A stretch of 42,300 nt of DNA. It comes from an uncultured Lachnospiraceae bacterium. GTDB lineage: Bacteria > Bacillota > Clostridia > Lachnospirales > Lachnospiraceae. Positions 1 to 42,300 of the stretch are shown piece after piece. The DNA lies in contig CAMFDG010000017.1 of NCBI GenBank assembly GCA_945949045.1, forward strand, positions 1-42,300. Direction: 5' to 3'. Numbering within the stretch: the stretch's first letter is position 1; every line of letters starts with the position of its first letter. The position numbers were made by a program, and so were the translations under genes. The notes beneath the pieces are model-generated. The model was not told where the DNA came from. It saw only the letters and a program-made list of their open reading frames with translations, and did not search any database.

Positions 1-371
1 TCGTGACATTCATACGGGTGATTTATCTTTTTTGCTGAAAACACCCGTACGGACGCTGTCATACCTACGGGTGATTTTTCGCTTTTGCTGAAAACACCCG
101 TACGGACGGTGTCATACCTACGGGTGATTTTTCACTTTTGCTGAAAACGCCCGTACGGATCGTGACATTCATACGGGTGATTTATCTTTTTTGCTGAAAA
201 CGCCCGTACGGATTGTGACATTCATACGGGTGATTTATCTTTTTTGTTGAAAACGCCCGTACGGATTGTGACATTCATACGGGTGATTTATCTTTTTTGC
301 TGAAAACACCCGTACGGACGGTGTCATACCTACGGGTGATTTTTCACTTTTACTAAAATCACCCGTATCAG
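1..371. repeat. Tandem hairpin array 1, seven 53-bp units
   Basis: The core TACGGGTG recurs at 13, 66, 119, 172, 225, 278 and 331, exactly 53 bp apart each time. Each copy is followed about 25 bases later by CACCCGTA or CGCCCGTA, so each unit can fold into a stem of about 8 bp plus a short A/T stem. The last copy has a perfect 13-bp stem (331-343 with 355-367). Two unit types occur: A (spacer TGACATTCA, loop TTATCTTTTTTG) and B (spacer GTGTCATACC, loop TTTTCACTTTTG), in the order A B B A A A B. The array may continue left of the window. No coding sequence is supported in it. Function unknown. Confidence 0.95.
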
Positions 372-474
372 TAGACGAGGATGAAAAAAAAATTGTTTTA
401 CGTTCTGTGTCTGCATAGTGGGACACCCTTGAAGTGGGACACTCCTGAAGCGGCGTATCGGAAGCATTATAACT

Positions 475-2367
475 CTATGCGGTTTTCCCGGTATAAAGCT
501 GGTAGTACTTGCCCTTCGCAGCGATCAGTTCATCGTGGCTGCCCCGCTCGATGATGCGTCCCTGCTCTAAAACAATGATGCAGTCGCTGTTGCGGACTGT
601 GGAGAGTCTGTGGGCGATGACAAAGGTGGTACGCCCTGCCATCAGCTTATCCATGCCATCCTGGACAATGCGCTCCGTGCGGGTGTCGATGGAACTGGTG
701 GCCTCGTCCAGAATTAATACCGGTGGGTTGGCGATGGCTGCTCTTGCGATGGCGATCATCTGGCGCTGGCCCTGGCTTAAGTTGGCACCATCACCGGTGA
801 GGATTGTATCGTAGCCTTCCGGCAGCTGGCGGATAAAGGTGTCGGCATTTGCAAGGCGCGCAGCGGCATATACTTCTTCATCTGTTGCGTCCAGTTTTCC
901 GTAGCGGATATTGTCCATGACGCTGGCGGTGAACAGGTGGGTATCCTGCAGGACGATACCGAGAGAATGCCTCAGGTCTGCTTTCTTGATCTTGTTGATG
1001 TTGATGCCGTCGTAACGGATCTTTCCATCCTGGATGTCATAAAAACGGTTGATCAGGTTGGTGATTGTGGTCTTGCCTGCGCCGGTGGAGCCTACGAAGG
1101 CAATTTTCTGACCCGGAGTAGCATAGAGGTCTACATTGTGAAGTACGGTCTTCTCCGGTACATAGCCGAAATCCACATCATCAAAGACAACGTCTCCGGT
1201 CAGGCGGATGTAGTCCACAGAACCATCTGCCTGATGGACATGCTTCCATGCCCACACTCCGGTCTGCTTATCAGTTTCTGTGAGCTGCCCGTTTTCCTCT
1301 GTGGCGTTTACCAGCGTGACGTAACCGTTGTCTGCTTCCGGCTGTTCATCCAGCAGGGAGAAAATACGTTCACATCCTGCGAGGGCCATGATCACACTGT
1401 TCAGCTGTGTACTGACCTGCTGAATCGGCATGTTAAAGCTTTTGTTGAAGGTCAAAAAACTGGCAAGCTTACCTAAGGTCAGACCGCCAAAGCCGGTCAG
1501 TGCGAAGACGCCGCCTGCCATGGCGCACAGCACATAGCTCAGATTTCCAATCTGCGCATTGACCGGTCCCAGGTAGTTGGAATAGCGGTTTGCGTTGTAG
1601 GCACTGTCAAATAATTCCTCGTTAAGTTTGTTGAAGTCCCTGATATTCTGCTCCTCGTGGGTAAATACCTTGACTACCTTCTGTCCGTTTAGCATTTCTT
1701 CGATGAAGCCATTGACCTGGCCCAGATTTTTCTGCTGGGCGAGGAAGTAGCGGCTTGAGGAGCCGGCAAAACGCTTGGTTGTATACAGTGTCACACCCAC
1801 CATGACGAGAGTCAGAAAAGTCAGCGGAACGCTTAAAACCACCATGTAGATAAACACATTTACAATGGTAACCAGACTGTTCAAAAGCTGTGGAATACTC
1901 TGGCTGATCATCTGTCGGAGTGTGTCAATGTCGTTGGTGTACACGGACATGATATCTCCGTGGGAGTGCGTGTCAAAATAGCGGATCGGCAGATCCTGCA
2001 TATGGGAAAAAAGGTCATCACGCAGATCGCGGATGCTTCCCTGGGAGACGTAAATGAGCAGCTTGTTGTAAACAAAAGTTGTGATCACACCCAGCGAATA
2101 AAAGCCTGCGACTCTGCCGATTGCTGCTAAGAGCGGTCCGTAGTCCGCGCTTTTACTCTGAAGCATCGGCGTGATATAATCGTCGATCAGCGTTTTCATA
2201 AACATCGTTCCCTGTGTGTTACAGAGGACGCTTAAGAGTATGCAGATAATCACCACCGCGTAAAGAACGCCATATCGTTTTAATACATATCCCATCAGGC
2301 GGGAAAATAATTTCCCCGGATTCTTGATTTTGGGCTTTGGCCCTCTTGGTCCATGTGGTCCCGGCAT
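475..2367 (-). CDS. ABC exporter half-transporter, catalytic subunit of a heterodimer
   Basis: 630-aa half-transporter: an N-terminal exporter-type membrane domain (roughly residues 25-335), then an ATP-binding domain (about 390-630). The ATPase motifs are complete: Walker A GSTGAGKTT (426-434), Q-loop Q474, signature LSQGQ (530-534), Walker B LILDEA with catalytic Glu555, and switch His586. A stretch of about 40 residues (350-390) is inserted between the two domains. The start overlaps the stop of the upstream gene by one base (TGATG), so the two are translationally coupled and probably form one heterodimer of the LmrCD/BmrCD/TM287-288 kind, here with the canonical ATPase half. These export drugs, lipids or peptides; the substrate cannot be told from sequence. 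The divergent MarR-type gene suggests induction by a small molecule. Confidence 0.93.
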   Translation of the reverse strand: MPGPHGPRGPKPKIKNPGKLFSRLMGYVLKRYGVLYAVVIICILLSVLCNTQGTMFMKTLIDDYITPMLQSKSADYGPLLAAIGRVAGFYSLGVITTFVYNKLLIYVSQGSIRDLRDDLFSHMQDLPIRYFDTHSHGDIMSVYTNDIDTLRQMISQSIPQLLNSLVTIVNVFIYMVVLSVPLTFLTLVMVGVTLYTTKRFAGSSSRYFLAQQKNLGQVNGFIEEMLNGQKVVKVFTHEEQNIRDFNKLNEELFDSAYNANRYSNYLGPVNAQIGNLSYVLCAMAGGVFALTGFGGLTLGKLASFLTFNKSFNMPIQQVSTQLNSVIMALAGCERIFSLLDEQPEADNGYVTLVNATEENGQLTETDKQTGVWAWKHVHQADGSVDYIRLTGDVVFDDVDFGYVPEKTVLHNVDLYATPGQKIAFVGSTGAGKTTITNLINRFYDIQDGKIRYDGININKIKKADLRHSLGIVLQDTHLFTASVMDNIRYGKLDATDEEVYAAARLANADTFIRQLPEGYDTILTGDGANLSQGQRQMIAIARAAIANPPVLILDEATSSIDTRTERIVQDGMDKLMAGRTTFVIAHRLSTVRNSDCIIVLEQGRIIERGSHDELIAAKGKYYQLYTGKTA

Positions 2368-4115
2368 CAGGAAACACCTCCTTCATCAAAATCACCGCTG
2401 CCCTGTGTCTGTGATTCATAGACATCGCGGTAAATGGTATTGTTTTTCAAAAGCTCCTCGTGGGTGCCAAAGCCGTTCAGGCGGCCGTCGTCTAATACAA
2501 TAATCCGGTCGGCATCCATAACCGAGGAAATCCGTTGTGCAATGATCAGCTTTGTGGTGCCGGGAATTGCCTCCCTAAAAGCTTTTCGGATACGGGCATC
2601 CGTTGCAGTATCCACAGCGCTGGTGCTGTCGTCGAGGATCAGTATTTTCGGGTTCTTAAGAAGCGCCCTTGCAATACACAGACGCTGTTTCTGTCCACCG
2701 GATACATTGGTTCCGCCCTGCTCGATATAGGTATCGTATTTGTCCGGGAAATTCCGGATGAATTCATCGGCGCAGGCCATTTTACAGGCTTTTATGCATT
2801 CCTCCCTTGTGGCATCCGCTTTCCCCCAGCGAAGGTTGTCAAGAATCGTACCGGAAAAGAGAACATTCTGCTGTAATACGACGGATACTTCATTGCGCAG
2901 GGTATCCAGATCGTAGGTGCGCACATCCTTTCCCCCCACATATACAGCTCCCTCATCCACATCGTAGAGACGGCTGATCAGGCTGACCAGCGTGGATTTG
3001 GAACTTCCGGTTCCGCCTATGATGCCGATGGTTTCGCCGGATTTGATAGATAAGCTGATGTCATCCAGAACCGGTGCCTCAGAGGTGGAGGAGTAGCGGA
3101 AACTCACATGGTCAAAGGTTATGCTCCCATCCGGAATTTCATAATCCGGGTTCTGTGGATTGGAGAGCGTACTTTTCTCGTTAATGACTTCGCTGATACG
3201 TCTTGCACTGGCTACACTCATGGAAATCATGACAAAAACCATGGAGAGCATCATAAGGCTCATGAGAATATTCATACAATAGGTAAGCAGTGCCATCAGG
3301 TCTCCGGTTTTTAACGTGGATCCAACGATCATATGGGCACCAAACCAGCTGATCAGCAGGATACAGCTGTATACGGTAAACTGCATGAGCGGTGAGTTCC
3401 AGACGATGACAGACTCTGCGCGAAAAAGCATATTGTAGATATTCTGGCTTGCCTTTTTGAAACGTTTTTTCTCGTAATCCTCGCGGACATAGGCTTTTAC
3501 CACGCGGATAGCGGAGACGTTTTCCTGCACGCTCTCGTTGAGGTCATCATATTTGGTAAAGGCCTCCTGGAAATAGCGCATTGCCTTTTTGACGATAAAA
3601 GCCAGACAGGTACCAAGTACAAGAACGGCAGCCAGATAGATGGAAGCCAGCCTGGGGCTGATGAAATAGGACATCAGCATCGCCGTAACCAGAGAGGAGA
3701 CTGCGCGCACGCACAGTCGAAGGACCATCTGGGTGGCATTCTGCACGTTGGTCACGTCGGTTGTCATACGTGTGACAAGGCTTGCAGTATTAAATTTGTC
3801 AATGTTGGCAAAGGAAAACTTCTGGATATTTTCAAACATTGCCTTTCTCAAATTCTTACCCAGTCCCATGGAGGCCATGGCACCGTATTTCCCGCCGAGA
3901 AGTCCGAAGAGCAGTGAACACAGAGCGGCGACGATCATCCACCCGCCTATGATGTAAATATGTTTTGTGTCCCCCTTGTTGACGCCGTCGTCAATGATGG
4001 AAGCCATGAGCAGAGGAATGATCATTTCCATGATGACCTCGCCGAACATAACCACAGGTGTCAGAATTGCAGCTTTCTTGTACTCTTTCATCTGTGCAAG
4101 AAGTGTTTTTAGCAT
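2367..4115 (-). CDS. ABC exporter half-transporter, degenerate-site subunit
   Basis: 582-aa half-transporter: membrane domain about residues 15-305, ATPase domain about 330-582. Walker A GGTGSSKST (367-375) and signature VSGGQ (471-475) are intact, but the residue after the Walker B Asp is Asp496 (LILDDS) instead of Glu, and the switch His is Gln527 (IIAQRIS). These are the substitutions expected in the non-hydrolysing composite site of heterodimeric exporters, so this is the partner of the downstream gene. It is first in the operon; the start is preceded by AGAAGGG. Promoter and probable operator lie at 4199-4259, shared with the MarR-type gene. The membrane-insertion and ATPase calls are firm; the substrate is unknown. 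Confidence 0.93.
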   Translation of the reverse strand: MLKTLLAQMKEYKKAAILTPVVMFGEVIMEMIIPLLMASIIDDGVNKGDTKHIYIIGGWMIVAALCSLLFGLLGGKYGAMASMGLGKNLRKAMFENIQKFSFANIDKFNTASLVTRMTTDVTNVQNATQMVLRLCVRAVSSLVTAMLMSYFISPRLASIYLAAVLVLGTCLAFIVKKAMRYFQEAFTKYDDLNESVQENVSAIRVVKAYVREDYEKKRFKKASQNIYNMLFRAESVIVWNSPLMQFTVYSCILLISWFGAHMIVGSTLKTGDLMALLTYCMNILMSLMMLSMVFVMISMSVASARRISEVINEKSTLSNPQNPDYEIPDGSITFDHVSFRYSSTSEAPVLDDISLSIKSGETIGIIGGTGSSKSTLVSLISRLYDVDEGAVYVGGKDVRTYDLDTLRNEVSVVLQQNVLFSGTILDNLRWGKADATREECIKACKMACADEFIRNFPDKYDTYIEQGGTNVSGGQKQRLCIARALLKNPKILILDDSTSAVDTATDARIRKAFREAIPGTTKLIIAQRISSVMDADRIIVLDDGRLNGFGTHEELLKNNTIYRDVYESQTQGSGDFDEGGVS

Positions 4116-4198
4116 GAAATCCCTTCTTTCTTAAAAGTATTTCCGGAGATGGCATAATTTACTGTATGTTATCGCCGGTTTGGTTTATTTGCATTCAC

Positions 4199-4259
4199 TT
4201 GACAATATAAAGTTAGTGTGCTAAGAATATATACTAGTATATGAAATTTATATTGTCAA
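4199..4259. promoter_or_regulatory. Divergent control region with 13-bp facing repeats and a 14-bp palindrome
   Basis: TTGACAATATAAA (4199-4211) is repeated inverted and perfect at 4247-4259, so both strands carry a TTGACA -35 element pointing inward. A perfect 14-bp palindrome, ATATACTAGTATAT (4229-4242), lies between them and covers the minus-strand -10. A plus-strand -10 could be TAAGAA (4222-4227). The palindrome is a plausible MarR-type operator that would repress both the exporter and the regulator; this is inference from position and symmetry. Confidence 0.65.
4231..4259 (-). promoter_or_regulatory. Promoter of the ABC exporter operon
   Basis: On the minus strand TTGACA (4259-4254), a 17-base spacer and TAGTAT (4236-4231) form a near-consensus sigma-A promoter about 115 bases upstream of the first exporter gene. 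Confidence 0.7.
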
Positions 4260-4284
4260 CAGGTAACGAAAAAGAGTGTGCGCC

Positions 4285-4758
4285 ATGAAATGGGAAGATA
4301 TGACGAAGAAGCATCTGGGGCATCGGTTCCGGGTGATTCACAACAGAATAGACAAGTATTTTACGGGAAGCAGAAAAAATGAGAAGGTACGTCTGACGCG
4401 TGCGCAGTGTGCCACGCTTCATTATTTGTATGACCACAGTAATGAGGATGTATTCCAGAAGGATATTGAAGAAGTCTTTTCCATTTCAGGAGCAACGGCA
4501 ACCAATCTGCTCAAAGGATTGGAGCGCCTTGGGATGATTCAGCGGATACCCCTTGCCGGGGATGCCCGGTGCAAAAGAATCGAACTGTGCCAAAAGGGGA
4601 TAAAAGCCCATGAGCGCGCTTTTTCTGATATCCTGTTTATGGAGGAGACACTGGTAAAGGGGATGACAGAGGAAGAGGTCGGAATTCTTCGCCGGCTGCT
4701 TGACCGGGTCATACAAAATCTTGAGGAAATGGAGCAGGAAAAAGCCAACAATTTTTGA
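4285..4758 (+). CDS. MarR-family transcriptional regulator
   Basis: 157-aa winged-helix regulator. The part VRLTRAQCATLHYL followed by QKDIEEVFSISGATATNLL and LERLGMIQR is the MarR DNA-binding helix-turn-helix, and DARCKRIELCQKG is the wing. The start chosen is ATG at 4285, preceded by AAAAGAG; a GTG at 4276 would add three residues and has a poorer site. The gene is divergent from the two ABC exporter genes and shares a palindromic control region with them, so it most likely represses the exporter and itself until a ligand binds. A strong terminator follows. The family is secure, the target inferred. Confidence 0.88.
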   Translation: MKWEDMTKKHLGHRFRVIHNRIDKYFTGSRKNEKVRLTRAQCATLHYLYDHSNEDVFQKDIEEVFSISGATATNLLKGLERLGMIQRIPLAGDARCKRIELCQKGIKAHERAFSDILFMEETLVKGMTEEEVGILRRLLDRVIQNLEEMEQEKANNF

Positions 4759-4782
4759 ACAATATTTTTTGGCATATTGTAT

Positions 4783-4818
4783 AAAGACGTTGAAAATAAG
4801 GGGTTTCAACGTCTTTTT
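4783..4818 (+). terminator. Intrinsic terminator after the MarR-type gene
   Basis: A perfect 13-bp stem, AAAGACGTTGAAA (4783-4795) with TTTCAACGTCTTT (4804-4816), has an 8-base loop and ends in a T run. Confidence 0.9.
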
Positions 4819-4842
4819 CTGTGGGGGATGGAAAAGAAAAGA

Positions 4843-4895
4843 CCACATAATATTGATTCGGGATATTGACAAAGGCACAAGATATAGTGTATCTT
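4843..4895 (+). promoter_or_regulatory. nrdD promoter with a predicted NrdR box pair
   Basis: GCACAAGATATAGTGT (4875-4890) agrees with the known NrdR consensus ACACWATATATWGTGT at 14 of 16 positions. A weaker copy, CCACATAATATTGATT (4843-4858, about 11 of 16), lies 32 bp upstream, the three-helical-turn spacing usual for NrdR box pairs. TTGACA (4866-4871) sits between the boxes, and the likely -10 (TATCTT, 4890-4895, or GTATCT one base earlier) overlaps the edge of the second. A repressor bound here would block the nrdD promoter. No nrdR gene is in the window. Confidence 0.7.
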
Positions 4896-5009
4896 GTATA
4901 TGCGGCAAGAGAGAAGACGGCACCACGCCGTTCTTTTGACATAAAGAGTCTGTATATTTGCCAAAGGCAAGATGCATGGACCGATGCGCAAGATTATGGA
5001 GGAAAGAGT

Positions 5010-7196
5010 ATGAAAATCATTAAGAGAAGCGGCAGCGAGGCAATTTTTGATATCAACAAAATTATTGCGGCTGTCAGAAAAGCAAATGATTCCGTCATTG
5101 ATTATGAGAAGCTGACGGAACAGCAGATTCAGGAGATTGCATCCAATGTGGAGATTGCCTGTGAGAATATGAAGCATTCTCCCAGTGTGGAGGAGATTCA
5201 GGATATGGTGGAGAACCAGCTGATGAATCAGCGGGCTTTCACCGTAGCCCGCAACTATATTACCTATCGTTATAAGAGAGCGCTTGTGCGTAAATCCAAT
5301 TCTACGGATGAGCAGATCTTAAGTCTTCTCGAGTGCAACAACGAGGAGGTAAAGCAGGAGAATTCCAACAAGAATCCGACGGTCAACAGTGTGCAGAGAG
5401 ATTACATGGCCGGTGAGGTCAGCAAGGATATCACCAAGCGGTTTCTGCTTCCGGAGGATATTGTGGAGGCTCATGAAAAGGGCCTGATCCATTTCCATGA
5501 TGCGGATTATTTTGCACAGCATATGCATAACTGCTGTCTGGTGAATCTTGAGGATATGCTGCAGAATGGAACCGTCATCAGCGAGACGAGAATTGATTCG
5601 CCGAAGAGCTTTTCTACTGCCTGCAACATTGCAACCCAGGCCATTGCCCAGATTGCCAGCTCCCAGTACGGCGGACAGAGTATTTCTTTGTCCCATCTGG
5701 CACCGTTTGTGCAGGTCAGCCGTGAGAAATTCCGCGCACAGGTTCGTGAGGAATTTAAGGCCGTTGGCTATGATATGGACGAGGAAAAGATCAACAAGGT
5801 GGCAGAGCTTCGCGTGAAGGAAGAAATCAACCGCGGCGTGCAGATGATCCAATATCAGGTCATTACATTGATGACCACCAACGGACAGGCTCCGTTTATT
5901 ACGGTATTTATGTATCTGGATGAAGTTCCGGAGGGACAGACCAGAGCGGATCTGGCTGCTATTATCGAGGAAATGCTGCACCAGAGAATCCAGGGTGTGA
6001 AGAATGAGCAGGGCGTCTACATTACCCCGGCATTCCCGAAGCTGATCTACGTGCTGGAGGAGGACAACATCCATGAGGATTCCAAATACTGGTATCTGAC
6101 CAAGCTGGCAGCACAGTGCTCCGCAAAGCGTTTGGTTCCGGATTATATTTCCGAGAAGAAGATGAAGGAACTGAAGGTGGATAAGAACGGCAATGGCAAC
6201 TGCTATCCCTGTATGGGCTGCCGAAGCTTCTTAACCCCGTATGTGGATCCGGAAACCGGAAAGCCCAAATACTACGGACGCTTCAATCAGGGGGTTGTCA
6301 CCATCAATCTGGTGGATGTGGCATGCTCTTCCGAGAAGAATATGGATAAATTCTGGAAGATTCTCGATGAGAGACTGGAGCTTTGCTACCGTGCCCTGAT
6401 GTGCCGCCATAAGAGACTTCTCGGCACACCCAGCGATGTGGCACCGATTCTCTGGCAGAATGGTGCGCTGGCGCGCCTGAAGAAGGGAGAGACCATCGAT
6501 AAGCTGTTGTTTGGCGGCTACTCTACAATCTCTCTCGGATATGCAGGACTTTGCGAGTGTACCCGCTACATGACCGGGGTTTCCCATACAGAACCAAATG
6601 TGGGAACACCTTTTGCCACAAAAGTCATGCAGCGTCTGAATGATGCCTGCGCCGAGTGGAAGGCGAAGGAAAATATTGATTTCAGTATTTACGGAACTCC
6701 GCTGGAGTCCACTACCTATAAATTTGCCAAGTGTCTGCAAAAACGCTTCGGTATCATTGAGGGTGTAACCGACCGCAACTACATTACCAACAGCTATCAT
6801 GTGCATGTAACGGAGGAAATCAATGCCTTCGACAAGCTGAAGTTTGAGGCCCAGTTCCAGAAGCTGTCTCCGGGTGGAGCCATCAGCTATGTGGAGGTGC
6901 CGAATATGCAGGATAACATTGATGCAGTGTTAGCGGTGATGCAGTACATTTACGATAACATTATGTATGCGGAGCTGAACACCAAGAGTGATTACTGCAT
7001 GGCCTGCGGCTATGACGGGGAGATCAAGATTGTGGAGGAGGAAGGCAGCGGTAAGCTGGTGTGGGAGTGCCCGAAATGCGGGAACCGGAATCAGGATATG
7101 ATGAGCGTTGCAAGACGTACCTGCGGTTACATCGGAACCCAGTTCTGGAATCAGGGTCGTACCCAGGAAATTAAGGAGCGGGTGCTTCACCTGTAA
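5010..7196 (+). CDS. nrdD: Anaerobic (class III) ribonucleoside-triphosphate reductase
   Basis: 728-aa glycyl-radical enzyme that reduces ribonucleoside triphosphates to deoxy forms for DNA synthesis without oxygen. An ATP-cone regulatory domain begins at the N-terminus (MKIIKRSGSEAIFDINKI), the ten-stranded barrel follows, and near the C-terminus are the zinc cysteines CMACG and CPKCG and the radical loop RRTCGYIG, with the radical glycine at about residue 706. I chose ATG 5010 because GGAGG lies seven bases upstream; the longer open frame to 4866 runs through the promoter. It is preceded by predicted NrdR boxes. The activase gene nrdG follows after a hairpin, so nrdG may be read by partial read-through. 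Confidence 0.97.
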   Translation: MKIIKRSGSEAIFDINKIIAAVRKANDSVIDYEKLTEQQIQEIASNVEIACENMKHSPSVEEIQDMVENQLMNQRAFTVARNYITYRYKRALVRKSNSTDEQILSLLECNNEEVKQENSNKNPTVNSVQRDYMAGEVSKDITKRFLLPEDIVEAHEKGLIHFHDADYFAQHMHNCCLVNLEDMLQNGTVISETRIDSPKSFSTACNIATQAIAQIASSQYGGQSISLSHLAPFVQVSREKFRAQVREEFKAVGYDMDEEKINKVAELRVKEEINRGVQMIQYQVITLMTTNGQAPFITVFMYLDEVPEGQTRADLAAIIEEMLHQRIQGVKNEQGVYITPAFPKLIYVLEEDNIHEDSKYWYLTKLAAQCSAKRLVPDYISEKKMKELKVDKNGNGNCYPCMGCRSFLTPYVDPETGKPKYYGRFNQGVVTINLVDVACSSEKNMDKFWKILDERLELCYRALMCRHKRLLGTPSDVAPILWQNGALARLKKGETIDKLLFGGYSTISLGYAGLCECTRYMTGVSHTEPNVGTPFATKVMQRLNDACAEWKAKENIDFSIYGTPLESTTYKFAKCLQKRFGIIEGVTDRNYITNSYHVHVTEEINAFDKLKFEAQFQKLSPGGAISYVEVPNMQDNIDAVLAVMQYIYDNIMYAELNTKSDYCMACGYDGEIKIVEEEGSGKLVWECPKCGNRNQDMMSVARRTCGYIGTQFWNQGRTQEIKERVLHL

Positions 7197-7205
7197 AGAA
7201 TTATA

Positions 7206-7246
7206 AAATCCGCTATACTATTGGCTTATCGTATAGCGGATTTTTT
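7206..7246 (+). terminator. Intrinsic terminator between nrdD and nrdG
   Basis: The stem AAATCCGCTATAC (7206-7218) pairs with GTATAGCGGATTT (7231-7243) and is followed by T residues. It probably lowers nrdG expression relative to nrdD. Confidence 0.85.
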
Positions 7247-7314
7247 GTGTGCGCCGGATCAGAAGTGAACGATGGATGGAATGAAATGAATCAGAGAAAG
7301 ATGAGTAGAAAGCG

Positions 7315-7836
7315 ATGAATTATGCAGGAATAAAATATTGTGATATTGCAAATGGTCTGGGCTGCCGCACGGTGCTGTTCGTGTCGGGCTGCCGCAATCA
7401 CTGCGAGGGCTGTTTTCAGCCCCAGACCTGGGATTTCGGGTACGGGGAGCCCTTTGACGAGAAGGTGCAGAAGGAGGTTCTGGATTCCCTGGAGCCCTAC
7501 TATATTCAGGGGCTGACCCTGCTGGGCGGAGAGCCCATGGAGCCGGAGAACCAGAAGGCCCTGCTGCCTTTTGTGAAAAAAGTCAAAGAGCGGTATCCCA
7601 ACAAGAATATCTGGGCTTTTACCGGGTATATCTACGATCAGGATCTGGTTTCCGGCGGAAGGAAGCACACGGAGGATACCGATGAGCTTCTCTCGCTGAT
7701 TGACGTGCTGGTGGATGGTCCTTTCCGGCAGGAGCAGAAGGATATTTCCCTGAAATTCCGGGGATCTGCCAACCAGAGAATTCTGGATTTGCAAAAAACA
7801 CGAAAAAGTGGCAAAATAGAAATATATCTTGAATAA
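7315..7836 (+). CDS. nrdG: Anaerobic ribonucleotide reductase activating protein
   Basis: 173-aa radical-SAM activase that puts the glycyl radical on NrdD. The [4Fe-4S]/SAM motif CRNHCEGC (CxxxCxxC) is at about residues 26-33 after LFVSG, and LLGGEPMEP is the glycine-rich SAM-binding strand. The length is normal for the family. The start at ATG 7315 gives the usual N-terminus MNYAGIKYCD, though its ribosome site (GAGTAGAAAG) is weak. It lies 118 bases after nrdD behind a terminator, and a membrane protein gene follows after 23 bases, probably in the same transcript. Confidence 0.95.
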   Translation: MNYAGIKYCDIANGLGCRTVLFVSGCRNHCEGCFQPQTWDFGYGEPFDEKVQKEVLDSLEPYYIQGLTLLGGEPMEPENQKALLPFVKKVKERYPNKNIWAFTGYIYDQDLVSGGRKHTEDTDELLSLIDVLVDGPFRQEQKDISLKFRGSANQRILDLQKTRKSGKIEIYLE

Positions 7837-7859
7837 TACATAGAAGGAGCAAAAGAATC

Positions 7860-8177
7860 ATGGGAAAGCAGTGGAAACGTCTGATGGGTTTTCTGTGTTA
7901 CGGAGCCGGGATTGTCTGCTCGTTATATTACGGATTATGGAAACTTCTGGTTCTGCCGCTTTACGCCCTTGTGACCACATGGATGGCAGGGCAGATGACG
8001 ATGACATTTTTTCTGGCCTGTGGAGTGAAAATTCTGGTTTCTACAACACTGGCCGGGCTCATCTGGTGCATTGGCTATATGGGATATAATTTTTTTAAAG
8101 GGACCGATGATCCGGATTGGGAAGCTATGGAGGAAAAATATCAGAATAAAGCAAAGGAAGGCAGGCAGACATCGTGA
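7860..8177 (+). CDS. Small membrane protein of unknown function
   Basis: 105 aa with two or three hydrophobic segments (about residues 8-40 and 48-78) and a charged C-terminal tail (DPDWEAMEEKYQNKAKEG). I do not recognise a family. The start ATG has a good AAGGAG site eight to ten bases upstream. The end overlaps the next gene by four bases (GTGA), so the two are coupled and may act together; it follows nrdG by 23 bases. Confidence 0.75.
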   Translation: MGKQWKRLMGFLCYGAGIVCSLYYGLWKLLVLPLYALVTTWMAGQMTMTFFLACGVKILVSTTLAGLIWCIGYMGYNFFKGTDDPDWEAMEEKYQNKAKEGRQTS

Positions 8178-9313
8178 TTTTACGGATTCCGGATTATTAT
8201 GAGGAATTTTCCTGCATTGCCAGCCGCTGTAAGGACAGCTGCTGTGCGGGATGGGAGATTGATATTGATGAGGATTCCTATGCCTACTACCAAAGCTGTG
8301 AGGGAGCCTTTGGAGACCGGCTCAGAGAGAGCATGTATGTGGCAGAGGACGGAGGTTACCGGTTTAAGCTTAAGGGACCGAAGCGGTGTGCCATGTTAAA
8401 TGACAACAATCTCTGTGATCTGTATACGGCCCTGGGCGAAGAGGCTTTGTGCGAGGTCTGTACGGAATATCCCCGCTTTAGTTTATTTTATGGAAATGTG
8501 GAGCAGAAGTGCCTGAGTCTTTCCTGCGAAGAGGTGGGAAGGATTCTGTTTGAGCGGAAAACTCCGGTTTCCTTAGTAGATCATGAGATGCCGGATTTTT
8601 ATGATCAGGGGGAGGAAGCAGAGGTCTTCGATGAGGATGAGGACAGGGACTACATTGCATTTATGGAACAGGTGCAGGAGAGGGCCGTCCATATCCTGCA
8701 GGACCGCAGCCGTTCTCTGGAAGAGAGAATGTGTCAGTTCCTTTCCTTCTGCAGCAGTGTGCAGGATATTACAAACCATTACCAGGCTAAGGGAAACCTT
8801 AAGGTGCTTAAGCTGCCGCCGGAACATACCGGGGGCATGCAGTGGAGCAGAAGCTTTTCCTATCAGGATTTTTGTGACCGCTTTGCCGTTTTTACCGGGA
8901 TGGAGGAGCTGGATGACGAGTGGGTGAATACCAAGAAGGAGTTTGCAGAGCTCTTCCACGAGGATACCTACGAACCGCTTGTGGTGGAGTATCTCAGTTC
9001 CGGGGACTACAGGGAAGAGGACTACGAGCAGCTCCTTGTCTATTTTACCTTCCGCTATCTGATGAATGCAGTGTATGATTACGATCTGATCTCCTACGCA
9101 AGACTTGTGATTGTGGCAACTCTCGTGGTGAGGGATATGGATGTGGTGCGTTTCCGGAGAAATGGTGGGCATTTCTCTACGCTGGACCGGATCGACACGG
9201 CCCGCATTTTTTCCAAGGAAGTGGAGCATTCTCAGGGGAATGCCGATGATCTGAAGGAAATGTGTATGATGGAAGAAATCGCTTCTCTGGAAGCATTAAG
9301 CAGACAAATCTGA
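8174..9313 (+). CDS. Cysteine-rich FliB-like protein (lysine-N-methylase family)
   Basis: 379 aa, starting at a GTG that overlaps the previous stop. The first 110 residues are cysteine-rich (CIASRCKDSCC, then CAMLNDNNLCDLY and CEVCTEYPRF), the YkgJ-like metal or iron-sulfur binding pattern found at the N-terminus of FliB, the flagellin lysine-N-methylase. The rest is acidic and mostly helical. Related proteins are common in clostridia, including ones without flagella, so methylation of flagellin is only the family-level label. No flagellar gene is in the window. It is followed by a strong bidirectional terminator. Confidence 0.75.
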   Translation: MILRIPDYYEEFSCIASRCKDSCCAGWEIDIDEDSYAYYQSCEGAFGDRLRESMYVAEDGGYRFKLKGPKRCAMLNDNNLCDLYTALGEEALCEVCTEYPRFSLFYGNVEQKCLSLSCEEVGRILFERKTPVSLVDHEMPDFYDQGEEAEVFDEDEDRDYIAFMEQVQERAVHILQDRSRSLEERMCQFLSFCSSVQDITNHYQAKGNLKVLKLPPEHTGGMQWSRSFSYQDFCDRFAVFTGMEELDDEWVNTKKEFAELFHEDTYEPLVVEYLSSGDYREEDYEQLLVYFTFRYLMNAVYDYDLISYARLVIVATLVVRDMDVVRFRRNGGHFSTLDRIDTARIFSKEVEHSQGNADDLKEMCMMEEIASLEALSRQI

Positions 9314-9328
9314 ATCAAATAAATGGAT

Positions 9329-9364
9329 AAAACTTCCCGCACGCAAATCCGTGCGGGAAGTTTT
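9329..9364. terminator. Bidirectional terminator between convergent genes
   Basis: A perfect 15-bp stem, AAAACTTCCCGCACG (9329-9343) with its complement at 9350-9364, lies between the plus-strand FliB-like gene and the minus-strand aldolase-like gene. A and T runs on the two sides let it work both ways. Confidence 0.93.
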
Positions 9365-9370
9365 CGCGTG

Positions 9371-10342
9371 TTATTTATCCAGCAGATCGGTATAGAATTC
9401 TGCGTAGTCGCAACGCTCAGCCTTGCAAAAATCGATGGCTGCTGACGGATGCTGGTTTAATCGTCCGGTCAACAGATACGGGATGTCGTAACCCCATACG
9501 GCGCCGCTCTCCTTCAGCGGAAGCATATGCTCCTGCAGGAATTTCAGAACCGGGAAGACATTGTACTTTGGATTCTTGAGAAAACTCAAAAGGAGCTCCA
9601 TCGCACAGTTTCCGGCGCCGCGGCCCATAGCCATCATGGTGGCGTCTAAGAAGCTGACACCTCTTGCGGCAGCTTCAATGGTGTTGGCAAAAGCAAGCTG
9701 CTGGTTGTTGTGGGCGTGCATACCGATAAATTTGTTGTATTTCTCAGCTACCTCCATATACTTATCCGAAATTGCGCGGATCTGCTCCGGGTAGAGGGCA
9801 CCGTAGCTGTCAACGATATAGATGCCGTCCGCACTGCTCTGGCCTACCATTTCCAGAGCCTGGTTGATATCGGATTCCTGGGCGTTGGAAACAGCCATGA
9901 TATTACAGGTGACCTCGTAGCCCTTCTCCTTGGCATACTCGATCATCTCGATCGCTGCAGGCATCTGATGGACATAGGTAGCTACTCTGACCATGTCGAT
10001 GACACTGTCCTTTTTGTCAATGATGTCTTTCTTGAAATCGCAGCGGCCCACATCTGCCATGATGGAAATTTTCATATCTGAGTTGTTATCTCCCACAATG
10101 GAACGGATGGCATCCTCGTCACAGAATTTCCACTTGCCGAATTTATTTACATCGAACAGCTCCTTAGATGCCTTGTAGCCGAATTCCATATAATCGACTC
10201 CGGCCTTAACATTGGCGCGGTACAGTGCATTGACAAATTCGTCGGTGAACATGAAATTGTTCACCAGTCCTCCGTCACGCAGTGTTGCATCCAATACCCG
10301 GATATCGGAGCGGGCAGTCATTAAATCGCCTTTCTGAGCCAT
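9371..10342 (-). CDS. DRE-TIM metallolyase (HMGL-like aldolase domain protein)
   Basis: 323 aa with the signature of the DRE-TIM metallolyases: VLDATLRDGG (about residues 16-25) with the catalytic Arg-Asp pair, and the metal-binding region GMHAHNN (about 208-214). The family includes 4-hydroxy-2-oxovalerate aldolase, HMG-CoA lyase and isopropylmalate/homocitrate synthases. This protein is a stand-alone catalytic domain and does not match one of these closely enough to name the substrate. The start has a strong AAGGAGG site; Met8 is a second possible start without one. It is a single-gene transcript with its own promoter at 10409-10436. Confidence 0.82.
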   Translation of the reverse strand: MAQKGDLMTARSDIRVLDATLRDGGLVNNFMFTDEFVNALYRANVKAGVDYMEFGYKASKELFDVNKFGKWKFCDEDAIRSIVGDNNSDMKISIMADVGRCDFKKDIIDKKDSVIDMVRVATYVHQMPAAIEMIEYAKEKGYEVTCNIMAVSNAQESDINQALEMVGQSSADGIYIVDSYGALYPEQIRAISDKYMEVAEKYNKFIGMHAHNNQQLAFANTIEAAARGVSFLDATMMAMGRGAGNCAMELLLSFLKNPKYNVFPVLKFLQEHMLPLKESGAVWGYDIPYLLTGRLNQHPSAAIDFCKAERCDYAEFYTDLLDK

Positions 10343-10408
10343 TTTTATTGATCCTCCTTAGAACATTTATTACTTTCATCGCTTTAACGCCTTAACGCGT
10401 GTGAGTAT

Positions 10409-10436
10409 ATAATACCACACTGTGGGAAAATTGCAA
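10409..10436 (-). promoter_or_regulatory. Promoter of the aldolase-like gene
   Basis: Minus strand: TTGCAA (10436-10431), a 16-base spacer and TATTAT (10414-10409). Confidence 0.6.
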
Positions 10437-10443
10437 GTAAAAC

Positions 10444-10472
10444 TTTACTTTTTTCTATCGTACTAATATAAT
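10444..10472 (+). promoter_or_regulatory. Promoter of the MraY-like gene
   Basis: TTTACT (10444-10449), a 17-base spacer and consensus TATAAT (10467-10472), with AGGAGG at 10492-10497 before the start codon. Confidence 0.65.
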
Positions 10473-10509
10473 AAATTTGGACTAGCTCCGAAGGAGGATA
10501 AGATAGTAA

Positions 10510-11472
10510 ATGATACACTTTTTAGGAAATTATGAAAATGCAGTGATCGCTTTCCTGGGAATTATTTTTGCTTTTGCCGGGACCTGTATTGCCATTGAGA
10601 AGCTGAACCGGTTTCTGCCGAAGGATCTGGGGCGCCAGTATGCAGTTGACGGGTCTCTTTCTGCGGGAAAACCCCGGGGAGCAGGAATTATTTTTGTTCT
10701 GGTATTTGCATTGGCGGCACTGTTTTTTGCAAAGATCAATACGGAGATCGTCATTTATCTGATTCTGATTGTGATCGAGATGCTCACCGGTTTTTTTGAC
10801 GATGCGGCAGACAAGCCGTGGGGAGAGTATCTGAAGGGCTTTCTGGATCTGGCGGTGGCTGTCGTTGTGGCACTGGTATATCTTCACTTTAATTCCAGTG
10901 AGATCGTGATTGCAATCACCGGCACAACTTTGACCATTCCGCCTGTTTTGTTCGGAATTCTTACGGTAATTCTTGTGTGGGCTTCTATCAACGTGACAAA
11001 CTGCTCTGACGGTGTGGACGGACTTTCCGGAACCCTGACCATGATCACATTGATGACAGTTTTTGTGCTGGATAATCTGCTGGGGGTAGAAGACAGCTTT
11101 AATTACTGTATTCTTTTGTTTGTGGTGTGTCTGCTGGGATATCTGTGGTACAATGCCACACCCAGTAAGCTTCTGATGGGAGATGCAGGCTCCCGGGCCA
11201 TGGGGATTTTTATTGCCATTGCCGTGCTGAAGCTGCACAGCCCATTTTTGTATCTGCTGGTGGCAGCCGTGCTGATTGTGGACGGAGGTCTGGGACTGAT
11301 TAAGGTATCTCTGCTTCGTTTTTTGAAAATACATATTCTGAAAGATGTGACAACACCGATTCACGACCATGTGAGAAAGAAGCTGGGCTGGTCCAATGCC
11401 CAGGTGGTTTTCCGCTTTGCCATTATTCAGATCGTTGTGTCGCTGGCAGCCGTGTATCTTGTTATGATATGA
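10510..11472 (+). CDS. MraY/WecA-like undecaprenyl-phosphate sugar-1-phosphate transferase
   Basis: 320-aa polytopic membrane protein of glycosyltransferase family 4. The MraY-type motifs are in order: GKPRGAG (53-59), FFDD (95-98), NCSDGVDGLSG (164-174), GDAGSRAMG (224-232) and PIHDHVRKKLGW (283-294). Such enzymes move a sugar-1-phosphate from a UDP-sugar to undecaprenyl phosphate in the membrane. It is not in a cell-wall (dcw) cluster and deviates from MraY in several motifs (CSDG where MraY has TDG), so it is probably a paralogue for another glycan or a second MraY. TAA lies immediately before the ATG, fixing the start; the spacing from AGGAGG (12 bases) is rather long. Confidence 0.85.
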   Translation: MIHFLGNYENAVIAFLGIIFAFAGTCIAIEKLNRFLPKDLGRQYAVDGSLSAGKPRGAGIIFVLVFALAALFFAKINTEIVIYLILIVIEMLTGFFDDAADKPWGEYLKGFLDLAVAVVVALVYLHFNSSEIVIAITGTTLTIPPVLFGILTVILVWASINVTNCSDGVDGLSGTLTMITLMTVFVLDNLLGVEDSFNYCILLFVVCLLGYLWYNATPSKLLMGDAGSRAMGIFIAIAVLKLHSPFLYLLVAAVLIVDGGLGLIKVSLLRFLKIHILKDVTTPIHDHVRKKLGWSNAQVVFRFAIIQIVVSLAAVYLVMI

Positions 11473-11523
11473 TTTGTAACGATTCATAGTTACAATGATT
11501 TTTACAATTTTTGGGGGAAAACT

Positions 11524-12957
11524 ATGAGGTATATCTCGATTGAGGAAGCAGAGCCGGGAATGTGTCTGGCCTACGATCTATACGATTCCATGGGGAGAAC
11601 CGTGATCGGGCGTGGATGTGAACTGACGGCCTCCTATATTTCCAGACTTGCGGAATACGGCTTCAGCGGGGTCTATATTGATGATGAACTGTCAGGCGAT
11701 ATTCATGTGGAACCCTCCATCTCGGAGGCGCTGCGGACGGAGGGCATGAAGTGCATTGAAGCCTGTGATATTGACAAATGTGCCCAGATTGCGGAGCGTA
11801 TCATCGAGGAGCTTCTGGCCAAAAAGAAAGTCTCCCTCGACATGGCAGATCTGCGTTCCTATGATGATTACACCTATGCTCATTCGGTGAATGTGGCTGT
11901 GCTGTGCTGTGTGATCGGGATGGGCTTAGAATTAAGTGAAAGGGATCTGAATTATCTGGTGACGGCAGCGTTACTTCATGATCTGGGCAAGCTCTTCATT
12001 CCCAAAGAGATTCTGAATAAGCCGGGGCGGCTGACTCCGGAGGAATACGAGACCATGAAGACCCATGCCAGAAAATCCTATGAGCTTTTAAGTGATCGCT
12101 GGGATATTTCTGCCCATGTGAAGCAGACGGTATTGTTCCATCATGAAAATGTGGATGGAAGCGGCTATCCGAAGGGGATTACAGGCGCTGAGCAGTCGAT
12201 CTTTGTGCGGGTTCTTCATGTGGCGGATGTCTATGATGCCCTGACCTCCAAGCGCCCTTACAAAAAACCCTATTCCCCTTATGAGGCGGCGGAATATCTG
12301 ATGGGTGCCTGCGGTATCATGTTTGATAAGCAGGTGGTACAGGTGTTTTTGCAGTATGTGCCGCTGTATCCGAAGGGAACCAGAGTTGTGCTGTCGGATG
12401 GCAGGGAAGCCCTGATCTATGAGAATGCCGGTGTCCATAATCTGCGGCCGATTCTCCTTTTGAAGGATGGAACAAAGCTGGATCTCTTGGAATATTCCAG
12501 CTTCAGCATTACGATTGTACCGCCGGAGGGGCAGGAGATGGGAAGTCCCCAGAAGGATGAGGCAGATCGTGCGAAGATGCTGGAGAAACGGAGAAAACTT
12601 TTGATCGTTGATGACAGTAAGGAAAATCTGGAGGCCTTAAGAGATATTCTTCAGCCCTACTACTCCCTTACGTTATGTAAGTCCGGAGAGCAGGCGCTGG
12701 GCTTTCTCAGTAGAAAGAAATTTCCGGAGCTGATTATTATGGATATTGAAATGCCCGTCATGTCCGGAATACAGGCGGCAATCCAAGCTAATATGCTTAC
12801 GGGGGGAACGGTCCCGATCCTGTTTGTATCTGATGTCGGTGATACTGAGACAGTAAAGATCTGCCGGGAATTAAAGGCGGGCGGCTATATTCTGCGACCC
12901 TATCAGCCTGTATTCGTGAAGTCGGAAATTGAGCGGATTCTGGATGGCTGGAGGTAG
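11524..12957 (+). CDS. HD-GYP phosphodiesterase with C-terminal receiver domain
   Basis: 477 aa. An N-terminal region of about 100 residues is followed by an HD-GYP domain: HSVNVAVLC (120-128), the LLHDLGK metal site (His152-Asp153), and HHENVDGSGYPKG (206-218) with GYP at 214-216. Residues about 357-477 form a response-regulator receiver domain with acidic pair Asp363-Asp364 and phospho-acceptor Asp407. HD-GYP proteins hydrolyse cyclic di-GMP. Two oddities: the receiver is C-terminal rather than N-terminal, and its conserved Lys is Arg458 (ILRPY). It lies 51 bases after the MraY-like gene; the gap holds a 7-bp inverted repeat (TTGTAAC 11474-11480, GTTACAA 11489-11495). Confidence 0.92.
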   Translation: MRYISIEEAEPGMCLAYDLYDSMGRTVIGRGCELTASYISRLAEYGFSGVYIDDELSGDIHVEPSISEALRTEGMKCIEACDIDKCAQIAERIIEELLAKKKVSLDMADLRSYDDYTYAHSVNVAVLCCVIGMGLELSERDLNYLVTAALLHDLGKLFIPKEILNKPGRLTPEEYETMKTHARKSYELLSDRWDISAHVKQTVLFHHENVDGSGYPKGITGAEQSIFVRVLHVADVYDALTSKRPYKKPYSPYEAAEYLMGACGIMFDKQVVQVFLQYVPLYPKGTRVVLSDGREALIYENAGVHNLRPILLLKDGTKLDLLEYSSFSITIVPPEGQEMGSPQKDEADRAKMLEKRRKLLIVDDSKENLEALRDILQPYYSLTLCKSGEQALGFLSRKKFPELIIMDIEMPVMSGIQAAIQANMLTGGTVPILFVSDVGDTETVKICRELKAGGYILRPYQPVFVKSEIERILDGWR

Positions 12958-12965
12958 CCATTGGA

Positions 12966-14009
12966 TTAAACCCGGCGCCGCAGCAGTGCGTAGAATTTCT
13001 CGATATGAAAAGGCTTTCCCTGGGCGGCCTGCACCTTTAAGCGGTTTTCCTCACTGAAGCCCACAAGGATATTGTGGTTTGCCTCCGCAAGATAGTCCAT
13101 GATACCATCAATATCGGACTTGGTATTTTTCGGGCAGGTCACGTACACATGCTTGTTGGCTGTAATATGCATGGTATATGAGATACTGAAATGATACCAG
13201 AGGAATTTGTGCAGGGTGGAATGCTTGTAGATCCACAGAATCTCCTGAATCGGCAGGATCGCATTGCCGTAGGGGGAGGTCATGATAAAGTAATGTTCTG
13301 TGATAAACATATCCTCTGTTGCAAGTTGTGGCAGTGTAGCCAATTCTTCTTCTGCTTCTGCAAGCATCTCTGATGGATGCCCGAAGACCACCAGATTCTG
13401 GCACACCGGTGACAGGACCGGAAAGCGAATGTAGAGGACGCACACCAGAAGATATAACAGGGAATAGGCCATAGTTCCGAAATAGATCACAAAGAGGATT
13501 TTTGTGGTCATCGGATGGTAATCCGGTTCGCTGAAATAACAGGAAGGAAGCTGTCTTGTAATCCCCTCCTGTGTCCAATCCAGATCCTGGGCCAGAGAGG
13601 AGAGCAGCTCACGGTAGGTCTCTTTTCCCTTGATGATCCTTCCCGTGACGCGAAGATGGTCAATGGTGGGAAGTCCTTCCTCACAGGTGGAGGGAGACAG
13701 AAGGATGATACAGCACTGCCCATCCCTCAGGGTATAGTAGAAATACCCTTTGGTCCTTCCGTGGGCTTCGCTGGTATATCCGGTAAATTTCAGATTCTGA
13801 AGGGAGGTACGCACATAGCGATCCCCTGCTTCATAGGAGTCCTCAAAGGTTTCGGCAGAATTCATGGCAGCGGGACGGAGCATGCCGCCCAGCGGGAAAA
13901 TAAACCACAGGACTGCCAGCAAAAGCAGATACAGAATTGGTGAAGACAATCTTCTTTTATAAAAAGCCTTGATATTTCTGGAAATATAATGTTCGTAATT
14001 TTCCTGCAT
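12966..14009 (-). CDS. Membrane protein of unknown function with two transmembrane segments
   Basis: 347 aa; I do not recognise a named family with certainty. Transmembrane segments are near residues 23-45 and 170-195. Between them is a probably external domain of about 125 residues with many Tyr and Cys; the C-terminal 150 residues (from about 200) are soluble, with alternating beta strands (FITEHYFIMTSPYGNAILP) resembling a PH-like fold. It converges with the HD-GYP gene (8-base gap) and has its own promoter at 14039-14067. Confidence 0.7.
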   Translation of the reverse strand: MQENYEHYISRNIKAFYKRRLSSPILYLLLLAVLWFIFPLGGMLRPAAMNSAETFEDSYEAGDRYVRTSLQNLKFTGYTSEAHGRTKGYFYYTLRDGQCCIILLSPSTCEEGLPTIDHLRVTGRIIKGKETYRELLSSLAQDLDWTQEGITRQLPSCYFSEPDYHPMTTKILFVIYFGTMAYSLLYLLVCVLYIRFPVLSPVCQNLVVFGHPSEMLAEAEEELATLPQLATEDMFITEHYFIMTSPYGNAILPIQEILWIYKHSTLHKFLWYHFSISYTMHITANKHVYVTCPKNTKSDIDGIMDYLAEANHNILVGFSEENRLKVQAAQGKPFHIEKFYALLRRRV

Positions 14010-14038
14010 GATCGGTTCCTTCCCCTATTGATAACACA

Positions 14039-14067
14039 AGTATAATCGTTTGCATCGGAATAATCAA
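14039..14067 (-). promoter_or_regulatory. Promoter of the two-TM membrane protein gene
   Basis: Minus strand: TTGATT (14067-14062), a 17-base spacer and TATACT (14044-14039). Confidence 0.6.
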
Positions 14068-14069
14068 CC

Positions 14070-14098
14070 TTGCTTTTCACCCAAAATATTGATAGAAT
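14070..14098 (+). promoter_or_regulatory. Promoter of the methyltransferase-hslO-nadE operon
   Basis: TTGCTT (14070-14075), a 17-base spacer and TAGAAT (14093-14098). It is back-to-back with the minus-strand promoter, two bases apart. Confidence 0.55.
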
Positions 14099-14134
14099 TT
14101 TATGAGAAAAAGGACAAAGTGGGGGAGGAATCTG

Positions 14135-14875
14135 ATGGATGCATATACCGCCTTTGCGCAGGTTTATGACCTGTTCATGGACAATGTGCCCTATGAACAG
14201 TGGTGTGCGTATATCACAGGCATTTTGAGGGAACATGATATTACAGAGGGGCCAATTCTTGATCTGGGCTGTGGCACTGGAGAACTGACGAGGCTTCTCG
14301 CCGCAGAGGGGTACGATCTGACCGGTGTGGACAGCTCGCCGGAGATGCTTCAGGAGGCACTGGCCGGACAGAGGGGGCAGGATATTCTGTATCTGCTGCA
14401 GCCTATGCAGGAACTGGAACTGGACGGCTGTGTTCGGGCGGTCTGCAGCGCCTGTGACTGTATCAATTATCTGTTGGATGAGGGGGAGCTTCTGGAGACC
14501 TTCAGGCGGGTGGAAGCATGTCTGGAGGAGGACGGAATCTTTCTTTTTGATGTGAATACGGATTATAAGTACCGCCAGCTTCTTGGCGACAATACCTTTG
14601 CGGAGAGCAGGGATGAGGGCGCTTTTATCTGGGAAAACTATTATGATGAAGAGTCAGCGGTGAATCAATATGATCTGACGCTGTTTATCCCGGACCGGGA
14701 GGGGCTGTTTCGCAGGTATACGGAAACCCATCTGCAGCGGAATTATCCGCTTTCGCTCCTGACGGAGCTTTTGAGGGAGGCTGGCTTTACAAGGGTGGAG
14801 CTTTTTGATGATTACACAAGGGAACCGGTGCGCAGGGACAGCGAGCGCGTGACTCTGCTCGCACAGAAAGGATGA
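14135..14875 (+). CDS. Class I SAM-dependent methyltransferase
   Basis: 246 aa. Motif I LDLGCGTGE (about 42-50), the acidic end of the next strand (LTGVDSSPEML) and motif IV region (AVCSACDCINYLL) mark a Rossmann-fold SAM methyltransferase. The substrate is not evident. ATG 14135 is chosen because GGGGGAGG lies six bases before it; the open frame also extends upstream to 14102 without a site. It is first in an operon with hslO, seven bases downstream. Confidence 0.85.
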   Translation: MDAYTAFAQVYDLFMDNVPYEQWCAYITGILREHDITEGPILDLGCGTGELTRLLAAEGYDLTGVDSSPEMLQEALAGQRGQDILYLLQPMQELELDGCVRAVCSACDCINYLLDEGELLETFRRVEACLEEDGIFLFDVNTDYKYRQLLGDNTFAESRDEGAFIWENYYDEESAVNQYDLTLFIPDREGLFRRYTETHLQRNYPLSLLTELLREAGFTRVELFDDYTREPVRRDSERVTLLAQKG

Positions 14876-14882
14876 GAGAATT

Positions 14883-15752
14883 ATGACAGATTATATTGTA
14901 CGTGCAACGGCAGCGGATGCAGCAATCCGGGCTTTTGCGATTACTTCGAGAGACCTGGTGGAGACAGCGAGGCAGGATCACAACACGTCGCCGATCATGA
15001 CCGCGGCCTTGGGGCGTCTTCTTTCCGGTGGAGCCATGATGGGAACTATGCTGAAGGGAGAGAAGGATCTACTTACCCTGCAGATTCAGTGCAGCGGACC
15101 GGCAAAGGGCCTGACAGTGACGGCGGATTCCAGAGGCAACGTCAAGGGATTTGCCTCAAATCCAGTGGTAGAGCTTCCGCCCAATGAACAGGGACATCTG
15201 AATGTGGGAGGCGCACTGGATCTTGGCATTTTGAGTGTGATCAAGGACATGGGTATGAAGGAGCCCTATGTGGGACAGTGTCAGCTTCAGACCGGAGAGA
15301 TCGCAGAGGATCTGACCTATTATTTTGCCACCTCAGAGCAGATTCCTTCGGCGGTAGGTCTTGGCGTTCTCATGAATCCAGACAATACAGTCAAGCAGGC
15401 AGGGGGCTTCATTATTCAGCTCATGCCCTTTACCAGCGATGAGGTCATCGACAAACTGGAGCAGAAGATCAGGGAAATTGATTCTGTCACCATGATGCTG
15501 GAGCGCGGACTGTCACCGGAGGGCATTTTGGAGGAAATCTTAGGGGATCTTGGTGTGGAGGTTGTAGACAGGATACCGGCGGCATTTGTCTGTGACTGCT
15601 CCAAGGAAAAGGTTTCCCGGGCCCTTGCCACCATCAGTAAAAAGGATATGGATTCCATTATCAACGACGGTGAGGGGATAGAGGTCAAATGCCAGTTCTG
15701 CAACAAGGCATACCATTTCGATATTGACGAGTTAAAGGAGCTTCGAAAGTGA
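14883..15752 (+). CDS. hslO: Redox-regulated chaperone Hsp33
   Basis: 289 aa, full length for the family. The N-terminal chaperone domain is typical (RLLSGGAMMGTMLKGE), and the C-terminal redox switch has the four zinc cysteines: CDC at 237-239 and CQFC at 270-273. In Hsp33, oxidation of these cysteines releases zinc and activates a cytosolic holdase, here presumably guarding an anaerobe against oxygen or hypochlorite. The stop overlaps the nadE start by four bases (GTGA), so the two are coupled. Confidence 0.96.
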   Translation: MTDYIVRATAADAAIRAFAITSRDLVETARQDHNTSPIMTAALGRLLSGGAMMGTMLKGEKDLLTLQIQCSGPAKGLTVTADSRGNVKGFASNPVVELPPNEQGHLNVGGALDLGILSVIKDMGMKEPYVGQCQLQTGEIAEDLTYYFATSEQIPSAVGLGVLMNPDNTVKQAGGFIIQLMPFTSDEVIDKLEQKIREIDSVTMMLERGLSPEGILEEILGDLGVEVVDRIPAAFVCDCSKEKVSRALATISKKDMDSIINDGEGIEVKCQFCNKAYHFDIDELKELRK

Positions 15753-17650
15753 GACAGGGATTTGTAAAAGCAGCAGTGGCCACGCCGAAGATTCGTGTGG
15801 CAGATACAGAATATAACGGACAGCAGATCAGACAGCAGATGCGGGAAAGTGTGACGAAGGGAGCAAAGCTTGTGGTATTTCCGGAGCTTTGTATTACCGG
15901 CTATACCTGTCAGGATCTGTTTTTTCAGGAAACGCTTCTTCGGGGTGCCGCTGAGGAACTGATGAAGATCGCGGCAGAAAGCGGGGAGCTGGATGCCATC
16001 TTTTTTGTGGGGCTTCCCTACGAAATCGGGGGAAAGCTCTACAATGTGGCGGCCGTTATCTCCCACGGAAAGGTGCTTGGCATGGTGCCGAAGAGCTTTA
16101 TTCCCAATTACAACGAGTTTTATGAAGCAAGACATTTTGCTTCGGGGGCAGAGCTTTGCACGGAGGCGTATCTTCCGGACGGAAGCCGGGTGCCGGTGGA
16201 TACGGATATGATTTTTACCTGCCGGCAGCTCCCGAAGCTTAAGATTGCGGTGGAAATTTGTGAGGATCTCTGGGTTCCCAACCCGCCGAGTATTTCTCAT
16301 GCCCTTGCAGGTGCGGATGTGATCGTGAATCTGTCTGCTTCCAATGAGATCACGGGTAAGGAGAGTTACCGCAGAGAACTGGTGGTGGGGCAGTCCGCCC
16401 GCCTGATCTGTGCTTATCTCTATGCCTCCGCAGGAGATGGAGAATCGACGCAGGATCTGGTTTTTTCCGGTCATAATCTGATTGCGGAGAATGGCCGGCT
16501 TCTGGCCCAGTCCAGACGCTTTACCTACGGAATTACCGATTCGGAGATCGATGTGGAACGAATCACAGAGGAAAGAAGACGAATGACCACATTTGTGGGG
16601 GAAGATACTCACAGTGAGATTGAATTTGACTTAAAAGTGGAGGAGACAGAACTTACCCGGTATATCAATCCTGCACCCTTCGTGCCGGGAATCAAGGAGG
16701 AAAGGGACAAGCGCTGTGATGAGATCCTCATGATACAGGCCAAAGGTCTGGCGAAGCGGTTAGAGCATACCGGTGCCAATGCCGTTGTGGGCATTTCGGG
16801 AGGGCTGGATTCTACCCTTGCCATCCTTGTCACTGCAAGAGCCTTTGATCTGCTGGGACGTGACCGGAAAGGAATCACCGCGGTGACCATGCCGGGCTTT
16901 GGTACTACAGACAGAACCTATGACAACGCGGTGAATCTGATTCACTGTCTTGGGGCAGAGTTTGTGGAGGTTGATATCAAAAATGCGGTGAATGTGCATT
17001 TCTCTGATATCGGACAGGATCCGTCGGTGCATGATGTAACCTATGAGAATTCCCAGGCCAGAGAGCGCACGCAGATACTGATGGATATTGCCAACAAGAA
17101 CAATGCACTGGTAATCGGAACCGGAGACCTGTCGGAACTGGCACTGGGATGGGCTACCTACAACGGAGACCATATGTCCATGTACGCGGTCAACGCCTCG
17201 GTGCCAAAAACGCTGGTGCGTCATCTGGTACGTTATTATGCGGATACCTGTGGAGAGGATTTGTTAAAAAAGACGCTTCTGGATGTGTTGGATACTCCGG
17301 TATCTCCGGAACTCCTGCCACCGGAAAATGGACAGATATCCCAGAAAACCGAGGATCTGGTGGGGCCTTACGAGCTCCATGACTTTTTCCTCTATCATAT
17401 GCTTCGTCTGGGCTTTTCACCGGCAAAAATATACCGGCTGGCAAAGATCGCGTTCAAGGGGGTATATGAAGAGGCCTTTATTCTGAAGTGGCTGAAAACC
17501 TTCTGCAGACGCTATTTTGCACAGCAGTTCAAGCGCTCCTGTCTGCCGGATGGCCCGAAGGTGGGCTCGGCTGCCGTGTCACCCCGGGGGGATCTGCGGA
17601 TGCCGAGCGATGCCTCCTGTGCCCTATGGATGAAAGAGTTAGAGGAATAG
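15749..17650 (+). CDS. nadE: Glutamine-dependent NAD+ synthetase
   Basis: 633 aa. The N-terminal nitrilase-type glutaminase domain has the Glu46-Lys115-Cys171 triad (VFPELCITGY, GMVPKSFIP, AVEICEDLW); the C-terminal synthetase has the P-loop SGGLDST (350-356) and GTGDLSELALGW. It makes NAD+ from deamido-NAD+ using ammonia channelled from glutamine. It starts at a GTG with AAAGGAG nine bases upstream, overlapping hslO. It ends only five bases from the stop of convergent asnA, with no terminator between, so the transcripts probably overlap. Confidence 0.97.
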   Translation: MRQGFVKAAVATPKIRVADTEYNGQQIRQQMRESVTKGAKLVVFPELCITGYTCQDLFFQETLLRGAAEELMKIAAESGELDAIFFVGLPYEIGGKLYNVAAVISHGKVLGMVPKSFIPNYNEFYEARHFASGAELCTEAYLPDGSRVPVDTDMIFTCRQLPKLKIAVEICEDLWVPNPPSISHALAGADVIVNLSASNEITGKESYRRELVVGQSARLICAYLYASAGDGESTQDLVFSGHNLIAENGRLLAQSRRFTYGITDSEIDVERITEERRRMTTFVGEDTHSEIEFDLKVEETELTRYINPAPFVPGIKEERDKRCDEILMIQAKGLAKRLEHTGANAVVGISGGLDSTLAILVTARAFDLLGRDRKGITAVTMPGFGTTDRTYDNAVNLIHCLGAEFVEVDIKNAVNVHFSDIGQDPSVHDVTYENSQARERTQILMDIANKNNALVIGTGDLSELALGWATYNGDHMSMYAVNASVPKTLVRHLVRYYADTCGEDLLKKTLLDVLDTPVSPELLPPENGQISQKTEDLVGPYELHDFFLYHMLRLGFSPAKIYRLAKIAFKGVYEEAFILKWLKTFCRRYFAQQFKRSCLPDGPKVGSAAVSPRGDLRMPSDASCALWMKELEE

Positions 17651-17655
17651 CCCTT

Positions 17656-18666
17656 TTACAGAAGAGGGATGTGATGTTCCTCGCAGCTTTTGATGGTCGA
17701 CTTCGGCCAGAGAGAGCTCTGCACCTCGCCGATATGGGCTTTGCGAAGGAAAAACATACAGATACGGGACTGGCCGATACCGCCGCCTATGGTGTAGGGG
17801 AGCTCTTCTTCGATGATAGAATGCTGGAAGGGGAGCTCCTTTCGTTCCGGGCAGCCGGCCTTGTCGAGCTGGCTTAAAAGGGCTTCCCTGTCCACGCGGA
17901 TCCCCATGGAAGAGAGTTCCAAGGCGATGTCTAAAACCGGATAGTAAACAAGAATATCCGCATTCAGCGCCCAGTCATCATAATCGGGAGCACGGCCATC
18001 GTGTGGTTCACCGGAGACCAGCTTGTCACCGATCTGCATGATGCAGACGGCACCCTTGGCTTTGGTGATGTAGTATTCTCTCTCCTTTGGCGTATTATCC
18101 GGGAACATGTCCTCAAGCTCCTGGGAGGTAATGAAGAAGATCTCCTTGGGAAGGCTTAAGTCAATGTAATCATACTGAATCGCCATGTACTGCTCCGTTT
18201 TCCGGAGACACTTATATACAGTCCGGACAGTTTCCTTCAGAAAATCGAGATTCCGGTCTTTTTTCTCAATAATCTTCTCCCAATCCCACTGGTCCACAAA
18301 AATAGAATGGATATTGTCTGTATCCTCATCCCTGCGGATGGCGTTCATATCGGTATATATGCCTTCTCCGATGCCAAAGCCGTATTTTTTCAGGGCATAG
18401 CGCTTCCATTTGGCAAGGGAGTGGACTACCTCCGCATGCTTTTCATTCTGCTCCCTGATCCCGAAGGTGACCGGACGCTCATAGCCGTTCAGGTTGTCAT
18501 TGAGACCGGTATCCGGATCCACAAACAGAGGAGCGGAAACGCGGGTTAAATTCAGGCGCTGGGCCAGAAGTGCCTGAAAAAAATCCTTGATGGTTTTAAT
18601 AGCGAGCTGGGTATCGTGCAGATTCAGCTCAGGGTTATAATCCTTTGGTAGTAATAATTCTCCCAT
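17656..18666 (-). CDS. asnA: Aspartate-ammonia ligase (AsnA-type asparagine synthetase)
   Basis: 336 aa, normal length. AsnA uses ATP and ammonia to turn aspartate into asparagine; the fold is like class II aminoacyl-tRNA synthetases. Family-typical stretches are LTRVSAPLFVD, RPVTFGIREQN, HSLAKWKRYAL, YTDMNAIRRDE and the C-terminal TIGGGIGQSR. The start has AGGAG eight bases upstream. It is a single gene with its own promoter (18724-18751) and converges on nadE five bases away; both enzymes handle ammonia or amide nitrogen, though joint control is not shown by the sequence. Confidence 0.96.
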   Translation of the reverse strand: MGELLLPKDYNPELNLHDTQLAIKTIKDFFQALLAQRLNLTRVSAPLFVDPDTGLNDNLNGYERPVTFGIREQNEKHAEVVHSLAKWKRYALKKYGFGIGEGIYTDMNAIRRDEDTDNIHSIFVDQWDWEKIIEKKDRNLDFLKETVRTVYKCLRKTEQYMAIQYDYIDLSLPKEIFFITSQELEDMFPDNTPKEREYYITKAKGAVCIMQIGDKLVSGEPHDGRAPDYDDWALNADILVYYPVLDIALELSSMGIRVDREALLSQLDKAGCPERKELPFQHSIIEEELPYTIGGGIGQSRICMFFLRKAHIGEVQSSLWPKSTIKSCEEHHIPLL

Positions 18667-18723
18667 GAATTCTCCTTTGCGATTGCGATTTACGATAGTT
18701 TATTTGGTTGTACACCGGATTTA

Positions 18724-18751
18724 ATTATAGCACATGAAATATGGAATTCAA
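18724..18751 (-). promoter_or_regulatory. asnA promoter
   Basis: Minus strand: TTGAAT (18751-18746), a 16-base spacer and consensus TATAAT (18729-18724). It overlaps the promoter for the plus-strand gene. Confidence 0.6.
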
Positions 18752-18770
18752 GACGAAAAGATGGTACAAT
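18742..18770 (+). promoter_or_regulatory. Promoter of the small membrane protein at 18812
   Basis: Extended -10 TGGTACAAT (18762-18770), with TGGAAT (18742-18747) 17 bases upstream as a weak -35. It shares DNA with the divergent asnA promoter. Confidence 0.5.
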
Positions 18771-18811
18771 GGATGCAAAACAGAAACGTAAAAACGGATA
18801 GGAGATACAGG

Positions 18812-19246
18812 ATGAAAAAAGAAGATTTGACGGTGCCGGCGCTTCTGATGGAGGCGGTGGGACTGATCCTTGGAATTGTCTATATCGGGCTGCAGATATT
18901 TTACGGAGTCACATATCACGTGAGTCCATACCGGTATATGGGAAATATACTCTGTCTGGTATTAGTGTATGCACTGCTGACAATCTTAAGCTGCCATCCG
19001 GAGAAAATCAACCGGATTCCGGATGAATTATGTATTGGGAAAGTAAGGAAGCTTTCCATCCGCATGGTGCGTGTGGTAAAGCTCATTTTCGTGCTGGGAC
19101 TTTTGATTCCCTGTGTGTGCGATGCGTTGGGAATAGCATTAAAGGAGGCATACAGCCTCCTTGTGATCGGGATGATTCTTCTTCCCTCGGTTTATTATGA
19201 ATGTAAGATTCTAAAGATCATTCGAGACCAGGGGAAGCATTCTTAA
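18812..19246 (+). CDS. Small polytopic membrane protein of unknown function
   Basis: 144 aa with about four hydrophobic segments (near residues 9-30, 42-58, 88-108 and 113-131); no family recognised. ATG 18812 is preceded by AGGAG at seven bases; the open frame extends further up through the promoter, so a longer protein is unlikely. The last 29 bases of the gene overlap the end of the convergent CPBP protease gene. Confidence 0.7.
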   Translation: MKKEDLTVPALLMEAVGLILGIVYIGLQIFYGVTYHVSPYRYMGNILCLVLVYALLTILSCHPEKINRIPDELCIGKVRKLSIRMVRVVKLIFVLGLLIPCVCDALGIALKEAYSLLVIGMILLPSVYYECKILKIIRDQGKHS

Positions 19247-20075
19247 GTTCTTTTCGCCTGGTTCCCCAAAAAAACAAAGGGATTCCGGCGCCTAGCGATA
19301 AGAAGGTTCCTGCAAGGATGATTACTGAGGTCAGCAGGTTGTCCGGCAGGCTTTCAAGCATCGGTCCGATGACGGTGCCCCAGAAATTAAACAGGATGTG
19401 TAACAGGATGGAATCATAGATGCTTCCTCCCTTTTCACAGATGTATCCCAGAAGAATTCCGAAGGCGAAGGCGTAGATTCCCTGAATCCAGTTCATGTGG
19501 TAGATACCGAACAGGACTGCCTGAAACAGGTTGGCAAACCAGAAGGGAAGAGCCTTTCTGGCAAGGCGGAGAGTCACTCCCCGGAAAATCAGTTCCTCAC
19601 AGATAGGGCCCAGGAGGACGCTGTACAAAAGCAGCAGGGGTCCGATATTGTCATCCAGCCCGGCATTCTCCAGAAGCTCCTTGTATTGCTCCAGCCACCT
19701 GGGAACGATGGTTGAGACCACTGTCGTAAGAAAATCACAGAAGAACTGCGAACCCGGAACCAGAACCATAATTCCTAAAAGCTGCAGCGGGTGGAAGGTG
19801 CGCGAAGGCTTGGGAAGAAAACATCCGCCAAGGTTGCTGTAATAAAAAGTGCCAAAGAGTAAAATACAGATGATGGTATAAATGATCATCAGGCAGGCAT
19901 TGAATTCGGTATTGGTAAGCAGAGCGTTCATTTCTGACATGATGCCTTGGTGTCCGCCGGAAAACAGAAGAAAGAAAGCAGCAATTCCTGCTGTAAAGAA
20001 AGACGCTATAAACTGAATGGCAACCGCCGTGAGAATCGGCAGGAAGCCGGAAAAAAAGTAGGCTGTTTTTTTCAT
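19218..20075 (-). CDS. CPBP-family intramembrane metalloprotease (CAAX protease-like)
   Basis: 285 aa with about eight membrane segments. The CPBP motifs are present: EELIFRG (160-166), the Glu-Glu-x-x-x-Arg motif; FGIYHMNW with His193; and ILLHILFNFWG with His226. In bacteria these membrane proteases are linked to bacteriocin self-immunity or peptide processing; the target here is unknown. I chose ATG 20075 (GAGGGG six bases upstream) over a GTG at 20093. The 3' end overlaps the convergent gene by 29 bases. Confidence 0.88.
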   Translation of the reverse strand: MKKTAYFFSGFLPILTAVAIQFIASFFTAGIAAFFLLFSGGHQGIMSEMNALLTNTEFNACLMIIYTIICILLFGTFYYSNLGGCFLPKPSRTFHPLQLLGIMVLVPGSQFFCDFLTTVVSTIVPRWLEQYKELLENAGLDDNIGPLLLLYSVLLGPICEELIFRGVTLRLARKALPFWFANLFQAVLFGIYHMNWIQGIYAFAFGILLGYICEKGGSIYDSILLHILFNFWGTVIGPMLESLPDNLLTSVIILAGTFLSLGAGIPLFFWGTRRKELKNASPGLE

Positions 20076-20123
20076 GAAATCCCCTCGTATCACTTTATTC
20101 CTAAATGTAATTATGGTAACAGT

Positions 20124-20151
20124 ATTATATCATACAGAAAGATTATTGCAA
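20124..20151 (-). promoter_or_regulatory. Promoter of the CPBP protease gene
   Basis: Minus strand: TTGCAA (20151-20146), a 16-base spacer, then TATAAT (20129-20124) with a TG extension. Confidence 0.65.
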
Positions 20152-20159
20152 GAAATCTG

Positions 20160-20227
20160 TTTACTTTATAACTTTAATATGTTAAAATAATAAAAATGTA
20201 ACTATTCAGAGCCCGGGTTCTGAATAG
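20160..20227 (+). promoter_or_regulatory. Promoter and 26-bp palindrome upstream of the YerC-like gene
   Basis: TTTACT (20160-20165), 17 bases, then TAAAAT (20183-20188). Just after the expected start of transcription, CTATTCAGA (20202-20210) and TCTGAATAG (20219-20227) form a perfect 9-bp inverted repeat around CCCGGG; only the G/T pair next to the centre is mismatched. It is followed by A residues, not T, so it is an operator or mRNA structure rather than a terminator. Confidence 0.6.
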
Positions 20228-20263
20228 AAAAAATAAAGAAAGAGAAACGAAAAGAGGGATTAC

Positions 20264-20572
20264 ATGAGTAAAAAACTTAGATCAGAAGCTGTTGACCGGT
20301 TATTTGATGCAATTTTGTGCCTTGAGAACAGAGAGGAGTGCTATACCTTTTTTGAGGATGTCTGCACGGTGAACGAACTGCTTTCCCTGTCCCAGCGGTT
20401 TGAGGTGGCAGGAATGCTCCGTGATCAGAATACTTATCTGGAGATTGCAGAGAAAACCGGTGCATCTACGGCAACCATCAGCCGGGTCAATCGTTCACTC
20501 AATTACGGGAATGATGGCTATGAGCTGGTTTATTCCCGCATGGAAAACAAAAACAAAGAACAGCAGGATTAG
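20264..20572 (+). CDS. YerC/YecD-family TrpR-related DNA-binding protein
   Basis: 102 aa, the family's usual size. FFEDVCTVNELLSLSQRFEVA and TYLEIAEKTGASTATISRVNR form the TrpR-like helix-turn-helix; SLNYGNDGYELV is the family's typical end. Such proteins are small DNA-binding regulators whose targets are mostly unknown. The start has GAGGG seven bases upstream. The 26-bp palindrome in its own leader is a candidate autoregulatory site. Confidence 0.9.
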   Translation: MSKKLRSEAVDRLFDAILCLENREECYTFFEDVCTVNELLSLSQRFEVAGMLRDQNTYLEIAEKTGASTATISRVNRSLNYGNDGYELVYSRMENKNKEQQD

Positions 20573-20576
20573 ACGA

Positions 20577-20606
20577 AAAAAGGATTTCCGGCCGGAAATC
20601 CTTTTT
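20577..20606. terminator. Bidirectional terminator between the YerC-like and DUF1836 genes
   Basis: A perfect 30-bp palindrome, AAAAAGGATTTCCGG followed directly by its complement, lies between two convergent genes. Confidence 0.92.
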
Positions 20607-20612
20607 GATTCT

Positions 20613-21218
20613 TCAGTCCTTGTCCTTGGAGGCTTCCTTCAGGTCATCGATGACGCTTTCGATGATCATTTTCTTGAGGTAGACATCAAAGCTCAGCATA
20701 CAGATGAAACTGAAATTCTGCAGGAAGGCCTGATCCTCCTCGGGAAAATCACAAAAGGTGTCCTTGGCAATCGTGTATTTTTTGCCGATATCCTTGAGAA
20801 GCTTGTTGGACTCCTCCTTTTCCAGATTGAATACCTCGTTATAGATGTCCTCCATGTTGTGACCGGATTTACTGCCGAAATAATGATCGGTCAGCGGCCC
20901 CAAAATGGACTGGATATCACTGATGCTTAACAGATTCTTGAAGTAGTAGATGAACAGCAGCGTGACCACATGCTCCTTGGAGTACTTCTTCTTCTCCGGC
21001 GCGGGAAGCAGGTTGTTCTTCGCATAGTTGTTGATCATGGTCTTGGTCAGGATCTTATCACTCTCATAGCGCTTGCAGGCCTCTAACTGCTCGTCCATGA
21101 AGGTGGTTACCTGATCCATATATAATCCGATGTTCGGGATATCTTCTGTCTTCACATAATCGATGGATTTTAACTTTTTTTGTAAAGCGGCAAGAAATGC
21201 CTTCATATCATTTTCCAT
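20613..21218 (-). CDS. DUF1836 domain protein
   Basis: 201 aa. The central part (LTKTMINNYAKNNLLP, KKKYSKEHVVTLLFIYYFK, LSISDIQSIL) matches the DUF1836 pattern of Firmicutes; it resembles a MerR-like helix-turn-helix, so a DNA-binding role is possible but unproven. No membrane segment. The start at ATG 21218 has GGGGTG upstream; Met5 is a nearby alternative. Promoter at 21239-21267. Confidence 0.85.
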   Translation of the reverse strand: MENDMKAFLAALQKKLKSIDYVKTEDIPNIGLYMDQVTTFMDEQLEACKRYESDKILTKTMINNYAKNNLLPAPEKKKYSKEHVVTLLFIYYFKNLLSISDIQSILGPLTDHYFGSKSGHNMEDIYNEVFNLEKEESNKLLKDIGKKYTIAKDTFCDFPEEDQAFLQNFSFICMLSFDVYLKKMIIESVIDDLKEASKDKD

Positions 21219-21238
21219 AATATCACCCCACTCAAATT

Positions 21239-21267
21239 ATTATATAGTATTGAAAACTAGATGACAA
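21239..21267 (-). promoter_or_regulatory. Promoter of the DUF1836 gene
   Basis: Minus strand: TTGTCA (21267-21262), a 17-base spacer and consensus TATAAT (21244-21239). Confidence 0.7.
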
Positions 21268-21323
21268 GGTTTTTCTCTATTTTTTAAAAATGGTAAGAAT
21301 GTATGTTCTATTTGCCAAGGGTA

Positions 21324-21332
21324 TGATATAAT
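21324..21332 (+). promoter_or_regulatory. Extended -10 promoter of pcrA
   Basis: TGATATAAT (21324-21332) is an extended -10 with no good -35. Transcription would start near 21339, inside the first leader hairpin. Confidence 0.55.
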
Positions 21333-21334
21333 CT

Positions 21335-21452
21335 GACATAAGGAGGGACCCGCACGGAGTGTGGGAGGATTCCTTATGTCTAAAACCTGACATAAGGAGG
21401 GACCCGCACGGAGTGCGGGAGGATTCCTTATGTCTAAAATCTGACATAAGGA
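21335..21452 (+). repeat. Tandem hairpin repeat in the pcrA leader (54-bp period, 2.2 copies)
   Basis: GACATAAGGA starts at 21335, 21389 and 21443. The first two copies end in TCCTTATGTC (to 21380 and 21434), and inside each is a second inverted pair (CCCGCAC with GTGCGGG, or GTGTGGG with one wobble), giving 46-base hairpins with outer and inner stems. The third copy is only the left arm. The right arm of each copy can also pair with the left arm of the next across about eight bases, so two mutually exclusive foldings exist. Confidence 0.9.
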
Positions 21453-21486
21453 AAAATGAAGATGATTGGAAGAAACGGAGTATAGT

Positions 21487-23718
21487 ATGATTTTAACGGA
21501 TTCACTGAACACACAGCAGCAGGAGGCTGTTCTCACTACAGAGGGACCACTTCTGATTCTGGCTGGAGCCGGATCGGGAAAGACGCGCGTCCTGACACAC
21601 CGGACGGCATATCTGATCGAGGAGAAAGGGGTCAATCCCTACCATATTATGGCTATCACTTTTACCAACAAGGCGGCCGGGGAGATGCGGGAGAGAATCG
21701 ACCGGCTGGTGGGCTATGGCTCGGAGAGCATCTGGGTATCCACCTTTCACTCCACCTGCGTACGGATTTTAAGGCGTTATATTGATCGACTGGGTTATGA
21801 CAACAATTTCACCATCTACGATGCAGATGATCAGAAAACGCTGATGAAGGATATCTGCAAGCGGTTAGAAATCGACACCAAGTTGACAAAGGAGAAGTCC
21901 TTTCTGGCAGCGATATCCTCCGCAAAGGACGAGCTCATCGATCCGGTGGAATTTGAGACAAAGGCAGCCGGAGATTACGGTAAGAGAAGGCAGGCACAGG
22001 TCTACAGAGAATACCAGAAGGCCCTCAGACAGAACAATGCGCTGGATTTTGATGATCTGATCATGAAGACCGTGGAGCTTTTCCGGCTGGACAAGGAGGT
22101 GCTGAACGCATATCAGGAGCGCTTCCGATATATTATGGTGGACGAGTATCAGGATACCAATACGGCCCAGTTCGAGCTAATCCGTCTGCTGGCCTCCAAA
22201 TATAAGAATCTGTGCGTGGTGGGAGATGATGACCAGTCCATATATAAGTTCCGCGGGGCCAATATCCATAATATTTTAAATTTTGAGAATCATTTTCCGG
22301 AGGCGAAGGTCATTAAGCTGGAGCAGAACTACCGCAGCACCCAGAATATCCTGGATGCTGCCAACAGTGTGATCGCCAACAATGTGCAGCGCAAGGACAA
22401 AAGGCTTTGGACCGACCAGGGACCGGGGGACAAGATTACCTTTGAGCAGCTGGATACAGCCTCGGAGGAAGCGGACTATGTGGCCCGTGATATTGCAAGG
22501 CGGGTACGAAAGGGACAGTATTCCTATAAGGATTGTGCGGTCTTGTACCGGACAAATGCCCAGTCACGTCTTTTTGAGGAACGCTTTATTACCGGAAATA
22601 TCCCCTATAAGATTGTGGGTGGGGTTAATTTCTATTCCCGCAAAGAGGTGAAGGATCTGCTCAGTTATCTCAAAACCATTGATAACGGCAGGGATGACCT
22701 GGCAGTGAAGAGAATTATCAATGTGCCGAAGCGGGGAATCGGTGCTTCCACCATAAATAAGGTGTCCTTATACGCTGCAGAGCAGGAAATGGATTTCTAT
22801 TCGGCCCTCTGTCAGGCGGAGCAGATTCCGGGATTGGGCCGGGCAGCAGCAAAGATCAAGCCTTTTGTGATCTTTGTCCAGGCCATGAAGGCTAAGGCAA
22901 AGCTTCGTACGGTTTCGGAGCTTATACAGGAAATCATTGAAACTACCGGATATGTGCGGGAACTGGAGGCGGAGGACACCGATGAGGCCCGGGCCAGGAT
23001 TGAGAATATTGATGAGCTTATCACCAAAGCAGTGGATTATGAACAGGGTGCCGAGAATCCTACGCTGGGAGGATTTCTGGAGGAGGTTGCGCTGGTGGCG
23101 GACATTGACAGCCTGGATGAGGACAGCGATTATGTGATCTTGATGACCCTTCACAGTGCCAAGGGACTGGAATTTCCCAATGTCTATCTGGCAGGGATGG
23201 AGGATGGCCTTTTCCCCAGCTATATGTCCATTACCAGTGACCATGCCACCCAGGAAATAGAGGAGGAACGTCGGCTTGCTTATGTGGGCATGACAAGAGC
23301 CATGAATCATCTGACCATTACTTCGGCGAAGGTACGTATGGTTCGGGGGCAGACCCAGTATGGGAAGGTGTCCCGTTTTGTGAAGGAAATCCCGTCGGAG
23401 CTGTTGGCGGGACAGATTTACGAGGAGCCATCCCGTGAGGAACCCATGGAACAGAGTACCTTTAAGAAGGCATTGGGAGACTTTCGCCGGGTTCCGGTGT
23501 ACACCCAGGTTAAGAACCAGCGGAATTTCGGCAGTGCTCAGGAAAGTCATGGCGGATTATCCTATCAGGTGGGAGACCGGGTCCGTCATTTTAAGTTTGG
23601 CGACGGTGTGGTGACCTCCATTGTGTCGGGAGGCCGGGATTACGAGGTGACCGTAGATTTTGATAAGGCCGGAACCAAGAAAATGTTTGCTGCTTTTGCA
23701 AAATTAAAAAAATTGTGA
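21487..23718 (+). CDS. pcrA: ATP-dependent DNA helicase PcrA (UvrD/Rep family)
   Basis: 743-aa superfamily 1 helicase that unwinds DNA 3' to 5' in repair and plasmid replication and clears RecA or RNA polymerase. Motifs in order: LTDSLNTQQQEAV (Q motif), GAGSGKT (27-33), ITFTNKAAGEM (Ia), VDEYQDTN (II), VGDDDQSIYKFRGA (III), LEQNYRS (IV), LMTLHSAKGLEF (V) and ERRLAYVGMTRA (VI). The C-terminus has the PcrA-type Tudor-like RNA polymerase-binding domain (GDRVRHFKFGDGVV). ATG 21487 is chosen for GGAG six bases upstream; a TTG at 21466 is possible. The leader carries the 54-bp hairpin repeat. Confidence 0.97.
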   Translation: MILTDSLNTQQQEAVLTTEGPLLILAGAGSGKTRVLTHRTAYLIEEKGVNPYHIMAITFTNKAAGEMRERIDRLVGYGSESIWVSTFHSTCVRILRRYIDRLGYDNNFTIYDADDQKTLMKDICKRLEIDTKLTKEKSFLAAISSAKDELIDPVEFETKAAGDYGKRRQAQVYREYQKALRQNNALDFDDLIMKTVELFRLDKEVLNAYQERFRYIMVDEYQDTNTAQFELIRLLASKYKNLCVVGDDDQSIYKFRGANIHNILNFENHFPEAKVIKLEQNYRSTQNILDAANSVIANNVQRKDKRLWTDQGPGDKITFEQLDTASEEADYVARDIARRVRKGQYSYKDCAVLYRTNAQSRLFEERFITGNIPYKIVGGVNFYSRKEVKDLLSYLKTIDNGRDDLAVKRIINVPKRGIGASTINKVSLYAAEQEMDFYSALCQAEQIPGLGRAAAKIKPFVIFVQAMKAKAKLRTVSELIQEIIETTGYVRELEAEDTDEARARIENIDELITKAVDYEQGAENPTLGGFLEEVALVADIDSLDEDSDYVILMTLHSAKGLEFPNVYLAGMEDGLFPSYMSITSDHATQEIEEERRLAYVGMTRAMNHLTITSAKVRMVRGQTQYGKVSRFVKEIPSELLAGQIYEEPSREEPMEQSTFKKALGDFRRVPVYTQVKNQRNFGSAQESHGGLSYQVGDRVRHFKFGDGVVTSIVSGGRDYEVTVDFDKAGTKKMFAAFAKLKKL

Positions 23719-23754
23719 AAAATATAATTTTTCATAGGAAAATGGGAATACATA

Positions 23755-23763
23755 TGGTATAAT
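23755..23763 (+). promoter_or_regulatory. Extended -10 promoter of the acidic-tail membrane protein
   Basis: TGGTATAAT (23755-23763), 38 bases before the start codon; the -35 (TAGGAA, about 23735) is weak. Confidence 0.55.
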
Positions 23764-23800
23764 ATATCTAAATTCAACACAGGAAGGAGAGGTATGTACC

Positions 23801-24145
23801 ATGAGCAAGGTTGAGGATTTACTTTCATCCGCAAAGGTGAATGATGTATTGAATGCTGCGAAGTTAAATAAGCTTCTGAAGAAGGAAGAGGAAGAAAAGA
23901 AGCCTTCCAAATTTTTGATTGCATTTGCAATTATCGGTGTCATTGTTGCTGTTGCAGCAGCTGTTTACGGAATTTACCGTTTCTTCACCCCGGATTATCT
24001 GGATGATTTCGAGGATGATTTCGAGGATGAATTTGACAATGATTTCTTTGAGGATGAGGATGATGATCCGGAGGCAGCAAGCGAGACTTCCGCTAAGGAG
24101 ACCGCTGCAGAGGCTGAGGCAAAGTCAGAGACTGACGAGGATTAA
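23801..24145 (+). CDS. Single-pass membrane protein with a very acidic tail
   Basis: 114 aa. A charged N-terminal part with a possible helix (VNDVLNAAKLNKLL, then KKEEEEKK) is followed by one transmembrane segment at about residues 38-60 (FLIAFAIIGVIVAVAAAVYG). The remaining 50 residues are almost only Asp, Glu, Ala, Ser and Thr, as in DFEDDFEDEF. I recognise no characterised family; similar small proteins are common in Lachnospiraceae. The start has GGAGAGG upstream, and the gene has its own promoter and terminator. Confidence 0.8.
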   Translation: MSKVEDLLSSAKVNDVLNAAKLNKLLKKEEEEKKPSKFLIAFAIIGVIVAVAAAVYGIYRFFTPDYLDDFEDDFEDEFDNDFFEDEDDDPEAASETSAKETAAEAEAKSETDED

Positions 24146-24177
24146 TTTTTTTGACAGGAAACTGAGATTGGAAGTAT

Positions 24178-24206
24178 AAGGGACTGCGTGAAGTAGTCCC
24201 TTTTTT
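24178..24206 (+). terminator. Intrinsic terminator
   Basis: AAGGGACT (24178-24185) pairs with AGTCCCTT (24195-24202) across nine bases, followed by a run of T. Confidence 0.85.
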
Positions 24207-24277
24207 CCGCTATAAAACAGGTGGTGTGGCATAGATCTGTCACCAGGGAGAAAACAGGAAAAGGAGCTGGAAGAACA

Positions 24278-26023
24278 ATGAAAAAGGGTCAGATCGCGGA
24301 GGGCGTTGTAGAAAGAATTGAATTTCCAAATAAGGGAGTGGTAGTGACCGATGAGGGAGAGCGTGTGATTGTAAAGAATACCATTCCCGGTCAGCGGGTG
24401 TCCTTTGCAGTCAACAAAGCAAGAAAGGGCAAAGCAGAGGGACGACTTCTGGAAACCATCTGCCCTTCACCACTGGAATCGGAAAGTGCCTGCCCGCATT
24501 TCGGAAGCTGTGGCGGATGCGCGTATCAGAGCCTTCCCTACGAGGAGCAGCTGAAGCTGAAAGAAAATCAGGTAAAAAAGCTGATGGAGAACGCGATTGG
24601 CGGTGCCTGCGACTACGAATTCTCAGGCATCCTGCCAAGTCCTCGTCAGAATGCCTATCGAAACAAGATGGAATTTTCCTTTGGGGATGAATACAAGGAT
24701 GGTCCATTGGCCCTTGGCATGCATAAGAGAGGGAGCTTTTATGATATTGTAACAGTGAAAGACTGTCAGATTGTGGATTCCGATTTCCGGGCGATTCTTG
24801 CGGTGACACTGGACTATTTTTCCGATAAAAATATAAGCTATTATCACAGGCTGCGGCACACCGGTTATCTGCGGCATCTGCTGGTGCGAGGGGCGGTCCG
24901 CACGGGAGAGATTCTTGTGGATCTGGTCACCACCACCCAGGACTGGCGTGCGGTTGAAGTCACAGGGGCGGTGCATGAGGAAAGCAGTGGAAGATGTCCT
25001 TATGCGGGGACCGTCGATGCAGAACTGGAAAAAAGTCTTCTGGAGGGATGGCAGCAGGCACTGCTCTCACTGAATCTGGAAGGGGAAATTCGAGGAATCC
25101 TTCATACAAGAAACGATCGTGTGGCAGATGTAGTCTGCAATGAGGGAACGGACACCCTGTACGGCGTAGATCATTTTTATGAAGAGCTTCTGGGACTTCG
25201 TTTTCAGATTTCTCCGTTCTCCTTTTTCCAGACCAATTCCCTGGGGGCGGAGGTGCTGTACGAGACGGCCCGTTCCTTTATCCTGGGGGAGGATGAGAAG
25301 CGGCTGTCGGATCAGACCGTATATGATCTGTACAGCGGAACGGGAACAATTGCCCAGATGCTGGCGCCGGTCTGCCGGAAGGTCGTGGGCGTGGAAATCA
25401 TAGAGGAGGCCGTTGGCGCTGCAAAGGAAAATGCGGCGCTGAATCATCTGGACAACTGCGAGTTTCTTGCCGGTGATGTCCTTAAGGTTCTGGATACCAT
25501 TGAGGAACGGCCGGATATGATTGTTCTGGATCCGCCGCGGGATGGCATCCATCCGAAGGCTTTAGAGAAAATTCTGGCATACGGGGTGGATCGGATGCTG
25601 TATATTTCCTGTAAACCGACCAGTCTGGCGAGAGATCTCGAAGCCTTTCTGGCGAGGGGATACCGGGTGGAGAAAATTTGCTGCGTGGATATGTTTCCGG
25701 GGACGTATCACGTGGAGACGGTATGTTTATTGTCCAAACTTCATGAAGCAAAACATCATGTCAATGTTAAGTTAGATATGGATGAACTTGATCTCACAAG
25801 TGCTGAGGCTAAAGCTATATACAAAGAGATCGAGGAATGGGTTCAGGAGCACTATGGATTTCATGTGACAAATCTGAACATTGCTCAGGTAAAGCAGAAG
25901 CATGGCATCTTAGAAAGAGAGAATTACAATAAGCCAAAATCTGAGAATAGCAGACAGCCTGGATGTCCGGAAGAAAAGGTAAAGGCTATAGAGGATGCAT
26001 TGAGACATTTTCAAATGATATAG
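24278..26023 (+). CDS. rlmD: 23S rRNA (uracil-C5)-methyltransferase RlmD with C-terminal extension
   Basis: 581 aa from ATG 24278. An N-terminal TRAM domain (QIAEGVVERIEFPNKGVVV) is followed by the iron-sulfur cysteines (CPHFGSCGGC), the SAM site (VYDLYSGTGTIAQML) and the catalytic region (VLDPPRDGIHP, then SCKP). It methylates a uracil in 23S rRNA. The enzyme normally ends near VETVCLLSKL; here about 95 residues follow (KLDMDELDLTSAEAKAIY, LNIAQVKQKHGI, ENYNKPKSEN), an extension I know from clostridial RlmD proteins and from proteins of mobile elements. The sequence becomes clearly AT-richer at that junction (about 25745). A short 12-base or 4-base gap from GGAG/GGAAG supports the start. Confidence 0.9.
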   Translation: MKKGQIAEGVVERIEFPNKGVVVTDEGERVIVKNTIPGQRVSFAVNKARKGKAEGRLLETICPSPLESESACPHFGSCGGCAYQSLPYEEQLKLKENQVKKLMENAIGGACDYEFSGILPSPRQNAYRNKMEFSFGDEYKDGPLALGMHKRGSFYDIVTVKDCQIVDSDFRAILAVTLDYFSDKNISYYHRLRHTGYLRHLLVRGAVRTGEILVDLVTTTQDWRAVEVTGAVHEESSGRCPYAGTVDAELEKSLLEGWQQALLSLNLEGEIRGILHTRNDRVADVVCNEGTDTLYGVDHFYEELLGLRFQISPFSFFQTNSLGAEVLYETARSFILGEDEKRLSDQTVYDLYSGTGTIAQMLAPVCRKVVGVEIIEEAVGAAKENAALNHLDNCEFLAGDVLKVLDTIEERPDMIVLDPPRDGIHPKALEKILAYGVDRMLYISCKPTSLARDLEAFLARGYRVEKICCVDMFPGTYHVETVCLLSKLHEAKHHVNVKLDMDELDLTSAEAKAIYKEIEEWVQEHYGFHVTNLNIAQVKQKHGILERENYNKPKSENSRQPGCPEEKVKAIEDALRHFQMI

Positions 26024-26036
26024 TAGATATTTACAG

Positions 26037-26065
26037 CAGAAAACTTTCGGGTCTTCTGTTTTTTT
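26037..26065 (+). terminator. Probable terminator after rlmD
   Basis: CAGAA (26037-26041) pairs with TTCTG (26054-26058), with a further 3 bp after a mismatch, then seven T. The stem is short. Confidence 0.5.
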
Positions 26066-26109
26066 ACCATTCATTATGATAAGAATCCGTTCCTTATATT
26101 GATGTTAGA

Positions 26110-26361
26110 ATGATCTTCATTAAACTGTTGTTAAGATTGAAACTGGCATATAAGAAGGCGATATCCAGAGGGTATCCTCTACTATATTATGAGGACAATG
26201 GTGTCTTGGATGGTACAGATAATGCCATGACAGGGAAGTATGTGCCACAGGGAGTTTATACGATTGTTGAGGTGAAATCCGGTAAGGGTTCTGAGGCTGG
26301 ATGGGGAAGTCTGAAGAGCAGTGCTGGATGGTTAAGCCTGGATTATTGCCAATGTGTGTAA
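26110..26361 (+). pseudogene. Remnant of a cell-wall amidase/endolysin C-terminal domain
   Basis: 83-aa open frame with no ribosome site. Its last 45 residues (GKYVPQGVYTIVEVKSGKGS, then AGWGSLKSSAGWLSLDY) resemble the SH3-like C-terminal domain of N-acetylmuramoyl-alanine amidases and phage-type lysins in clostridia, where GVYTIVE and LKSGAGWISLDY are common. The catalytic domain is absent and the first 25 residues do not look like a real N-terminus. It is probably the tail left from a prophage or element. The match is from memory of the family and the call is tentative. Confidence 0.5.
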
Positions 26362-26382
26362 CTGAATATGGTTTGAGAGGAT

Positions 26383-26423
26383 GCCCGTGGTTGTCTGTTT
26401 TTTAGATAATTACGGGCTTTTTT
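26383..26423 (+). terminator. Possible terminator after the amidase remnant
   Basis: GCCCGT (26383-26388) pairs with ACGGGC (26412-26417) across a long A/T-rich loop, followed by TTTTTT. Confidence 0.45.
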
Positions 26424-26427
26424 GTTT

Positions 26428-26904
26428 TTATCTTTTGTAGTAAGGAGCAACAAGCTTTTTGATTTGATTTATCGTAGAATTTCTTTTTTCAGCATCAGCG
26501 GGTGTGGTTGCAGTGTATGTATAAAGTAAGTCAACAATTGCTTTAATCAAGTCAGGGTCAGAAAGAGATTCATCCGAAAATGAGTGTTGCTCATCAATCA
26601 ATTGGATTGAAAATAGGGTTTTATTATAAATCGAATCAGCAAACACATTGGCATTGTTCTTTAATAATTCTCTTGATAGCGCACTTAGACTACGAGATGC
26701 ATTGGCTAATGGGGTTTTGCAGTGAAGCTTAAGCTGTATTTGATTAGGCTCAATGGCTATTAATTCGATTTTTTTCGAATCGCGAGTATATGTTACGCCT
26801 TGGTTGCAAGATATGATGGAGTTAGTGATAAGCTCAGAAATTTCTAAGTAGTTAATATTGCTATGCTTATTTGCGGGTTTTAGTGAAAAATTATATGAAT
26901 ACAT
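26428..26904 (-). CDS. Protein of unknown function in the AT-rich island
   Basis: 158 aa from the ATG at 26904, which follows AAGGAGG by about 12 bases; an upstream ATG at 26937 has no site. The protein is soluble and mixed alpha/beta, with a Ser-rich middle (NASRSLSALSRELLKNN) and a basic C-terminus (IKKLVAPYYKR). I recognise no family. Its base composition is AT-rich compared with the core genes. It is convergent with the amidase remnant and divergent from the EEP-like gene. Confidence 0.65.
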   Translation of the reverse strand: MYSYNFSLKPANKHSNINYLEISELITNSIISCNQGVTYTRDSKKIELIAIEPNQIQLKLHCKTPLANASRSLSALSRELLKNNANVFADSIYNKTLFSIQLIDEQHSFSDESLSDPDLIKAIVDLLYTYTATTPADAEKRNSTINQIKKLVAPYYKR

Positions 26905-26987
26905 GCTATTTTTCTGCCTCCTTATTATGGATATCATTATATTCTATTGTTTAAGAAAAATCAAGGTAAAAAGATAACTAAAAAAAC

Positions 26988-27016
26988 TTGACAATATAAA
27001 ATGACAGGTGTAGTAT
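26988..27016 (+). promoter_or_regulatory. Promoter of the EEP/HAD operon
   Basis: TTGACA (26988-26993), a 17-base spacer and TAGTAT (27011-27016). It shares TTGACAATATAAA and TAGTATA with the exporter promoter at 4231-4259 at the same spacing. Confidence 0.7.
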
Positions 27017-27111
27017 AGTTTACAGATACCTGCACATCATCTTGCAGGCCACAGGCAAAAAGATAATAAGGTATTAAAGCAATTATAAAAAAGAAAGGAA
27101 GGATAATTGTT

Positions 27112-27867
27112 ATGAGTATGTGGAATCCAACATTAGTTGCAACAAGCCTAAATCTTCGGATCGAGAGAGGTCATGAGGCATCAGATTATAGGTTGTCAGG
27201 AGAAGTGGCAAGATCCCAGCTTCAGTTCGGCCCGGATTTTATATGCAATTACGAGGATATGGAAGGCTGTGCTTCAGACGAGTACGATGGAATGCTGGCA
27301 GCGGGATTTGTTCGTATTGCTGCAACAGACGATCGGCAGGGTAGGGGGGTGTCTTGCTGGGTGAAACGTGGTTACTCTGCGAAGAAGATTTATTCGATGA
27401 CTTCACCTCACTTTATGCATGTAAGGATAGCCAATGATGAAGGTATAGAGATAAATCTACTGATATTACGTATATTGGTTTCAGATTCTGGTATAGCCGA
27501 TTATAAGGATCGATTTGCGCAGTGGAGCAACGCGATGAAATACGTGGATTCACTTACGGATACCAATATTGTATTAGTAGGAGATTGGAATCACGGGGTT
27601 ATTGGCGATATAAAGTCCTATAGTGGAAAATCGCGCCAATACTTTAATTTCCAGATGATAGAACAGTCGCTCTTAGATAGAAACATTCGGATGGTGCCCA
27701 TGACTGGATATAGCTTTAAGGGTTTTATGGCAATTGACCATTTGGCAGTAACATCAACGGTTTCTGCTGAAAACGCTAGATATGAAGATGTGTACGGGAC
27801 TAATGTGTCGGAGATTGGCACTCCAGATCATAGCTTTATTGTTTCTGAACTTAGAATGTGTGGGTGA
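27112..27867 (+). CDS. Endonuclease/exonuclease/phosphatase-fold protein
   Basis: 251 aa without a signal peptide or membrane segment, so cytoplasmic. The EEP-fold landmarks are present: TSLNLR near the start (metal-binding Asn), VLVGDWNHG (GDFN-like catalytic Asp and Asn) at about residues 156-164, IDHLAVTS, and the final PDHSFIVSEL (SDHxPV-like, catalytic His). Members cleave phosphodiesters in DNA, RNA, lipids or nucleotides; the substrate is unknown. The usual Glu of the second motif (QPDIICLQE) appears as FGPDFICNYED, so it may be displaced. It is first in an operon in the AT-rich island. Confidence 0.7.
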   Translation: MSMWNPTLVATSLNLRIERGHEASDYRLSGEVARSQLQFGPDFICNYEDMEGCASDEYDGMLAAGFVRIAATDDRQGRGVSCWVKRGYSAKKIYSMTSPHFMHVRIANDEGIEINLLILRILVSDSGIADYKDRFAQWSNAMKYVDSLTDTNIVLVGDWNHGVIGDIKSYSGKSRQYFNFQMIEQSLLDRNIRMVPMTGYSFKGFMAIDHLAVTSTVSAENARYEDVYGTNVSEIGTPDHSFIVSELRMCG

Positions 27868-28202
27868 TGATTATGCATAATAAAACGATTGCCGTTGATT
27901 TCGATGGAACGCTCTGCTATAGCCGCTGGCCTGGGACAGGAGAACCCAATATAGAGTTAATTGAAGAATTGATTATATGTAGAAAGAAAGGTGACAAGCT
28001 GATCTTGTGGACATGCAGGGAGGGGGAAGCGCTCCAGATTGCTATCGATTGGTGTAAAGAACATGGGCTCTGCTTTGATGCAGTAAATGAAAACTTGCCG
28101 GATGTTATCTCTTTATTTGGAAATGATTCACGTAAGATCAGTTGCGACTTGTATATTGATGATAAATCATGGCTACCGAATCAACGATTAAGTATAGTAT
28201 AA
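27867..28202 (+). CDS. Small HAD-like hydrolase
   Basis: 111 aa. AVDFDGTLC is HAD motif I (nucleophile Asp and acid/base Asp), LILWTCREG is motif II with Thr, and CDLYIDDKSW gives the acidic motif IV. It has no cap domain and is shorter than most HAD enzymes; similar small ones are frequent in phages and gut mobile elements. The start ATG at 27867 overlaps the stop of the EEP-like gene (TGATG), with ATG 27873 as an alternative. A nucleotide or 5'-/3'-phosphatase role is possible but not shown. Confidence 0.75.
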   Translation: MIMHNKTIAVDFDGTLCYSRWPGTGEPNIELIEELIICRKKGDKLILWTCREGEALQIAIDWCKEHGLCFDAVNENLPDVISLFGNDSRKISCDLYIDDKSWLPNQRLSIV

Positions 28203-28217
28203 GGGGAGAATGATCAA

Positions 28218-28769
28218 ATGACAAAGAGAGAGGCTATAAAAAGCTTTGTGGATTATATGAAAAACCACAATATTGCAAACGTTAAGGATAATGATGACGG
28301 ATGCATTAGGTATACCATTAAGTATAGAGCGGACAATGCGCCGGATGGCTATGTGGAGTCTTGTATTTGGTTCTACGAAGGAGATAATGCAGAAGTGCGT
28401 GTATATTATAACGCTACTGGAGCAGAAATCTGTAAACACAGTGACCATAGAGAAAGACTTCTTCAGCTTTTGAACTATATTAATGCTAGAGTATTTCTAA
28501 GCTGTGGAGATGCATACGGCCTGTATGAGCCTCATATGCTATATACTCCAAGAATGTATCTGACGGTTGATGATTGTTATGATTTGACGATAACAACGAT
28601 AGTCAATTACGATTTCTGGGAGGTAGCACCTGTTGAAACCCTTGATTATATGACCTGCTATTGCCCGGAATTATTGGACAAGCTTTCTTATCCGGTGTTC
28701 GGTGTTCTGAAAGGTGAGAACACGGTGGAAGGAGCTATTGAGTATATTGAAAACAATATTCTGAGGTAA
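28218..28769 (+). CDS. Unknown protein, possibly YbjN-like fold
   Basis: 183 aa, soluble, acidic and rich in Tyr and Cys. A helix (REAIKSFVDYMKNHNI) followed by strands (GCIRYTIKYRA, SCIWFYEGDNAEVRVYYN) and a second helix (LLQLLNYINARVFL) with further strands is reminiscent of YbjN-type or immunity-type folds, but I do not recognise the family. It starts after a GGGGAG site, 15 bases after the HAD-like gene, and so belongs to the same operon. Confidence 0.65.
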   Translation: MTKREAIKSFVDYMKNHNIANVKDNDDGCIRYTIKYRADNAPDGYVESCIWFYEGDNAEVRVYYNATGAEICKHSDHRERLLQLLNYINARVFLSCGDAYGLYEPHMLYTPRMYLTVDDCYDLTITTIVNYDFWEVAPVETLDYMTCYCPELLDKLSYPVFGVLKGENTVEGAIEYIENNILR

Positions 28770-28777
28770 TAATTCAT

Positions 28778-29266
28778 ATGAGCTTTAAATTTGAAGATTT
28801 AAATGAAGAGCTATTCAGTAGAGTGATTGCGTTTTCCTATAGTATCGGGTCTGGGCTGGGAGGTCCAGGCGCAATCATTATGCTTACAAATGATGGTAAG
28901 GAATATTTCGTAGGCGAGGCAGGCTTTGAAGGGAACTGGGTTCAACCGGAAAAGACTTTTCATTTTATGGAGAATGCTTTCAATTCAAATAATACTGAAT
29001 GGATTCAGATTAGCAAAAACTATGCATATGAGAGGATATATTTTCGGAAAGAACTACAAAATGGATCCGACAGTTTGATCAAAGAATATTATGAGGACAA
29101 TGTGTTTTGCGATGTATCATTCAAATGGGTGTCTTTGGTATGGCAAATACTTGGCATAGATCCAGATAATATTGAGCATATTGTTTATGACAAAACCAGA
29201 GAAATCGCCGAGAAAGAGAAAGTGACAGAAAAAGGTCAGAGGAACATTTTAAAAAGGTGCTATTAA
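28778..29266 (+). CDS. Unknown protein, probably the intact-frame part of a frameshifted gene
   Basis: 162 aa, starting eight bases after the previous gene. N-terminal strands (RVIAFSYSIGSGLGGPGAII, then YFVGEAGF) and aromatic-rich helices; family not recognised. Its C-terminus (KGQRNILKRCY) looks out of frame: from an A run at 29229-29233 another frame continues with SEEHFKKVLLKPDSFEWRK, so the natural product was probably longer. Last gene of the island operon. Confidence 0.6.
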   Translation: MSFKFEDLNEELFSRVIAFSYSIGSGLGGPGAIIMLTNDGKEYFVGEAGFEGNWVQPEKTFHFMENAFNSNNTEWIQISKNYAYERIYFRKELQNGSDSLIKEYYEDNVFCDVSFKWVSLVWQILGIDPDNIEHIVYDKTREIAEKEKVTEKGQRNILKRCY

Positions 29267-29650
29267 AACCGGATTCATTTGAGTGGCGAAAGCTATATTA
29301 CGACAACTATATTCCAAAGGATGATAACTTAGACGGTTGTTGGCTCCTTCAAGGATATTATCTTCTTCTGTTTAAAAAAGTCGATACGTGTAGAGTTGAT
29401 GGAGATGTTCTAAGCATGGAAATTGGGATGTAGAAAACAAATTTTTTCTCATATGTCCAATTTAGGAAATAAGTCCGATATCGTAGACAAGTGGGATGAA
29501 GAGCAGTTTAAGGTATGGTGCGATTACCATTACTCGGTCTGCCGCGAAGAATCTATTTTAGGAACGAGTAATCATGTAATGATTGTGGGAAAGAAATGGG
29601 AAAGAAAAGGTAAACTCTGCTATAGAAAATCAGGTATTTACCTGGTATAA
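29267..29650 (+). pseudogene. Frameshifted remainder of the gene at 28778
   Basis: Two open stretches fill this gap. The first, open from 29191 in a different frame from the gene at 28778, reads on through SFEWRKLYYDNYIP and LDGCWLLQGYYLLLF to a stop at 29431-29433. The second runs from about 29423 to 29650 in the original frame (DKWDEEQFKVWCDYHYS). Joined, they would give a product of about 290 residues with two compensating shifts. No start or ribosome site supports either as a separate gene. Confidence 0.5.
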
Positions 29651-29686
29651 TAGCTATGAAATAAATGGAGGAGAAATATATCTGCT

Positions 29687-31432
29687 TTGTATAAAGAATC
29701 GGATATCGGTGGCATTCTGCTCACCGCCATAAACGCAAAATACATACACTCGAATCTGGCAGTATATTCCCTTGCGGCTTACGCCGGGATGCAGGGAATT
29801 GAGACTCATCTTGCGGAGTATACCATCAATCAGCCCCTGGAAGCGGTTTTAAGTGACATTTATGACAGAAGACCGGATGTGTTGTGCTTTTCCTGCTATA
29901 TCTGGAATATTGAATATGTAAAGGAGCTGGTCACGGAATTTCATAAGATCAGACCGTTGGTCCCTGTCTGGCTGGGAGGACCGGAGGTCTCTTTTCAGAC
30001 AGAAGAATTTTTGCGGGAAAACCCCGGGGTGACGGGTATTATGATGGGGGAGGGAGAACGCACCTTTACCCGATTGTGCCAATATTATAAGGGGCGGATG
30101 GATGTTTCAAAGCTTAGGAAAATGCCTGGAATTGCCTACAGAGACGGAGAAAACAGCATTCATGTGAATCCGCCGGCAGAACCGTTATCGATGGATGAGC
30201 TGCCCTTTTGCTACAGGAATCTGGAGAAGTTTGAGAATCGGATCATTTATTACGAATCCAGCCGTGGGTGCCCTTTTTCCTGCTCCTACTGTCTTTCGTC
30301 GGTGGACAGGCACCTCAGGATGAGAAGTCTGTCCCTGGTGTATGGGGAACTTCAATTTTTCCTGGATCAAAAGGTGCCGCAGGTGAAATTCGTAGACAGA
30401 ACCTTTAACTGCAGCCACGAGCATGCTCTGGGAATCTGGCGGTATATCAAGGAGCACGATAACGGAGTGACCAATTTTCACTTTGAGGTATCAGCGGATC
30501 TTTTGAATGAGGAGGAGCTTTCGCTGCTGGAAGAAATGCGCCCGGGGCTGGTGCAGTTGGAGATCGGTGTGCAGTCTGCCAACCGGGAGACGATTCAGGA
30601 GATCCGGAGAGCGATGAATCTGGAACGGTTAAAGGAAGTGGTTCGATGTGTGAAACAGGGCGGTAATATACATCAGCATCTGGATCTGATCGCAGGGCTT
30701 CCCTACGAAGACTACGACTCCTTTTGCAGATCCTTTGATGAGATTTACAGGCTCAAGATCCAGCAGCTGCAGCTGGGGTTTCTTAAGGTGCTCAAAGGCT
30801 CACATATGTATGACATGGCGGATGCCTACCGGCTCGTGTATCGGGATAAACCGCCTTATGAAATCCTGCAGAACCGGTGGCTGACCTACGGGGAAATGCA
30901 GCGTATTAAGATGGTAGAGGAAATGCTGGAAATTCACTACAACAGCGGACAGTTCTTACGGACATTGGCAGTTTTGGAGCTGCAATTTACCAGTCCCTTT
31001 GCACTTTATCTGAAGCTTGCAGCTTACTATCGGAAAAAGGGCCTGGATCAGATGAGCCACACACGTCTTGCAAGGGCAGAGATTCTTTATGATTTTGCGG
31101 TGCAGACGGACCCGGATCACCGAAAGCTGTATGGAGAGACCCTGCTGTTCGACCTGTATATCCGGGAAAATATAAAAGCGAGACCGAAGTGGGCACCGGA
31201 TCTTTCGGCATTTCACAGAAAGACCTCAAAGATGCTGCGGGACATGGGTTATGAGAGAAAATACTGTCACTTAGAACCATTTCATTATGCCGTGTCAGAG
31301 ATAAACCCCTGGGAAATGCTTTCTGACTACAAAGAAATTGCATATGAAGAGGAGCCGCGCGGGCTGTTATTTGATTATGAGAAACGAAGCACTTTTAGCA
31401 GAGAGGCGGCATGTACCATTCTTTTGGTATAA
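29687..31432 (+). CDS. B12-binding-domain radical SAM protein (DUF4080 type)
   Basis: 581 aa. An N-terminal cobalamin-binding-like domain (residues about 8-135, with LGGPEVSF and MMGEGERTF) is followed by a radical-SAM domain with the cluster motif CPFSCSYC (195-202) and a C-terminal helical region of the DUF4080 kind. The reaction is unknown; relatives are mostly uncharacterised methylating or tailoring enzymes. The only usable start is a TTG at 29687, 13 bases after GGAGGAG, an unusual choice. It is the first core-style gene after the AT-rich island, so the natural start may have been altered at the junction. A terminator follows. Confidence 0.85.
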   Translation: MYKESDIGGILLTAINAKYIHSNLAVYSLAAYAGMQGIETHLAEYTINQPLEAVLSDIYDRRPDVLCFSCYIWNIEYVKELVTEFHKIRPLVPVWLGGPEVSFQTEEFLRENPGVTGIMMGEGERTFTRLCQYYKGRMDVSKLRKMPGIAYRDGENSIHVNPPAEPLSMDELPFCYRNLEKFENRIIYYESSRGCPFSCSYCLSSVDRHLRMRSLSLVYGELQFFLDQKVPQVKFVDRTFNCSHEHALGIWRYIKEHDNGVTNFHFEVSADLLNEEELSLLEEMRPGLVQLEIGVQSANRETIQEIRRAMNLERLKEVVRCVKQGGNIHQHLDLIAGLPYEDYDSFCRSFDEIYRLKIQQLQLGFLKVLKGSHMYDMADAYRLVYRDKPPYEILQNRWLTYGEMQRIKMVEEMLEIHYNSGQFLRTLAVLELQFTSPFALYLKLAAYYRKKGLDQMSHTRLARAEILYDFAVQTDPDHRKLYGETLLFDLYIRENIKARPKWAPDLSAFHRKTSKMLRDMGYERKYCHLEPFHYAVSEINPWEMLSDYKEIAYEEEPRGLLFDYEKRSTFSREAACTILLV

Positions 31433-31447
31433 TCTTTATAACAAATC

Positions 31448-31492
31448 AAAAAAGTATAATACAATCGTCAGAGGTTGTGTTATACTTTTTTT
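31448..31492 (+). terminator. Terminator after the radical SAM gene
   Basis: A 17-bp stem with one T/G pair (31448-31464 with 31475-31491; AAAAAAGTATAA with TTATACTTTTTT) and a long T run. Confidence 0.88.
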
Positions 31493-31555
31493 ATCCTGTG
31501 CAGAAAATGTATAAGACAACAATTACAGACAACAAATGGCAAGAGGGTGACAAAA

Positions 31556-32410
31556 ATGGCAGATGCCGTTGTAAAGCTGATTAATGCAGAAGAAATCCGA
31601 AAGAATAAAGAAGGCTTTTTTCACGAGCGGGAGCTTTTACACAGCCTTGGCTCTGTCCGCTACTGTAAGGCAGAGGTGTTCCGGGAGTGTATTCTGGGGA
31701 CATTACGGATTCCCCAGAAGAAGGAGGAGCGTATTCCCCAGCTCTCCTTCGGTTTTTATATGACAGAGGATAAGCTTTATTTTATCGAAGATTCCGGGGA
31801 ACTGAAGCACTGGCTGGAGAAGCAGAAGGAACGTTTCGAAAACGAGACCAGCCCGGATCAGATTCTTCTGAAGGTGATGGAACTTATGGTGGAAAATGAT
31901 ATTCTCTATCTTTCTCACTTTGAGAAGGAGATGGAGCAGATGGAGGAGGAATTGCTGGCCGGAAGGGAGCATGATTTCTTTGCGCTGTTGACCAGACACA
32001 GGCAGAAGCTTTCCGAGCTCAACGCTTATTATGCGCAGCTGGTTTCCATCGGGGATGCAGTCTGTTCCCATGAGAGTATGGAGATGGTGACTGGTGGCGA
32101 TTCCTGGGAGCGCTTTACCAACCGGATTGAGCGGCTGCAGAACCACGTTCATTTGCTGCAGGACAACGTGCTTCAGCTTCGGGAACTGTATCAGTCTATG
32201 CAGGATGCCAAACAAAATAAAATCATGTGTATCCTGACAGTGGTTACCACATTGTTTCTGCCATTAACCCTGCTGACCGGATGGTATGGCATGAATTTTT
32301 CCTACATGCCGGAGCTGCAGTGGAAGTACAGTTATTTTGTCGTGATCGCGATTGCGGTAATCACTGTGATTATCGAGATTATTTACTTCAAAAAGAAAAA
32401 ATTCTTTTAA
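31556..32410 (+). CDS. corA: CorA-family magnesium/divalent cation transporter
   Basis: 284 aa from ATG 31556 (GAGGGTG at eight bases; the frame upstream runs back through the terminator). A long cytoplasmic N-terminal domain with helices (FEKEMEQMEEELLAG) ends in two transmembrane segments: the first (about 225-247) ends in the CorA signature YGMN, followed by the short loop FSYMPELQW and the second segment, then a basic tail (FKKKKFF). CorA forms pentamers that carry Mg2+ or Co2+/Ni2+. It is 15 bases from the AAA+ gene and probably co-transcribed with it. The protein is shorter than E. coli CorA but normal for clostridia. Confidence 0.92.
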   Translation: MADAVVKLINAEEIRKNKEGFFHERELLHSLGSVRYCKAEVFRECILGTLRIPQKKEERIPQLSFGFYMTEDKLYFIEDSGELKHWLEKQKERFENETSPDQILLKVMELMVENDILYLSHFEKEMEQMEEELLAGREHDFFALLTRHRQKLSELNAYYAQLVSIGDAVCSHESMEMVTGGDSWERFTNRIERLQNHVHLLQDNVLQLRELYQSMQDAKQNKIMCILTVVTTLFLPLTLLTGWYGMNFSYMPELQWKYSYFVVIAIAVITVIIEIIYFKKKKFF

Positions 32411-32425
32411 AACAGGGAGGATCGT

Positions 32426-33913
32426 ATGCCAGTATTTGATTTTAACAAGGAACCTGAAAAACCGGAACAGAATGTTTGTACCTATCAGACGTTTCACTCA
32501 CATCCTCACGAGATTTCAAAGGATGAACCCATCCTTTATCTCGACGCCGTGGAAGGGGGCTGGAAGCATCACACAGATGGTTTGTTCACGAACCCGGTTA
32601 AGAGGACCGCTTTTGAGTTTGAGGCGGAGTCCGGAAAACATAGCGCAGATATTCTGTTTATTGATGAACGGTTTGTCAGTCTCTTAAAATGGCTGGGGGA
32701 AAATCATATCAATGTAAGGTTATCCGGAACCGTTAATTCGGACGGCTGTTATGCGGTTTACAAGATCCGGGAGATCGCGTCGGGGGGCGGGGTGAAGCTG
32801 TCGGCGGAGGACGGATTTTTGCAGTTTATGATTGACCGCCTTCTGGCCAGTGATACTCCGGCGGAGGAACTGCCGGATGAGGATGAGGAGGAGACCGGTG
32901 ACAGCATGAAGCTTACCAGTATCCAAAGCATTACGGATTTTATTACCTGTGCCGGAAGAACATTGCCGGATAATATCCGTCTGTGGGCAAGACGTAACCT
33001 TGCGGTGGCCCGTTCCCATGAGGTGTCGGCGGAGGAGAGGAGGCATGCCCAGCGCGCCCTGTCCATCATGATGAATATCCGGTGGAAAAGCAATTATTTT
33101 GAGGCCATCGACCCCGATGAGGCGAGAAAAATCCTTGACGAAGAGCTCTACGGTATGGAGACCGTGAAACAGAGAATTATTGAGACAATCATACAGATCA
33201 ATCGGACGCATACACTCCCGGCCTACGGACTTCTTCTGATCGGACCCGCGGGAACCGGAAAGTCCCAGATTGCCTATGCCGTTGCCCGGATTCTGAAACT
33301 TCCCTGGACAACTCTGGACATGAGTTCCATCAATGACCCGGAGCAGCTTACCGGAAGCTCGAGAATCTATGCCAACGCCAAGCCTGGAATTATCATGGAT
33401 GCCTTCTCCATGGCAGGGGAGTCCAATCTGGTTTTTATCATTAACGAGCTGGACAAGGCGGCCTCCGGAAAAGGCAACGGAAATCCGGCGGATGTGCTGC
33501 TGACATTGTTAGACAATCTCGGATTTACTGATAACTATATTGAGTGTATGATTCCCACAGTGGGGGTTTATCCAATTGCCACTGCCAATGAGAAGGATAA
33601 GATCAGCGCACCGCTCATGTCCAGATTTGCAGTTATCGAGATTCCTGACTATACGCCGGAGGAAAAAAAGGTTATTTTTTCCCGGTACGCGCTTCCCAAG
33701 GTGCTGAAACGTATTGGAATGAAAGAGGGAGAGTGTATTCTCACGGAGGATGGACTGGATGAGGTGGTTGAGCTCCACAGGAACACCAGCGGCATCCGTG
33801 ACCTGGAGCAGGCGGCAGAGCATCTGGCAGCGAATGCATTGTATCAGATTGAGGTAGACCATCTCAGCGAGGTTGTTTTTGACGCTGACATGGTGAGAAA
33901 ACTGCTTTCATAA
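32426..33913 (+). CDS. Lon-like AAA+ ATPase without a protease domain
   Basis: 495 aa. Residues about 235-465 follow the Lon AAA+ module closely: LDEELYGMETVKQRIIE, Walker A GPAGTGKS (273-280), LTGSSRIYANAKPG, GNPADVLLTLLDNLGF, sensor 1 ATAN (385-388), Arg400 and TSGIRDLEQ. The Lon serine protease domain is missing; the protein ends right after the AAA+ lid. Walker B reads VFIINELDK, so the Mg-binding Asp is Asn340 while Glu341 stays. The N-terminal 230 residues are unique to it, with an acidic stretch (PDEDEEETGDS, about 150-160). It may be an unfoldase, a remodelling factor or a nucleotide-binding regulator. Co-transcribed with corA (GGGAGG before the start). Confidence 0.85.
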   Translation: MPVFDFNKEPEKPEQNVCTYQTFHSHPHEISKDEPILYLDAVEGGWKHHTDGLFTNPVKRTAFEFEAESGKHSADILFIDERFVSLLKWLGENHINVRLSGTVNSDGCYAVYKIREIASGGGVKLSAEDGFLQFMIDRLLASDTPAEELPDEDEEETGDSMKLTSIQSITDFITCAGRTLPDNIRLWARRNLAVARSHEVSAEERRHAQRALSIMMNIRWKSNYFEAIDPDEARKILDEELYGMETVKQRIIETIIQINRTHTLPAYGLLLIGPAGTGKSQIAYAVARILKLPWTTLDMSSINDPEQLTGSSRIYANAKPGIIMDAFSMAGESNLVFIINELDKAASGKGNGNPADVLLTLLDNLGFTDNYIECMIPTVGVYPIATANEKDKISAPLMSRFAVIEIPDYTPEEKKVIFSRYALPKVLKRIGMKEGECILTEDGLDEVVELHRNTSGIRDLEQAAEHLAANALYQIEVDHLSEVVFDADMVRKLLS

Positions 33914-33924
33914 TGAGAAAACAA

Positions 33925-33953
33925 TTTACATATTTTTTCGTTTGGTGTAAAAT
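33925..33953 (+). promoter_or_regulatory. Promoter of the GGDEF gene
   Basis: TTTACA (33925-33930), a 17-base spacer and TAAAAT (33948-33953); AAGGAG precedes the start codon at 34028. Confidence 0.65.
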
Positions 33954-34027
33954 TAATGTAGGTTTCATGTATTTTATGGGGGAACGTGTGAGATCAGAGA
34001 TTAGGACGGAAAGATAAGGAGCTGTAT

Positions 34028-35995
34028 ATGGAGGAGAGAAAAACAATCGGAATTCTGGTAGGCGGCGTTACGGATGACTTTACAAAAGCACTTTGTAAGG
34101 GACTTCGGAATGCGGCAGAGGAATACAATGTAAACCTTATAGTTCTTCCGGGAAAATTTATTGACAGGGATTACGCGGATAATCTGGAAATTATGTATGA
34201 ATACCAGTATTCGACGGTCTTTTCCTGTGCAACGAAGGAAAATCTGGATGGTATCATCGTGGCAGCAAACTGCATCGGATGTTTCGCTACCAAGGAGAGA
34301 TTGAAGGATTTTATGCATCAGTTCGATGGAATCCCGTGCGTTTTGGTTTCTTCACAGATTGATGGATATGTAAGTGTTAATTTCGATAATTATAAGGGAA
34401 TTCGTGATGGACTTGAATATCTGATCAGGGAGCTCCACTGTACCAGAATCGGAATGATCGGTGGGCCGGAGGATATTTCAGATTCCATTGCACGCAAGAA
34501 CACCTTTGAACGGACTCTTCGGGAAAATGGAATTCCGGTGGATCCGAAGCGATTTACGGTCAGTGAATTCGGCGGCGAATCCTACGATGTGTATGCGAAA
34601 TTTTTGGATGATAATCCGGATATCGAGGCAGTCTTCTGTGGCAATGACGAGATTGCAGCAGGCCTGTATGAGGAGATGAAAAAGAGAAATCTGATGCCCG
34701 GTCAGGATATTTCCGTGTTCGGCTATGATGATGTAGACTGGTGCTCCCAGATTTTCCCTACTTTATCCTCCGTCCGGGCGGATGCAGCTTTGCTGGGGCT
34801 GGAAGCCCTGCAGCTTCTGCTTCGTGCAATTGCCGGAGATCCGGTGGAGAGCGTAGAGCTTCCGACACAGTTTCTCCGCAGAAACTCCGTCTGCCGTCCT
34901 GCCGGAATGAACGAGGATCAGGACGAACTGAGAGAGCAGTATCTAACCATGAGTCATTGGCTGGATGAACAGCGTGACAAACAGAACCGGGCAAACTTCG
35001 AGATGAAGCATTTTATTATGAAGATTCTCCGCTTTGAGAAGGGAAGCGACCAGAGCTATGGTGAGGTTCTGGGAACGATGGACTGGCTTGGCATTTATAA
35101 TGCTTTTTTGTATACTTTTGAGAACCCGATGATTCATTTGAATCATGAGCCTTTCCATATGCCGGAAGAGATTTATATGAAGGCAGCACAGCGCGATGGG
35201 GTGGTGACCAGTGTTCCATCGGTAAGACAGAAAATTTCTACGGCCCGCCTGTATGACACGAAGGCCCTGGGAATTAAGAAGCCGCTGATGCTGGTCATGC
35301 TTCCGCTTTATTCAAATGAAATGCTTTATGGTCTGTTGATGTGTGATATGACAAATGGCATTATGGAGAACGGAGAATTCCTGGGAAATCTGATGTCTGC
35401 AGCGGTGAAGATGATCAACCTTCTGAAGACGAATGAAACCATCATGATGCAGCTGGAGGAGTCTTTGAATGTTCTTCAGGAGAATAATCTGAAGCTGGAT
35501 ACGCTGACTAAGAGAGATCCATTGACCGGAATCTGGAATCGGAGAGGATTTTTCCAGCAGGCAGAGCCTCTGATGAAAAGTTGTAAGGAGAAACGCCGGC
35601 CTTTTGTTGTAATCTATGTTGACATGAACAATCTGAAAATTATCAATGACCGTTATGGACATGATGACGGAGATTTTTCTCTGAGAACCATTGCGGATAT
35701 CTTAAATTCAATCGTAGGGGAAGAGGGAATTGCTGCGCGAATCGGAGGCGATGAATATGCCTGTGCCATTGCATCTGAGGAGAATCCAAAGCAGATTCTG
35801 GAGCGGATCTACGACCGCTTCACAGTGTTTAATGATGAAAGTGATAAGCCATATAATGTCACGGTCTCAGCAGGTGCATACCGCTTCAGCGAGAATGACA
35901 GACACAGCCTGGAGGATGGCCTGACATTGGCGGATGAACAGCTCTATGAGGTGAAGAAACATCGTAAAAAGGATGTTGCGAAAACAAACGTATAA
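34028..35995 (+). CDS. Sugar-binding-like (LacI-type) sensor fused to a GGDEF diguanylate cyclase
   Basis: 655 aa, soluble: no signal peptide or membrane segment. Residues 1-295 form a periplasmic-binding-protein-like domain as in LacI regulators (TIGILVGGVTDDF, DGIIVAANC, RIGMIGGPED, AVFCGNDEIAAG, ISVFGYDDVDW) but without the DNA-binding helix-turn-helix. Residues 300-460 are a GAF-like middle part, then a coiled coil (about 470-490) and a GGDEF domain (495-645) with active-site GGDEY (573-577). The RxxD inhibitory site is absent. It should make cyclic di-GMP in response to an intracellular ligand; the Tyr in place of Phe is a mild variant. Single gene with its own promoter and terminator. 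Confidence 0.9.
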   Translation: MEERKTIGILVGGVTDDFTKALCKGLRNAAEEYNVNLIVLPGKFIDRDYADNLEIMYEYQYSTVFSCATKENLDGIIVAANCIGCFATKERLKDFMHQFDGIPCVLVSSQIDGYVSVNFDNYKGIRDGLEYLIRELHCTRIGMIGGPEDISDSIARKNTFERTLRENGIPVDPKRFTVSEFGGESYDVYAKFLDDNPDIEAVFCGNDEIAAGLYEEMKKRNLMPGQDISVFGYDDVDWCSQIFPTLSSVRADAALLGLEALQLLLRAIAGDPVESVELPTQFLRRNSVCRPAGMNEDQDELREQYLTMSHWLDEQRDKQNRANFEMKHFIMKILRFEKGSDQSYGEVLGTMDWLGIYNAFLYTFENPMIHLNHEPFHMPEEIYMKAAQRDGVVTSVPSVRQKISTARLYDTKALGIKKPLMLVMLPLYSNEMLYGLLMCDMTNGIMENGEFLGNLMSAAVKMINLLKTNETIMMQLEESLNVLQENNLKLDTLTKRDPLTGIWNRRGFFQQAEPLMKSCKEKRRPFVVIYVDMNNLKIINDRYGHDDGDFSLRTIADILNSIVGEEGIAARIGGDEYACAIASEENPKQILERIYDRFTVFNDESDKPYNVTVSAGAYRFSENDRHSLEDGLTLADEQLYEVKKHRKKDVAKTNV

Positions 35996-36040
35996 AGCAA
36001 GGGCCTCTGGCTGGTTTTGGAATAACGGAAGAGAAAGCAG

Positions 36041-36075
36041 ATCGCTGCCACACATTTTGTGCGGCAGCGATTTTG
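36041..36075 (+). terminator. Terminator after the GGDEF gene
   Basis: ATCGCTGCC with CAC (36041-36053) pairs with GTG and GGCAGCGAT (36059-36071) with one mismatch, followed by a short T run. Confidence 0.75.
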
Positions 36076-36096
36076 TGAATATGCGGAGATTACAGC

Positions 36097-36153
36097 ATGT
36101 AGTTTTGAAAACTACATAAAATAGTAGACAAACCACAACAAATGGAGTACAAT
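36097..36153 (+). promoter_or_regulatory. Promoter and perfect 21-bp palindrome before the acyltransferase operon
   Basis: ATGTAGTTTT (36097-36106) and AAAACTACAT (36108-36117) form a perfect palindrome around one G. Just downstream is the promoter TAGACA (36125-36130), 17 bases, TACAAT (36148-36153). The expected transcription start is about 36160, two bases before the ATG, so the first gene would be almost leaderless. The palindrome, directly upstream of the -35, is a candidate operator or activator site. Confidence 0.65.
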
Positions 36154-36161
36154 GGCTTATT

Positions 36162-36941
36162 ATGAAGAAAGAACAAAAGATTATTTATTATCAGGATGAA
36201 TTGAACGATGAGTTTGCAGGAGATCATATTCAGGCAAAGCGGATCGACGGCAGCTATCGTTATTTGAGGGATGACCTTTGGGGAAGGATGTCTCATGCAT
36301 TCTGGTATCGGATCGTTGCTATTCCGCTGGCCAGATTATATATGAAACTTCACTTTCATCACCGGATCATTGGAGCAAAGGTGTTAGAGCAGGCAGGGGA
36401 CAGTGGATATTTCATGTATGGCAACCATACGCATTTTCTGGCGGATGCGTTGATTCCCACTATGGTGAACCGGCCGAGGGATGTGTATGTGATTGTACAT
36501 CCAAACAACGTGTCCATGCCTGTTTTGGGGCGGATCACCCCGAGCCTCGGGGCGCTGCCGCTGCCCGATGATATGGAGGCTGCAAAGCATTTTGTAGAGG
36601 CAGTGGATGATTGCATAGACCGGGGGAAATGTGTTATGATTTACCCCGAGGCACATATCTGGCCTTTTTATACAGATATCCGTCCTTTTAAAGATACCTC
36701 TTTTCGTTATCCGGTTCAGAAACAGGTGCCGGTATTCTGCCTGACCAATACTTACCAGAGGGGACGTTCCAAGTCAACACCGCAGATCGTCACCTACGTT
36801 GACGGTCCGTTTTATCCCGATGCTTCCCTTCCGGTGAAAAAACAGAAGAGACTTCTGCGGGACCAGGTTTATTCGACGATGAAGGAGAGGGCGAAAAATA
36901 ATACGATGACTGTGATTCGTTATGAAAAGGTGGACAAATGA
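36162..36941 (+). CDS. PlsC-like lysophospholipid acyltransferase
   Basis: 259 aa. The acyltransferase motifs are GNHTHFLAD (87-95) and YPEAHIWPF (161-169), in the places of the NHxxxxD and PEGTR motifs of 1-acylglycerol-3-phosphate acyltransferases. The His to Asp distance is one residue longer than in PlsC (H-x5-D), a variant I recall from other Firmicute members. One amphipathic or membrane segment near 46-62. It probably transfers an acyl chain to a glycerolipid or sugar lipid at the membrane. No clear ribosome site, which fits the near-leaderless mRNA. The next gene overlaps it by four bases (ATGA). Confidence 0.82.
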   Translation: MKKEQKIIYYQDELNDEFAGDHIQAKRIDGSYRYLRDDLWGRMSHAFWYRIVAIPLARLYMKLHFHHRIIGAKVLEQAGDSGYFMYGNHTHFLADALIPTMVNRPRDVYVIVHPNNVSMPVLGRITPSLGALPLPDDMEAAKHFVEAVDDCIDRGKCVMIYPEAHIWPFYTDIRPFKDTSFRYPVQKQVPVFCLTNTYQRGRSKSTPQIVTYVDGPFYPDASLPVKKQKRLLRDQVYSTMKERAKNNTMTVIRYEKVDK

Positions 36942-37777
36942 TTTCTATTCTATTTTCAGGAAACAGCAAGGTGTTTGACGGTGTGCTGACATGCATGCTT
37001 TCTATTTTTAAGCGGACAGACACAAAGGAACCCTTTCACTTTTATATCTACACAATGGAAATTACCAGAGTGAAGCCGGAGTATACGCCGATTTCACCGG
37101 ATATGATTGATTTTCTGGACCGTGTGGCCCGGAAATATAATCCAGAGAATAAAGTGACAGCGGTGGATGTGACAGATTTATATGAGAGAGAATTTGCACA
37201 TTGTCCCAATGAGGATGCGTACTGCTCACCCTATACACTGCTCCGGCTCTTTGCAGATCTGGTGGAGGGCATGCCGGACAAGCTGTTGTATCTGGATGTG
37301 GATATTTTATTTAACCGTGATATCCGGCTTCTTTATGATGTGGATGTGACGGAGGTGGAGTATGCGGCGGCAAGGGACCATTATGGGAAATATCTGATCA
37401 ATCCCCACTATATCAATGCCGGAGTTCTGCTTTTTAATCTGAAGAAGATGAAGGAAACCGGCATCCTTGCAAAGGCAAGAAAACTGATTCAGACGAAAAA
37501 GCTTGTTTTTGCGGACCAGAGTGCGCTGATCCGGAGTACAACATCAAAGAAGCTTCTGCCACAGAAATTCAATGACCAGAAATTTTTACATAAGAGCACA
37601 GTAGTGCGGCATTTTTCCAAAAGGCTGTTTTACCTGCCGTATCCCCATACGGCCAATGTTAAGCAGTGGGATGTAAGCAAAATACACAGAATCTTTCATT
37701 ATTATGTGTTTGATGATATTCTGTATGACTATATTTATTTGAAGAAAAAATTCGAAGAAGATCAGGAGGAATGTTGA
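36938..37777 (+). CDS. Glycosyltransferase family 8 protein
   Basis: 279 aa. It begins like GT8 enzymes (ISILFSGNSKVFDGVLTCML) and has the metal/UDP-sugar DxD motif YLDVDILF and the usual later INAGVLLFNL and FADQSAL. GT8 enzymes are retaining transferases that use UDP-glucose or UDP-galactose, as in lipopolysaccharide glucosyltransferases. No membrane segment. The start overlaps the acyltransferase stop; the next gene begins two bases after the end, so the three are one operon. Confidence 0.87.
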   Translation: MISILFSGNSKVFDGVLTCMLSIFKRTDTKEPFHFYIYTMEITRVKPEYTPISPDMIDFLDRVARKYNPENKVTAVDVTDLYEREFAHCPNEDAYCSPYTLLRLFADLVEGMPDKLLYLDVDILFNRDIRLLYDVDVTEVEYAAARDHYGKYLINPHYINAGVLLFNLKKMKETGILAKARKLIQTKKLVFADQSALIRSTTSKKLLPQKFNDQKFLHKSTVVRHFSKRLFYLPYPHTANVKQWDVSKIHRIFHYYVFDDILYDYIYLKKKFEEDQEEC

Positions 37778-37778
37778 A

Positions 37779-39566
37779 ATGAACCAGCAAAAACAGATAC
37801 CTGTATTTTATGCGTGCGATGACAATTTTGTGAAATACACGGTTGTGTCGCTGCAATCCATGATGGACAACGCGTCAAAGGACAGGGAATATGTGATTCA
37901 TGTGCTGAATACCAACATATCACAGGAAATGAAGGACGTCATGTATGCGATGGCGGAGGAAAATTTCGAGATCCGCTTTGATGACGTGACCGATTACCTG
38001 AGATCGATCAGCGACAAGCTGCCACTTCGCGATTACTATTCCAGGACGACGTACTTCAGGCTGTTTATCGCGGAAATGTTCCCGGAATATGACAAGGCCA
38101 TTTATATGGACAGTGATACCATCGTGCTTGGTGATATTGCAAAGCTCTATGATTATGAACTGGGGGACAATTATGTGGGTGCCTGCAACGAGCAGGTGAT
38201 GATTCAGGAAGATGTTTATGGCACCTATGTAGAGCAGGTGCTTGGCGTGGAGCGCGACAATTATTTTAACGCCGGCATGATTGTTATTAACTGTGATCAA
38301 TTCCGGAAAAACCATGTGCTGGACCAGTTTATTGAACTTTTGCATATGTACAATTTTGTGGTCACCCAGGACGAGGATTATTTGAACCTGATCTGTCACA
38401 ACAAGGTTTTCTGGCTGCCGCAGGAGTGGAATGTGGAGATGTTTGGAGAACTTCCCTGCAGGGAGGAGGATATCTGTATGATCCACTATATCATGGTGTC
38501 CAAGCCGTGGCATTACAAGGACTGCAGGATGCAGGATTATTTCTGGTCTTACGCAGAGAAAACCGCTGTGTGTGAGCAGATCCGCAGGGAGCGGGAGGAT
38601 TATACCGACGAAGAACGGGCAGAGGATGCGGCATCCTGCGAGAGACTTCTTCAACTGGCAATTCATGAGACTGAGAAGGACAATAATTACCTGAAGCTGG
38701 TGAAAGCTGGAAAGCTGAAGGCGAAAGACCGGCTTCAGGTGCTGGATAAGATTGCAAAGCTTGAGAGAGAAGGCCGGTTTGACGAGGATGTGGAAGAGGA
38801 TCCGCCGACCCGTGAGCTTAAGCCCAAAGATGTGGACTATCTCAAGAAAAAGCTGAGCAGCAAGATCAAGACAAAGCTGACCTATAAGGTTGCCAGGAAA
38901 TTTTTAAATACGATTCTGGAAGAAAAAAAGCTGATTATTAAAGATGTGGTAGGAATTGAGAATATGAATGCGCTGAATTCCGGCGCGGTGATTACCTGCA
39001 ACCATTTTAATGCCTTTGACAGCTTCGCCATCCAGATTGCCTATGAGAGATCCTGTCAGTGTAAAAAGAGACGGCTGTACCGTGTGATCCGGGAGGGAAA
39101 TTATACCAACTTCCCAGGCTTTTACGGTATGCTGATGAGAAACTGCTACACGTTTCCCTTAAGCTCAAACCGCGATACCATGAAGAAATTCATGCGCTCT
39201 ATGGACATCGTTCTTCGTCATGGTGATTTCATGGTGGTATATCCGGAGCAGAGTATGTGGTGGAATTACCGCAAGCCCAAGCCTTTGAAGAAGGGGGCAT
39301 ATACCTTTGCCACAAAAAATAATGTCCCGGTGCTTCCCTGCTTCATCACCATGGAGGACAGCGATATTTTAGGGGATGATGGATTTTACGTGCAGGAGTA
39401 CACGATTCATATTGCAAAAGCCATCTATCCGGATCCGGCCAAGACCAGAGCGCAGAATGTGGAGGAAATGAAGAAGAAAAATTACGAAGTATGGAAGGAA
39501 ATATATGAGACTACTTATGGCGAACCGCTGATTTACGACTGTGAGTCCGATGTGACAAGTGCATAG
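37779..39566 (+). CDS. Bifunctional GT8 glycosyltransferase-acyltransferase fusion
   Basis: 595 aa. Residues 1-285 are a GT8 domain (PVFYACDDNFVKYTVVSL, DSD at 111-113, FNAGMIVIN, DEDYLNLI). A charged linker (about 285-365) leads to a PlsC-like acyltransferase domain (about 390-560) with CNHFNAFD (407-414, canonical H-x4-D) and YPEQSMWW (488-495). The single protein can thus carry out a glycosylation and an acylation, the same two activities as the two genes before it. It could extend and acylate one glycolipid; the product is unknown. AGGAGG lies nine bases before the ATG. Confidence 0.88.
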   Translation: MNQQKQIPVFYACDDNFVKYTVVSLQSMMDNASKDREYVIHVLNTNISQEMKDVMYAMAEENFEIRFDDVTDYLRSISDKLPLRDYYSRTTYFRLFIAEMFPEYDKAIYMDSDTIVLGDIAKLYDYELGDNYVGACNEQVMIQEDVYGTYVEQVLGVERDNYFNAGMIVINCDQFRKNHVLDQFIELLHMYNFVVTQDEDYLNLICHNKVFWLPQEWNVEMFGELPCREEDICMIHYIMVSKPWHYKDCRMQDYFWSYAEKTAVCEQIRREREDYTDEERAEDAASCERLLQLAIHETEKDNNYLKLVKAGKLKAKDRLQVLDKIAKLEREGRFDEDVEEDPPTRELKPKDVDYLKKKLSSKIKTKLTYKVARKFLNTILEEKKLIIKDVVGIENMNALNSGAVITCNHFNAFDSFAIQIAYERSCQCKKRRLYRVIREGNYTNFPGFYGMLMRNCYTFPLSSNRDTMKKFMRSMDIVLRHGDFMVVYPEQSMWWNYRKPKPLKKGAYTFATKNNVPVLPCFITMEDSDILGDDGFYVQEYTIHIAKAIYPDPAKTRAQNVEEMKKKNYEVWKEIYETTYGEPLIYDCESDVTSA

Positions 39567-39665
39567 TTATGATTATGAAAAAATGGGCAGTTTGTATGGG
39601 TTGACGGATTGACGTAAGTGTGAAATACTATAGGATAAGTATAGTTTTGAAGGGAGACTTTCATT

Positions 39666-40688
39666 ATGAATAGAGCAATTTGGAATGCCCGGAAAAGTCT
39701 TATGCTGGTATTTGCGGTTGCTGTTGTCACAATCCTTACTTCTGCAGCGCCTGTGAAGGCACAGACAAAAACAGCCGGGACGCAGACAGATTACTACAAA
39801 TCAGAGCATGACGAAACGGCAACTGCCGGAGTCGAGAAGAAGTTTCAATTCAAGGTTCTTAAGGATGGAACAACCATCTTCTGCCTTGTGACCGATCAGG
39901 CATCTGCCATGAAGATAACACTTTATGACAGTACCGGAACTCCGGTGACAGGGATAAAGAATCCATATTCGGTGTCAGGGGACCGGTATGTGCTTGTTTC
40001 CGATGATACACATATGTTTGCAGATGATTGGGCGCTTCCCAAGGGAGAATATACTTGTGGTATTACCTTTGAGAAGGACACCACCTTTGCAGCCCGTGTT
40101 TACAGGGTAGCCCCGGAGGTGTCCATCAGCCAGACCAGACTGGAGCTCACAGCCGGCTATTCCCAGAGATTATCCGTATCCGGGGAGAAGGTCAAGACCT
40201 GGACATCAAAAAACAAGTCGGTTGCCATTGTGGATAAGAAGGGGAAGGTGACCGGGAAAAATTCAGGAAAAACAACGGTTACGGCAACTCTCGTGGATGG
40301 AAGAAAATTAACCTGCAGTGTCATTGTCCGAAAGAACATCTACACGGACAGTAAAGGTACGATCAGTGAGATTCCTGCCGGAAGTGTGATTGCACAGGCC
40401 TACCGGGCGTCCCTGGATTCTGAGGGAAATTTACATGTCAAGGTTAATGTATTAAATAATACAGAGAAACGGATTACAGCGTTGTCCAAGATGAAGGTGA
40501 CGGTACGGGACCAGAAGGGAAGGCTGGTGGGATATTGTAAGATCAACAAACGAAACATTTCCGTTCCTGCCTATTCCGCGAAGAGCACCACATTTATCAT
40601 CAAAAAGTCTGACGTTAAGAGAACTGCAGACTTGAGGAACGCAAATGTGGTGTGCGAAGGTAAATTCCGGGCAACACAATATCGTTAG
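39666..40688 (+). CDS. Secreted protein with a Big2-type Ig-like domain
   Basis: 340 aa with a signal peptide (basic MNRAIWNARK, hydrophobic LMLVFAVAVVTILTS, cleavage about residue 32 near VKAQ). Residues about 155-225 form a bacterial Ig-like (Big2) domain (TWTSKNKSVAIVDKKGKVTG, then SGKTTVTATLVDG). The C-terminal 110 residues are beta-rich and unrecognised. No anchor is visible, so it is probably released or held non-covalently. A GGGAG site precedes the start. The last codons (ACACAATATCGTTAG) are themselves the first unit of the 37/38-bp repeat array. Confidence 0.87.
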   Translation: MNRAIWNARKSLMLVFAVAVVTILTSAAPVKAQTKTAGTQTDYYKSEHDETATAGVEKKFQFKVLKDGTTIFCLVTDQASAMKITLYDSTGTPVTGIKNPYSVSGDRYVLVSDDTHMFADDWALPKGEYTCGITFEKDTTFAARVYRVAPEVSISQTRLELTAGYSQRLSVSGEKVKTWTSKNKSVAIVDKKGKVTGKNSGKTTVTATLVDGRKLTCSVIVRKNIYTDSKGTISEIPAGSVIAQAYRASLDSEGNLHVKVNVLNNTEKRITALSKMKVTVRDQKGRLVGYCKINKRNISVPAYSAKSTTFIIKKSDVKRTADLRNANVVCEGKFRATQYR

Positions 40689-41058
40689 CCTGAGACAGAA
40701 AAATCAGGACAATACAATATCGTCAGCCTGAGAATGGTTTTTTGGACAGTACAATATTGTCAGCCTGGAATGGATTTTTCGGGCAGTACAATATTGTCAG
40801 CCTGGAATGGATTTTTCGGACAATGCAATATTGTCAGCCTGAGAATGGAATTTCAGGACAGTACAATATTGTCAGCCTGGAATGGAATTTCAGGACAGTA
40901 CAATATTGTCAGCCTGGAATGGAATTTTCGGACAGTGCAATATTGTCAGCCTGAGAATGGAATTTTCGGACAGTACAATATTGTCAGCCTGGAATGGAAT
41001 TTCAGGACAGTACAATATTGTCAGCCTGGAATGGATTTTTCGGACAATATAATATCGT
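40677..41058. repeat. Tandem repeat array 2, 37/38-bp units with an ACAATATTGT palindrome
   Basis: Eleven CAATAT-type cores occur at 40677, 40715, 40752, 40789, 40826, 40864, 40901, 40938, 40976, 41013 and 41050 (the last with T for C). The step is 37 or 38 bp, depending on whether the linker reads CCTGGAATGG or CCTGAGAATGG. The central eight units keep the palindrome (A/G)CAATATTGT; the outermost have CAATATCGT, so the ends have diverged. The first core lies in the last codons of the upstream gene. The open frames through the array are artefacts of the repetition. Confidence 0.95.
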
Positions 41059-41077
41059 TAGCCAGCGAAAGAAATCA

Positions 41078-41294
41078 TGCTGAGCGTTACTATTCACAGC
41101 CCCCCCCCCCCTCATCCTCATGCGCAATCCCGCCGGCTTCGCCTGCTTTCCCGCTCCTGCGGAGCTAAGATTGCTTATGAGGATGAGTTTCCTGTTTCGC
41201 AGTCAGATTTCAGAATGAACATTGCCTGCTTACAAGCAAGCATGACGCTGGCAATGTTCATTCTGAAATCGGCTGTGAATAGTAACTGCTGAGC
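41078..41294. mobile_element. MITE-like element with 16-bp terminal inverted repeats and 8-bp target duplication
   Basis: GTTACTATTCACAGCC (41086-41101) has a perfect inverted copy at 41271-41286, and TGCTGAGC directly flanks both ends (41078-41085, 41287-41294). The 201-bp interior has no credible gene but two long hairpins: CTCATCCTCAT plus GCAATC (41111-41129) with 41169-41187, and a perfect 21-bp stem, 41206-41226 with 41250-41270, capped by TGCTTacAAGCA. A run of 12 C (41100-41111) begins at the left repeat. This is the structure of a non-autonomous miniature transposon. An 8-bp duplication is typical of several families, for example IS66 and ISL3; the parent is not identified. Confidence 0.8.
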
Positions 41295-41316
41295 AGCAAA
41301 TCAGTTAAATTAGTGC

Positions 41317-41345
41317 GTGACATTTGGAACGGGGTGTGCTATACT
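41317..41345 (+). promoter_or_regulatory. Promoter of tRNA-Gly
   Basis: GTGACA (41317-41322), 17 bases, then TATACT (41340-41345) with an upstream TG (extended -10), 18 bases before the tRNA. Confidence 0.7.
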
Positions 41346-41362
41346 ACTTTTTGTTCCGAGAT

Positions 41363-41433
41363 GCAGATGTAGTTCATCGGTAGAACACCAGCTTCCCAAG
41401 CTGGGGAGGCGGGTTCGATTCCCGTCATCTGCT
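41363..41433 (+). tRNA. tRNA-Gly, anticodon CCC
   Basis: 71 bases fold as a cloverleaf: acceptor GCAGATG (41363-41369) with CATCTGC (41426-41432), D stem GTTC/GAAC, anticodon stem CCAGC/GCTGG around loop TTCCCAA, variable loop of four, and T arm with TTCGATT. The anticodon CCC reads GGG, hence glycine. The 3' CCA is not encoded. Confidence 0.97.
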
Positions 41434-41453
41434 TATAGTTTATCAGTTTACAG

Positions 41454-41507
41454 AAACCCGGTGTTTCGGATTTCCTTGAGTGGAAATCCGAAACACCGGG
41501 TTTTTGT
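41454..41507 (+). terminator. Terminator after tRNA-Gly
   Basis: A perfect 22-bp stem (41454-41475 with 41482-41503) with a six-base loop TTGAGT ends in T residues. Confidence 0.93.
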
Positions 41508-41542
41508 ATTTGGAATGGAGAGCCTTGAAAGCCGCGGGGGTA

Positions 41543-41990
41543 TGGGCGATAGAGAGTATTTTTCCATCTACCGCCCACGAGAGAATGGAATTGTGGGTGC
41601 TAGAGAACGATTTTTCATCTGCCGCCCACGAGGAAGAGGAAACATGGGCGCTAGAGAGTAATTTTTTATCAAACGCCCACGGGAGAAAGAGAACATGGGC
41701 GATAGAGAGCAATTTTTTATCAATCGCCCACAGGAGAAAGGGATTGTGGGCGCTAGAGAACGATTTTTCATCTGCCGCCCACGAGGAAGAGGAAACATGG
41801 GCGCTAGAGAGTAATTTTTTATCAAACGCCCACGGGAGAAAGAGAACATGGGCGCTAGAGAGTATTTTTCCATCTACCGCCCACAGGAGAAAGGGATAGT
41901 GGGGGCTAGAGAACGATTTTTCATCTGCCGCCCACGAGAGAATGGAATTGTGGGCCCTGGAGAACAATTTATCATCTTCCGCCCACGGCA
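41543..41990. repeat. Tandem hairpin array 3, nine 51-bp units
   Basis: TGGGCG-type cores recur at 41543 and then every 51 bp to 41951. Each is closed 24-30 bases later by CGCCCA, giving a short stem around a T-rich loop. Four unit types differ in the loop (for example GAACGATTTTTCATCTGC, GAGTAATTTTTTATCAAA, GAGTATTTTTCCATCTAC, GAGCAATTTTTTATCAAT), in the order C A B D A B C A and a diverged last copy. Because 51 is a multiple of three, open frames run right through on both strands; they are not genes. Confidence 0.95.
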
Positions 41991-42092
41991 CAAGGGGAAG
42001 TGGAAATAGAATTACTATAAAATATGTGTCATATGAAAAAGATAACTCAACTTTGAGTATCAATAAAAATATCGAAAAATGTAAAAAAGTTG

Positions 42093-42121
42093 TTGACAAC
42101 CATATTTCATCATGCTATTAT
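42093..42121 (+). promoter_or_regulatory. Strong promoter P1, probable rRNA operon promoter
   Basis: TTGACA (42093-42098), 17 bases, TATTAT (42116-42121) with TG extension, followed by AAGCTG. It is duplicated 85 bp downstream as P2. Confidence 0.75.
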
Positions 42122-42177
42122 ATACAAGCTGACCGCAAGAAAACAACTTATAAGATTTCAAATAATTCAAAAAGTTG

Positions 42178-42206
42178 TTGACAAAAGCAAAACAGCTTGC
42201 TATAAT
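42178..42206 (+). promoter_or_regulatory. Strong promoter P2, probable rRNA operon promoter
   Basis: Full consensus TTGACA (42178-42183), 17 bases, TATAAT (42201-42206) with TG extension. The tandem arrangement and the leader ending in AGAACCTT at the window edge resemble the tandem promoters and leader of a Firmicute rRNA operon; the 16S gene itself would lie beyond 42300. Confidence 0.7.
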
Positions 42207-42300
42207 ATAGAAGCTGTCGTGCGAGAGCGGACAACAAAGAATCAAGAGTATACGTCGCCTGATATACCTTATAAAGAGACGTGTACAAATACAGAACCTT

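Follow-up and report, generated by a model that had tools for sequence, protein, structure and literature searches.

The window, a 42,300-nucleotide stretch of DNA from the 80%-complete genome of an uncultured Lachnospiraceae bacterium (G000), carries four tandem repeat arrays, all of which were recovered by Tandem Repeats Finder at the sites where an original prediction had placed them (3-367, period 53; 21333-21452, period 54; 40707-41063, period 37; 41542-41987, period 51). Array 1 (1-371, no strand assigned) is located past the 3' end of an ABC transporter gene on the minus strand (475-2367) and consists of seven dyads of the form TACGGGTG-N21-CRCCCGTA, each spanning 37 bp, which follow one another at a period of 53 bp with 16-bp linkers (half-site starts at 13/42, 66/95, 119/148, 172/201, 225/254, 278/307 and 331/360). 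It begins at the contig edge, and since its first unit is identical to the unit that ends contig C12, the array has probably been cut by the assembly. Array 2 (21333-21452, plus strand) is flanked by a DUF1836 gene (20613-21218, minus strand) and by pcrA/uvrD (21466-23718, plus strand), and comprises two full 54-bp units and a 12-bp stub, the hairpin being built from an outer stem, an internal loop GGGA/AGGAT and an inner stem. Array 3 (40669-41078, plus strand) has eleven 37/38-bp units, each made up of GGACARTACAATATYGTCAGCC and 15-16 bp, with the first and last units degenerate. Finally, array 4 (41542-41987, no strand assigned) is located between a tRNA-Gly gene (41363-41433) and the end of the window, and contains nine dyads TGGGCG-N23-CGCCCA at a period of 51 bp, some with degenerate left arms, in which 16 bp separate each CGCCCA from the next TGGGCG. 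With Rfam covariance models at gathering thresholds, the tRNA-Gly is the sole match in the window.

The four arrays are real, but they do not form one class. The original prediction had attributed to all of them a single design, with one dyad per unit, conserved arms and variable loops. Single units of arrays 1, 2 and 4 indeed have a strong dyad (RNA-fold z-scores of -6.3, -5.5 and -4.5, the units of arrays 1 and 4 having been chosen among the best-folding ones), whereas that of array 3 is weak (z-score -0.84, with 37 of 200 shuffles folding equally well). Conserved arms and variable loops characterise arrays 1 and 4, but not the family of array 2 (F2), where the stems vary with compensation and it is the internal loop that is conserved. 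We therefore reject one design for all four, given the covarying stems and conserved internal loop of F2, and the weak dyad of the array-3 repeat (F3), which has no relatives in the sequences searched. The proposed genome-wide class of dyad arrays is thus restricted to arrays 1 and 4, array 2 being a hairpin element of another kind and the repeat of array 3 being local. Moreover, arrays 1 and 4 are not sequence-unrelated, as had been supposed, because their half-sites, TACGGGYG (family F1) and TGGGCG (family F4), have a GGGYG core in common.

Array 2 is a separate low-copy element, a hairpin whose stems covary and whose internal loop is conserved. Within-unit pairing of the outer stems is 0.745 vs. 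0.587 when permuted (0/2000; 26 distinct outer stems out of 35 elements), and exact copies number 13 in G000 and one to four in each of seven other members of the genus. The hairpins at IS200/IS605 ends and those of REPs are likewise imperfect, their internal loop being conserved and their stems variable. F2 resembles them in these features and in occurring singly or as tandem pairs, but differs in its low copy number and in the fact that no Y1 transposase was detected in the 80%-complete genome. The repeat of array 3, 37/38 bp long, is local and arranged head-to-tail as in a VNTR or minisatellite; it differs from these in nothing notable and has a weak 7-bp dyad. No further match to F3 was found in G000 or among 97 relatives, and five loose hits with up to three substitutions in the PcrA-located loci of 80 relatives were taken as chance.

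F1 and F4, which occur dispersed among the intergenic regions of a few related gut bacteria, are more common than expected by chance, with 58 and 133 exact units, respectively, in the 2.16 Mb of G000 vs. none for the reversed pattern of either. A broader scan for tandem repeats (period 28-75, inverted repeat of 6 bp or more in the consensus unit, coding and non-coding sequence pooled) gave 8 of 16 arrays as dyad-bearing in 442 kb of G000, and 10 of 29 in 1,326 kb from around pcrA in 80 other genomes. In both families a unit consists of two inverted half-sites of 6-8 bp that are not themselves palindromic, at a span of 37 bp, sometimes 36, for F1 and at a fixed span of 35/36 bp for F4. Many neighbouring units have neither interior nor linker in common. 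Conservation concerns the sequence of the half-sites and their fixed, helically phased distances, the interiors and linkers being largely free to vary, which does not support the suggestion that the elements are recognised by shape. Nor are they CRISPR arrays, since conservation across arrays is confined to the 6-8-bp arms and interiors and linkers both vary. By eye, the half-site logos contain no GTAG- or CGTC-type tetranucleotide. The orientation of A-rich or T-rich F1 interiors relative to gene direction was likewise viewed by eye only, and we claim no link. In the accessible parts of the open-licence literature searched (including PMC3733652, PMC12306157 and PMC2817692) we found no account of such arrays, and the accessible text of PMC3733652 makes no mention of Firmicutes, Clostridi or helical.

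The geometry of F4 has two levels. Of the neighbouring pairs, 94/101 in G000 and 65/69 in the related genome G037 have an inward gap of 23 or 24 bp. Gaps between successive pairs fall at 5, 15/16, 25-27 and 35-37 bp, so that the step is one DNA turn and the periods are ~51, 61-62 and 71-72 bp, and these classes hold even where the linkers are unrelated in sequence. To be precise about the sample, linkers were taken from fetched stretches and those with at least 65% identity were dropped, leaving 56 of 84 in G000 and 58 of 65 in G037; 49/56 and 56/58, respectively, belong to the four classes, with 7/56 outside them in G000. Since the dominant 35-37 bp class accounts for half of the linkers in G000 (28/56) and four fifths in G037 (47/58), the 10-bp quantisation rests on the remaining ones, of which 21 are phased vs. 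3 unphased in G000, and 9 vs. 1 in G037. Across the whole genomes, outward TGGGCG pairs number 47 (gap 1-30) and 66 (gap 31-60) in G000, with 0 and 3 in the controls, and 19 and 58 in G037, with 0 and 2 in the controls; the control hexamer of the linker test gave no outward and one inward pair per genome. Hexamers of the same composition reached maxima of 33, 9 and 13 in G000, G037 and a third genome, G054, vs. 81, 65 and 5 for TGGGCG, a control that is not clean, because CGGGTG, which is part of F1, and GGGCGT, a shift of F4, are among the permutations. In G054, TGGGCG is thus not above this control; in its stretches, which were partly selected around F4 hits, outward gaps of 35 (n = 3) and 36 (n = 2) form one class, and 6/8 inward gaps are 24. 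One-turn steps are therefore a property of F4 in G000 and G037, with one class each in G054 and for F1, which has essentially a single spacing and contributes no phasing steps.

Multi-unit F4 arrays lie outside ORF-called genes in 25/26 cases in G000 and 19/19 in G037 when ORFs consisting of more than a quarter of array sequence are dropped before gene calling; if such ORFs are retained, short ones overlap several of the arrays. Based on such ORF-based gene calls and pooled counts, arrays are more common between convergent genes and rarer between divergent genes than other gaps (edge and in-gene arrays left out: 9 and 2 in G000, 1 and 5 in G037), and for arrays of at least two units no single orientation test is significant. 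Among F4-flanking genes of G037, 13/18 have a relative beside an F4 array in G000 vs. 1/38 non-flanking genes (p = 6e-8), and of three flanking genes in G054 for which a hit exists in G000, two are close to an array, one at only 45% identity. Orthologous F4 loci can differ in spacing class (36 at L210 of G037 vs. 16 at L221 of G000). F4 arrays are kept at orthologous positions in a related species, whereas they turn over in sequence, in number of units and, in some cases, in spacing class. For F1, 2/7 flanking genes of genome G056 with a G000 hit are near a G000 F1 array and 5/7 are not; both shared loci appear to be the same arrays, and unit number differs in both orthologous pairs. G037 is without F1 arrays and has four TACGGAC...GTCCGTA dyads with exactly the 37-bp span of F1, one of them in the intergenic region orthologous to that of a G000 F1 array. 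Each family is abundant in 2/145 genomes, a patchiness that is unusual for a basic chromosome function. The PcrA-located loci of 80 relatives contain no F1, F4 or F2. As a further candidate carrier of F4, G038 was dismissed, since its fetched stretches contain no outward TGGGCG pair within 60 bp and just four inward ones, all short. The same applies to viral contigs, in which the F4 tandem pattern matched at least 120 stretches and the F1 dyad pattern 11 (131 loci checked); among the matches listed, none has three or more F4 or two or more F1 dyads, and the F2 and F3 patterns gave no match.

Bacterial intergenic repeats are commonly taken to be selfish elements or RNA hairpins, and REPs prefer convergent genes. 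F1 and F4 could be mobile palindromic repeats of the REP, REPIN or BIME kind that arose by RAYT-type spread followed by tandem amplification, given that they are short, dyad-bearing, extragenic, dispersed, present in many copies and regular clusters, and patchy among species. In the accessible texts, REPs are described as extragenic and, within BIMEs, as regularly spaced and alternating in orientation (PMC2817692), and as carrying a tag of the GTAG or CGTC type at one of their ends (PMC3733652). We nevertheless consider such an origin unlikely: the F1/F4 half-site is not itself palindromic and forms no hairpin, many adjacent units differ in interior and linker, unlike recent copies, G037 and G000 have F4 arrays at conserved positions, and spacing quantised by the DNA turn is not predicted. 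The suggested Rayt-like transposase also failed to appear, with no match to PF01797 (Y1_Tnp) at E <= 0.001 in the 80%-complete genome (the control search was positive in 5/14 known genomes). Even more doubtful is that the spacing merely reflects the length of a neutrally duplicated unit. Tandem amplification of units, as had been proposed, does occur in some arrays, including arrays 1 and 4, whose linkers are similar within the array, and unit numbers are unequal in both orthologous F1 pairs, but many other F4 arrays have unrelated linkers of identical, exact length, for which tandem amplification alone is insufficient, and in L085 and L159 linkers of 24 and 34 bp alternate, a regularity that neutral indels should have blurred.

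It is also improbable that the arrays work as RNA, i.e. as tandem 3'-end hairpins that terminate transcription or protect mRNA. The good folding of selected single units and the pooled bias towards convergent gaps would fit such a role, as would a T-rich tail after 35/319 F4 dyad ends vs. an A-rich one after 6/319, a mild terminator-like bias, but 284/319 ends are without a T run. The loops are long and of fixed length (20-24 nt), and linker steps of one DNA turn are needless for RNA. Within units, the interiors are no more complementary than after permutation (0.270 vs. 0.400 for F1, 0.335 vs. 0.348 for F4), and the two arms vary independently at position 7 (T/C) of F1 (Fisher p = 1). Of the in-array F4 units, 88 have altered arms (duplicates included); 84 of these are changed in one arm and 4 in both but non-complementarily, with no complementary change. 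Given arms without compensatory changes and interiors without covariation, selected RNA hairpins are unlikely for either family.

Arrays 1 and 4 are more plausibly double-stranded DNA operator arrays for a putative sequence-specific DNA-binding protein, which, together with its function, we infer and which is probable rather than certain. Possibly two paralogues would bind F1 and F4, with a dimer or tetramer reading a single dyad and neighbouring complexes touching on one helical face. The nucleoprotein array formed in this way in the spacer that separates transcription units could act as an insulator, roadblock or topological boundary, and its unit number would be altered by tandem duplication and loss. 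This mechanism explains neither array 2 nor array 3. NrdR boxes and plasmid iterons are known examples of short protein-binding motifs at integral DNA-turn distances, at few promoters or at one origin. F1 and F4 resemble these phased operators in their short motifs and, for F4 only, integral-turn repeats, but comprise more than 100 dyads over many contigs, are rare between divergent genes, and have a two-level geometry that is rigid within the dyad and quantised between dyads.

The arrays are conserved in position and free in sequence, and their spacing is helically quantised, a combination that points to DNA geometry as the object of selection. Tentatively, the operator arrays might represent a lineage-restricted chromosome-organising system in Lachnospiraceae, in which more than 100 operator dyads are bound by a dedicated protein on one face of the DNA. 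Selection would then preserve the position of the arrays and their geometry, allowing their sequence, number of units and even number of turns between units to change, and half-site specificity may drift between species with the geometry kept, as the TACGGAC dyads of G037 could illustrate. A direct prediction of phased binding is that an insertion of 5 bp would break it and one of 10 bp would be tolerated. If true, these arrays would be an unusually clear example from nature of protein oligomers binding in phase across a bacterial chromosome.

The genome that holds the window (G000, a 2.16-Mb assembly in 78 contigs, 80% complete) has its closest PcrA relatives among uncultured Lachnospiraceae, including Agathobacter and Roseburia, at best-segment identities of up to 81%; contig C17 begins with the window. 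All four arrays described in the original prediction are present, at 1-371, 21333-21452, 40669-41078 and 41542-41987 (families F1 to F4, respectively), and as individual observations they are sound. They are, however, of three kinds and not one, and the general claim that all four share a single design stands for two of them, F1 and F4, in a sharper form: inverted half-sites at fixed distances, with F4 in addition helically phased. Array 1 starts where the contig does, and contig C12 has an identical copy of the array's first unit at its end, so that the assembly probably breaks inside the array. Pattern searches of the whole of G000 returned 58 F1 and 133 F4 dyads (none for either reversed pattern) and 13 exact matches to F2.

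The F1 unit reads TACGGGYG-N20/21-CRCCCGTA and spans 37 bp, sometimes 36, with linkers mostly of 15 or 16 bp and a period of 53; the F4 unit reads TGGGCG-N23/24-CGCCCA, with outward gaps between dyads mostly of 16, 26 or 36 bp. GGGYG is common to both cores. Information in the half-site logos is concentrated in the core, flanked by a mild A/T preference in F4 and by G at -1 and A/T at positions 10-12 in F1, and the interior and linker sequences are largely free. F1 has one spacing only, and therefore adds a fixed geometry and no phasing steps.

For F4, the spacing classes lie about 10.3 bp apart. With linkers limited to those sharing less than 65% identity, outward gaps of up to 120 bp number 56 in G000: 16 (4), 25-26 (17) and 35-37 bp (28), with off-class values of 11, 14 and 22 (one each) and 90-98 (four). 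The relative G037 has 58, of 25-27 (7), 35-37 (47), and 5, 11, 15 and 90 bp (one each). With a reversed hexamer as control, each of the two genomes yielded a single inward pair and no outward one. Genome-wide counts are in line with this: TGGGCG outward pairs with gaps of 1-30 and 31-60 bp number at least 47 and at least 66 in G000 (controls 0 and 3), and 19 and 58 in G037 (controls 0 and 2). Of seven periods tried on same-strand TGGGCG distances of at most 160 bp, with redundant copies kept, 10.25 bp gave the best fit (R = 0.80). A single degenerate half-site lying in register would account for gaps of 45, 65 or 66 bp from one exact half-site to the next. In a third genome, G054, for which 7 of 20 stretches were picked around F4 matches, outward gaps are 35 (3) or 36 bp (2), and the inward gap is 24 in 6 of 8.

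Could these dyads act as RNA hairpins? Chosen single F1 and F4 units fold well as RNA, largely because their arms are inverted. Interior complementarity does not exceed that of permuted units: 0.335 vs. 0.348 for F4 (71 units, 17 arrays), and for F1 0.270 vs. 0.400 in G000 (62 units, 14 arrays) and 0.328 vs. 0.420 in the relative G056 (41 units, 7 arrays). Among 235 in-array F4 units with at most two substitutions, a count that includes duplicated units, 147 have exact arms, 84 have one altered arm, four have both arms altered and non-complementary, and none is compensated. At position 7 of F1, whether one arm has T or C does not depend on the other arm, the four combinations being found in 37, 14, 10 and 4 units. 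On these counts F1 and F4 are more probably DNA elements than RNA hairpins.

F2 is a hairpin, with an outer stem, a conserved internal loop (GGGA/AGGAT) and an inner stem. Covariation is seen in its outer stem: for the 26 distinct versions among 35 elements, pairing is 0.745 within elements vs. 0.587 permuted (0/2000). Ten of the 35 elements fall inside crude ORF calls, so F2 may not be purely intergenic. Exact cores occur at low copy, several as pairs, in 8 of 145 genomes including G000, all of the same genus. F2 is a candidate that may represent a REP-like single-stranded-DNA element or a structured RNA; no Y1 transposase was found in the 80%-complete G000, and no Rfam match to F2 in the window. 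F3 consists of eleven units of 37/38 bp in which the dyad is weak; its pattern was absent from G000 outside the window, and a DNA search of 98 genomes matched only G000 itself.

Several other sequence signals were seen. Between the F3 array and tRNA-Gly, 41086-41286 holds nested inverted repeats (16-bp outer arms at 41086-41101 and 41271-41286, two inner hairpins and a C run near 41100) reminiscent of a miniature inverted-repeat element. Directly after tRNA-Gly, a 27-bp inverted repeat at 41449-41508 (96% complementary, 6-nt loop) is perhaps its terminator. Near the window end, 42085-42220 contains, by eye, two TTGACA/TATAAT-like promoter sequences and a repeated AAAAAGTTGTTGACAA block, possibly upstream of an rRNA operon. 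ATTTGCC-N3-GGCAAAT, found 10 times in 8 bins of sampled G000 sequence, is perhaps a further short dyad family.

The two genomes rich in F4, among 145 scanned with G000 itself counted, are G000 with 133 matches and G037 with 85; each of the rest has 0-10 among the matches listed, many of them near the control count. Weaker signals come from G054 (8 vs. 0 in the control), G012 (6 vs. 0) and G076 (8 vs. 2), and there may be further weak carriers. F1 was found in G000 (58) and G056 (16) only. Stretches not chosen for arrays held nine F4 and five F1 loci in 642 kb, a sample of the window, contig starts, which may be repeat-enriched, and one run of 20-kb pieces. Multi-unit F4 arrays lie outside ORF-called genes in 25 of 26 cases in G000 and 19 of 19 in G037, once ORFs consisting of more than one quarter array are dropped before gene calling; when these are retained, several arrays overlap with short ORFs. 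In the pooled counts, 13 F4 loci lie between convergent and 4 between divergent genes, vs. 30 and 59 for other gaps above 120 bp (p = 0.002; divergent vs. rest, p = 0.012). Of eight single convergence tests, that of all G000 F4 loci alone was significant (p = 0.006; others 0.15-0.49).

F4 position is shared between species. With gene pairs defined by at least 60% identity over at least 60% of length, 56 of the 282 ORFs called in the G037 stretches have a G000 relative within the fetched stretches; that relative lies no more than 700 bp from an F4 array for 13 of 18 F4-flanking genes vs. 1 of 38 non-flanking genes (15 of 22 flanking genes at a 45% identity limit). Choosing part of the stretches for their arrays inflates the absolute rate, with less effect on the contrast between flanking and non-flanking genes. 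Seven orthologous array pairs set side by side keep half-sites and spacing, with most linkers unrelated by eye. The spacing class can change, as between G037 L199 (36 bp) and G000 L081 (24-bp linkers, 26-bp gaps) and between G037 L210 (36) and G000 L221 (16). Two of three G054 F4-flanking genes with a G000 match have it near an array (73% and 45% identity). For F1, 2 of 7 F1-flanking G056 genes with a G000 match have it near an F1 array, and at both loci the arrays look to be the same ones, differing in unit number.

G037 has no exact F1 dyad. It does carry four TACGGAC...GTCCGTA dyads, all with the 37-bp span of F1, against one in the control; single matches of 32-40 bp occur in nine other genomes, and control counts elsewhere go up to 3. 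The intergenic region that holds one of the four, bounded by genes 92% and 55% identical, is the orthologue of one in G000 that carries an F1 array of five units, one of them degenerate. The GTACGGAC...GTCCGTAC dyads at L180 9523 and L181 2049 of G037 have this 37-bp span, one of them at the place of a G000 F1 array. A drift of half-site specificity between F1 and the TACGGAC dyads would fit these sequences, which are suggestive only. F1 and F4 are inverted half-sites at fixed distances whose position and geometry are conserved, and for which we infer a binding protein and a function.
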